The position numbers and the translations under genes are program-made. A model generated the notes under the pieces. It saw nothing but the letters and a program-made list of their open reading frames with translations. It searched no databases and was not told the DNA's origin. This document shows, in pieces, positions 1-64,000 of a stretch of DNA of 64,000 bases. Position 1 is the stretch's first letter; the number at the start of each line of letters is the position of its first letter. The DNA comes from Saururus chinensis. Lineage: Eukaryota; Streptophyta; Magnoliopsida; Piperales; Saururaceae. The stretch covers positions 3,410,001 through 3,474,000 of the forward strand of contig CP141145.1 of NCBI GenBank assembly GCA_035235625.1, in the 5' to 3' direction.

Positions 1-519
1 AACTTGCCATAGCTCGAGAACCGTAGCCCAAAATGGAGGTCGATGCTCCAGTAGATAGTCCCCGATCGGCCCAGGAGGCTGTCAACACTCCTACTCTGGT
101 GTAGATTATGACCAAGCTCGAGTCTCTGACCAATTATCAAGCTCATGGTCATGATGAGTTATTTTATGTGTTTAGTTTTTTATTTATGCCTAAGATATTT
201 GGTTTGGCAGTATGATAATTTAGAAAAAAATTCATGTGGGAAAATGGATGTACGATGATTTAATTTTATAAAAAATATTTTCACAAGTTTTAGATTTTGT
301 CACTTTTACTTATTTATAGCCATTATATTGAAGAAAAAGTTCATAAATTTTAAAAAAAATGCAAGTAAAATTCTTTGGCATGACAACTACAGCTGGCCAG
401 GTCACTCCTAAATTTTTTATATCATGCAACTTCAACAATATGAGGCTAATTGGATATGGGTGCAGTTAAAAATCCTCCTTAAGAGCTATGTGCAAGAGGA
501 CCCATGTTTCAAGCTACCA
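1..519. other. AT-rich sequence, no gene recognised
   Basis: No reading frame with recognisable protein similarity, no structured RNA and no clear terminal repeat was seen here. The first 120 bases are less AT-rich and could be the edge of a retroelement, but nothing supports a name. Confidence 0.4.
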
Positions 520-2280
520 AGAGTATGCAAATAATATTTATCAAAGTTTAAAGCGGCAAATAGGAGATTCATATGAGTGTTGTATCTTTTACCCAATTTT
601 AATTTTGTCAAGGTAAGATAGAAAAAAATTCATCAAAATTTTCCCAATGACTTAAGAATTCAACAAAGCACGTATCAATTATGCTTAAATCACAATTTTT
701 CTAAGCATTTTTCGGAAACACCTAGTTTTGGTGTGTCTTGAAGAACCTGCATGCTGGAATTATTTTTATTGTTATCTTATCAACCAATTAAGTAGAACTT
801 AGTAGTTAGTCCCAAACTGGGAAATTATGATTTGGGTATCCAAGAAAGGATGGTAAAACAAATCTAACCATAAGAGCAAGCACACATCAGAAAGATTGAA
901 TGATGTTTTTTCCCATGAGTGGTGCCAAGGGTGTCGATTTAAGGAACAAACGAATATCATACAGATCTTTGTCCATGTTATTTATCCAAGGGCAGTGAGC
1001 ATATATATTATATTTACGAAATCTCATTTATTTTTTAAATGATTACCTATAAATATTTTTGTTGAACATATTTATTATATTTTCAAAATCAGATTTATTA
1101 TTTAAATTCACAACTATAGTTTTTTTTCCAACATATTTTATCTTATTTCATAAAGCACAAACACTATCTTCTAGTAGAGTAAACTTGTGGAGGTTCGAAG
1201 CCAGAGATTGCTATATGCACAGAGCCTATGCCAACAAATTGGGTCCTATTTTTTCATAAACATAGCCAGCACTAAACAAGCGTCATTGAGTGGAAGAATA
1301 TGTAGCATTTTTTAAATCATATTTATGAAAGTCTATTAACAATAAATAGGATATCCACATGGTGTTCTATTTTTTATTCAAATTTTATTGAAAAAGAAAA
1401 ATATAAAAAATCATCCACGATTCTTTTAACTTGGAGAACTAGACAAAGTCTGCAATATCATTTTTCTCTAACCTTCCTCATGGAAACATTTTCTTTACCC
1501 TAATATTTAATGAATTTATTAACTACCTAGTACGTACTTGAGGTTTGGATAAATGATTTTTGTTAACCATTACATGTTATATAATATTGTAAATGCTAAT
1601 AAATATGTCACACTGCTCTATATACTTGCACATTGTCACTAACCTTATAATGTACAACTCTACTTTGCTAAACACTATGATTGCTTGAAAATTTGTGCAT
1701 GTTTTTTCTAACACTGCTTTTTTTTATACAAGCCATTTTTTAAAATAGTTCAATGTAACTTTTTAATTATTTTTGGCTAATTTTAAAAAGTAACAGGTTA
1801 TATTTTTCCATAAAAACACTAAGTTTCACTTCATAACTGTAAAGTAGATATGCAGAGGACGAAAATAAGAGCTACAAAGTAGTTATAGAGACGACAATAG
1901 TAAGTGCCAAATAGTTACTTTGGATGTGGATCCCACGAGGACAAAACTGCATGCAACACCTTTTTTTTGGAACATTGATGATTACATATGCTTTTAACCA
2001 AACACAGAGTGTAACATGAAGGTAACACTTTTGAACTTGCACGGTCGGATCAAAATGCCCTTGATGGGGTTCTAAGGTTGATCTACGGTTTTGCAATGAC
2101 CTAGGCCTTCCAATTTATAATTTGGAATAAATTCAAAATAAATATATGCACAATTGTATCTCTTTCATCCGAGCTATGTTTTTTACATTATTGGTACCGC
2201 TGTGACGAGCTCATTGTTTACCTTTTATTTTAATAGGTTTTCACACCCAAACTTAATATGTAAGGGATGATATTAACTAA
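520..2280 (+). repeat. R-family interspersed repeat, copy a
   Basis: About 1.7 kb that recurs elsewhere in the window: inverted at 58680-60380, in pieces at 24870-26668 plus 39089-39600 (inverted), and at 57254-58330 (same strand). Landmarks are 'aacttgtggagg' near 1180, 'gaatatgtagcatttt' near 1295, 'aacttggagaactagac' near 1430, 'ctaatatttaatg' near 1500 and 'cacacccaaactta' near 2236. No protein domain was found. The copy ends where the MULE begins. The type of element is unknown; it could be an old LTR or a non-autonomous DNA element that tends to lie in tandem. Confidence 0.75.
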
Positions 2281-2496
2281 AGGGAAAATTATATAAATAA
2301 GGATGAAATTGGGTTTAAGATGACCCAATTTTGTCATTTAGAAGGACGAAATCAACTTAAGCTGATTTTGTCCTTCTAAACGACAAAATCGCGACACTTA
2401 TAACATTTCAACATTTGGTTTTTAACGATACTGATTTCGTCGTTTAGAAGGATGAAATCAGCTTAAGTTAATTTCGTTCTTCTAAACGACGAAATT
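2281..2496. repeat. MULE left end with two palindromes
   Basis: After the 20-bp terminal repeat come two near-perfect palindromes, at about 2329-2389 and 2433-2496. Both are built from the module gaaggacgaaatcaacttaa and its complement, flanked by tttgtcgttta-type arms. They could form cruciforms and probably act as transposase binding sites. The same module occurs at the right end. Confidence 0.8.
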
Positions 2497-3819
2497 ATCT
2501 TCATTCAAACACGACTTCGCCTCTGCCTCCAGTCGTTTTCTGCTCTATCGCTCGTTCGTTCCACCTGCCTCCGGTTCCTGTTGTCAGCTCAGCCGCTGGT
2601 CTTACTTCTGTCGTCTGGCCTGCCACTGGTCCCGCCTCCTCCGCCCTGCCGCCATTCCCATTGTCTGCTCTTTCTACTGCGCCAAATCCTCCCTGCCGCC
2701 GTGCTCGTGGTACCCTAATTTCCTCTAATTCAAATAACATGTTTTTGTTTTATCTTTTTGTGGTTTAAGGTGCTTCTCACCTTGCATAAAACTTGTATTT
2801 TTTTTCCAAATAAGCCACTTAATGGGACAAAGGTTATACAAAAAGATTTATATTCTTTATAAATTCTATAAAACAATATGGTTAAATATTATGTTGTGCG
2901 ATATTAATAGTCAGATTGTGAAGCAAATGTAGTTGTAGATCGGTCAATAAATTTTGGAATTGATTCTGCAAAATTCAATTCCAAAATATTCTCTTGTTTA
3001 TGCATTTTGGGAGTTTTTTTGTGTCTGCATTGTGGGAGTAGTAGGGGCTTTTCTTATTGAGTCTGCATTTTGGGAGTTTTTTTTTGTCTATTTACCTTGT
3101 GTTCTATATTTTGTTTAGCTGCAGGGGTTTATTTCTGTTGCTGGGACCGGACTGGATTTGCTTTGTTCATTCATTCTCAGACGGAATTTAGTCTCATAGG
3201 TCCTTTTTACACTTCTATTTGTAACTTCTTTTGTAGATATATTTAGGTTGTTGTGAGTCGATTATTTCCGCTTGATAGTGCTCCACCTGCTCTATTATTG
3301 TTTGTTGTGGTATTTTATGCCTCTACTGACTGGCATTTTATGGGATTCAATAGCTTATAAGTGGCTACTTGTCATGTTCTTCGTCTTTCAACCTTATGTG
3401 GGTCTAATGCTTCATAGTTTTTCTTTTAAATGATAAAATATAGGTGTTTTATAGGCTTAACTGTGATTCGGGAGTATTGAATTTCTACTCCAGCTTATTT
3501 AAAATCAAAACCTAATTTAATAGAGAATATGAGTTAGTAATAGTTTGGATAGGGTAGATGCCAGTAATAGTTTAATATTTTTATCAATATGGTAGTTGTA
3601 ATATTTGAAGAAGTGTATGATAATATTTATTGTCTTGTTTGGATAAGTAAAGAAATATGTGATAAAGTGTATGATTATTACTTGTTGATATATGAGGCAA
3701 TTGCTTAATCTAATTTTAGCCTCTTAGTTTTGAGACAATTGCTTAATCTAATATTAATTTAATATATTGTTTATGATTTAAGTGAATAGAGATGATAAAA
3801 GAAATGATTAGTTTTTTAC
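2497..3819 (+). other. MULE 5' leader with a GC-rich patch
   Basis: Bases 2505-2720 are GC-rich in an otherwise AT-rich element and lie just inside the left palindromes, where the promoter and first exon of a MuDR transcript would be expected. From 2720 to 3819 the sequence is T-rich, as in a plant intron or leader. The frames open on either strand here have no recognisable domain. Confidence 0.4.
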
Positions 3820-6604
3820 TTACCTATGACGGATGCACATAAGGGTTATTAATTAAGAAACCGTCTACATATGATGAATTTGAGATGCAAGTAGCAAGCA
3901 AGGTTGGGTGGGATAGAAGAAGATGGAAAATTATTATCAAATGTAATATTCTGTCGTATAGTTCGAGAATGACATTAATATGTATAAATAATGATGCATC
4001 AACGGGTTTTATGTTTCACCACTTGCGTCACGCAATTTCTTTCGAGTTATTTTTCGAAAAAGAGGCTTGAGTGCCTAGTGAAAGCGAAGTAGTTCACATA
4101 AGAGCTCGGATAGAAATGTGAACAATGAAAGACATATGCAAATGCCGGTGGAGGATGAAGAAGAAGGAAATTTATCTATGATAGTATCTTCAAATGAACA
4201 TTATAGGTCGTCTGCCCCTATTTATGATAGAAGTGGACCTAATTTGAGGTAAGGTTTATTTAATTGTGAATACATTTTGAATCTTATAATTATTAATAAA
4301 ATATGTTTAGCTAAATTTTAAATTTTATGTGTGATATGGAAGGTCCACAACGCATGCAGATGAGCCATTTAGTGTTTAAATGTCTCAAGGCAGTGCATGG
4401 TATGAAACTTAAAGTTCGATGGGCATTCATTACCCCTACATGTATGTTGGTCATACCGATGCTGGACCATCAAATCAAAGGTGAAATATATATTCATAAA
4501 TGAATATAACTTTTTTAGGCATATGAAATTTAATACATATGCGATGTTTATATGTAGAGGGGCATATGTCCACAATGAAGATATTGATGAAAATGAGGCT
4601 AATGAAGGTGAAGATAATATTGATGAAGCAAGTGGAGAAGATTTTGACATAAATGAAGAAGGGGTCAGAGGTGAAGAAAGTGCTCATCAGATGGTTGACG
4701 GCGAGGGGGATGATGTGGTAGACAATGTTATTGCTACAAATGATATGGATATGGATGATGAAGAGCCGCCGTACTATGAAGTGGAGCCACTCTATGCACA
4801 CATCATAGATGAGGAGATAGATGTGGCAGTTAATTCTACAATGGATATGGACCAAAAAAACAAAGATGAGTTATATGTTGGCCGCATTTTTGAGAATAAA
4901 AAAGCATTTGTTACAGCATTGCAGGAGTTTTCCATTCAAAATCATGTCAAATACAAGGTTGTACGAACAAATTTGTTAGAGTATACAGTGAAGTGCATTG
5001 ATAGCACTTGCCCTTGGAGAGTGCATGGCTCAATAAAAAGGGGTGGTGGGTACTTTAAATTGAAGACGTACAAAGGTGACTACACATATCGAAATGCTCA
5101 GCTTAGCACAGATCATAGGCAGTGCAGTGCCTCCTTTATTTCGAATGTCATAATGCCCTCTATCCAAGCTGAATTAACTCTCACACTAGGAGATATTATT
5201 CAAAGAATGAATGAGAAGTATCATGTTGACATATCTTATAAGAAAGCATGGACAACAAGGAATATGACGATCAAAACTATTTATAGGGATTGGGTGGAAT
5301 CATATAAATTGTTGACAATGTACCTAAGGGCGGTGTAAGAAGCGAATACTGACACCTACTACCACTTAGAGGAGGATGAAGTACATCATACAGGGCATAT
5401 GTAGGAAATTTAAGTGTTTGTTTTGGGCATTTGGGCCGTCTATAGCAGGGGTTTTGACATTGCATCCTTGTGGTTGGTGTTGATGCCACTCACTTGTATG
5501 ATAGATATCCTAGTGCTTTATGGTTGCAACGGCTACAGATGGAAACAATGGGTTATTTCCTCTTGCATTTGGGCTTGTTGGGAAGGAAGATAGAGACAAT
5601 TGGAAATGGTTCTTAATGGAATTGAGGGATCATGTACTGATGGGCATGACAAGCATCATCATTATTTTAGATCAACATAAGGGGCTTCAGAAGGTTGTGC
5701 TTGAGGTTCTTCCTGAACCTCTGTACCACCATCGTTATTGCATCCGTCACATAAAAGCAAATTTTAAGGAGTTCAAAAATGATACACTGACAGACTTGAT
5801 TGGGGCAGCAGCTTGTGCACTTACAGTAGAAAATTTTGATGCTAAAATGGACTTGATTGGTCAAGAGAGTCCTAGGGCAAAACATCTCCTCTTAGGAGAA
5901 GAATTGCATCCTGCACAGTGGTCCCTTGCCCACGGTGGTTTTATGACATTTGGCATGACGACTACAAATATGGCTGGAAGTTTAAATGACGTCTTGAAGG
6001 GGGCATGAGGATTACCCATGCAGGCTTTAGTGTAGCTATTTTTTATCTGGTCATAAAATTTTTTGTTAAACGATCTTCTACTGCCTCTGCCATGGCCACC
6101 CCGTATACTCTCAGAGTGGAAGCGATATTGAGAGAGCAAACAAGAAAAATTGGGGAGTATATAGTTAATAGGATCAACAGGGGTTAGTACAAAGTGACGT
6201 CAACATGTGCCCGAAAGGTTATGGCAAATGCTGCGATGCATACTTGTACATACAACATCCATAAGGTTTATGGTTATCCTTGCTTGCACCTTATCGCCGA
6301 ATGGGCAAAGCGGTAGGAGCCGATCTAGGCATCACTATTTTACACATCTTCTACTTATAAAAATGTGTACTCCACAGAATTTTATTCTCTTCGTTGTCGG
6401 GAGTATTGTGAGAGGGATATACCTTTTGTGTTATACCCTCCGATAGCAACAAGGCAACCCGGTCGCCCACGGTCTATTTGCATTAGGAATACAATGGACC
6501 GTAGAACTATGGAGAGAGAGGGTAAAGGAGGATATAAATGCCGGAGGTGTAAACAAAGTGGGCATAATAGTAAATCATGTAGAAACCCTCCCGTTGATTG
6601 GTAA
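3820..6604 (+). pseudogene. MuDR-type transposase, broken
   Basis: The transposase would cut and move the MULE in the nucleus. The pieces run in the normal order. An N-terminal region with WKIIIKCN and FMFHHLRHA lies at 3870-4070. An acidic stretch and the MuDR DNA-binding domain (about 4850-5250, with CPWRVHG) follow. Next is the transposase core: VGVDATHLYDRYP near 5478-5512, then after a frameshift DGNNGLFPLAFGLVGKEDRD at 5538-5597 and LDQHKGL near 5668. A degenerate SWIM remnant (GYPCLHL) lies near 6272, and a CX2CX4HX4C zinc knuckle (CRRCKQSGHNSKSC) at 6540-6581. Stops and frameshifts interrupt it near 4069, 5337, 5520, 6006 and 6330. The conserved acidic residue in the usual TTNxAESxN motif is glycine here (NMAGSLND). 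Confidence 0.85.
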
Positions 6605-6697
6605 ACATATAATCAATCTCTTTATTTATTCTATATTTTAGGTATGAGCATATGTTCCTTATGACTAATGATATGATCTTAATTTTCCGCAGATCAT

Positions 6698-8935
6698 ATG
6701 GATCATGTAGAGCCTTGTTACGGGCCAGGCCTGATTGATGCTTCTTTACTCATACAGCAGGAGTCACATAGGTCAGTTGCTATTTGGAGAGGAGAGGTAT
6801 GATAACTCTTTGTAAAATTTGTTTTGATTTTTTGGACGATATAGTACGCTATGTTATAATTTTAAAATTTATTATAAGTCCCCGGGTGCCTTGAGTGCAC
6901 CGAACATTTTAAATATCTCTGCCATTGACCCATAGATGAGCATATGTTATCCTATATCGAGCGAGCGGGATTCAACATTTCATTCATCTACAGTATGTCC
7001 GCCTCAATCTGCTTTTATTGACAACTCTCATTGAGAGATGGAGGGAGACACAGACATTTCATTTGTCATATGGAGAGATGTCCATCACTCTCATGGATGT
7101 GGCAGTTCTATTAGGAGTTCGCATCAATAGACATCCAGTGACAGGAACGATAGGAGAAACTCATGTGGATATATTAGTTAGGCTCCTTGGTAGAGCTCCT
7201 CCTACTATAGTGATGCGTGGTAGCTAGTGAGCCTATGATGGCTCTTGCAGGAGTTTCGAGAGCTCCCAGCCGATGCTATGGAGATAGTTATCGAGCAACA
7301 TGCACAAGCCTATCTATTACATTTACTTGGAGCCACGATATTTGCAGATACCATGAGCAGCCACGTACATGTGTCATATCTCTCCCTCCTTGTGGACTTC
7401 GACATGGCGGGTACTTATTCATGGGGCAGTGCTACTTTTACATTTTTATATAGAGAGTTAGGGAAAGCATGTCAGGCCATGACCTCGGGGATTGCAGGCT
7501 GTTTGACCCTTCTTCAGGTAAATTATTGCATAACTTTAAATGGTGTTTTGGTCATGTATAATTCTTTAATTTCAATATTTGTTATAATATTTTTTGACAA
7601 AGTAATGGTTGTGGGAGCACTTACACGTCGGACGACCAAGTGCTGAGATGGGTCACTTAGTTGAGGGTGCTCCATTAGGGGCTAAGTAGGTTGTATTTAT
7701 GTTTAACTCTTACTTTTTTTAGCAACGTTTTATGTACATATGCCGAACTCATTTTTTAAATTTAACTCCTTAAGGTGGAATGTTCAGGAAAAGAGAACCA
7801 AAAATCCACAGGGAGTCCTTCGATTGTACAGAGGGGAGTTAGACCACCAGCGCCCATATCAGGTAATTTTATTGCCTTGCTGAACTTTTTTTGTAATGAT
7901 TTTAAAAAAATTTGTCGTTATTTAAACTAAATTATCTTTATATATTGTATAGGTTATTTGGCAGCCGTACTCAGAGGATGTGTTGGTTGTGTTACCTCCT
8001 CTATGTACTAATGGTCGAGAGGTGTGGCTATCTCGTACTCTATTAATATGTTATGAGATTGTAGAGATGTATGTGCTAGATTAGGTAATGCTCCTGTTTA
8101 ACCTGGAGCAAGGGGTCCCACCGTCTATAGTCGAGTTTGTCCATCGCATCACTCAATAAGGCCGCCATATTACCGACTGGACTTTATATCACACGTCATA
8201 TATCGCTCGATGGGAGGATAGGAGAGCCACTGTTATCAGAGGGGAGATGGCTACGACATTGCGAGATGTTCGTAGTGCTTATATGTAGTGGTATTTACCG
8301 ATTACATGACTATATATTTTACCTCGCAATGATGTAGAGGAGATGACATATTAGCCTAGGGGAGCATCTGAGGCAGCTCTGGCAAGTACAACTTTGTTAA
8401 TTAAGGTATATATTATTTCTTATTTCTTATTAATTATTTATTTAATATTTAATTTATTTTTTTATATCTTCGTCTAGTTCGACGTACGCATGTGCATTTG
8501 ACTGATACAATTAACACCTATACTTCGAGTGAGGACTTATTAGCGGCATGTCAGTCGGTGATTAGGGAGTCTAATTATGTCATTCTTAGCTTGTAGCTTC
8601 TTCAGTCGGTGATTACGGATGTTCATAGAGATTATTTTATCGACGAGTTCGCTCAGACGTAGCCGATGCACTCTTCATTCCCTGATATTCCATCTTCATC
8701 AGCAGCGTATAGCTCTCCTCCTAGTTCATTTCCGACCACTGCACATGTAGCTCAGCCAGATCTGATTTTATATTATAGACGACATCGGCCAGCTCGTGTT
8801 GAACCATCTATTTCTTATGCTGAGCCAGAGCTAGAGCCACAGCCGGAGCCACAGCCACAGCCAGAGCTAGAGGCAGATCATGAGGAGCTCGTACAGCACC
8901 TTCGAGGACGAGGTCGAGGACGTAGGAGATTATGA
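6698..8935 (+). pseudogene. Plant mobile domain (PMD, MAIN/MAIL-like) gene, broken
   Basis: PMD proteins occur as host genes (the MAIN/MAIL1 family) and as cargo of plant transposons. The first exon 6698-6796 starts MDHVEPCYGPGLIDAS and ends at a GT. The next holds DEHMLSYIERAGF and then, after a +1 shift near 6980, LTTLIERWRETQTFHL and ITLMDVAVLLGVRI (about 7009-7130). Further pieces are EFRELPADA and LVDFDMAGTYSWG (7248-7515), HLHVGRPSAEMGHLVEGAP (about 7618-7670), a WNVQEK...YRGELDHQRPYQ exon (7773-7861) and VIWQPYSEDVLVVLPP with ALICYEIVE-like sequence (from about 7951). An in-frame TAG follows YVLD near 8082. The tail is acidic and ends GRGRGRRR at 8935. It lies on the same strand as the transposase, about 90 bp after its zinc knuckle. 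Confidence 0.8.
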
Positions 8936-9140
8936 CATTACCTTTTTTATATGTTATTTTAGATTGAACATTTTTTTGACTTGTGATGCAATATATTTCA
9001 TACTTATCTATGATGTACTTTAATGTTATATTTATTATGCATGGAATGGGTGGAATGAATGCAATTGTGTATGTATGGAATGAATGAACAAGGACAGGTG
9101 ATAAAGTTAGTTTCAAATAGTTTTTTTTAAAAATTAATTT

Positions 9141-9411
9141 GATTTCATCCTTTAGAAGGAAGAAATCAGTATGGTTACGAACCGAACTCCGAAATGCGTT
9201 ACATATGGCAATTTTATCATTTAGAAGGACGAAATCAGCTTAAACCCGATTTTGTCCTTTTAAACGACGAAGTCAACTTAAAAATTAACAAAAAAAACCA
9301 AGCTTGGTTGGCGCCTGCGTGGTAAAAAAGAACACTGCTTTAGAAAATATTTCCCAAAATGGTCTAAAATGGTAAATATTTTTTTTAATTATTATTTATA
9401 TAATTTTCCCT
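9141..9411. repeat. MULE right end with palindromic module
   Basis: It contains a half module at 9141-9169 and a palindrome at 9211-9273 that matches the left-end modules in inverted order, then the 20-bp terminal repeat at 9392-9411. About 100 bp at 9281-9390 has no counterpart at the left end, so it is an insertion here or a deletion there. Confidence 0.75.
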
Positions 9412-10540
9412 ATTCAAAATAGCAAAGTACTTTTGTTATGGGTTGTAGTATTTTGGATTACATTCTTCTTGCTTATGAACTTTGTAGGATATTAATTTTT
9501 AAAATAGTAGGTGGAATCTTACCTTCAAATTAGATATGGACAAAATGTATGACAGACTTGAATGGTCTTTTCTTTTTGAAGTTACGAGTAGATATGGATT
9601 CAATTATAATGTTGTTACATGTTAAAAATCTTATTGCAAATTGTTGGCTTTTATTTCTTTTTAATGGGAGCCCATCTAGTTACTTTCCTTCTATTAGAGG
9701 TGTTTGTCAAGAATATTGTAATAACTACTAATTTTTGAAGTTATTTTTAACATTTTCTTGCTTCAAAAATTGAGCCCAAAAAGTTTTGCCACATTGTTTA
9801 ATAATCAATTTTATTCCTTCTCTAGACTGAAGAAAAATGTTTTATTTTCATGCTTGATTAATGTTTGTGTAACCTTGTTTGTTGAGCTAGGATTCAACCA
9901 AATGTTACATTAGTAGATCCTAGTTTAGGGTTCCACATAAATAATAGGGCAATTTCTACATTACATAAATGAAGACAGCATATTTTCAGATTACTTACTT
10001 TTTTTTATATATAACATATTACCTATTTGTAGACAAAAATACCCTTATTAAGTGATGTAAAAGAACCCATTTCCCTCTTTTCTTTCTTCATTCTTCATCT
10101 TATGTCCAGTGATTATTTCTTCTCCCTTTCTATATTAAATCATGCACTAAAAACCAAGACATTACATTGATGCAATAAGACCACAAACCTTGTTTATATT
10201 ATAACATAAGCTCCTATTGTTTAGATAGTTGTTGGTGGCCTTTAAGTCTTCTCCATCAAACACTTAAATTTTCTCCTCCTTGCCTTATCTCTGTCTCCTT
10301 ATAGTCTTTAACAAGTACCTCTTGTTCTATTGACTTTGGCCTTGTGGAATCCCCAATCTCTCATTGAAGATATGTTGCAACCAACTTTTGAAAACTTTGT
10401 GCTTTAACTCCTTTAGTTGTAAATTGTCTTGTTAAATTCACCATGGATCTTCAACTCAAAGTTTCATGTTAATGGTCGTTTGAAAAATAATAAGCAAAGG
10501 TGTAAACCTTTATTCTCTAATCTCCTTTAGGTTTTTTTCT
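9412..10540. other. AT-rich sequence, no gene recognised
   Basis: No supported coding, RNA or terminal-repeat signal was seen. Just outside the MULE the words 'caaagtact' may be the continuation of the R repeat (consensus ATAAAGTACT), but the match is too short to be certain. Confidence 0.35.
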
Positions 10541-11308
10541 CTCAAATTTTGTGATTTCATAACCCTTATGTATCACCTTAATTCAGTTTAGGACTTGTAC
10601 TTAAATAAGAAATAAGATTAAAATTAGGGTAGCCTGTCCTTGAACTGATTGATCATTCCAAACAGTGATCGATCATTTACTGTTTGCTATCAACATGATA
10701 CTCAAAGCGATTGATCAATTCACGAGATCAATTGAGATATACCTTTCGGTTTTGTTTTGCACAGGGCTGAACCAAGGTGCGATCAATCATTCTATTCTTC
10801 CTTATGTGCAACGATTGATCGTTATACTTGTAATTTTAACTTTTTTTCTCTAAAACCTTATGAAACGATTGAAATCACTTATGAAACTTCTCTAAGTCAT
10901 TTTTGTACACAAATGTGATCTACATAAGCTTTAAACACCTTCAACATTCTTTAGTCCTCTCTCTTAATAAATAAGAACATGTTTGCTCTTATTTTTTAAG
11001 TTTGTCAATTCCAAATCTAAGTCGACCACAACAACTTCAAAGCAGATTCTACAACTTAATACATATATAGAGTTTTTTTAAATAATTTTGACAAAGAAAT
11101 TAGTCAATAACTATACATATGGCATATGTTCTTACAATACATAGATGGAACATGTTTTTATATGAGGAGTAAGATGATGCTTGTGGAAGAGCTGAGCAAG
11201 TTTAGGCTAGAGCTATCATTCAAATGAAACAGTCTCAATTTAACAATCAAAGACCGAGGATGAAATAGTGAATGAGATAAGGGAGCATATGCTTGAAAAG
11301 GCTGCAAA
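10541..11308 (-). repeat. Z-family repeat, right half of copy Z2 (inverted)
   Basis: The reverse complement aligns along its length with 47261-47990. The last bases before the CACTA terminus read gcttgaaaaggctgcaaa, the complement of tttgcagccttttcaagc at 47258-47275. The left half of the same copy is at 48872-49574, at the other CACTA terminus. No protein domain was seen; a small open frame at 10665-10853 lies inside the repeat and is not credible. Confidence 0.85.
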
Positions 11309-11945
11309 CACTACAACAAATGAGAATATTAGTGTTGCTCGTAACCGCCTCTAATACTCTCAAAAGCGTCGCTAAAGGATATTTGTGATGCTTAAGGAGC
11401 GTTGCAAATAATCGGGTCGCTAATAGTAAATTGCGATAGAAAAACTAATGCGTCGCTAATAGTACCTTTAGTGACGGTTTATAATCGTCACTAATAATTT
11501 AAAGTATTTGCGACGGTTCTAATTATGTCGCTAATAGTAAAAACTAGCAACTTTTTTATTTGTGTTGCTAAAAATAGTATTGGCGATGGTTTTTGACCAT
11601 TGCAAATAATAAGTATTAGTGACGATGTTTGTTATCATCGCTAATAATAAATGTATTAGTGATTTTTTTATTAAAGAAATATATTAGCGATGCTTTGCAC
11701 AAGCGTTGCTAATAATCATATTAGCGACGCTTTGTAAGCGTCGCTATTTAAGATCAACTATTAGAGACATTTGGTAAGCATCACTTATATGATTATTAGA
11801 GATGCTTACAAAGCGTCGTTGTTTAATAAAGGTAAAAGTAAATATTAGTGACGCTAATAGAGCGTCGCTAATTGGAATATTAGCGACGCATATGAGCATC
11901 GCAAATAGGACCATTAGGGACGCTTTTGCGAGCATTGCTAATGAA
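11309..11945. repeat. CACTA terminus with subterminal repeat array
   Basis: The terminal CACTACAACAAA is followed by many direct and inverted copies of a word near TTAGCGACGCTTT / AAAGCGTCGCTAAT. Such arrays are the transposase binding sites of CACTA elements. The same motif forms the arrays at 49575-50110, 29160-29704 and 33768-34021, so these ends belong to one family. Confidence 0.85.
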
Positions 11946-12099
11946 CAAAATTTTTTAAAAAAAACAATGGTGAGCTAAATAGAAATAAAAATTACATTTA
12001 TAATTTCTGATTATATCAATACAATCATATCTCGATTACAATTTAAAATCTCTTCTTACAATAAAATTTAAGTTCTTTCCTATTAATGACATATTTAAA

Positions 12100-12463
12100 G
12101 ATTATCTTAACTCAATATCAAAATCTTCACTGCCTCCCCTCTGAAGTAGGTATACATCAATACGTTCCTCAATGTGTTGCAACTGTGATACATATCTCAT
12201 CACAAGATGGAATAGCAAGTGTAAAACCATCCATCTTTCTTCACTTTCTTTAGTCAATTCTGGGTTTTTGTGGTAGCCACAGAAGACAGTTTTCCCCTTG
12301 ATACATATCTCACCACGAGATGGAATAGCAAGTGGGTCGTAGCCAAGCTCCTGGACCTCCTCAAGACGAATCTCAGTGAACACTGAAGGGGGCACCAATA
12401 GTTCCAATCAATTCCATGTCATCGGGATAACAACATGATACCGATCCACAAGTCTCTGTAAAC
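12100..12463 (-). pseudogene. Captured long-chain acyl-CoA synthetase exon fragment
   Basis: LACS enzymes activate fatty acids with ATP and CoA. The minus strand shows an acceptor-like aaacag at the right edge, then FTETCG and MELIGTIGAP. In a second frame it reads VFTEIRLEEVQELGYDPLAI, then SRGEICIKGKTVF and GYHKNPELTKE, the region around and after the AMP-binding TETC motif of plant LACS. It is interrupted by small frameshifts. Past LTKE, DGWFYT is still visible in another frame. A 35-bp piece of the exon is repeated (12190-12225 resembles 12300-12335). A second LACS fragment lies upstream on the same strand at 13505-13605. It sits inside the CACTA element, so capture by the transposon is inferred. 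The exact LACS subtype is not determined. Confidence 0.75.
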
Positions 12464-13504
12464 CCTGTTTATTCAAGCAATATCAAATGAAATAGGTTAC
12501 TAAAAAAAGTATGATTTCCTATATATATTCATTAACATTGTAGTTATCAAACTTCAAGCAATTTTGTTCCACTTGACCATAGCCTTGAACAACAAAACTA
12601 CAGCTAGTAACCCTAAAAAACTAAATGGTACAACAAATACCATATTACGACAATATGGCTGTCAATTAAGTAATCCTTTATATTAGGTACCACAAAACTT
12701 GGGCAATCGTGTCTTAACCCTTATCCTATTTTTTCCAATGAATCCCATGCCCATTTCAAATAAATAAATGGAAGGATATTGACCCTTACAAAAACATAAT
12801 ATTTTTGTCTAAAATGAAGACCTGAATACCTATTTGCAAACAAAAATGTGGTTTACCATTTTTTTCCTTTTGTTGAAAAGAAGTATGAATTTCTATTGAA
12901 GAGTAAGAAGAGCATCATGGTAAAAAACCCTGTATGACTCCCATTTAGTGTATTTTACAAACATTATAACCACTTTTGGAAATTATGCTAACTATTTGTA
13001 TCTAGCCATAAAGATATTAAAAAAAGAGCAAGAATAAACCTTAAGGAATGCTAACAAATCCGCTAGAGATGATGCTTTTTGGTGCCCAAACCCTAATTTC
13101 ATCCAGTAAAGTTTGCTGATTCACAACAAAGAAAGCAAATAAGTTAAAAATATATATAATGCTTTCAACGAAGAACAATGGAGAACATTATTATTGAGAT
13201 CACGTTTGGGTCCATTCAGAGTTATGTCTCGGCACTTGAACAGCTTGAAGGCATAAATGGTTGATTTTAAATATTATCTATGTCATATTACAACCAGGTT
13301 CTAATGCAACCAATACTAAGTGAAAAATGATGAAAAATTTCTATTAGGTCACTATGACCTATTACCACTTTAACTTACTACTTGTATAGAAGATAAAATA
13401 TCTTTCTCCTCCGTGGGTTCAATTCCTCTAATGCTCTCAGGACACTTGCAAAACATTACAAGTGTCCATTATGCCACCATGATCCAGTTAAAGCCAAACG
13501 GATA

Positions 13505-13605
13505 CCGACATACCTTCATGAACCTTTTCAAACACTCTAGGCACACCAGCAATAATGTTGGCTTCAACTCAATAAGATCATCCCTAAAAGCATTCATATC
13601 CTTCA
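13505..13605 (-). pseudogene. Captured LACS fragment (ELKPT...GVPRVFEKVHEG)
   Basis: The minus strand encodes DDLIELKPT and, after a one-base shift, AGVPRVFEKVHEG followed by GTATG, a plausible donor site. ELKPT plus GVPRV(Y/F) is a hallmark of plant long-chain acyl-CoA synthetases and precedes the TETC region in the protein. The order on the minus strand (this piece at higher coordinates than 12100-12463) is therefore the gene order. Intervening exons were not recognised. Confidence 0.7.
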
Positions 13606-14553
13606 TAATTTTTTTATTATAAAATGTCATATTGGCTGGTCAATCAAGAAATTTGAAAAAAAAAACATTAAGAAACAATGATTAGAAGTCCAAACCCCTT
13701 GATAGTAACCGACGGAATCATGCTAGCATTTTTCTCTAATTGAGACTATAAAGTTGACATATACCTAGCATTTTGCATGAATCTTGTTGGGCAGTTTGCA
13801 AGAATTTCAAACAATAGCTCGAAATGTCAATTTATGTGCTAATATCAGACAAGCAGGTTGTACCAGGTGGGCATCTTTTAAAACTGTTAACTATCAATGT
13901 CCAAGGTAGCCAATTTACCCTAGCCATTGAGTTGAATAAGGTGTATGGTTTTCACTGTTGATTTTCCTTATCTAAGAGCTTAAGCTTTTAGTAGAATTGA
14001 TTACTAAAATGGTTCAGAGCAGGTTCCCTCCCCTAAGGGCTTAAGCTAAGTTTCTTTGTGGCTCATTATAAATCAGGAACATGTTGAATTCGTATTCATG
14101 CGCCCGACCTATCAAAATTAGCAGCTCTACATTCAAATTTTTTGACCAGATTACTTTTCCAATGGAGAGAAATTAGGCAAAGAAAGATACAATTAACATC
14201 AAGTAAAAAAGCACAAAAGTCTCTCAATGTGGTGGTAGTAACTACAATAGAAACACAATAGTTCATATAATATCAAGTCATAGAGATCTTCTGAGGATTT
14301 TGCCTGCGAAGTCAAATCATTAAAAAAAAGAAGGTATAAGAATATACAAAGATATCACAATTAAAAACAAAGAGTTCTATAGATTACTTTATGCACTTCA
14401 AGGAGGATTGATATCTAGATAGTCAATGAAGCACCTTTAGAGTGAATGCTCGCCCATCACGACCATTAGGAAACAAAACAGTCAGCAGTGTTTTATCCTC
14501 CCTAACCACCACAATGAAAGCAAAATTGTCAATATATTATCAAGATTATGTGA
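13606..14553. other. CACTA interior, no recognised gene
   Basis: One open minus-strand stretch near 14455-14535 reads VVREDKTLLTVLFPNGRDGR and could be part of another captured exon. I could not assign it to a family. The rest is AT-rich without signal. Confidence 0.3.
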
Positions 14554-14558
14554 TTATA

Positions 14559-14900
14559 TGATGTGACCGATGTAGGCACAATCGGTACAGGACGTTCTAC
14601 GCAAGAGAGAGAGAGAGAGGAAAAGTAATAAATTAAAAGAACTAACTCTGATTCATCATGCCGCCCCAAGGAGGAAGACGACTCCTATATGGGGAGTTGC
14701 GCCCCCCATCCTTGAGACCTGTGTGGCTAGTGGGCCCAAACATGTCGTGGCCCACTAGCGCGCCTTAACCAGTTTATTACAATAACAATAATGCCGTTCT
14801 ACGGCTGAATCAAGGGAAACTAGCCTAAGGTACTAAATTAAATAATAGTCGAAAGTACTCAAATAAAGACAAGTAGTGCATCAAGTGTACGTGCACAACA
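14559..14900 (-). repeat. Gypsy 3' LTR
   Basis: 342 bp. Compared with the other LTR it shows 17 substitutions by eye (15 of them transitions) and one 4-bp GA-repeat indel. It includes the (GA)n run near 14604-14620. The likely polypurine tract, read on the minus strand, is the purine-rich gtggtggag ending at 14901. Confidence 0.93.
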
Positions 14901-14930
14901 CTCCACCACGCTTTCGCACACGCCTTATCT

Positions 14931-17900
14931 TCAAGGCGACCAAGAAGGATAACGAGATAGGAACTCATCCTCAGGGAGCCATGTAGCATCCTCCAAAGAT
15001 TGCCCGTGCCATGAAATCAACACTTCAGTAATAATACGCCCCGAATGGCGAACACGACGCTTATCAAGCAGCGATGCAGGAGTAGGGTCAGAAGAGACTA
15101 CAAAACCCATCAATGGAGGTGGTGGAGCATCCGTGGCTAGAGACGAATCACCGATGCAATGGCGCAACCTAGAAACATGAAAAACAGGGTGGACCATCGA
15201 ACCCGGCGGTAGAGTGAGACGGTAGGCAACTGACCCAACGCGTGCTTCGACAACATAGGGTCCATGAAATCGGGGAGCAAGCTTGGAGTGCGCTGGCTAA
15301 AACAATGAGGTCTGGCGCTGAGGAAGAACAGAAACATAAACCAAGTCCCCCACAGCAAACTCGCGCTCGGTGTGATGGCTATCATAGATCTGCTTCATTC
15401 TGTTCTGAGCCGCAGACAGGTTCGCCTTAAGCTGGCGAAGAACCTCATCACGAGTCTGAAGCATATAATCAACTTCGGCCACCGCAGAGCGCTAGGGAAC
15501 ATAAGAGAGCATGATAGGAGGTGGCCATCCATAGAGTACCTCAAAAGGAGTAAAACCGGCGCGAGTATGATAAGCAGTATTATAAGACCATTTGGCCCAT
15601 GGCAGAAGCAGAAGCCAGCGGCGAGGCTGGGACATAGTAAAACAGCGCAGGTACTGCTCCAAACAGTGGTTAAAAACCTCAGTCTGCCCATCTGTCTGCA
15701 GATGATAGGCGGTACTCATGTGCAAGGAAGTGCCCTGTAGAGTGAAGAACTCCTGCCAAAATTGAGAGATAAAAATCCTGTCACGATCAGAGACGATGGT
15801 GCGAGGCATACCGTGTAATTTGGCCACATCACGAACGTAGAGTTTGGCCACAGACTTGACGGTGTAGGGGTGACCCAAGGCACTAAAATGGGCATACTTG
15901 GACAGCCGATCTACCACGACCATGATCACCGACTTGCCCTGAACCAATGGCAAGGCCTCCACAAAATCCATAGAAACATCGTCCCAGACCTGATCCGGGA
16001 TGGGCAACGGCTGAAGTAACCCAGCAGGAGAGGTGGTGGTTGACTTAGCACGCTGACAAATATCACAAGCACCCACATAAGTAGTCACTGCACGTCGAAC
16101 ACCCTGCCACAAGAAGCTCTGACTGACCCGCTTATAGGTGCGAAGAGCACCCTCATGACCCGCCAAAGGAGAGGCATCAAAGTGAGCTATGAGACGCTGG
16201 CGCAGGTCAGTAACCGCAGGCACCCAAAGACGGTCCTTCCAGAAGAGAAGGCCATCCTTCCATGCAAAGCCAGGATGCGCTGAAGGGTCAGTCTGAAGGG
16301 CCGTAATCATAGTGGAGGTCGGGGAATCATCGTGATATGCCTGCTTAATTCATCAAGAAAAGGGTAAACTGGACTGGAAAGAGCCAAACACGAACCTTGA
16401 TTGGTACGACGAGAGAGTGCATCAGCCACAGCGTTTTCAGATCCTTTCTTGTACACCACCTCATAGTCATAACCCAAGTGTTTACTGACCCACCGCTGCT
16501 GAGCGGGCGTGGATACACGCTGTTCAAGAAAATACTTGAGCGGCTGATGGTCTATGTGAATAAGAAACCGCCAGCCAAGCAAATAAGGGCGCCACTTGTC
16601 GACAGCGAGGACAATGGCGAGCATCTCTTTCTCGTAGACAGAGAGGGACAAGGAGCGGCCAGCCAAAGCCTTGCTGAAGTAGGCAATGGGACGCTCCTCC
16701 TGAAGTAGTACTGCCCCTAGGCCGGCATCCGAGGCATTGGTCTCCAACACGAATGGCCGGCTGAAATTAGGAAGAATCAAACAGGGGCAGTTGCCATCAC
16801 TTGTTTCAACTCCTCAAAGGCCGCCTGGGCAGTGTCCGACCACTGAAAGGTGCCTTTCTATAACAACTGAGTAAGGGGGCGCGCAATCTCGCCATAGCAG
16901 TGGATAAAATGCCGATAATAACCAGTGAGGCCAAGAAAGCCTCGTAGCGCCCGGACGTAAGTAGGAGCTGGCCAGGACAGCATGGCGGTCACCTTAGAGG
17001 GGTCGATAGCCACACCGTCGCGAGAGATGATATGACCCAAGTATTCAACCTGTGGACTGCCAAACGAACACTTTGAGCATTTAAGAAATAAGGAGTGAGC
17101 TTGGAGGATATCAAAGATAGACCTGAGGTGCTCCAGGTGGTCGCCCCACGACTTGCTATAGATGAGGATATCATCGAAGAAAACCAAGATGAAGTGGCAG
17201 AGGAAGGGCCGGAATAGGTCATTCATAAGGCTCTGAAATGTAGAAGGGGCATTCGTGAGGCCAAACGGCATCACTAGGAACTCGAAATGACCATCATGAG
17301 TGCGGAAGGCGGTCTTGTGTACATCGGTTGGCTGCATACGGATCTGATGGTAACCGGAACAAAGGTCAAGTTTGCTGAAGATGGTAGCACCGGACAGTTC
17401 ATCCAACAGTTACTCCACCACCGGTATAGGATATTTGTCCTTCACTGTAATAGCATTCAGTGCCCGGTAATCAACACAGAATCGCCAAGTACCATCCTTC
17501 TTATGAACCAGCAATACTGGAGAAGAAAAAGCGCTCGTACTAGGCCGAATGATACCCGAAGAAAGCATGTCTGCCACCAGACGCTCAATCTCAGCCTTCT
17601 GAACATATGGATAGCAATAGGGATGGACATTGGCTGGAGAAGCACCTGGAAGAATAGGAATAGAATGGTCATGTACCCGCACCGGAGGAAGGCCTTTTTG
17701 TTCAGCAAACACCATGCCATACGCTGCCAAAAGGTCAAGGAGTTCCGGCGGCAGGTCCTCTTGTACAACTTCCACTGACGCCCGCTGCTGGAGAAGGAGT
17801 CCTTGCGATGCGAACCGGAAGAAGGACCCCGTTGCTTGAGCAGAAAGAAGAGTGCCAGGCTGAGAGCCTTGGAGTCGTACCCGCTGTCCGTGCAATGCAA

Positions 17901-18722
17901 AATCCATCACCAAGTCCTTGAAGTTCCAGATAACGTCCCCAAGCTCCTGAAGCCACTGCACCCCTAATACCACGTCCGCCCCTTTTGTGGGCAGTAGAAA
18001 AAGATCTATTACGAATGTATGGCCTTGAATGGAGAGCGCTACCTGAGTACAAACGCTTGTGCTCCGGAGGTGCTTGCCATCACCGATCAAGACATCGAAG
18101 GGCGCCAGTTGGATATGAAACAGCCTAGGCGCTGGGCGACTTTGTCATTGATGAAGTTGTGGGTAGAACCACTATCAATCAGAATGGCCACCTGTTGCCG
18201 CTTGAGATAACCCTGTACGCGCATTGTTCGCGAAGTGAATGCCCGGGAGAAGGCATGGACAGAAATCTCTGGTAGCATCTCATCATAGTGGACTGATTCG
18301 GACCCATCTATCACCTCCCTGTCGTCATCGACCTCCTCCACCAACAGACTGCCCTTAACGAAACAACGATGCCCCGGAACGAACTTCTCATCACAGCGAA
18401 AACGAAGCCCCTTTGCATGGCGTTCCTCCATCTGGGCAGGAGTAAGTCGGCGGACAATCTGGCCAGACGGGGGGTTTTGTTGGCCAAGGCGGCCAGCAGC
18501 TGGAGTGTTGGCTGGAACGGCGGATGGGGCAGCAAGACCAGTAGGCTGCGGCAGGGTGCCAAGCCGACCCCCACGCCATTGGCGGTTCAGTTTCTCTTCT
18601 CCGATACGTGCGTGACGCACCACATCCCGCATGTTAGCGCAAGGAAAATGTCGCATCTCTTCAGAAATCTCTGGTTTGAGCCCCCTCTTGAACGTGTGCC
18701 CACCAAGGCTGCCACCGGCCAA
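14931..18722 (-). pseudogene. Gypsy pol (protease, RT, RNase H, integrase, chromodomain)
   Basis: Read from high to low coordinates. A protease with LIDSGSTHNF lies near 18150-18200. Reverse transcriptase (about 17560-16860) has [27 protein letters not shown] and the catalytic FFDDILIYS. RNase H has TNASDAGLGAVLL and IHIDHQPL (16307-16780). The integrase zinc-binding HHCC region ends CDICQRAK, followed by a core with MDFVEALP, SDRDRIF and TDGQTEV (15492-16310). The C-terminal HPVFHVSRLR and chromodomain-like EVLISWHGQSLEDATWLPED lie at 14931-15197. In-frame stops occur near 17410 and 16858, with frame changes near 16780, 16310 and 15490. The first conserved acidic residue of RNase H is asparagine (TNASD for TDASD). 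Confidence 0.9.
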
Positions 18723-19734
18723 TCAGGTAGTCGGTTGGCCACCTTCATGAACTCCATATAATAGGCTCTGACGGTGGATGTCTGTTGCAGAGAGGAGAGC
18801 ATCTCGTTGAAGTCTTGGAACTCGTTCGGGCCAAACTGGATGCATAATTCATCGGAGAAGGCGGCCCAAGTGGGGTAGCACACCTCCTTCTCGAAGCTCT
18901 GGAACCACAACGAAGCATCTCCGTCTAGGTGGAAGGATGCTATGCGCAGTCGTTCAGCCTCTGCATGTGTCCCCTGGTAGGCAAAAAACTTCTCTGCTTT
19001 GTACAACCATTCAACTGGATCATCGTCCCCATTATAGCGCGGGAACTAAAGGCAGGCTAATCGAGGTTCCGCTCCTCCCCGAGGACCACCGCGAGGACCG
19101 TGGGGGTCATCCCAATCTTCGTCCATCTCCGGGAGCAAGTTCCGAGGAGGATGCACCATTGGGGCATTCGGCCAAACACCTGGCACGCCTCGTGGTGGCT
19201 AGGCCGAACGTCCTCCATCAGCAGTTGGGGCGGCCTGTCCAGTGTACAGGGGAGTGTAAGGCTGACGTACCTCCCTTTCTGGCATGGCCGGAAGACCAAT
19301 AGTGAATGGCGGTATCATAGAGGCATTTGCCCAGACACCTGGCGTGCCTCGCGAAACCCAGGCCTAGCATCCCCCTTCCACAGTTGCTTCTGCTGGTCCA
19401 ACGCTTAGGGGAACATGGGACTGCCGCGTCTCCCTCTTTGCTGTAGCCATAGGAACAGAGGCGTGTCCGTTATGTCCTTGAGAAGAATTCCCCAATTCAA
19501 TAACGGCTTCCTGGGTCTGGACGCCATTGTTGCCTGAAGGCACTGTCTGGTTGGATGTTAATTTGTCCGCTCTAGTGGTCAGTACCTGCACCATGGCGAC
19601 GAGTTGTTTGAGCGTGGTCTCCTCCGCAGTGGCCGGGACAACCGTGGAGGCGGGTAAGGAACTGTCCGCTGAAACCTCCATCTCCTTCGCAAGCTGAGTT
19701 TCAGGAGCGACGGCTACTTGTTTCCCTCTTGCCA
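18587..19734 (-). pseudogene. Gypsy gag
   Basis: It starts MARGKQVAVAPETQLAKE at 19734, shortly after the primer binding site. The retrotransposon gag domain is at 18587-19006 (FHLDGDASLWFQSF, TWAAFSDELCIQFGPNEFQD, YYMEFMKVANRLP). It continues into the protease part with the zinc-knuckle-like RCDEKFVPGHRC near 18370-18410. Broken by a stop near 19366 and by frame changes between 19300 and 18720. Confidence 0.85.
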
Positions 19735-19765
19735 TGGTCGGGGATCGATAGAGCTCCGATACCAA

Positions 19766-20103
19766 TGATGTGCCCAATGTAGGCACAATCGGTACAGGAC
19801 GTTCTACGCAAGAGAGAGAGAGGAAAAGTAATAAATTAAAAGGATTAACTCTGATTCATCATGCCGCCCCAAGGAGGAAGACGACCCCTATATGGGGAGT
19901 CGCGCCCCCCATCCTTGGGACCCGTGTCGCTAGTGGGCCCAGACATGTCATGGCCCACTAGCGCGCCTTAATTAGTTTATTACAATAACAGTAATGCCGT
20001 TCTACAGCTGAATCAAAGGAAACTAGCCTAAGGTACTGAATTAAATAATAGTCGAAAGTACTCAAATAAAGACAAGTAGTGCATCAAGTGTACGTGCACA
20101 ACA
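19766..20103 (-). repeat. Gypsy 5' LTR
   Basis: 338 bp, bounded on the plus strand by TGATGTGCCC and GTGCACAACA, and followed by the TTATA duplication at 20104-20108. The primer binding site abuts it at 19753-19764. Confidence 0.93.
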
Positions 20104-20234
20104 TTATATTTGAACATAGACAAACAACTAATTCAAGGACCTACCTTCTAGAATTATTTAAATCAATTCCACCTAAAGTGAGAAGAGGTCATCCTATTTT
20201 CAGAAGTGTGAGCAGCAATTGTATGCATCGTTTT

Positions 20235-20526
20235 CAATTCCCCCCTCCCTGAGAAGTCTGTTCTGTACAAAGCAGTTGCACTATCCACTATCATTAGATC
20301 TAACCTAAAGAAAAATCAAACACAATAGATTAAGATTTTCAGAACAAACACAATAGTTCATATAATATCAACTATCTATTTAAAACACAAAATAATTGAA
20401 ATGAACTTTAAGAGCAGGAGCTGATAGTTGATGTACTTGCTTCAATAATTTTGTCAACCTTCGCTTCATTGCATTCTTTGATTTGCAAAAGCTCTTTACT
20501 AAGAGCATATACAACAGACTCCACTA
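20235..20526 (-). pseudogene. Captured RAD51 exon fragments
   Basis: RAD51 is the strand-exchange recombinase of eukaryotes. Two pieces lie in gene order on the minus strand. 20526-20430 encodes VESVVYALSKELLQIKE then EAKVDKIIEA, the helix-hairpin-helix region of the N-terminal domain, preceded by an acceptor-like CATAG. 20305-20235 encodes LMIVDSATALYRTDFSGRG, the Walker B region of the ATPase core. The latter wording is RAD51, not DMC1 (which has IDSVIALFRVDFTG). The exons that normally lie between them are absent; only about 120 bp separates the two. It lies in the CACTA element just 3' of its second gene, so capture is inferred. Confidence 0.82.
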
Positions 20527-21009
20527 TGCAAAAAATTATAAAGTATGAAAACTTATAACATAATCTACTATTATGAATTATAACATTTAACTTTCCAAAA
20601 ATTTATCTAATTAGATGCAAGAAAAACTTATCTAATTGTATGTAATACAATCTGCCTTTGCACTCATAACAATAACTGAAAATATTGATGTCTACAATGC
20701 AAATGCAATTAATTACTCAAATAATTTAAGGAGAAAGAGAGGTCAAAAATTTCATATCCAATTTAACTATTGGTGTCCAAGATAAAACATAATTCATAAA
20801 AACTGGACAAGTTTGTCTAGAGCTTGACTACCTTCCAGCAGGTACTATTAAATCAGCAATAAAAAACTACAATAAGTTTAGAATTTTCGCATAACAATGT
20901 AAAAGTAAAATACTAGTATGCATAGGCATAACATTTATTATTTTATGTAAGGTTGAGCCAACGAATAGTTTTTAAAATATATTAACTGGAATGACAACTA
21001 AGATTAGTA

Positions 21010-22654
21010 ATAAGGATTACATTAGCATTAGTGATGCTTGCATCGTTGCTCTTTCATGAATTCCATAAACGTGCCAATTTGAGTTTGTTGTTCCTGAATT
21101 TGATTTTGTTGTTGTTAAATATGGATTTCTTGACGTTCAAGACGTTCTTTATATTTTTCAATGATCGCACGCACTTTAGAAGCTGACCTTTTTTCCATTT
21201 GGGCTCTTTGAGTAGCATTTTCGAGCTACGAAGACATCTCTTGTCTTGATGGAAACACTAGGGCCACCTCACCTTTTCCTAGACCACACACATAATACTT
21301 TCATTCCCCTATAATCTGAAATGCTATTTGGTCTTTAGTTGGTCCTTGTGCCCACTCGTTTGAACTTGATGGATCATCACAAGCTTTAATCATTTTATTC
21401 TGCAATTATAAATGTCTAATGAAGTCAATAAAAAATGTAAACAATTAAAGTTATGATTTCAATACATGCAAACTAATCAATAACTAAGTCTTACATGCAA
21501 ATCATGAGCCTCATTTCTTATCCAATCACTTTTCTTGTTGAGAAGTGGTTTCTTTGTAAAAATCAATCATACTAAATTGATGATCCTCATTCTCATTCCG
21601 CTTATGCTGTCTCATTTAAGGGTAAGTAAAAAGATAGGTGCAACAAATAAATGTAACCCATAAATAAAACTAAGATGTTGCAAATATTACCAGTTCCTCC
21701 AAGTAACATACAAATGGTTTTAAACCTCTAGTATGTCGGATTTTCAATTCCTGTCAGTTCCTCTTAGCTACATAACTAATATCCTACATTGAAAGTTGAA
21801 CTCATACTAAGAATAATGTAACATCGTATTAGCAAAATAAACAAGAAAAATATGCACACATAAAAGAATCATAGTCCATACCAGAGATGCAAACCTATCA
21901 CAAATTCTTTCCTATTTGTCTGAGGTAATAGTATCATATGGATTGGCTTTCGCTGTAGCTAAATCTCTATGTATTTTGAAGGTTTGTGCATGTGATATCT
22001 AAAGTCTTTAAACCTCTTTGTGAATATCCTATTAAGTGCAGTCCTAATATGACCAAGGTCTCCATGTAATTCCAAGTTATCCTAGTAAATTGTATAAACA
22101 ATATATTAAGGAAATAATATGTATGGTACTAAGAGTTAGTAAAAGGAGAAAACAATTCTAAAATGAAATCTACCTTAATCTTATCGAGCAATAACTGTTT
22201 ATTTAGCCTTGGAACATGTCTCCAATAAGAAATAACATCTCCCTTATCATCTAACAATGATACATAATATTGGCATATGAGTCCTGCTTCGCGTGTTAAT
22301 TCGGCACATTCACTACTTATTGGTCTCCATTTATCACTGGGAATTTCAACAATTATTTTCCCTCTCTTTTGCACCAATTCTGCAATGATCCATTAATTGA
22401 CTTTCCACAGCCTCTCTTTTGTGAAGATCCTATAAAAAAACATTATATAACATAACAAATTATTACAAGACATATAGAGAGACTACCTGCATCACTAGAA
22501 GAAACAAGAGAAAATAGCATATTATAACAAGGCATATAGAGGGATTACCTGCATCATTAGAAGAAACATATGGGCCATCTGTAGACTCTCCATCCTCATA
22601 TTCGTTTATTAAGTGTTGTCGTTTATTGCCTCCAGAAGCCATAACTTTAAACAT
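21010..22654 (-). pseudogene. CACTA second gene (Transposase_24 / Ptta-En-Spm type), decayed
   Basis: It starts MASGGNKRQHLINEYEDGES at 22654. Further exons read on the minus strand are KIIVEIPSDKWRPISSE (22129-22377), LGHIRTALNRIFTKRFKDF (about 22060-22000), ERICDRFASL near 21900, KIRHTRGLKPFVCYLEEL near 21700-21750, DFYKET near 21560 and a coiled, Q-rich end with RAIIEKYKERLERQE (about 21180-21110). These are the usual blocks of the DNA-binding partner protein encoded next to TNP2 in plant CACTA elements. It begins about 140 bp after the end of TNP2. Several stops are present (for example near 21915 and 21750). Confidence 0.75.
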
Positions 22655-22793
22655 ATTTCAATAAATATATGTAAGTGGAGACCATTTCAATTTAGAACAA
22701 GTAGAGGCCATTGACTAAGTGAATATTGTGTTCAACTAAAAAATATCATAAATCAATGTGATTTATTTGTAAATTTTTAATAACTTTAAATAA

Positions 22794-24869
22794 CTACATA
22801 ACATCTATGTCAGTTTCATCATCACTCCACATAAGTGTTTCCTCCTCACTACAATACTCATTTACAGTATCATCTTCTGCATCAGTCATATCATCATCAA
22901 TGAAATTCAGAACTCTATCATCTAATCTCATATTGGCATTAACTGCATGTGAATCAATATCAATTGGAACCATGTCTGATCTATTTAATGGTAATAATTC
23001 ATCTTCCTCAATTTCGTTGTTAGGATTGACAATCCCATTGTATGCAACCTGCTCCGCTTCTAAATAGGCATCTTCGATGTTGATAGGCCCCTCGCCTTCC
23101 TCTGCTTCCATAACATCATACATGCCCCTTGGCTACAACTTTTGTACAATTTGCCAAGTACCCTGCAATTTAGTGCCCTTTATGTAAAAAACTTGTGTAG
23201 CCTGATTTGCTAAAATGGAAGGGTCATCCTTGTACCACATGTCAGTTGTATTAATGGTTGTAATGTGGGCATATGTGTGAATTCTTGAGTTTAATTCTTG
23301 AGTGTTTTCCCGTATTCCACCATTCGCACTTGAAAAGAAAAACCCGAAATTGAAATAAGTAGTGTAACTCAAAAATGTCTATCAAGACACCATAGAATTC
23401 TATAGGTTTTCCATTGTGCTCCTGGCTAACAATGACACCACTATTTTGTGTACGATGATTTTGTTCAAGCTCTTTTGTGTGGAACCTCATACCATTCACG
23501 ATGCAACCTGTATATCTTATTATTTGTCGATATGGACCACATGCTAATGCATACAATTCATCGTTGGTAGTTGACTGACCTTGACGGCATAGGAGTTCTA
23601 TCTATTGGGAAAAAAATTGATAAACCAACAGTTCTAAAATAAAAAATTCATGTATTATCATAATAAGGTATATTACATAAATTTGTATGCCTATTTGCAC
23701 GTTTTGCAAACCAATCACTAAATTGTTTTTCTTGCCTTTGTTACAAATCTTGAGAATTTTCACGCATTAGCTCTATCTTGTGCTCACTGCATACAAATAT
23801 TAGAATTATAATTACAAATATTAAATTCACATAGGCAGTTTTAGTTGTAAATGCAAATATAAGTTTACTTACCAAAAGTAATTCTCTATTTCTGTACAAT
23901 TATTCAACACATAATATCGAGCCTTAGTGAGCTCTACTAGGTTGAGCTTGTGAAAAGTGCGAGATCCTAAAGGTCGAACATTTTGTCCAAACACAAAATG
24001 TCTGGTGCATGTTCGGCCTTCACATCCATCATGGTTACAATGTTCATGATTAAATCTAGTTTCAATACCCTCAAGATACATGGAGCAAAAGGTGAGACAT
24101 TCTTTGTCGATGTAAGCTTCAGCTATTGAACCCTCTGGACGTGCTTTGTTAGTACGAAGGAACATGTTATAACATGTTAAACATAGAATTAATTGATAAA
24201 AAAAATCAAAATATATTCTAACCTTTCAATTGGGTACATCCACCGATACTTCACTGGCCCACCTATTATCACTTCAAAAGATAAATGAACCGCTAAATGG
24301 ACCATAACATCAAAGAATGACGGTGGAAATACTCGCTCTAGCTTGCATAATATAAAGACGATTTCTTTGTCAAGAGTCTCCAATACTTTCATTTGTAGTG
24401 TCTTGCTACACAATTCTTTAAAGAATACCCCAACTCAATCAAAGGCATTGACACTTCCTTATTCAAATATCCACACATTGCAACTGGGAGGAGCCTTTGT
24501 AAAAATACATGACAATCATGATTTTTCTTTCCCAATATCTTGCAGTCATTATCATGAACACAACGAGATATATTAGATGCATATGCATCTGGAAATTTAT
24601 CTGACTTCATCCACTCACAAAAGCGTCATTTTTCATCCTTGGACAATGTATAGCATGTAGGTGGCATCACATACTTATCACAAATTTTCCTCGTGTAACT
24701 CTGGCCTTAAGCCCATATCATCCAAGTCTAAGCGGGCATTTATGTTATCTTTTGTTTTCTCCGAGTTGAATAGTGTTCCAATAATATCATCGCAAATGTT
24801 TTTCTCAATGTGCATAACATCCAAATTGTGACATAGCTTGAGTGTTCTCCAATAGGGTAATTCAAAGAA
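22794..24869 (-). pseudogene. CACTA TNP2 transposase, C-terminal half
   Basis: It begins at the inversion junction with FFELPYWRTLKLCHNLDVMH (24869-24810), then IEKNICDDIIGTLFNSE. Next are SDKFPDAYASNISRCVHDND and the DUF4218 block with FPPSFFDVMVHLAVHLSFEV and YRWMYPIER (about 24600-24220). KARPEGSIAEAYIDKECLTF follows at 24150-24080. The DUF4216 block (VNGMRFHTKELEQN, GVIVSQEHNGKPIEFYGVL, WYKDDPSILANQATQVF) runs 23500-23180, and an acidic tail ends at 22794. Stops and intron-sized gaps separate the blocks. The residues normally preceding FFELPYW are found at 57200-57252 on the plus strand, so the gene is split, not merely truncated. Confidence 0.9.
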
Positions 24870-26668
24870 TTAATAAATTTATTAAATATTATGGTAGGTA
24901 GAATCTCGAAGACCCATTGAAAACTATGTAAAAATATGTTTCCATACAAATGGTTAAAAAAAAAATGGTGTTGCATGCTTTGTCTAATTCCCCAAGTTAA
25001 AAGAATAGTGGATGATTTTTTATAATTTTCTTTTTCAATAAAATTTGAATAACAAATAAAACACCACATATAGATATTATTTATTGTTAAAATACTTTCA
25101 TAAATGTGATTTGATAAATGCTACATATTCTTGTAATCAATGACGCTTGTGGTGAGATCGTCATGATCATGAAAATGTAGGGACTTATTTGTTTGCTTGG
25201 GCTTTGTGGATATAGAGAAATTTCTCCCTTGAAACCCCACAAGTTTACCCCACTAGGAGATAACTTTTGTACTTTATTAAATAAGATAAAATATGTTGAA
25301 ATAAAAAAGCCGTGGTTAAGCATTTAAATAATAAATCAAATTTTGTAAAAATAAAATATATGTTCAAGAAAAATAGTTATAAGAAATCTTTGAAATAATA
25401 AATTAGATTTTTTAAGAAACATAGTATATGTTAAAGTATAACAATTATAAGTAAGTTTTTAAATAATAATTCGGATTTCATAAATATTTATTTATGTAAT
25501 GACTATTATTTTTACCCTAGTACTTTATTTATTTAATTTCGTCCTTCACATAGTAAGTTTGAGTGGGAAAACATATTTAAATAAAAGGTAAACTTTGAGC
25601 CCATCGTAGCTGTATCAAAAATACAAAAAACAGAGGTCGAGCGAAAAAGATATGATTTTTTAAAAATTTATTTGAATTTATTACAAATTTTTAATTAGAT
25701 GACCTGGGACACCACAAAACTGTAGATCGCATTTAGAGCCCCATTAAGGGCATTTTGGTCTGACCGTGCAAGTTCAAAGGTGTTACCTTCGTGTGACACT
25801 GTGTGTTTTGTTAAAAGCATATGTAATCTTCAATGTTCAAATAAAGGTGCTGCATCCTCGTGGGATCCACACCAAAGTACTATTGGGCACTTACTATTGT
25901 CCACTCTATAACTACTTTGTAGCACTTATTGTCATCCTCTGAATATCTACTTTGTAATTATGATCTGACACTTAGTGTTTTTATGGAAAAATATAACCTT
26001 TTATTTTTTTAAAAAATAGCAAAAACTAATTAAAGAGTGACAATTGAACTATTTTAAAAAATGGCTTGTATAAAAAAGAGCTAGAGTAAGAAAAAACTTG
26101 CACAAATTTTCAAGCAATTATAGTGTTTAGCAAACTAGAATTGTACATTATTAGTCTAGTCACAATGTGGTAGTATTTAGAGCATTGTAACATATTTATT
26201 AGTATTTACAATATTATAAACAAGTAACGGTTAACAGAAATAATTTTTCCAAACCTGTCCCAATTACGAAGCGGTTGTGTAAAATTACATGTTTGCTTAG
26301 CCAATGGGTAACTTTACCCATCCCAATTAATTTTATAATAGTAGTATAGGTGGTAGGGCAGGTAAACAATGGCGATTGGTGGTCCTACTCTTAGATCCCC
26401 CAAATCATTATTGCCTTGTACCCAAGTATGTACTAGTTAATAAATTCATTAAATATTAGGGTAAGTAGAATCTCGAAGACCCATTGAAAACTACGTAAAG
26501 AAAATGTTTCCATAAGGAAGGTTAGAGGAAAATGATGTTGCATACTTTATCTAGTTCTCCAAGTTAAAAGAACAATAGATGATATTTTATATTTTTCTTT
26601 TTCAATAAAATTTGAATAACAAATATAATACAATATTTATATCCTATTTATTGTTAAAAAACTTTCAC
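24870..26668 (-). repeat. R-family units, inverted, cut at 24870
   Basis: 24870-25580 is the reverse complement of R from 'ctaatatttaatg' back to its 'cacacccaaac' edge. 25680-26668 is a second unit, in order from the 'gatcccacgagg' block to 'ctttcataaatatg'. The second unit is interrupted by the large LTR element at 26674 and resumes at 39089. At 24870 R stops exactly at ...ttattaa and TNP2 begins. The R sequence that should follow (ctaccta...) is at 57254. Confidence 0.8.
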
Positions 26669-26673
26669 AAATA

Positions 26674-28609
26674 TGTAACACCCCCACCCGGGGGGTTTGG
26701 AAAACAAAATTGGAATAAATTAATTAATTTATAAAAACTGAAAATGAGACCAACAAAGAGCAACTGACTTTGTGTACGAGAGTCGTAATGTTCTTCTACG
26801 CACTATAAAGCTTTAGCTTTTCATGTTGCATAGGCAAGAATAAACTTAATTTTATAACTAATTTGGACAAGGCCAATGTTGCCTTACCGTGGGTTGCTGA
26901 CGTATGTATTGGACAACATTTACGAAGTTATTCCAATACAATCAATTTTGTACGGAGTTCTTCCTAAAAGCTAATATATGTATCAGGCATCACAAAAATC
27001 ACATACTTTAAAATATGTATATCCTTATATCCGAATAAATAATTTGGAGTAAATTGGAAATCTCATAAATTATTCGAGGTAAGACGAAATCTCTCACACA
27101 ACCCACTCTATCAAAGAGCATAGCAGAACACACCATAGAGAAAAATTGGATCATATTAGATCTCATTAGATTATATCAGATTTAATCCGACAATATTAGA
27201 TCATATAAGATTATATCAGAGCTTATCATATCAAAATCGAGTATTTCAAAGCAGATCAAATCAAAGCATAGCATATCATAACACATCATATTATAGCAAA
27301 TTATATATCTTAATTAATATATTAATATTACTAATTAAAATGCACGTGCATATAAGTCTTATCAAATAGGAAAGTTAGAAACATTTAATCCCGTGTAGTT
27401 TCATAAATAGCAGCGTTCGGAGTTGCCCGTTTCTTCAAGGTGTCCTCCCCTTCTGGTCTAGAGACAGCGGGCAAAACCTCCTCCTGCTCTGAAAAATTAT
27501 TCTCATTGCATCCAAAGGCAATAGATATAACCTCCCATTAACCTATGACACATTACACTTCCCCTCACCCGTAGGTAGTAGACAGAACCTCCACTACCCG
27601 GAGACACTTCTCTCTCAACATGCTCATAGGCTACGGACATACCCTCCCCTTACCTAGAGACTATTTCTAATTTATGAACCTGTAAGCTACAGACAGAGCC
27701 TCCCCTTAACTCGGAGATGTTTCTCTCATTGCGTGGCACTTCGGTGGAGGACAGAGCCTCCCCTACTTTAGGCCACTTCTCTCTCTTTAGAGCTCGAGGG
27801 CAACAAACAAGGCCTCCTCTTTCCCAAAGATGTCCCCCCTTATATGGTTGCGAACTCAAGGAATAGACACTCCCATAGCGTAGAACACCCTTAAATTAGT
27901 TAAAAATGAATATTAAAAGGACAAAAGTAGACTCAAAACAAACCAAAAAACTCTCCCGAATGATTGGACAAAATTCTGAATTTATAGGAGAATCCTGCGA
28001 ACGAACGGGGAGAAAACACACATGCACGAATAGATGCACGACATGCTTCATGCATCCGTGATGCACCATCGCAAACAGAATGCATGCACGGAGCGGTGTA
28101 GAGCGCTGATGGCAATATGATCGCCCTAGCCCTGAGTCATGTGGATGGCCCATGGTCATGTGGGCCCTGTATTGAATGGTGCGGCAGGGCCCATGCACCG
28201 CTTTTCATTTGGCAGCCCAGCTCGGCTCACACTGCTGATGTCATCAATTTCATCTTTTTCTCTATTTTTTAATTATTATTCTAACTTCAAAATGCTATAG
28301 CTTCCTGCCCTGAAGTTGTAATTGTGCGTTCTTGGTATCGATGGACTTATATCGACAAACTCTTTAAAACTAAGCCACATATGGGAAGGTTATCCCGCAC
28401 TCTTAAAATAGGTTTCCGCCCATGAGACACACTTTCTGAAGTCATAACTTTCACTCCCAATGTCCGTTTCACGTGTTCTTTGATTCGTTACGCTCATTTC
28501 ATCGAGCTCTAATCAAATAAGGAGATTTCATCCCTTCAAATCCCCCTAAAAATTATATAATTAACCCTAACTCTTCGGGTTAGGCATAAATAGAAAATGG
28601 GTTGTTACA
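26674..28609 (-). repeat. LARD 3' LTR
   Basis: 1936 bp bounded by TGTAACA and its complement TGTTACA. It aligns with 35772-36595 plus about 38320-39088 and, in part, with 31679-32503. The open frames inside it (for example minus 27896-28198) have no domain and are not called as genes. Confidence 0.85.
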
Positions 28610-28626
28610 TTCTTCCCCCTTAAATT
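28610..28626 (-). other. LARD polypurine tract
   Basis: On the minus strand AATTTAAGGGGGAAGAA lies directly before the LTR start TGTAACAACCC. This is the usual plus-strand priming site and fixes the orientation of the element. Confidence 0.8.
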
Positions 28627-28688
28627 AATTGCGTCCTCGCAGTTTGCCTAAAAACACTCTTAAAACATAACATTAGAATATGAAGCTA

Positions 28689-29125
28689 ACATAATTTGAT
28701 TATTAAAATCGGATAACACTCAGATAAAACATTCAAAAATCTATATCTGATAGTTAATGTCAGATAACACTTTCAAAAATATAAATAGATAGTTAATAAT
28801 CGGTAAATACATTTGAAAGCAAGCAATATCTAATAGTTAAAGTCAAATAAAATATGCACAAATAGAATCCGATAATTCCTTGGATAAAACAAAACAAAAT
28901 CCAATAAATTATAATCAGATTAGACACTAGTAAACAAATTCCGATAGATAAAAATCGGATTTCACATTCATAAGAAAGATTTGATAATTTAAGATTAGAT
29001 AGAACATAATCTGATAATTTATGATCAGATAAAATACTTTAAACAAAATCCGATTAGTAATTTAAAATTAGATAAATCATAACATATAGAATCTAATTAT
29101 GAATTTATAATCGGATAAAACATTT
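28689..29125. repeat. Degenerate tandem repeat with ATCCGAT / ATCGGAT
   Basis: Roughly eight to ten imperfect units of about 40-50 bp, each with AATC(C/T)GATA-type and (A/G)ATC(G/A)GAT-type words flanking an AT-rich loop and a spacer like aaaacatttc. Neighbouring half sites are complementary, so each unit can fold into a small hairpin. Confidence 0.6.
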
Positions 29126-29159
29126 TTCAAAATTAGAGGAGATAAAATTAAAGAAGAAA

Positions 29160-29704
29160 ATTTAAATAACATATATTAGTGATGCAATTCATGAAGCGTT
29201 GCTAATATATTTTATTTTTAATTTTTAAATATTTTATTAAGCTATTATGGACGCTATTTAAAAAGCATCGCTAATAGATAAGCATAATTTTTTTATAAAA
29301 AAATATTTTATTTACGACATGTTTTTAGCATCGCTAATAGTACAACAAATTAGCAACACTTTTAAAAAAGTGTTGCTAGTATTAATACTATTTGCGAGGC
29401 TTGTACATAAGCGTCGCAAATAGTTCTAAATTTTTTATTTAAAACTTGTAACTATTAGGGACGCTTTATAGAAAGTGTCACTAATATTATAACTATTAGC
29501 AATGTTTTTATATAAGCATCCCTAATAGTACCATTATTTGAGATGCTTTACAAAAAGCGTTGCTATTAGTACTACTATTGTTGACGCTTTATAAAAAGTG
29601 TCGCTAATAGTTAATTTTTTTTGTGATGGTATGATATGTGCTGCAAATGGTAGTTATTAGCGATGCTTTTATTTGTGTCGCTACCAGTAATTTTTGTTGT
29701 AGTG
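29160..29704. repeat. CACTA-like end inside the LARD
   Basis: An array of AGCGACGCTTT / AAAGCGTCGCTAAT words ending tttttgttgtagtg at 29704, the complement of CACTACAACAAAAA. It matches the termini at 11309 and 49575. No opposite CACTACAA end is visible between 28610 and 29160, so only one end is present. Confidence 0.75.
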
Positions 29705-30432
29705 GCATGCTAGAAGCAATTATTTTTCCTGGTGGGTATCCAAACAGAGAGTGCACTAATAATCCCAGGTTTTTCCCCGGAACTACCCAGAGAGTGCACT
29801 TATTCAAAATATAATGCAATACATGTGAATTTAAAACCCCCTACATTGTAGTTGAGTTAAAATCTAAATTAATACTAAGCAAAACTCTATGAAAATAATT
29901 ATAATTTTTTTCATAAAATTGTTTGTCAAAAATGAATCATTTAATTTGATTCAGAAACATATGCAAAAATTGTCATTTCGTCAAAGTGATGAGAAAACCA
30001 GAGTTGTGATACCGAACGGCATTCCCCCCGACACTCATGGGGTGGCGAGAAGCTCAGAAGGATAGGCGCTTTCCTATGATGCTCCAAACCTATATGCACT
30101 TGTCAAAACTGATTATTTTTCTCAGTGGGTATCTATAGAATGCAAGCACCTACGTATCATTGTACGCATCATATCAGAATTTCTTTATTAGAAATAGATG
30201 TCAATCATAATCTTTTCAAAAGTCAATTGTAAATTTAAACATCCAACAGAAAAAAATTATTCGTTTGAAAATAGACTTTCTTAGAGTCTTTCTAAAATGA
30301 AATCAGCCAACAGGAAACAAACTTTCACATTTAAGCTAGGACCTACATTCTAGATTAAAATCACACTCAGAGCAAACCTTTCAAACTAAACTAGACTTGA
30401 AATTGAAATTTGTCTTAATACACTAGCAGAAT

Positions 30433-31105
30433 TAGCCTTAGAGCTATCCACTAACCCCTTGTGCCTCATACCATAAGTGTTTGATGGTTTCTCAAGAGTA
30501 ATTCTGCTTTATATCGAGACAACTTTACAATTTCAACTCACTTTTCAAAATAGAGAGGATTTAGACTTAATTTTAATGACAAATCCACTAGTAGACTCAA
30601 CCTTAGAGCAGATTAATACTGCATGTCTCATAACATAACACGGGTATTTTGATGTTTCTCTTAGGGAATACCACGTCCTTATAACCAATTGAATTTAATT
30701 TCAACACACCAGTTGAACTAACCTGAGAGTGATCCACTAATACCACGTGTCCCATACCATGGGCATTTAGTGGTTCTTCCTAGGTATTCTACTATTCTTC
30801 CAAAAATGAACTCGCAAAATATAAATATTTTAAAATTGAATTTTATGTCAATATATCAGTAGAATTTACCGATCAACATTTCACTAACAACGCACATCCC
30901 ATACTGTGGGTGTTTAGTAGTTTCCCCTTAGCAACTTTACCGCCTTTTAAAATATATTAATTTTTTGAGCAAATGAATTTTTTGAAACAAACAGTTTGTA
31001 ATTGAATTTTATTTTCAACACTTAGGCAGAACTAAGTGTAGAACTATCCACTAACACCACACGTCCCTTACCGTGGGTGTTAGGTGGTTACCTTTTGGTA
31101 GTTCT
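30433..31105. repeat. Hairpin tandem repeat in LARD interior (unit 1 copy)
   Basis: Five diverged units of roughly 130-165 bp. Each carries a potential stem of the form CCACTAACACC...CCCATACC...GGGTGTTTAGTGG, between an AT-rich block containing GAATTTTATTTTCAACAC and a block like AGAACTAACCTTAGAGC. The best stems are near 30742-30783 and 31050-31092. A second copy of the whole array is at about 34675-35345. Confidence 0.75.
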
Positions 31106-31184
31106 ACCCACGTTTAAAACAGATTTGATTTATATCCAAAATATAATAATTTTTTTAATTGACAAACTCTTTGAAATCGAAGTT

Positions 31185-31530
31185 GCTAAAATTTAACGGA
31201 CTCAAAAAAATATTTCCAATGGATTCAAATTTAAAATCGGAATTCATAAAATTAGAGTTTAGATTAAATCCAATGCCACACACGTAAAATAGAAGTTCCA
31301 ATCATTCCTGATTTAAAAATCAAAATTCACAAAAGTAGTTCATCTTGAATCCAATGTAACACATACAAAGTGGAATTTCAAATCAAATTTGATATAACTT
31401 ATTCCGAATAGAATTTTCAAACAATTCATGAATAAAAATTAGAATTTATAAAATCGTAGTTCATATTAAATCTGATGTCATACATAAACAGAATATTCAA
31501 ATTCAATGTGACATAGACAGAACAAGAATC
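31185..31530. repeat. About 90-bp tandem repeat beside the primer site
   Basis: Three to four imperfect units with the order ATTCATAAAAT..GAGTTCA, AATC(C/T)(A/G)ATG(C/T)CA(C/T)A and (G/A)TAGAA(T/G)TTCAAAT. The counterpart in unit 2 is at about 35385-35690. Confidence 0.6.
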
Positions 31531-31599
31531 AAGATTAATTCTTATTTAAAATAGGGATTAAAATTAAATAACCATATATTATTAAAACATTTTCCTCTC

Positions 31600-31690
31600 G
31601 CACACAAAGAAAAGCTCTAATACCATTTGTAACACCCCGACTTTCCTCTCGTAGACAGAGAAAAGCTCTGATACCATCTGTAACACCCTG
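31600..31690 (-). other. Primer binding site with a small LTR-junction duplication
   Basis: The minus strand reads TGGTATCAGAGC at 31665-31676, a perfect match to the initiator-tRNA-Met-type site, directly after the LTR end ...TGTTACA. A roughly 50-bp piece containing the LTR edge plus primer site is repeated just to the left, where the site reads TGGTATTAGAGC (31613-31624). The equivalent in unit 2, next to the intact right LTR, reads TAGTATCAGAGC (about 35755-35769). Confidence 0.75.
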
Positions 31691-33767
31691 ACCCGGATCA
31701 GGGGGTTTGGAATATAAAATTGGAGTAAATTAATTAATTCATAAAAACCAAAATGAGTCCAACCAAGAGTGACGGACTCTGTGTGCAAGAGTTTGAATGT
31801 TCCTCTATGTACTATGGAGCTTTAGCTCTTTGTTACACATAGACCAGAACAAATCTAATTTTATAACTAATTTAGACAGGTCCAACGCTGCCTTACCGTT
31901 GGTTGCCTATACATATATTGGATATCATTTATGATGTTATTATAATACGATCAGATCCGAATGTAGTTCTACCTAACGACTAATACATGTATCAGGCATC
32001 ACAAAATTATATATGTTAAAATACGAAAATCCCATAAACCATCAGAGTTGAACAGAAGCTATTAAATCAATGGAATCACACATCCCATTCTATCGCAGAG
32101 CGGAACTGAACACACCATAGGGACAAGTTGAATCATATCATAGCCCATCAAATCATATTAGATTTCATCTGACCATATCATATTATATTGGAGCATGTTA
32201 GATCAAAACAATGTTATTCAGAGTATATCAGATCAAAGCAGAGCATATCATAACACATCATATTATATCAAATCATATATCTTAATTAATGTATTAATAT
32301 TACTAATTAAGATGCACATGCATATAATTCATATTACATTAGAAAGTCAGAAATGCTTACTCCCCTTTAGTTCAAGAAGTGGTGGTGTTCAAAGTTGCTC
32401 ATTTCTTTAAGGTGTCCTCCCCTTTAGGTCTAGAAACGGCAAACATAAACTTCTCTTGCTCTTGAACATTATTCTCATTGCGTTTGAAGGTGGTAGATAG
32501 AATAGAACCCGAGTTAAACGTATAATTGGGCCGTTTAAGTCATTTTGTAGGCTTGACTGTTTAAAGTTCCGAAATTAATATTTAAAAGCCTAATTAAGTT
32601 TCCTAAGTTAAGAGGATTGACCCAACCTCTAGCGGGATTAGGAACCCTAATCCCCATGCTTATAAAAGGGATTTTTAGGGCATAATTTAGGGGTCTTTGC
32701 CTGATGGGAGGGGAGAAGGTAGAAAACGGCGAGACTCTGGCAATGGATTGACAACAAATCAGCGATTAAGGTAAGATCGTTGTCGTTGTCTTCGAGTGAA
32801 GATTAAGGATGATTTTATTAAATAAATTTGGATGTAATTGGATTTCTCCAATTTTGTTATTTTGTAATTTACCTCAACAGTAACTGGTGTTCTGTAATTT
32901 TGTTAAAGAATAGTTTTTCGTAATTTGTTTTAATCCTGCCGGTTGGCTGCTGACCGGCCGGTCCTTGCACACTTGACTCCCTTAGCGAAGGGCTAGGATC
33001 TAGAATGTGGCCGACACTGGGCAGGTTGCTGTGCTGGTGCGCCGATAAAAAAACAAAACAAGGGGCGCCGACTGCACCGGTCCTTGAGGCACCTGAGCCG
33101 GATGGTTTTGACCACCGGACAACAACAAGATTGACCCTATCGGTTCCTACTTGCTCTGGCGGGTCGCAGGCACTGAGCTACCCACCCCTCCGCCGCAGTA
33201 GGGGGTGCCGCCGCCTAAGGCTGAAAGTCCTTTGGCCGGTCGCCGGGAAGATGACCCACGATGTGGGACGTCTGCTCCCTGGACCGGGTCGGGTAACCCA
33301 CCCGGTTTGGTCCAACTAAAAAAAAGAAAAACATAATATACTGACTGAACTGAATCCGGTTCAGTAGGAGAAAATAGTGAGAAAACTATAGAACAAGTTA
33401 TAAATGACCATGGGAGTATGAAGAATGCCCTGACCAAATTTTAGACAGGGGAAAAGTCCCAACAATTTTTAAACGACCAATTTACCCTTGTGAGTTGTAG
33501 CGTAGAATATAATTAATTACCAAACTTTGGGGTTCCAGTTCAGAGGGCTATGAGTAGATTAAAAAATTCAGAAAAATCTCAGTGAGATGTTAATGTGTAT
33601 CCTAAATTTGGACCAAGTCTCAATTCGGGGAAAAATCCCAACTAATTGATATTTAACTATTTTACCCCTAGGGTTAAGGCAAGATTGTTAATTGAACCGG
33701 GGTCCGTTCAAGGGGTTACGACCTGGTTAAACATCAAGAAAATTACCTCCAGTTCTTAACATCAAGG

Positions 33768-36700
33768 ACTATTAGGGACGCTTTTTAGAAAGCGTCGGTA
33801 ATATTACAACTATTAGTAACGTTTTTATATAAGCATCCCTAATAGTACCATTATTTGAGATGCTTTATAAAAAGCGTTGTTAATAGTACTACTATTGGTG
33901 ACGCTTTATAAAAAGTGTCGCTAATAGTTAAATTTTTTTGTGACGGTATGATATGTGCCTCAAATAATAGTTATTAGTGACGCTTTTATTTGTGTCGCTA
34001 ATAGTAATTTTTTTTGTAGTGGCACGCTAGAAGCAATTATTTTTCTTAGTGGGTATCTAGACAGAGAGTGCAATGATAATCCCAGGTTTTACCCCGAAAC
34101 TACCCACAGAGTGCACTTATTCAAAAATCTATGAAAATGATTATAATTTTTTTCATAAAATTGTTTGTAAAAAATGAATCATTTAATTTGATTCAGAAAC
34201 ATATGTAGAAATTGTCATTTCGTCCGAGTGACAAGAAAACCAGAGCTGTGATGCCGAACGATGTTCCCCCTAACACTCATGGGGTGGCAGGAGGCTTAGA
34301 AGGATAGGAGCTTTCATATGATGCTCTAAACCTAAATGCGCACGCCAAAACCGATTATTCTTCTTAGTGGGTATCTAGAGAATGCAAGCACCTGTGTATC
34401 ATTGTATGCATCATATCATAATTTCTTTATTAGAAATAGATGTCAATCATAATCTTTTCAAAAGTCAATCATAAATTTAAACATCCAACGGAAAAAATCA
34501 TTCGTTTGAAAATAGACTTTCTTAGAGTCTTTCTGAAATGAAATCAGCCAACAGGAAACAAACTTTTCACATTTAAGTTAGGACGTACATTCTAGATTAA
34601 AATCACACTCAGAACAAACATTTCAAACTAAACCAGACTTGAAATTGAAATTTGTCTTAATACACTAGCAGAATTAGCCTTGGAGCTATCCATGAACCCT
34701 CATATCTTATACCATAAGTGTTTGATGGTTTCTCTAGAGTAATTCTACTTTCTATCTACACAACTTTACAATTTCAAATCACTTTTCATAACATAGAGGA
34801 TTTAGACTTAATTTTCATGACAAATCCACCAGCAGACTCAACCTTAGAGCGGACTAATACTGCATGTCTCATAACACGGGTATTTTGATGTTTCTCTTAG
34901 GGAATGCCACGTCCTTATAACCAATTAAATTTAATTTCAACACACCAGTTGAACTAACCCAAGAATGATCCATTAATACCACGTGTCCCATAGCAGGGGC
35001 GTTTAGTGGTTCTTCCTAGGTACTTCCACTATTTTTCCAAAAAATGAACTTTCAAAATATAGATATTTTAAAATTGAATTTTATGTCAATATATCAGTAG
35101 AATTTACAGTACAACATTTCACTAACAATGCACATCCCATGCTATGGGTGTTTAGTGGTTTCTCCTTAACAACTCTACCGCCTTCTAAAATTTATTAATT
35201 TTATGAGCAAATGAATTTTTCGAAACAAACAATTTGAAATCGAATTTTATCTTCAACACATTGGCAAAACTAAGTGTAGAGTTATCCACTAACACCACAC
35301 ATCCTTTACTATGGGTGTTTCTGGTTACCCTTAGATAGTTCTATCGTTGTTTAAAACAGATTTGATTTACATCCAAATATTTCGAATGGATTCAAATTCA
35401 AAATCGGAATTCATAAAATCAGAGTTCAAATCAAATCTAATGCCACACATGTAAAATAGAAGTTCAAATCATTCCTGATTTAAAAATCAAAATTCACAAA
35501 AGTAGTTCATCTTGAATCCAATGTAACACGTACAAAGTGGAATTTCGAATCAAATTCAATATAACTTATTCGAAACAAAATTTTCAAATAATTCATGAAT
35601 AAAAATTAGAATTCATAAAATCGGAGTTCGTGTTAAATCTGATGTCATACATAAATAGAATGTTCAAATTCAATGTGACATAGACAGAACAAGAATCATG
35701 ATTAAAATCAAATAAGTATATATTATTAAAACATTTTCCTCTCGCAGACAAAGAAAAGCTCTGATACTATTTGTAACACCCGGACCGGGGGGTTCAGAAT
35801 ATAAAATTGGAGTAAATTAATTAATTTACAAAAACCAAAATGAGTCTAACCAAGGGTGATGGACTCTACGTGCAAGAGTCGTAACATTCCTCTACGTACT
35901 ATGGAGCTTTAGCTCTTTGTTACGCGTAGACCAAAACAAACTTAATTTTAGAACTAATTTGGACAGGTCCAACGCCGCCTTACCATTGGTTGCCTATGTA
36001 CATATTCGATAACATTTATGATGTTATTCTAATACGATCAGATCTTAATATAGTTCTGCCTAACTACAAATACATGTATCATGCATCACAAAATCATATA
36101 CGTTAAAGTACGGAAATCTCATAAATCATTAGAGTCGAATGGAAGCTATTAAATCAATGGAATCACACATCCCACTCTATCATGGAGAGGAGTAAAACAC
36201 ACCATAGAGACAAATTGAATCATATTAGATCCCATCAAATCATATCAGATTTCATCTGACCATATCAAATTATATTGGAGCATGTTAGATCAAAACAATG
36301 TTATTCAGAGTAGATCAGATCAAAGCAGAGCATATCGTAACACATCATATTATATCAAATCATATATCTTAATTAGTGTATTAATATTATTAATTAAGAT
36401 GCACATGCATATAATTCATATTAAATTAGAAAGTCAGAAATGCTTACTCCCCTTTAGTTCCGGAAGTAGCGGCGTCCAAAGTTGCTCATTTCTTCAAGGT
36501 GTCCTCCCCTTCAGGCTTGGAGACGGCAAGCATAACCTTCTCTTGCTCTTGAACATTATTCTCATTGCATTCGAAGGTGGTAGACAGAACCTAAGTTAAA
36601 TGTGAAATTGGGTCGTTTAAGTCATTTTACGAGCCCGACTGTTTAAAGTTCCGAAATTAATATTCAAAAGCCTAATTAAGTTTCCTAAGTTGAGAGGATT

Positions 36701-37850
36701 GACCCAACTTCTAGGGGGATTACGAACCCTAATCCTCATGCTTATAAAAGGGATTCTTAGGGCATAATTTAGGGGTCTTTGCCTGATGGGAGGGGAGAAG
36801 GTAGAGATTGGCGAGGCTCTGGCAATGGATTGACAACAAATCGGTGATTAAGGTAAGATCATTGCCATTATCTTCGAGTGAAGATCAATGATGATTTTAT
36901 TAAATAAATTTGGATGCAATTGGATTTCTGCAATGTTATTTTTTTGTAATTTACCTCAACAGTAACTGGTGTTCTATAATTTCGTTAAAGAGTAGTTTTT
37001 CGTAATTTGTTTTAATCCTGCCAATTGGCCACTAACCGGCCGGTCCTTGCACACTCGACTCCTTAGCGAAGGACTAGGATCCGGAATGCGGCCAACGCAG
37101 GGCAAGTTGCCATGCCGGTGAGTAGATAAACAAAACAAAACAAGAGCCACTGGCTATGCCGGTTCTGGAGGCACTTGAGCCAGACGGTTTTGGCCACAGG
37201 ATAGTAGAGGGATCGACCCTATCGGTTTCGCCCTGCTCTGGCGGTTCGGAGACACTGAGCCTCCCACCCCTCCGCTACAGTAAGGGGTGCCACCACCCAA
37301 GGCTGAACGACCTCTAGCCGGTTGCCGGGAAGACGACTTGCGATGCGGGACGTCTGCTCCCTGGACCGGGTCGGGAAACCCACCCGGTTTGGTCCGACTA
37401 AAAAAAGAAAAACATAATATACTGATTGAACCGGATCCGATTTAGTAGGAGAAAATAGTGAGAAAAATATAGAAAAAGTTATAAATGACCATGGGAGTAT
37501 GAAGTATGCCCTGACCAAGTTTTAGATAGGGGGAAAATCCCAATGACTTTTAAACAACCAATTTACCCTTGTGAGTTGTAGCGTAGAATAATAATTAATG
37601 ACCAAACTTAGGGGCTCCGATTCAGAGGCCTATGAGTAGATTAAAAAATTGAGAAAAATCTTAGTGAGATGTTAATGTGTATACTAAATTTGAACCAAGC
37701 CTCAAGTTAGGAAAAAATCGCAATAAATAGATATTTGACTGTTTTATCCCAGGGTTAAGGTTAGATTGTTAATTGAACCGGGGTCCGTTCAAGGGCTTTA
37801 CAACCTGGTTAAACATCAAGAAAAATACCTCCGGTTCTTAACATCAAGGA
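33768..37850. repeat. Tandem duplication, unit 2
   Basis: A direct copy of 29451-33767 with scattered substitutions and small deletions; for example, about 85 bp corresponding to 29803-29890 is missing. Unlike unit 1 it continues past ...aggacta into the rest of the nested LTR, so the right edge of unit 2 is the original sequence and the junction at 33768 is the new joint. Confidence 0.9.
34675..35345. repeat. Hairpin tandem repeat in LARD interior (unit 2 copy)
   Basis: The duplicate of 30433-31105. The stems are kept in several units (for example near 34974-35012 and 35122-35162), although the bases between them have changed. Confidence 0.7.
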
Positions 37851-39088
37851 CTACCACTGAGATTAGTTTTGGACCTATTAGGTTTTAAAAAAGCCCAGAA
37901 CAAAATGGTAGAAATACCTTTATGAATGGACCAGCCCGCATTCGCGTAAATGAAGTTGACGTGCCAATGTGATTTTGAAACCTCTTAACAAGTTAAAGAT
38001 TTACTCGAGAACAGAGAGGACCATATCTAATGTTGGATAATTACTTTAATGCCTTATATGCATTATAACCAGTTTTCATGAAGATTTAATAATTTGTACT
38101 TAGAGGGTTAACCTGCTATTTTTTAAATTTTCACACGTGTAATAATATCATATGTTTTGATTTTCATATTTGTGAACCCCGATTATCACAACTTGGATAT
38201 TTCATTCGATTGATTTGAAGTAATTAAAAAAAATCAAAATTTATCTTGTGTCCTTTATTTAAAAAGGGTTTTGAAAATCTAGGTCGTGACACAACCACAA
38301 AAGAAAAAACCTCTTCTTGCTCCAGTCCACTTTTCTCTCTCTTCGGGGCTCAAGGGCGATGGGTAGAGCCTTCTTGCCCGGAGACATTGCCCCCTTATAA
38401 GGTTGTCAACTAAAGGAATGAATGCTTCCATTGCATAGAACACCCTCGAATTAGCTAAGAGCGCCTCTTGAACGGTCAAAAATGAACTCACCATGAACAA
38501 GAAAACTCTCCTGAAAGATTGGATGGAATTCTGAATTTCTAGGAGAAACCTGCAAGCATACGGGTGGAAAAACACACAACACATGCACATAAGCTCAAGA
38601 CCCATGCTCGTCCGTGACGCGCCATCGCGGAGGACGCGTGCATCATGTGCGACTCCCTACATACACCATGCATCGCAGCTCGGCTTGGCTCGCGTTGTTG
38701 ACATCATCAGTTTCATTTTTTTTTATTATTATTCTAATCAAGTATTATTCCAACTTCAAAACACGATAACTTCCTACCCCAAAGTCGAAATTATGCATTC
38801 TTGGTAGGGATGGACTCATATCGACGAGCCATTTAAAAATGGACTACACATGTGTAGTTTATCCCTCACTTTTTTAAGTGAGTCCTGCCCATATGACACA
38901 CTTCCAAAGGTCATAACTTTCACTAAATCTTAAGCTCAATTTTGCATATCTTTTATTCATTACGCTCCTTACTTTGAGCTCTAACCAAATACAGAGATTC
39001 CATCCCTTGAAACCCCTAAAACTTAACTAAAAATTATATAATTACTCAACTCTTCATATTATTCTTAATTAGAAAACATGTCATTACA
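35772..39088 (-). repeat. LARD 5' LTR, interrupted by another LTR
   Basis: 35772-36595 and about 38320-39088 align with the first and last parts of the left LTR; the middle is replaced by the nested LTR at about 36596-38300. A partial duplicate of the first part lies at 31679-32503. Confidence 0.8.
36596..38300 (+). mobile_element. Nested solo LTR of a different retroelement
   Basis: About 1.7 kb ending ggtcgtgaca near 38291, with a TATA-like cttataaaaggg near 36739 and a following GC-richer leader. It resembles plant LTRs bounded by TGTCACGACC on the other strand. No internal domain is attached. The start is uncertain (TGTGAAATTGGG at 36601 is the best candidate) and I could not find a convincing target duplication. 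A truncated duplicate is at about 32503-33767. Confidence 0.55.
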
Positions 39089-40933
39089 AAATATGATTTC
39101 GAAAATGCTACATATTCTTGCACTCAATGACACTTGTGTAGTGCTCACCATTATCATAAAAATATAGGGCCCAATTTGTTGGCATAGGCATTGTGCATAG
39201 AGGAATCTCTCCCTTGAAACCTCCACTAGTTTACTTGACTAGACGATAGCATTTGTGCTTTATGAAATAAGATAAAATATGTTGGAAAAAAATTATAGTT
39301 AAGAATTTAATTAATAAATCAAAATTTGTAAATATACTATATATGTTCAAGAAAAATAGTTACAGATAATCATTTAAAAAATAAATTAGAGAGCCAAAAA
39401 TCGGTCCGGGTCCCAAACTTCTCATAATTTGGTTTTGAAGTACTGGATTCATTAGTGCACAAGACAGTACAAAATAAAAGAGAGAGGACACCCGTAATTT
39501 GTTTGTTGTTGTTTGATAAACTTCTCGTCTTTCTTGCATGTTTAATTGTAAAGAAAGAAATGTTTAAAAAAGGATCATGACATGGGTTGTTCAAGCGTGA
39601 GAAGGTCTGTGGTTCTAGGTCATTGTCGGCAACCATGCCATGGACGTCAGTCACACATCTACATGAGAAGGTCTGCTATACTTGACGAATGCTAGTAGCT
39701 AGGGGACAAAGTATATGAGTGGAAGTGATGGTCATTTTCTACATATTTTATAAGTCCTCTTTGTGCACGAGTCTAATTTGGCAAGTTCAGCACCTATTAC
39801 AATAGACTCATGATCTACTTGGGTACATCCAAAACTCTTTCATTGCATAAAACACCCTTGAATTAGCTAAGAGTGCCTCTTGAACGGACAAAAATGAACT
39901 CAGCGTAGACAAGAAAACTCTCCCGAAAGATTGGATGGAATTCCAAATTTCTAGGAGAAACTTGCAAGCATATGGGCGGAAAAACACACAACACGCGCGC
40001 ATATGCGCAAGACACGTGCGCCTTTGTGACGCACCGTCACAGAAGATGCGTGCATCAGGTGCAATGCCCTACGTACACCATGCATCGCGGCTCGGCTTGG
40101 CTCACATTGCTGACATCATCAGTTTCATTTTTTTATTTTTATTATTATTCTAATCAATTATTATTCCAACTTTAAAACACGATAACTTCTTACCCAAAAG
40201 TCGGAATTGTGCATTCTTAGTAGCAATGGACTCGTATCGACGAGACATTTAAAAATAGACCACACATGTGTAATTTATCCCGTACTTTTTTATTCATTAC
40301 GCTCCTTACTTTGAGCTCTAACCAAATACAGAGATTCCATCCCTTGAAACCCCTAAAACTTAACTAAAAAATATATAATTACCCAACTCCTCGGATTATT
40401 CTTAATTAGAAAACAGGTCATTACAAAATATGATTTCGAAAATACTACATATTCTTGCACTCAATGACACTTGTGTAGTACTCACCATTATCATAAAAAT
40501 ATAGGGCCCAATTTGTTGGCATAGGCTTTGTGCATAGAGGAATCTCTCCCTTGAAACCTCCACTAGTTTACTCGACTAGGAGATAGCATTTGTGCTTTAT
40601 AAAATAAGATAAAATATGTTGGAAACAAAATTATAGTTAAGAATTTAATTAATCAATCAAATTTTGTAAATATGCTATATATGTTCAAGAAAAATAGTTA
40701 CAGATAATCATTTGAAAAATAAATTAGAGTGCCGGAAAACGGTCCCGGTCCCAAACATCTCATAATTTGGTTTTGAAGATTCATTAGTGCACAAGACAGT
40801 ACAAAACAAAAGAGAGAGGACACACGTAATTTGTTTGTCGTTGTCTGTCAAACTTCTCGTCTTTCATGCATGTTTAATTGTAAAGAAAGAAATCCTAAAA
40901 ACAGGATCACGACATGGGTTGTTCAAGCGTGAG
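38428..40933. repeat. Tandem duplication of LTR tail plus R flank
   Basis: 38428-39600 is repeated at 39838-40933. Each unit carries the last part of the LARD LTR, its outer end (...cattaca), the AAATA target sequence and the first few hundred bases of flanking R repeat. The duplication therefore happened after the LARD inserted. It also accounts for the similar open frames around 38583-38807 and 39935-40153, which are not genes. Confidence 0.85.
39089..39600 (-). repeat. R-family repeat resumed after the LARD
   Basis: It continues R from the point cut at 26668: aaatatgatttcgaaaatgc, then the 'cttgcactcaatga' and 'gggcccaatttgtt' blocks, down to about 39400, with less similar sequence beyond. 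Confidence 0.75.
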
Positions 40934-40979
40934 TTCTAGGGCTTTGCCGCGCCTTGGAGTTGCAAAGGAAGAGGTAAAA

Positions 40980-42056
40980 CAGTAGGGCTGTGGTTCTAGG
41001 TCGTAATGGGTAAAAGATACAACACCCATGTGAATCTCTTGTTGATATACATTATCTGGTACCCTTGGAACATGGTCAACCACCGTTTAGCAAAGCTACC
41101 AAACTTGAGTTAATAGATGAATCAGTCCTCCGACGCATAGCTCAATAAATCCTACAAATAAGATCTTAATTTGATCCAGAATTAATAGCTCTATTTTATT
41201 AAATTGAAATAGTTGGGTACTGAAAAAGAGTATCATACGCAAGCTTATTTTTCCTTCTTTAGATGTGGTTTTCATTATTCAATAAAAGTTACTCCTGTTG
41301 ACCTATATTAATAATTACATTTAGAAAATAGAAATTTTTATTGAATGGAAAACCCACGTATTTAAGCTAATGATATTCTTTTTAAAATACCTAACCACTT
41401 AAATTTAACAAAATAAAGTTACTAATATAGAACAAATTTTTTTTCCAAATGGAGCTATTAATTTAGCACGGAAGGAGTACAATTTTTTCAAATGTAATTA
41501 TTAATATAGGATGAAAGGAATACTGCCGAAAAAAGTTAATTATTTTATTTTAACAAATAAGATATGTAGAGGAAACAATTATAACTAAGTACATTAATAA
41601 TGACTTCGAAAAGCTTTGGACTCGTTTGAAAATATTCGAACCGGACTGGTAGAACTGGAATATATGCTATGTAAAAGAGGTTTGCAGTAGCCAAAAATAA
41701 ACGTGAGTCTAGTTTTCTCGCAGTAACTTCTCGTTTTTCATGCAAGAAGTTTTAAAAAAGGAATCGATTTCGTGTAGATTTCCTAGATGTTAGATTGTGG
41801 CTTTGGTTTTTTCTAACATCAGAGTGGTTCAAGTAGTGAGTGGACAATGAACAGTTTGCAACGAATGGACGTGAGTTGTGCTTAGAATTGGTGTTACACG
41901 TGAAATTTAAAAATGCAAATTAGTTTGATAGCAGGTAGAGGGCCAAACTACTGTTCGGCCAATGCTTATCAATTCCCAATTACGAGGGCCTTCACTCCAC
42001 AACGTGCACTAGTACATATCACAGGTTTGTTTCTTCTTGTAACTTCGTCCATAGTC
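40980..42056. other. 5' flank of the terpene synthase, partly R-derived
   Basis: 40990-41080 (gggtaaaagatacaacaccc, catgtgaatctc) and 41520-41600 (ttattttattttaac, gaggaaacaattataa) match the outer part of R near 60120-60370. From about 41600 to 42056 no repeat was recognised. An open frame starting at 41913 runs in frame into exon 1, but it looks like 5' UTR. No convincing TATA box was singled out. Confidence 0.45.
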
Positions 42057-44400
42057 ATGGCCACCTCGTTAGTAAATGCCAACTCTGGTCATAAACCTTC
42101 CACTAAAAAGGAGATCGCTCGCCGTGATGCAAAATATCATCCTTCGATCTGGGGTGATTACTTCATCGAATTGTCGAAAAAGGCGACTGTAAGTTCAACC
42201 TTCAAAATTGAATGCAGCACTAGTACGATGACATGTTTGTTTTAAACTTGTTACCCATGTATAGGATCCGCCATCATCGACCCTAGAAAGGATCGAAAAA
42301 CTGAAAACAGAAGTGAGGAAGCTGCTACGGAATGCCACTGATACACTTGAACATATGAGTTTGATTGACATGATACAAAGAACTGGAATTGGATACCATT
42401 TTGAGACGGAGATCATGGAATCGATGAAGTGAATTTACGAAGCCAATAGCAATTCCTGCAATGCAAGCTCTGATCTTCGCGAGGTTGCCTTGCATTTTCG
42501 ATTGCTAAGGCAGCAAGGCTACAATGTATCAACAGGTACGTTACCATGTTAGTCACATAAGCATCGGGTCCATGATGATGGATAGCATTTCTCTTCTTAT
42601 TTACATCAAAATTTGCTAGTCACAATCTTCGTGGCATTGGCCCCAACTTGTTCATGCAGATGTGTTCAAGAGGTTTATAGACAACTCAGGAAAATTCAAA
42701 GAGAGCGTAGCCGATGATGTAAGAGGCATGCTAAGCTTATATGATGCAGCATATCTGAGTGTTGAGGGGGAAGAAATACTTGATGAAGCTCTATCCTTCA
42801 CCACTGAAAGGCTTAAGGCAGCTTTGCCACATCTCAAGGGTTCGCTTGCTCGACAAGTAGAGTTTGCACTTGAGATACCATTAAACAGGTGCACTGAAGG
42901 ACTGAAAGCAAGGCGCTCTATCTCATGCCTTGAGGAAGAGGACAACAGGAATGAGATAGTGCTAGAGCTTGCAAAGTTGGATTTCAATGTATCACAGGTC
43001 CTGCACCAGAAAGAGCTAGCAGAGTTAACAAGGTAACAAATGCGTTACAACGTCGTTATACCACTTCATCACACTAGTAGTACATGAGGTGAGATAAGCT
43101 GTGGATGCAATTTCTGTGTGTCTTCAGGTGGTGGAAAGGGCTGGGACTTCCTTCCAAACTTCCCTATATTAGGGACCGCATAGTTGAGTTGTACTTTTGG
43201 GTACTTGAAGCGCTTTCTGAGCCGAAGTACGTGAGAGCGAGGGAAATAATGACAAAGACTATCATATTAACATCAGTGATGGATGACACATATGATGTCT
43301 ATGGCACAATTGAGGAGCTCCAACTCTTCACTGATGCTATTGGAAGGTTTTTGGCTTTTAGACTTTCAACCAAATCAACTTAGCTAAGAACATATTTTCT
43401 TTGATACATAATTTCTACTAAGACATTTTGTTCGTTTTCGTCATTGTCACTTTCAGATGGGATATCCAAGCTGTTGACGAATTGCCAGACTACATGAAGA
43501 CAGCCTATCATGCTCTTGTGAGGACCTTCAGTGGATATGGGGAACTGCTTAAACCAGAAGAGAAATACCGTCTTAACTATTTGAGACAGGCAGTATGAAA
43601 ACAATGGCACACTTTGGAAATGCCTTTTTTCTTTTTGCAAAAAATATTATTGTTATTATCTAATTGTGCCAAGACTAATTTGATGGATAATGAATATTAT
43701 TTTGTTATTTCCGTGGCAGATGATTACAATAATTAAGGCATACTTTGTTGAAGCACAATGGTTTGATTCGAAAATTACGCCGACATTTGAAGAGTACATG
43801 GACAATGCACTAGTAACCTGTGGCTATCCTTTGCTGACTGTGGCTTCCTTGGTTGGATTAGATGAAATTGCTGCCAAAGAAGTATTTGAGTGGGCGAAAA
43901 AAGTACCCAAGATTGTTGTTGCAGCATCCATGATCTGCAGACTCAGGGATGACATTGTTGGGCACAAGGTAAATGCCAACCTTTTCGTTTCACACCAGAG
44001 AAATAATTGTTATCTGATGGACAAAAATATCAAGAAAACTTATGGCTATTTCAGCTCAGCATGTTGTATGTGTGGTACATATACTTTATCTAACATATTC
44101 TATCAGGAAGAACAAGAGAGAGGCGATAGCGCTACAGCTGTAGAGACCTACATGAGGGGCCATGGATGCACGGAAGAAGAGGCATGCAAGGTACTCCAGG
44201 CCATGGTGGATACTGCATGGAAGCAGCTGAATAGCGTACTCATCCACGACACTTCTGTCCCAAAGGGTATACTCATGAGAGTGGCTGGTCTAGCTCGCAT
44301 CATTCAGATCTTGTACCAATACCGTGATGGATATAGTGAGTCCAGACATGAGACCAAGATGCGTATAGATTCGGTGCTCGTTAATCCTATCCCTCTTTGA
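42057..44400 (+). pseudogene. Terpene synthase (sesquiterpene type, TPS-a-like), one in-frame stop
   Basis: Class I terpene cyclase, expected in the cytosol to act on farnesyl diphosphate. Seven exons with GT-AG introns: 42057-42188, 42265-42535, 42660-43032, 43128-43346, 43457-43592, 43720-43968, 44107-44400. Exons 3, 4 and 6 (373, 219 and 249 bp) have the classic angiosperm lengths. The spliced frame is 557 codons plus stop. Motifs are RRx8W (Arg22-Trp32), RDR (274-276), metal-binding DDTYD (311-315) and the second metal site DDIVGHKEE (454-462, with Gly in the usual Ser/Thr place). The RR motif starts 21 residues from the Met, so no plastid transit peptide is present. Codon 100 (42430-42432) is TGA inside exon 2, where the family usually has a basic or polar residue before IYE. 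Everything else is intact, so this is a recent pseudogene, a null allele or a base error. The product cannot be predicted. Confidence 0.93.
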
Positions 44401-44759
44401 CCAGCCTCTACAGAGGACATTTGATAAAGTTGTATCTTGAACTTTAATATTTCAATATTTCCAGCATTCTACAGCCAAAAACATGTGTAAGAACAAACTG
44501 TGGCCAAGGACATGTGAGACGTTTTTATTTAAGAAAAAAGCCACTAGCATGGTGGGGGGTTAGGCAGACCGGCCTCTTCCAATTTATTAACTAATCAAAA
44601 CAGTAAAGGGGGACATGAAACCATAACCCCAAACATTATCATCAAAAATAGAAAAGAAATAACAGCCTACATAAACCCAAAAAAAAACACACACACAAAA
44701 AAGAACTTAGTTAAAATCTGCATTGAATATTTCAAACTCAAGCTTTATCAAAAGTGGCT
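44401..44759. other. Terpene synthase 3' flank
   Basis: Probably contains the 3' UTR. ttgataaagttgtatc and AT-rich signals follow the stop, and there is a short A-rich and (CA)n stretch at about 44682-44700. No further feature is supported. Confidence 0.35.
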
Positions 44760-46250
44760 ATGCCCTTGAGATTTTTCGTATCTTCTAGGCTGTCTGTAGG
44801 TTAGATGAGTGGATGCAAAGCAGGCAAAAGAATCGGCCATATAATTTGATTCTCTATAAATATGGTGAACTGACATTGTATGTTGAGGTGTAATAGACTA
44901 TTTCCACAATGATGGTTTTTCCAAGAACTTTCTCAACTAGAATAGAAGAATATGATTCAATAAAAAGAGGGAAGTAGTTAAATACTATAGTGATATCCTA
45001 GTAAATTTTCAATCAAAGCCAATGCTTATGGTCTCATATTATTGTTATGGCCATAATAATGATGATAGAGGAGACAAATATTACCGTGACTATCTCTAAT
45101 GAGAACACCTTCTCCAGAATGAATTGTATTTCCTTTCAAAGCCCCATCCACATTAAGCTTTCAACAATTAAAAAAAGTCTTTAAATTGTCCATTTTACCC
45201 AAATGATATGAAGAGATTTGAAGCTCAACTCTCCAACACTTAGCTTCTATATAATAGCTTTTTCTCTTGTTGAAATAGTTAGCATAGGTGGAGCAATATC
45301 GGTAAGAGTTCTCATAAAATCACATATCTTCCAAATGAGAGAATTACAAATTCATCTGTTTATTATCAAACTTAGTTGCATAAGTAGTTTTCGAGATAAA
45401 CTAAATGATAAAAAAGGGAATATCACACGCACAAAAAATCCAACAAAAGTCTTTTTTTACTTGAAAGAAATGAAATTTAGCTAATTCATTCTCCAGGTAG
45501 TAGAATTTTAGATGGGATATCAAACAATTCTTTAAAATACTTCTAGGTTAAAATGCAATAATCCCTTGCTTTAAAATATGATCCACAAATTCACAAAGAG
45601 GAAAAAAACAGCAAAAACATTTAGAAGCAATATAAATCCCATAATTTTGAACATGGTCCTCTATAGGAATTCTACCATACCAAGCAAAGAGTAAAAAATA
45701 GATAATTTACCAAGAATAATAGAATGTCAGGCCAAACTAAACCAAATTTGCTTGTCCTAACATCTACAAAGAATAGACAAAGCAAATTTAATACCCATAA
45801 TATCTTTATAGTATTGTATTTTGCAGAAACTTCTCCTCAAACCTGTAGTTTACGCAAAGCAAGAAAAGCATTAGGAACAAGGTACTTTTCATAAAATTAT
45901 GCCAAAGAGAATTTTCAGATATAATATTTGAATACAGCTTATATTGAAGAACATTAGCAACATCTTTAAGCCTTCTAATACCCAATCCTCCCTAATCTAC
46001 TTGAGAGTAAAGATGAGAATAAGAAATTCAATGCCTTCTTGCACCATAATCAGAATTACCACAAAAGAAATATGCAATCAATCTTTCCAATTTTTGAATA
46101 ACAAAAACAAGGGGAGATAAAGGAGATAAGATGAATATGGGCATACAATTTCACACCCCTAATTTCCACCTATAAATTTTTTGTGAAAATGCATGTTCTT
46201 CATTTCTTTCAAAAGAAACATCTTAAATACCATCTATCCATCTTGTTTGT
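44760..46250 (-). pseudogene. LINE (L1-type) fragment: end of RT and RNase H
   Basis: The minus strand shows, from right to left, YFFCGNSDYGARRHWISY near 46080, GGLGIRRLKDVANVLQYK and SLWHNFMKS (about 45990-45890). These are the C-terminal end of a plant LINE reverse transcriptase. Near 45150-45050 comes KLNVDGALKGN with GVLIRDSHGN and ALALIENL, the plant LINE-type RNase H. The zinc-binding region between them is decayed. Multiple stops are present. It lies tail to tail with the terpene synthase. No poly-A end is visible at its 3' side, so it is truncated there. Confidence 0.75.
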
Positions 46251-46536
46251 TGCAGCAGTAAAAACATACAAAAAATCATTAAAGAATAAAGAATTGGGGG
46301 CATGCTCATCTATCTACACAATTATTTGAATGTGATAACAGTAACTCTAATAAAGATTTGTCTGTTAACAAAATCTAAACCAATGAAAAAGAAATGACAC
46401 ACTCACGTGCCTATGAAAACTTAGCTGAAGTATCTCTATAAATGTTGAGTAAATCTTCCCTATATCTATGGCCTTCACATACTTTAATTCTTGAACCAAA
46501 TACCTACACCACAAAGGATGCTGAGGATATAGGAAC

Positions 46537-47990
46537 AGTAGAATAACACTATTGTACCATTCTCACTGACGCCACATCGACGCATTGTTCACAATTTTGA
46601 TGACCAAAAATCGCATGCCTGTAAATGCATGCATGCTTAAGCATTATTCATCTTCTTCCTCTTGACGGTTCAACCATCGACATATATGTGACTTTAGCGT
46701 TGATCATAATCATGCCCAGATGCCCTCTTTACATTAATTTATTTAGTCCCATATCTGTGTGCCTGGGCTTTGAGAGATAGACGGTGTAAGGAGGCATGCA
46801 ACTTACCTGCCTTCTTAGTTATGTGTCATTGGATCAAAATACGATGTCCTACATAAATGGGGCTCATGTTGACGTGCATGATGCGATCTCACAGAAAAGG
46901 GACTGAACATATTAGTAATTTATTTTTTACAAAGATGCAACTTTAACCCTATGAGTTATGATATCATCATCAAAAATTTCCATTGAAAGCTTCAACTTCA
47001 GTTTTTATCAAAGCAATTTACAATTGTATGTAGCTCGTGCTTGCATTTTCTCACAAACTTGGTTACTAGTTAACCTCTAACATTCAGCTTCTAATTGTGG
47101 CAATTGAGCCTCACTTGATACTCTTACCTAAATTTTCATACAATGTTCTACATACTTTTGTTTATCCTTGCACATTTCCACACCCAAAATTCTATCAAAG
47201 TCATTTAATATTTCACTTGATAGGAATAATGCTTGTTATAATGACGTTCCTCTATTGTTTGCAGCCTTTTCAAGCATATGCTTTCTTGCCTCATTCACCA
47301 TTTCATCTTACCTCAGTCTCTTATCGTTAAATTGAGACTCTTTTGTTTGATTGATAGCTCTAGCCTCAACTTGCTTTCTCTTCCACAAGCATCATCTTAC
47401 TCCCCATATAAAAATAAATTTCATCTATGTATTGTAAGAACATATGTGTCATATGTATAGTTATTAGCTAATTTCTTTGTCAAAATTATTTTAAAAACCT
47501 TATATATTTATTGAGTTTTAGAATCTAATTTGAGGTTAATATGGCCGAGTTAGCTTTAGAATTGACAGACTTAAAAAATAAGATCAGATGTGTTCTTATT
47601 GATCACATTTGCATACAAACATGACTTAGAGGAGTTTCATAAGTAATTTTAATGGTTTCAGATATTTTTAGGGTAAAAAAGGTAAAATTATAAGTAGAAC
47701 AATCGATCACTACACATAAGGAAGAACAGAACAATTGATTGCACCTTGATTAAGCTCTGTGCGAAATGAAGCCAAGAGTTATATATCAATTTCTCTCGTG
47801 AATTGATCTGTCACTTGGAGTATCATGTTCATAACAAATAGTGAATGATTGATCACTATTTGGAACGATCAATCCTTTTAAGGACAGGCCACCATAATTA
47901 AGACATTCCAATTTCAATTTCATTTCTTATTTAAGTACAAGTCCTAAACAAAAAAAAGAGCTATATAAGGGTTATAAATTCATGAAATTT
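46537..47990 (+). repeat. Z-family repeat, complete copy Z1 with an empty CACTA site
   Basis: 46537-47260 aligns with 48872-49574 and 47258-47990 with the reverse complement of 10541-11308. The uninterrupted junction cctctattgTTTgcagcc (TTT at 47258-47260) is the pre-insertion form of the CACTA target. The small open frames here (47097-47330, 47278-47460) are not supported as genes. Confidence 0.88.
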
Positions 47991-48439
47991 TAACTTTTAA
48001 TGATCATTGAATCCTCCTATCTTACGTTGTGTAGGACCAATAATCTTTTAATCCACTAGTCCATTTAAATATGACTCTTGGCCCAGGGAAGCGATTTCTA
48101 CATAACTCCCATTTTTAGAGAGCTGGAAGACTTTGATCCTTTTTCATACCAGCCCCCTTTTGTCTACGTAGCTAATGACTCACTTTTGGAGCGAAGGCAT
48201 CAAGAGTTCCTATGACCATAGTTGCCTATGCATGGTCTTTTGGATACCCATTCATCATAATGAATAGTCTCATACACATGCATTGAGGATTATAACCCTT
48301 AGGTAAAATATGCATAAATGATCTTTCATCCACATCACATATCATATAAAAAACCATGCTATATTGATTATAAATATTATAGAAAACATTAGCTATATTG
48401 CTAATGAAATCCAAATTCATATATTCCATCAGCAACCGT

Positions 48440-48871
48440 GCCAAGATGTCGATGACCCCATTGATGACCAGCAGTGAACTCATCGACACGTTGAACCTTG
48501 TCAACAGTGACTATGAGGTTCATCACAAATGTCATGGATGGGTTGATGACTTTGTCGATAACCATCAGTGATTCATTGATGTGTCAAACCTTACCGACAA
48601 AAACTATCGGTGATTTACAAACAGGTAGACACCCTCCCTAATAACCATCAGTGAGTTCACTGACGTATCGACTATCACTGACAAATATATTAATATGCAT
48701 TAGTGACTTCATATAGAGGTCGACACCCACACCAATAACTATTGGTGAGTTCATTGACATGTGGACTATCACGGACACAGATATAAATCTCTATCTATTA
48801 CTTTTACTAATGTGTCAATGCCCTCACCGATAACCATCAGTGAGTTCACCGACACGTTGAACCCTACCAAT
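48440..48871. repeat. Short tandem array with ACCATCAGTGAGTTCA
   Basis: Five or more imperfect units built on GATAACCATCAGTGAGTTCA followed by CCGACACGTTGAACC-like words, with inverted versions (for example ACTATCGGTGA near 48602). It resembles the subterminal region of another CACTA-like family and lies directly before copy Z2. Confidence 0.6.
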
Positions 48872-49574
48872 AGTGGAATAACACTATTGTGTTATTCTCA
48901 CCGACGCCACATCAATGCATTGTTCACATTGTTTATGACTAAAAATCGCATGTTTGAGCATTGTTCAAATTTTCCTCTCATCAGTTCAACCATCGACATG
49001 TTGGTGACTTTACCATTGATCATAATCATGCCCAGATGCCCCCTTTACATTAATTTCTTTAGTACTATATGTGTGAGCCTAGGCTTTGAGAGATCGACGG
49101 TGTAAGGAGGCATTCAACTTGCATGCCCCCTTAGTTATGTGTGTCATCGGATCGAAATCCGATGTCCTACATAAATGGGGCTCATGCTAACGTGCATGAC
49201 CCTATCTCACATAAAAGGGACTTAATATATTAATAATTTTTTTGACAAGGATGCAACTTTTACCTTATGAGTTACGATATCATCATAAAAAATTTCCATT
49301 GAAGGCTTCAACTTTGAATTTTATCAAAGCTATTAACAATTGTCTGCAGCTTCTGCTTGCATTTTCTCACAAACTTGGTTACTAGTTAACCTTTGGCATT
49401 CAACATCTAATTGATAATTGAGCCTCACTTGATACTCTTACCTAAATTTTCATACGAAGTTCTACATACTTTTGTTTATCCTTGCCCATTTCCATAGCCA
49501 TAGTTCTATCAAAGCTATATAATATTTCCCTTGATAGGAACAATGCTTGTGATAATGACATTCCTCTATTGTTT
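48872..49574 (+). repeat. Z-family repeat, left half of copy Z2
   Basis: It matches 46537-47260 throughout and ends cctctattgttt exactly at the CACTA terminus. The right half of this copy is found inverted at 10541-11308. Confidence 0.88.
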
Positions 49575-50110
49575 CACTACAACAAAACTGGGTATTAGCG
49601 ACGCTTTTATTAACGACTCAATTAAAAGCATCGCTACTAACTATCATTTGCAACACTTTGTAAAGTGTCACAAATAAATTGTACATTTAGCAACGCTTTA
49701 CTAAAAGCATCACTAATAATATACTTTTAGCGACACTTTTTGTAAACCGTCACTAAAAGGTGGGTTTTTAGTGACACTGAACTCAAAGTGTTGCTACAAG
49801 TACATTAGTAGCGACGCTTTTGGTAAAGTGCCGCGACAAGATGGCTTAGTGGCTACACTTTACAGAAAGTGTCGCTACAAGTTCGCTTAGTAGCGATGCT
49901 ATATAAAAACGTCGCTCTAAGTTATATTTTAATTTTTTTTAAAAATAACTATTAGGGACAGTTTTATAAAGTGTTGCTACTGAGGATACTTTTAGTGACG
50001 CTCAATGAGAAGCGTTGCTACTAATGATACTTGTAGCGACTTGTTTAAATAGTGTCACTAATAAGCTAACTTATAGCGACACTTTACAAAACTATCACTA
50101 ATAGTTACTT
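49575..50110. repeat. CACTA terminus with subterminal repeat array
   Basis: CACTACAACAAAAC then many direct and inverted copies of TTAGCGACGCTTT-like words, the same motif as at 11309-11945. Confidence 0.88.
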
Positions 50111-53100
50111 TAAAATTAATTTTTAAAAAAAAATAAGAACACAATGTAAGCCCAACCTATTCGAAGGTTTAAAGATGTGATAATGTTTTGATATACTAAG
50201 AATAATTTGTTAAAAAGTTATGATAATCTGATAATTTATATAATAGAATTGAATAATATAAATTATGAAATACATAAATTAATAAAATTCTTAAATAATT
50301 ATTTTTTATATTATATAAACTTTTTTAAAAATTAACTCTTTATTAGTACTAACCTAGCCTGACATAAGAACCAAAACTCATGATACACTTGGGTCAGGTT
50401 AGTCGAGTTTTGTAGGACCTGACTTGAGATATGAACCGAGTCTGTTGGACCTAACCTGACATAAGAACCAAAACTCATGAACCAACTCAACCCGAAATAA
50501 GAAATTTAAAACTTGAAAACTAAAATAAGCACCGACATTCCATTTTAGGTCATTCGGGTAGATTCTTTGGTTTTCACGTGATAGACCTAAGCCAACTTGA
50601 CCTAGAACAAGACCCAACCGGAGCCAACTTGACCCACTTGTACCGTATAGGCGTATAGGGCTTTCAATGTAGGCATATACTTGAACATTTAACTTCGACG
50701 CATACCCATATGATAATTGATATTGTCATCCATATTAATATGGCTTTCCATGGATGATTGTATTTGCCCAAACTCAAGTTATATACAACATAAAATTTTA
50801 AATATTTTCCATTAAAGAAATAGGTTAAAATGGGTCATGCTATTATATATATCATGATGAAAGAATTATTTTTTATAATTACATATAAAATTATTATTTA
50901 ATTTAATAATTTATTTCTTAAAATTAAATAATATAAATTATGAAATAATTAATTTAATATATTATTTAATAAAATTATTAAATAATTATTTATTATGCTA
51001 TATAATAAATTTATTTAATGTGTAAAAAATAACTATTTACTAGTACTATTAAATTATATCAATATAAATATAATGAAAAACATTACTACTATGGTAACAT
51101 GAAGGCTTGCAACTTATTAATCTATTTATGACCATAGCATTATTAATTTGTAAAAATAGTGTTATTCTAACTCTTGTCCATCAACACTCGATGTTAGTGA
51201 GAAAGTTGAGTCGTCGAGCTTGGGTTGGGTTATCTAAAGCCAAAATATATTTCCATTTAAGAATAATAACTTGTCAACCTGATCCAATTCAAATATTTAG
51301 AAAACTTAAAAATTAACCTTATTATGAAAATAAATAAAAATAAAATTTTAAATAATTATATATTTATTTTATCTTATTTAACTTGTTAAAATTTTGAGAG
51401 CTAGTAATTATAAAATTAAAAAGTAAATTATATAAATTAAAAAATTATATATAACTTTATTTGAGTACGGATACAAGTTTACTCAATCACATATAACTAC
51501 AACAATCACAAACGAGACCCAACGACATCTTTTGATAAGTATTGAGTTAATTTTTGGCAAACGAATCACTTCCTTGTATGGTTAAAATATATTTTCTTTG
51601 TATTGTCAAACCTTAGATCGAACGACCTATAATGCATGAGTTCTTACATGCAGTACACTTAATTATGTTGTCAGATTTTGATGTAACAACTTATGATGCA
51701 TGGGCCTATGTGCGACTATATATAAACTATATGGATGACAATTAAGTGGATGTATATAGTATAACCTGTACGATTCGATCAGGATCAAGTTAGATTTTTT
51801 TAAAATAATTTTTAAAATTAATTGACTAATTACCAAAATAAATACATATTTATAAAATTTATCTATTAACCATATAAATTTTATATGGTAAAATTTTAAA
51901 TTAAAAATATAAAATTTTGGTAAAAAAAGTTTAGGTGAGTGCCCTAGGCTCTAATCAGTTGTACTATGTTTATTCAAGTTTTAAAGTAATATGCATCATT
52001 GAATCTAATTTTCTGGGCTAATTGTGTATACACTTAATTATGTTTTTTGATTTTGATGTGACAACTTATGATGCATGGGCCTATGTGCGATTATATATAA
52101 ATTGTATGGATGACAATTGGGTGGATGTATACATAAAGTATGGCACGCATGTTTTGGTCAGGATCAAGTTAGATTTTTTTAAAAAATAATTTTAAAAATT
52201 AATTGACTAATTACCAAAATAAATTCAAATTTATAAAATTTATCTATTACCCTTATAAAATTTATAAGATAAAATTTTAAATTAAAAACATAAAATTTTG
52301 GAAATAAAAGTTTAGATGAGTGCATGCCCTAGGCTCTGAGTTGTGCTACGTTTACTCAAAGTCTTAAAGTAATATGTATCTTTGAATCTAAATTTTCTGG
52401 GCTATAGAGCTTGGACTCGAGCAACTGTGCATGAGCCGGAACTCAGCTAAATATACTTAATTGATTAGTGGCAAGTTGAATCCCTTTGAACAGAGAACTT
52501 GGTTAAAATAGTTAATATAAAATATAACAGTATTTGCTATCTTAGAGCATTAATTTCTCTTACATGGTTAAATATTAACCATAAAGATTCGTATCACATG
52601 ACCCTAGATGACCTAGGCTCATTTATATTACAATTAGCTCAGCATTATAAGTGTTAGATTTTAATCGAAAAGACAAATTTTAATATAATGATTCATGGGC
52701 CCATGTAGAATTGCTCCTTCAAAATTTTCTTAATAAAGCCTAAAATAAACCGGCAATCCTTCCCCCTAAAAAAACGAGCTCCCGCTCCCACTCCCACTTT
52801 TTGTGTCTCACGTTTTCATCTACTGAAAATAGATACGCTATATCTTGCAAGCAATGGTATCTCTAAGAATCGTATGAAATAAAATTTAACCCTAACTAGA
52901 CTGGGAATCCTACGATGAAGAGGAGTTGCACGCTGCGGAGGGATTTCTTCACGTCGGCCAGAAAATAGTTCAAGTAGACTGAGTTTTCTAGTAATTTTTT
53001 TTTTAATTTGATACTTTTCATGAAACTTTTTCTTCCATATTCATTTTTCAATTAGTAGAATCTAAATCTTCATTCCATATCCTATATTGGCCAGAAAACC

Positions 53101-55671
53101 AACGAATTCGTATATGCTTTCAGCATCCAAGTTTTCTCAAAGCCCAGATTTCTTCAGAGTCCAGAAATTCTTTAATGTCAGAAATTTATTCTCAGAGTTG
53201 ATTTTAGTTTCCGAATACTAAATAATAGTGCATATAGACTTGAACAGGTCTTTGATTTAACAAAGTCGTCTAAGTGTCTAGCTCATCTCGCTCGTTTCCT
53301 CTTTAGTCGACGTTATGAAGGCTATACTTTACATCGAAGACTAGCAGTGCAGGGAACAGAGGTGTGTTCTTTTGCTTAACTGTTGAATTTGAAGTTTTGA
53401 ATAGATTTAGTTATATACCACCAAACTATCTTGCAATCTAAATATGATGGTATTAAACTCTGAGCACATCAGTTCTTCTGTTTGTAAGTTGTTCTATGAA
53501 TTCCCAAGGGACTTTAACTTTGATATTGTTGTAAGTAAGGTGTGACTCTGTTATACACCAAACACTGATTTATGCATCTTTATGGTGGACTTTTGGCAAT
53601 TTTTTAGAAAAAGTTCCTTTAATGAGGAATAATTAAGACATAGTATTAATATGATGTGTTAAAATAATTATTTTAACTTGTGCAGTGTTTTAATTGGCAA
53701 TATAATCAGTTTTATCTTTGAAAATGTCTAATGCGTGTTTTTTTGTTTAATTTTTCCATACTCTATAGTTGGCCTACCTCCGACACCAGCAATCTCCCTT
53801 CGTCGTCATATATATTTTAAAACAATAAAAGCCATGCATTATGAGTGCAGAGACTAAGTAAAATCTGGAACCATTATGGCCATATATAGCTTCTAGACTA
53901 TCTACTGGAATGCTAAAATGAAAGTCTGATTTTAAGACTTAATCTGAAGAAATTAATTGAAAATTTTGGAGTATTTCAAGAGCCCCTAGAGTTGAGCTAT
54001 TGGAATTGAATCATGTTCAGCAGAAAATTATGAGATATCCCTGCATGCCATAGTTACAATATATATTTTTAAGATTGTAATGATCATAAATTACATAAAT
54101 ATGCTTGTAATGGGCAATTGTAAGCACATATCAATTACATGATGTTCATAAATAGGGTAAAATATCACATAATCACTTTGATAGATTATGAATTCTATGC
54201 ACTGGATTACGAATATCAAAACATTACTCTGATAATCCACTTTTAATAACTGCAGGAGGAAAAGGGGCGGCACCTATGCAATTCTTAATCTCCTTCAATG
54301 CTCTTTGGTAGTTTCCAGCATTTGGTAATTTACTGGGACCTTCCATTCCTTTAGCTTTGCAAATTTAAAAAGTTAAACAATAAAAAGCAATGGACTAAGA
54401 ACTTTGAAATTGAATGTATACCAGAAATTTCTTTCCTTTTTGCTCATGGATTGGGGCTATGAACTGTGGATTCAGTTTTGTGCTTTTTCTGTAAAACTTC
54501 ATGGTTTTGAAGGCAGCTTGTGGATTCAAGCTTGTAAACCACTGTTCGTCTAGTAATTAATAGAGAACACCACTCTTCTTCCCCCAAGGTGCCAAAAAGC
54601 ACCAGATACAACCAGCCAGCCCACATCACCCATTCTCTTCATTTTGATCTCATCTATCTCTTGTTAGCAAAAGAAAAACAGTCTCTATCTCTCTCTCTCT
54701 CTGCCCACACCAATGTCAATATGCATGAGAAATAATTGGCCTACTGCCTGTCTCGTTGGAGCATCTACAGTCTACGCAGACTCTATTCTACCAATGGATT
54801 TTTTTGTTCTAACCTATATGCAATTTAATTTTTACGTCGGAGATGACTCATTCTGTTGGTGTGCCCTTTTTCTGTACCTTTTTTATATATGGGTTTAGTA
54901 ATAAGCGATATTGCCTCTCTTCTCTTGCTTTTGTTTCTTTCAGAATAGTTCAAGACTCTCCAATTGATCCATGCATGATGCAACTTCTGTGTTTTCTCAG
55001 AGATGGGTCCCTTCTATCTTATTCTCAGTCGTTTGGAAAGACTAAAAATGAGGGGGATGCTCTTGTGCCTTGCAAGTGTCTTCAGTGTGTGTACGAATAT
55101 TTGTTACATGCTCACATCCCTAACAGTATTAATCCTTCCAAGAGGACTATTCCCCAATATACAAAAATTAGACATTATGCAGAAGATTTTTCACAAAATA
55201 ATATTTCTATTGCAACAAATTCAACAGCAATATTTTAATTAATATGCTATAAGGAGTCTACATTAGGCATCTTCCATTCTCATTATTATTTGTGCCAACA
55301 AACTCCTCCATTTCAGTTAAGAACTATTAAAAGAAATCACAAGAACAAATGTATAAATCATATTTTTGTCAACTAAAAAATAGCTTTCAACAACTGACTG
55401 CTTTTAACTTTATGCCATTGCCTGCTTTTTATATGCATGAAGTTACTTTAGTAGATATAGTGGTGGATAAGGTACATTTGGGTGGTCTAAACGAGGAGGA
55501 ATGCTTCTTTGATGCATTTGCTATACACAGGGTAGAGGACAAACATCTTAGGTAAAAGGAGCATAGGTAATTTGTTTCCTCTGTCTATTTCTTGTTTCTA
55601 AAACTCCAATGTCATGAAAAATATTTACGATTATCTTTAATTATGATTTAGTTGGCTAATTGTAGACGACT
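50111..55671. other. CACTA 5' leader region, mostly AT-rich
   Basis: No recognised gene. Contents: two copies of cctgacataagaaccaaaac about 104 bp apart (50352 and 50456), a direct duplication at 51656-52400, a less AT-rich patch at 52740-52990 that may hold the promoter or first exon of TNP2, and a short (TC)n run at 54686-54703. Open frames at 54843-55238 and 55349-55555 have no recognisable domain. Confidence 0.45.
51656..52400. repeat. Direct tandem duplication of about 370 bp
   Basis: The unit starts cacttaattatgtt at about 51656 and again at about 52031. It includes ttatgatgcatgggcctatg, gatcaagttagattttttt, gactaattaccaaaataaat and ccctaggctct. The copies differ by scattered changes and small indels. 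Confidence 0.8.
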
Positions 55672-57253
55672 ATGGATAAAAGTTGGATGCTTCTACCAAA
55701 TAGGTATCTGTTGTCATACATTGAAGGAATTAAAAAGTTTATTGATATGGCAAGCCCACGTACAGATAGTGCCAACAGATGCAGGTGCCCATGTAGGAAA
55801 TGCGTTAATAGATACTATAAACATATTAGTGAGGTTGAAGAACATTTGTTGGCCAATGGAATGGACATCTATTATACTCATTGGAAGCATCATGGAGAAC
55901 CTATGTCTTCAACAAAGGGTGGTTTTAGCAACATTATTAATGATGAACCAGTTGATGGGATGGAAGAAATGTTAAAGACATATGGGTCGGATCTAGTGTT
56001 GATGTCCATGCCTCAAATGTTGTCCAAAGGGAAAATCCTAGCATAAGTGATTCTAATGACCTTGAAAGTGGTGATTTAGGTGAATTTGGTAGACTATTGA
56101 ATGATGCAAAGTGTTCACTTTATCCAGGCTGTGAGAAAATCTCCAAGTTGAATTTTCTTGTGAAGTTGCTTCATATAAAGATAATTAATGGTTGGAGTAA
56201 CAAATCATTCATTATGAACAATGAGTTGTTTAAAAATACAATGCCGGATGGGGAGACTTTGCTGACCTCGTATTATGAAGCAAAGAAGTTAATGTGAGGC
56301 TTAGGAATAGGATATATCTCAATCCATGCATGCATAAATGATTGTGTACTATTTTGGAAAGAGAATGAAAAAAGACAAGTTTGTCCCACATGTCACCAAC
56401 CAAAATATAAAGAATGGACAAAGAAATGACAGGAAAATGTAAGAAATTCCTCTTAAGGTACTTAGGTATTTTCCTTTAAAACCTAGGTTGCAAAGACTAT
56501 TTATGTAAAGAAAGATTGTTGTAGATATGAGATGGCACAAAGATAAGCAAGTTATTGAAAAAGATGTATTTTGGCATCCAGCAGATTCCAATGCTTGGGG
56601 AGGAATTTGACAAGGAGCATGAGTGGTTTGTTCGTGATCCTCGCAATGTGAGACTTGGTCTATGACGAATGCATATAGCATGTGGCCTGTAATGCTCATG
56701 CCTTATAATTTGTCTCCTTGGAAATGCATGAAAGATCCATTCATTTTTATGTCATTGCTTATTCCTAGGCCTAAAGCTCCAAGAAATGACATTGATGTAT
56801 ATTTGTGGCCACTCATAGATGAGTCAAATGAGTTGTGGGAAACTAGGATTGAGACAAATAATGTGGTGGCAATTAAAAAATTCAAAATGCATGCAGCAAT
56901 GATGTAGGCTATAAATGACTTCCCCGCTTATGGAAACTTGTCTCGATGGAGCACTAAGGGTTTTTTGCCATGTTTAGCTTGCAATAAAGATGTTAGCTAT
57001 GAAAGATTGAAGCAAGGTACAAAGACATCTTACATGGGACATTGTCGTTTCCTGCTACACAAGCACTATTTACAATTTCGGTATAAGGAGAGATATAACG
57101 GGAAGTCGTAATTGAGGTCAAAGCTGTTACAATTGTCTGGGGATGACTTGTTGTCACAGTTGAAAAATGTGAGGCAGGTTGTATTTGGGAAGGGACTAAA
57201 CAACAAGAAAAGGAAATGTACTAAGGGGGAGTTAAATTGGACAAAAAAGAGTA
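55672..57253 (+). pseudogene. CACTA TNP2 transposase, N-terminal half
   Basis: It starts MDKSWMLLPNRYLLSYIEG at 55672, followed by the cysteine pair region CPCRKCVNRYY and HLLANGMDIYYTHWKHHGEP. After a frameshift near 55975 it continues LLNDAKCSLYPGCEK, LVKLLHIKIINGWSNKSF and GETLLTSYYEAKKLM (56090-56297), then VCPTCHQPKYK. The block MPYNLSPWKCMKDPF, DIDVYLWPLIDESNELWE, NDFPAYGNLSRWSTKGFLPC and YMGHCRF follows (56700-57060). It ends at NWTKKS (57234-57252), where TNP2 proteins continue with FFELPYW. In-frame stops occur near 56296 and 56906. Beyond 57253 the sequence is R repeat. Confidence 0.9.
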
Positions 57254-58330
57254 CTACCTATTACACACTTCTGTACAGGGCAATAATGATTTTGGGGATC
57301 TAAGCATAAGACCACCAATAGTAATTGTTTACCTACACTACCACCTAAACTGTACCTTTAGAAAATTAAATGTGGTGGTTAAAATTACCCATTGGCTAAG
57401 CAAACATGAGAATTTACACAACTGTTTTGTAATTGGAACAGGTTTGGAAAAATGATTTATGTTAACCGTTACTTGTTTCATAATATTGTAAATATCAATA
57501 AATATGTCAACAGTGTACTGAATACTAGCACACTGTGACTAACCTTATAATGTACAACTCTAGTTTGCTAAACATGGCAGCTTTTCACACCCAAATTTAC
57601 CATGTGAGGGAGGAAATTAACTATATAAAGTACTAGGGTAAAAATAATAGCCTTTACATAAATAATATTTTACAAAATCTGATAATTATTTAAATGATTG
57701 CTTATAGTTGTTTTTCTATAACATATACTATTATGCTTTAAAATCTTATTTATTTTTTACCTATAACTATTTTTCTTGAACATATATTATGTTTACAAGA
57801 TCTGATTTATTATTTAAATGCTAAATTATAGTTTGTTTTCAACATATTTTGCATTTAATAAAGATCAAAAGCTAGTTTTTAGTTTGATAAACTTGTGGAG
57901 GTTTTAACGGAGAGATTGCTCTATGCACAAAGTCTATGCAAACAAATCGGGCCCTACATTTTCATGAACATGGCGATCTCTCCGCAAGTGTCATTGTGTA
58001 GAAGAATATGTAGCATTTTCGAAATCATATTTATGAAAGTTTTTTAAAAATAAATAAGATATCCATATGGTGTTCTATTTGTTATTCAAATTTTATTGAA
58101 AATAAAAAATAAAAAATCATCCACTATTCTTTTATCTTGGAGAACTAGACAAAGCATGCAACATCATTTTTCTCTAACCTTCCTTACGGAAACTTTTTTT
58201 TTACATAGTTTTCAGTGGGTCTTTGGTATTCTGCCTACCCTAATATTTAATGAAGTTATTAACTACCTAGTACATACATTTGTACATGTCAATTATATTT
58301 TGGGGATCTAAGAGTAGGAACACCAAGTTG
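57254..58330 (+). repeat. R-family units beginning at the inversion junction
   Basis: It starts ctaccta, the R sequence expected immediately after the ...ttattaa that ends at 24870. It runs through 'ggggatctaag', 'gtacaactctagtttgctaaac' and the 'cacacccaaa' edge (57585). A new unit follows from about 57640 to 58330. The unit junction here has the same order as in 24870-26668, showing that R units lie head to tail. Confidence 0.8.
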
Positions 58331-58679
58331 TCAATGGATCTGTTAATGTGTGGTAAGACTTTCTTCCTCCACCATAACCATTTCCTAGATTTTTACTAAT
58401 AATCGTTCGGTTACCCAAATGGTATAACTTATTCCATAACTAATCCATTGTTTGTTACCCATTCAGTTTACTTTTACCCGTTTTGTTACTTCTCAATTGG
58501 TATTTCTAGCTTCAACTCATCGAGGACATTCAAACTCCAGTAACTACAGTTCAATGGCAAATAACAATTATCTTATTAGAATCTTTAGTTGGGTGTTTAT
58601 CCCTCAACCTCCTCATTTGAAGTCTGATTTAGACCTCTCTTACAATAATAGCCAAATCAATTGGGATGGGACCATTGAG
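58331..58679. other. Spacer between inverted R units, no gene recognised
   Basis: No feature is supported. A 78-codon open frame (58452-58688) has no recognisable domain. Confidence 0.35.
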
Positions 58680-60380
58680 CTAATTTAAAAAATTGCTTTT
58701 ATAAAAAAAGAACTAGAGTTACAAAAAACTTGCACAAATTTTAAAGCAAGATAGTGTTTAGCAAACTAAAGTTGTACATTATAAGGTTATTCATAGTGTA
58801 CTAGTATTTAGTAAATTGTGACATTTTCTAATATTTACAATTTTACCAAAGAAGTAGCGGTTAACAGAAATTAATTTTTTAAACTTGTTCCAATTACAAA
58901 GCGGTTGTGTAAAATTACCTGTTTGCTTAGCGAATGGGTAATTTTACCCACCCTATTTAATTTTCTAACGGTACAGTTTAGGTGGTAGAGCTGCTAAACA
59001 ATTACTATTGGTGGTCTTATTCTTACATACCTAATATCATAATTACCTTGTATGGATGTGTGTACTATGTAGCTAATAAATTTATTAAATATTAGGGGTA
59101 GGTAGAATCTCGAAGACTCATTGAAAACTACGTAAAAAAAATGTTTCCATAAGGAAGATTAGAGAAAAATGATGCATGCTTTGTCCAAGTTAAGAGAATA
59201 GTGGCAGATTCTTTATATTTATTTTTCAATAAAATTTGAATTACATATAGAACACCATGTGGATATCCTATTTATTGTTAAAAAACTTTCATAAATATGA
59301 TTTCAAAATTGCTACATATGCTTGCACTCAATCATGCTTATTTAGTGCTCGCCACGATAATGAAAATGTAGGGCCCGATTTGTTCACATAGGCTTTGTGC
59401 ATAGAGCAATCTCTCCCTTAAAATCTCCACAAGTTTACCCGACTAGAAGATAGCATTTGTGCTTTATGAAATAAGATAAAATATGTTGAAAAATAAGTGA
59501 TAGTTAAGCATTTAAATAATAAATCAGATTTTGTAAACATAATATATGTCTTCAAGAAAAATAGTCATAGGCAAGCATTTAAATAATAAATTAGATTTTT
59601 TAAGCATAATAGTATATGTTAAAGAAAAACAATTATAAGTAAGCATTTAAATAATAAATAATATTTTGTAAACAATTATTTATGTTTAGGGTTGTGCTAA
59701 TTAAAAACTGTTAGGGATATATACTTTCTAATCACCACCTTTGGACAAAGATCTGTATGATGTTTGTTAGTTCCTTAAATTGCCACTATTGGCACCATTC
59801 ATATGGGAAAAACATCATTTGATCTTTCTTATGTGTGTTTTCTCTTATTTTATCGTCCTTTATAGCAACAATGCTTCCACCTCTTCGATACCCAAATCAT
59901 AATTTCCCAATATGGGAGTAATTTTACTTAATTGGTTCACAACATAAAAATAAAAAAAATTGCTAGCATGCGGCTTCTTCAAGACACATCAAAACTACGT
60001 GTTCCAAAAAAATGGTTAGCAAAAATGTGAATTGAACATTATTGATACATGCTTTGTCAAATTCTTAAGTCATTCAGATAAATTCTGATGATTTTTTTCT
60101 TATCTTGAATAAATTAAAGTTGGGTAAAGGATACAAAAACCATGTGAATCTCCTATTTGCTGCTTTAAACTTTGATAAATATGATTTGCATCCTCCTAGG
60201 GGCAAATTCTAAGTCATACAATATCCCATGAAACATAAAGTATAATTACCCATAGAAAAATTAGTCATTTTCTTAGGGGCGTTTGTCATAAAAAAGGTTA
60301 ATCATTTTATTTTAACGAAAAAGATTTCTAGAGGAAGCAATTATAAGCATATAAGTAATCGAAAAGGGTGTTCTAAAACC
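58680..60380 (-). repeat. R-family repeat, inverted copy
   Basis: The reverse complement of 520-1850, in the same order, from the 'ttgctaaac' block (58755) through 'ctcgaagac', 'gtgctttatgaaataag' and 'cccaaatcataatttccc' to 'tgggtaaaggatac' near 60120. With 57254-58330 it forms a head-to-head inverted pair. Confidence 0.8.
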
Positions 60381-61139
60381 CAACCCATGACAGAAAGTAT
60401 ATATACTACCTACATAAAAATTTTGTTATGGATAGATAAAACATGCTTTCGTCCATGTCTGTTTTTAATAATATACTTTTGGGATACGTAAAACTTGTTC
60501 GCCTGAGAAATGTCTTATGGAGCCACCAACGGATTGAAATAGGATAAGACCTCTTTAAATGAGCCAATAGGTCACTGATTTCAATTAGGATAAATGTCTT
60601 GATTCACCTATTTGAGTCTAATATATCAGATATGGTGTTTATTTGTTGGAGTGAAATACGTTTTATTCTGTACAACTTATCATTCCTACTCATATTTGCC
60701 ACTCTCAAATTGTCCCATCCACGTTTTAAAAACCTTTGCTTAAGAAGCAACTGAAAAGTTTTTTGAAATCATTTACAAGCACCGATCTAAAGGTTGTTTC
60801 TAATGTGATATTTGTCATTGATATCACAATTTCAAAATCATCTGACATCAAATGTAGAAAATTTTAAAAGCCAACTATGTGATAGTTAATTATTTTACAC
60901 CACGTAAGCCTTTCAATTATTCTGTCAGCATGATATACAAAGTATTTTCAGGACCCAATTGGGGAGTCGTTGAGCAAAATCAAGGAACCTCATGAGGAAA
61001 TGCAAGCTTATATCCATGATCTCAAAATGACTGAATATCGTTGATATGAAGCTATCTAAGTGCAAGTTTTACTAGTGTTAAAGACAAATTATTTACTTCA
61101 ATTCCACTAGGGAGTCATTTTGAATCGGTTCAATTCCTC
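60381..61139. other. No supported gene
   Basis: A short open stretch at 60951-61045 (DPIGESLSKIKEPHEEMQ) preceded by an AG looks exon-like, but I could not place it in a family. Nothing else is visible. Confidence 0.3.
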
Positions 61140-61814
61140 TAGGGGTCATTTTCAATCGGTTTAAATATTAAAAGAAATATGGAGAAAATTTCAGCCAAAT
61201 GGGCTGCAGGAATGGCAGAAACTAAACTCAAAGCCAAAGGGGGCAGGGGGAATTTGCCTACTGTAAGGGAATAAAAGGCAATCCTAAACCCAACACAGAA
61301 ATTCCCAGATGCAACAGAATAATCGTTGTGGGCGGCAAACATGACACAACAAGCAAAGCAACACAACACAAAGATTTAACATGGTTCGGCAATATGCTTG
61401 CGTCCACGACCCACACCCAGTCCACTATATTCAGAGAAAATTACAATGGAAAAGAAGAAGAATACAAGAAAACATCCCCCTGTTTTCTCTCGTTGAGCCC
61501 CTTCTCTCCCTTGAACAGATCGCAGCCTTGTCTGCTCTATTTTTCTCACATATGCAGTTCACTCCCTGACTCTTTCCCCTGTATCAAAATGACTCTTTCC
61601 CCTATATCAAAACCTCATCTCAGACCCTTTCCGGAATAAACATTCTCACATAACTTTCCCGGAATAAACATTCTCACAGAACTGATCTTTCCAGAATGAA
61701 CATTGGCTGAATATATGGAACAGAGTCTAAGATCCAGAAACTACCCTTATTGAGTCGTTCCCAAATCTATGTGCGCATGTCAATCTTTCCAGAAATCAGG
61801 TTCCATATCTAACA
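61140..61814 (-). repeat. Copia 3' LTR (outer edge uncertain)
   Basis: It begins TGTTAGATATGGAACC on the minus strand at 61814, directly after the polypurine tract. The end near 61140 is a guess; no second LTR is in the window to define it. Confidence 0.6.
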
Positions 61815-61831
61815 ATCTCCCACTTGGAGAT
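61815..61831 (-). other. Copia polypurine tract
   Basis: The minus strand reads CTCCAAGTGGGAGATTG immediately before TTAGATATGG, the widely shared priming motif of plant copia elements. Confidence 0.85.
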
Positions 61832-62027
61832 TGATGGGCTTCATCTTCTTCTTCGACATTCTCCCACTTGAAGCTAGCAATTTTCAAGCCTACAAACCTC
61901 AATCTGAACAAGCAACGGGTGTGGGATGACCGGTCCTCTATTATAAAAGACCGATGGAAGTTGAGCATGACCTCAACTTCTCCATGGTGACAACCTTGGT
62001 CAACATGTCCGTCGGGTAGTCTTTGGT

Positions 62028-63460
62028 TTAGATCTTCTCCAAATTCACTTCTCCCTCTTCTACAAGCTCCCAGATGAAGTGATACCTAATGTCAATATGC
62101 TTAGTTCTTGAATGAAATGCTGAATTCTTGGCAAGATAAATAGCACTTTGACTATATGAATGCAACCAACATTCACCCTGCTCCTTACCCAGTTCCTTTA
62201 GGAATGCCTTTAGGCAAATCAACACCTTGTACACCTCTGTAGCTACAACATACTCTGCCTCAGTAGAAGATAAAGTGATTATCTTTTAATGTTGTGATTG
62301 TCATGCTATTGTTCCACTCCCAAGAGTAAATACGTAGCCCATGGTACTCTACCTAGAGTCCGCATCACCAGCCAAATCAGAATCTACATAACCGAAGAGC
62401 TTTATGTTTGAACCACCAAAGGATAAACTCAACTGTGATGTACCTTTCAATACGTGAGGATCTACTTCACTGCCTCCCAGTGCTCCTTGCTAGGATTACT
62501 CATATACTTTAACACTGCTCCCAATGAATGGGAGATGTCTGGTCTAGTGCAAGTCATGGCATACATAAGAGAACCCACTGCTGAAACATAAGGAATACTC
62601 TCCATCTTTCCCCGCCTCTAGTGTGGTGGGGGCCTGATCCTGAGAGAGTCTGAAATGTGCTGCAAGAGGCTGCAACTTGTACCTCTGAAGTACCTTCTCA
62701 ACATATTCTTCCTGTGATAGGTTCAACACTTTCTTCTTTCTATCTCTTGTAATTCGCATGCCGATTATCTGTTGTGATGGGCCCAAATCATTCATTGCAA
62801 ATTCCTGAGATATTCTCCTCTTGAGATTCACAATCTCAATCATGTCGCATCCTGCAATAAGCATATCATCGACATACAACAATAATATAATATAGGAGGT
62901 ACCAAAATTTTTGAAATAGCAACAATGGTTTGAATGACACCTATAGAACCCAATTGCCTGCATAAACCCATCAAACCTTTTATACCACTATCTTGGATCC
63001 TATTTCAAACCATACAGACTCTTCTTCAACTTACAAACCAAATTTTCTTTACCTTTTTCGATGTACCCTTTTGGTTGACACATGTAGTTCTCTTCCTCTA
63101 AATCACCATGAAGGAATGCAGTTTTCACATCTAACTGCTCAAGGTGGAGATTCTCCACTGCTACTATGCTCAAGACTGTCCAGATGGTAGCAATCTTCAC
63201 CACTAGAGCAAATATCGCTATGAAATCTACCTCATGCTTCTGCTCAAAGCCCTTGATGACTAGTCTGGCGTTGTAACACTTGTTTTCATCAGCCTCTTCT
63301 TTCAAACTGTAGATCCATTTGTTGTGCAGAGCCTTCTTCCCTTTTGGCAGTTGAGTCAACTTCCAAGTGTTGTTTAAGGAAAATGAGTCCATCTAATCAT
63401 CCATGGCACGCTCCCACTCAATAGATGAATCTATGCGACATCCCTCCTCAAAACATTCAG
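62028..63460 (-). pseudogene. Copia pol fragment: RT and RNase H
   Basis: From the right: EWERAMDD, a stop at the following codon, then [20 protein letters not shown] at 63392 and [33 protein letters not shown] follows, then a gap near 62980. The catalytic LLYVDDMLIAG lies near 62870, with LGPSQQIIGMRITRDRK after it. RNase H follows with YVDSDLAGDADSR, LSSTEAEYV (62260) and SQSAIYLAKNSAFHSRTKHI (62140). Stops occur at about 63392, 62380 and 62295, and a frameshift lies between 62600 and 62540. The usual copia integrase upstream is absent. Confidence 0.85.
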
Positions 63461-63475
63461 TCTCTCCACTATCTG

Positions 63476-64000
63476 TGTAAGGTCCCTGATTTTTCTACGA
63501 TTTTCTGGGATTTTCCTACTATTTTTCTTGTCATTTTCAGCAGGAAAATGTAACGTTTCAGCGTATGTGTAATTGTATATTTTTCCTGTATTTATACCCG
63601 TAGAGTTGGGTGTGGGGCTTAGTCGCGGGCCACGGGCCTCGCTGCGCGCTTACGGCGTGAGTTTTGGACTGATAACGCGTAAACAGGTGGTATGCATGTA
63701 ATGAGGACATAAGTGGAAAAAAAAAGAATGACAGGTAAAAGATCAGACTCGGCCTGATCCAGGAAATTGGAACAGTGCGCCGCCCCCCCTTTTTCGTTTG
63801 TTCCTTGTGCCCAGCCGCCGCAGGAAGGCCGTAGGACGCCGGTACAGGCTCCGCCCCGGCGGTGCGACGCCGAGGGGCCACTGCCCCGGCCGCCCACAGC
63901 CGCGCTGCCTCCGCCCCGACTTTTCCCTATTAGCCGTCCCTCACTGTTTCCTTTGATTCTGCCACCGCCGTGGGCCAGCGAGCATTGGCTGGCCGCCCAC
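63476..64000. mobile_element. Probable LTR of another element, truncated by window end
   Basis: The copia sequence stops and tgtaaggtccctgattttt begins at 63476, a typical LTR-like start. A TATA-like gtatttataccc lies near 63588, and 63760-64000 is strongly GC-rich, as in a leader. The orientation suggested by the TATA box is plus. Overlapping GC-rich minus-strand open frames (63558-63897) have no domain and are not called. Confidence 0.4.

Follow-up and report, generated by a model that had tools for sequence, protein, structure and literature searches.

Our results support one balanced inversion with two breaks as the probable origin of the present order in the window, the 64,000-nucleotide stretch of Saururus chinensis DNA analysed here. 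Reversing positions 24870-57252 restores the TNP2 gene of a CACTA transposon, a border within a complex repeat that we call R, the target-site duplication (TSD) of the CACTA element and the site of its insertion. The segment measures 32,383 bp when base 57253, an ambiguous A, is left outside. An earlier sequence-only reading had proposed a single two-break inversion with both breakpoints readable almost to the base. The joints were confirmed at 24869/24870 and 57252/57254, and the proposed inversion, which would account for both joints, the shared CACTA TSD and a paralogue that preserves the empty insertion site, is borne out by all of them. The joints were read from a single assembly, and each fits its partner within 0-3 bp. 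That both breaks belong to one event we infer on grounds of parsimony. The best explanation overall is very probably that two double-strand breaks were joined crosswise and that the ~32-kb segment between them was thereby reversed. The features involved are listed in Table 1.

Table 1. Positions, strands and basis of the features discussed, in window coordinates
Feature	Position	Strand	Basis or remark
Inverted segment	24870..57252		32,383 bp with base 57253 (A) left outside; 57253 ambiguous
Left joint: TNP2 C-terminal half (-) to T end of R	24869..24870		Read from sequence
Right joint: TNP2 N-terminal half (+) to H start of R	57252..57254		57253 = A, from either side possible
TNP2 N-terminal half, decayed (Transpos_assoc, Transposase_21)	55666..57252	+	Pfam; tblastn
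TNP2 C-terminal half, decayed (DUF4218, weak DUF4216)	22797..24869	-	Pfam; tblastn
CACTA 5' part, starts with tip CACTACAACAAA, TTT before	49575..57252	+	Tip scan, flank alignment
CACTA 3' part, tip at 11309, TTT after (minus strand), nested gypsy inside	11309..24869	-	Tip scan, flank alignment
Left flank of CACTA insertion (repeat W, part 1)	48869..49574	+	84% to 46534-47260
Right flank of CACTA insertion (repeat W, part 2)	10544..11308	-	77% (11313-10544) to 47253-47990
W paralogue without CACTA (empty site)	46534..47990	+	Self-comparison, alignment
R repeat T-H-X-T, orphan T end at 24870	24870..26673	-	Self-comparison, motif inventory
R array H-T/H ... inverted H-T-U, orphan H start at 57254	57253..60195	+	Self-comparison, motif inventory
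Separate R copy U-T-H-X, T/H border ~1521	521..2281	+	Self-comparison, motif inventory
LTR element, 12,415 bp, TG...CA, TSD AAATA	26674..39088		Sits in R copy inside inverted segment
Terpene synthase gene pieces, inside inverted segment	41904..44397	+	Domain matches from 42620; before 42620 own reading, no family match

The two TNP2 stretches read as complementary halves of one protein that was cut once. On the plus strand, Transpos_assoc (4.6e-22) and Transposase_21 (3e-28 and 2.9e-17) were matched within 55666-57108; on the minus strand, the C-terminal half matched DUF4218 (1.1e-27 and 1.6e-13) and, below the family cut-off (26.7 vs 30.6 bits), DUF4216, both between 24434 and 23254. These matches come from a Pfam scan of ten stretches: five reached or exceeded the cut-off of a family, one matched below the cut-off and four matched none. 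Such complementary domains on opposite strands agree with the earlier view that a C-terminal half with FFELPYW and an N-terminal half with NWTKKS meet R at the two joints. A protein search with the part of TNP2 around the break returned 3114 relatives with E <=0.001, the first of them from Persea americana and 60% identical (120 of the 3114 are listed). Among the 120 listed, 28 did not fit the motif and were left out; the gap between NWTKKS and FFELPYW, previously put at about one residue, is exactly one residue in all 92 readable homologues that were kept, this residue being Ile in 89, Val in 2 and Thr in 1. Six homologues chosen from the 120 listed were aligned by tblastn. In the window as it stands, each of the six matches in two parts on opposite strands; reversing the segment brings all six onto one strand in collinear order, with a match that spans the joint. 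The flush join after reversal of 24870-57252 reads ...NWTKKSFFELPYW..., in frame and one codon short. The sequence-only reading had suggested such a reversal in silico as a check (of 24870-57253); as run on 24870-57252, it makes R, too, collinear within one base.

At joint 1, read on the minus strand, ...TTTATTAA is followed directly by TTCTTTGAATTACC, with the end of R at 24870 and the first base of FFELPYW at 24869. At joint 2, read on the plus strand, ...AAAAAAGAGT (NWTKKS) extends to 57252, an A stands at 57253 and CTACCTATTACACAC runs from 57254. TNP2 and R share 0 bp of homology at joint 1 and at most 1 bp, the A, at joint 2. The loss from TNP2 is 2-3 bp, since three bases are missing, or two if the A at 57253 is the first base of the codon, and R has no visible loss; the suggested loss of about two TNP2 bases and the possible one-base overlap at the second joint both stand, the A being assignable to either side. 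Staggered breaks would leave sequence duplicated at both joints, and by our reading of the joints no inverted duplication of breakpoint sequence is present there, save possibly the one A. Local folding of the DNA at four stretches of joint DNA was no better than that of shuffled sequence (z 0.68, 1.43, -0.19 and 1.72), so no local hairpin accounts for the break sites, and hairpin-prone break sites were ruled out.

The ancestral order is also marked by evidence that is independent of the TNP2/R joints: the TSD of the CACTA element and the paralogue that keeps the empty site. The tip CACTACAACAAA occurs at 49575 (+), upstream of the TNP2 N-terminal half, and at 11309 (+), downstream of the C-terminal half; past the first 12 bases the identity between the tips is poor. 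The scan for CACTA tips gave many other loose matches, and this pair was chosen for its exact shared 12-base tip and for facing the TNP2 halves correctly. A third 12-base tip, at 29693 (-), lies within the 12.4-kb LTR element and was set aside. A TSD of 3 bp is typical of CACTA elements, and in the reversed-back order TTT stands on both sides of the element, with one copy in the paralogue. The paralogue is continuous through the insertion point (CTCTATTG...TTTGCAGCC), and the joined flanks carry exactly one extra TTT. As the window stands, the right flank in repeat W lies ~38 kb from the left flank and on the opposite strand. Repeat W itself occurs twice in direct orientation (46534-47990 and 48869-49574), ~2.3 kb apart. 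In a control, the flanks joined minus one TSD scored 336 against the paralogue and the single flanks 160 and 182; with random partners, none of 500 reached 336, the highest score being 277. The flanks have one TSD in common and together make up a single site, and so demonstrate that the two halves come from one insertion, that the CACTA element was once whole and that the present order is derived. Two independent CACTA copies, one per half, were rejected since the flanks form one insertion site, and the same holds for the second complete copy that the sequence-only reading had named as a possible separate source of each half.

R was divided by self-comparison of the window into modules named U, T, H and X. 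T passes into H at the border TTATTA(A/G) followed by CTAC(C/A)TA at 1521, 58262 and 59072 (-), and at 26437 (-) the same border lacks four bases. Intact R copies with ttattaa followed by ctaccta had been pointed out near 1515 and 58255; T/H borders are indeed found there, and those at 59072 (-) and 26437 (-) come in addition. A motif inventory of the window (<=3 mismatches) gave T ends and H starts in equal number, five of each, the only orphans being one T end and one H start, at 24870 and 57254. Matches to the T end at 24865 and 26432 (+) were dropped as palindromic reverse readings of counted sites; five more (50961, 51003, 50967, 50280 and 47972) were judged AT-rich chance and dropped. 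Four candidate H starts (7310, 35892, 31805 and 28324) were also put down to chance and left out. Once the segment is reversed, the H start at 57254 directly follows the T end at 24870, and the two align in register with the borders at 1515, 26437, 58262 and 59072; this virtual border exceeds the others by a single A, which could be from TNP2 or an added base. One 955-bp match (82%) to the 59072 copy crosses the restored joint. In the corresponding control, the joined pieces scored 397 against the 59072 copy and the pieces alone 217 and 188, and of 500 partners drawn at random from the window a single one came up to 397, with a score of 437, this being the target copy itself (58943-59092). An inverted repeat lies within the R array at 57656-59685, beside the right joint, with arms of ~670 bp that are 82% alike and ~680 bp apart. 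A reading in which 41529-41584 and 60291-60346 are the terminal inverted repeats bounding a single giant R element was dropped: 41530-41601 also matches 59581-59655 (72%) inside R and so may be a short internal repeat.

The events that we propose would have begun with one break inside the TNP2 gene of the CACTA element, where NWTKKS-I-FFELPYW has its Ile codon, and another ~32 kb off, inside the R array, between TTATTAA and CTACCTA; crosswise end joining of both breaks would then have reversed the segment between them. The R stretches at the segment ends are inverted and 81-84% alike by self-comparison, and when compared in inverted orientation, 24870-26673 and 57253-59720 share identical runs of 27 bp at most. 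Recombination between long repeats would place the joints within long shared homology, and TNP2 and R share none there. Joint homology of 0-1 bp, a TNP2 loss of 2-3 bp and inverted R identity of at most 27 bp make end joining the best account. It is the better-supported mechanism and the one that we favour, by inference from these values, as the sequence-only reading had preferred it to recombination between long repeats.

Against this explanation stand the extra A at the virtual R border, the folding at the break sites, no better than in shuffles, and the position of the break in R, exactly between modules T and H; for a random break, such a position arouses some suspicion. The T/H border could be a recurrent break or cleavage point, the unrecognised end of an element; cutting by that element, combined with a break that arose in TNP2 by chance and left no target duplication, would then have made the inversion in place of two random breaks. 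We consider this improbable. Another possibility is that an R unit (H...T) first entered TNP2 and that later recombination with an inverted R ~32 kb away flipped the segment, in which case the joints would be old insertion ends. The joints do lie exactly at module borders, inverted R copies do stand at both segment ends (24870-26673 minus, 57253-58262 plus), and an exchange might have occurred while these copies were younger. However, they now have the divergence given above, with no more than 27 identical bases running inverted, and there is no TSD, TNP2 being 2-3 bp short with none duplicated; for want of a TSD, an insertion of R into TNP2 was disfavoured. Moreover, T runs straight into H at four other borders, and module U precedes T in both the 1515 and the 59072 copy (521-1107 vs 60195-59577), so that T/H looks like the interior of R and not like the end of an element. 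We consider insertion of R followed by recombination improbable.

Alternative transposition, in which a transposase cuts the adjacent, outward-facing T end and H start of two R units and inserts them into TNP2, would also produce an inversion, and it predicts the joints that are seen, a T end against TNP2 and TNP2 against an H start. Such an event should leave a duplicated target site, whereas 2-3 bp of TNP2 are missing. The H start (CTACCTA) is also unlike the T end read backwards (TTAATAA), and the R copies hold no open frame of at least 130 aa, although the transposase could have come from elsewhere; we regard this origin as very improbable. A flip of the segment by the assembler is conceivable in a region so rich in inverted repeats, but an error driven by repeats would be expected inside shared repeats, and here both joints pair unrelated TNP2 and R. 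The joints are moreover reciprocal to within 0-3 bp and the window contains no N. Assembly error is therefore an unlikely source of the order, and the chance that we would allow it is minimal.

The insertion of the CACTA element into repeat W preceded the inversion. A gypsy LTR element at 14559-20103, with minus-strand pol, matches to reverse transcriptase and integrase and an LTR pair that is 93.9% identical, is nested in the CACTA 3' part between copies of a 5-bp duplication, TTATA. Joining the flanks of the 12.4-kb LTR element at 26674-39088 restores R. Neither element dates the inversion, and dating it by the 93.9% identity of the gypsy LTRs was dropped since the sequence does not give the order of gypsy insertion and inversion. 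Within the 12.4-kb element there is a tandem duplication of 4.3 kb (29451-33771 and 33768-37853, 86-91% alike), and three stretches, starting at 26671, 31676 and 35769, are related; another tandem duplication (38425-39601 and 39837-40933, 87-94% alike) takes in the end of the element and part of R. This element and the terpene synthase lie inside the segment, as had been stated before. The terpene synthase domains fall within 42620-44397 (Terpene_synth, 2.7e-22, at 42620-43033; Terpene_synth_C, 5e-37, at 43684-44397), and a DDTYD stretch is present in the gene pieces. Elsewhere in the window there are remains of a Mutator-like transposase (4406-6005; DBD_Tnp_Mut and MULE domains) and of a Copia-type reverse transcriptase (62547-62987; RVT_2).

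From a single sequence, each end of the inversion is here placed to within three bases; an empty site supplies the ancestral order, and the order of events can be read as well, CACTA insertion and then inversion. The terpene synthase would have been turned round along with its neighbourhood. The combined test of a split transposon and an empty site could serve for other single assemblies, with no need for a second genome.

The event is of an ordinary kind, a clean and well-supported example that holds no surprise. Its CACTA element resembles other elements of the En/Spm (CMC) group in its CACTA tips, its 3-bp TSD and the order of Transpos_assoc, Transposase_21, DUF4218 and weak DUF4216 in TNP2, and differs in being decayed, in carrying a nested gypsy element and in having been split by the inversion. 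With ectopic recombination between inverted repeats the window shares the inverted R copies at both segment ends; in contrast to that mechanism, the joints here lie outside the shared repeat, and no long identical tract now exists between the compared copies. The closest likeness is to balanced inversions produced by two breaks and end joining, which have the same reciprocal joints, near-zero homology and loss of a few bases. From these the inversion described here does not differ in any essential way, but it is unusually readable, having cut a transposon whose empty site is known.
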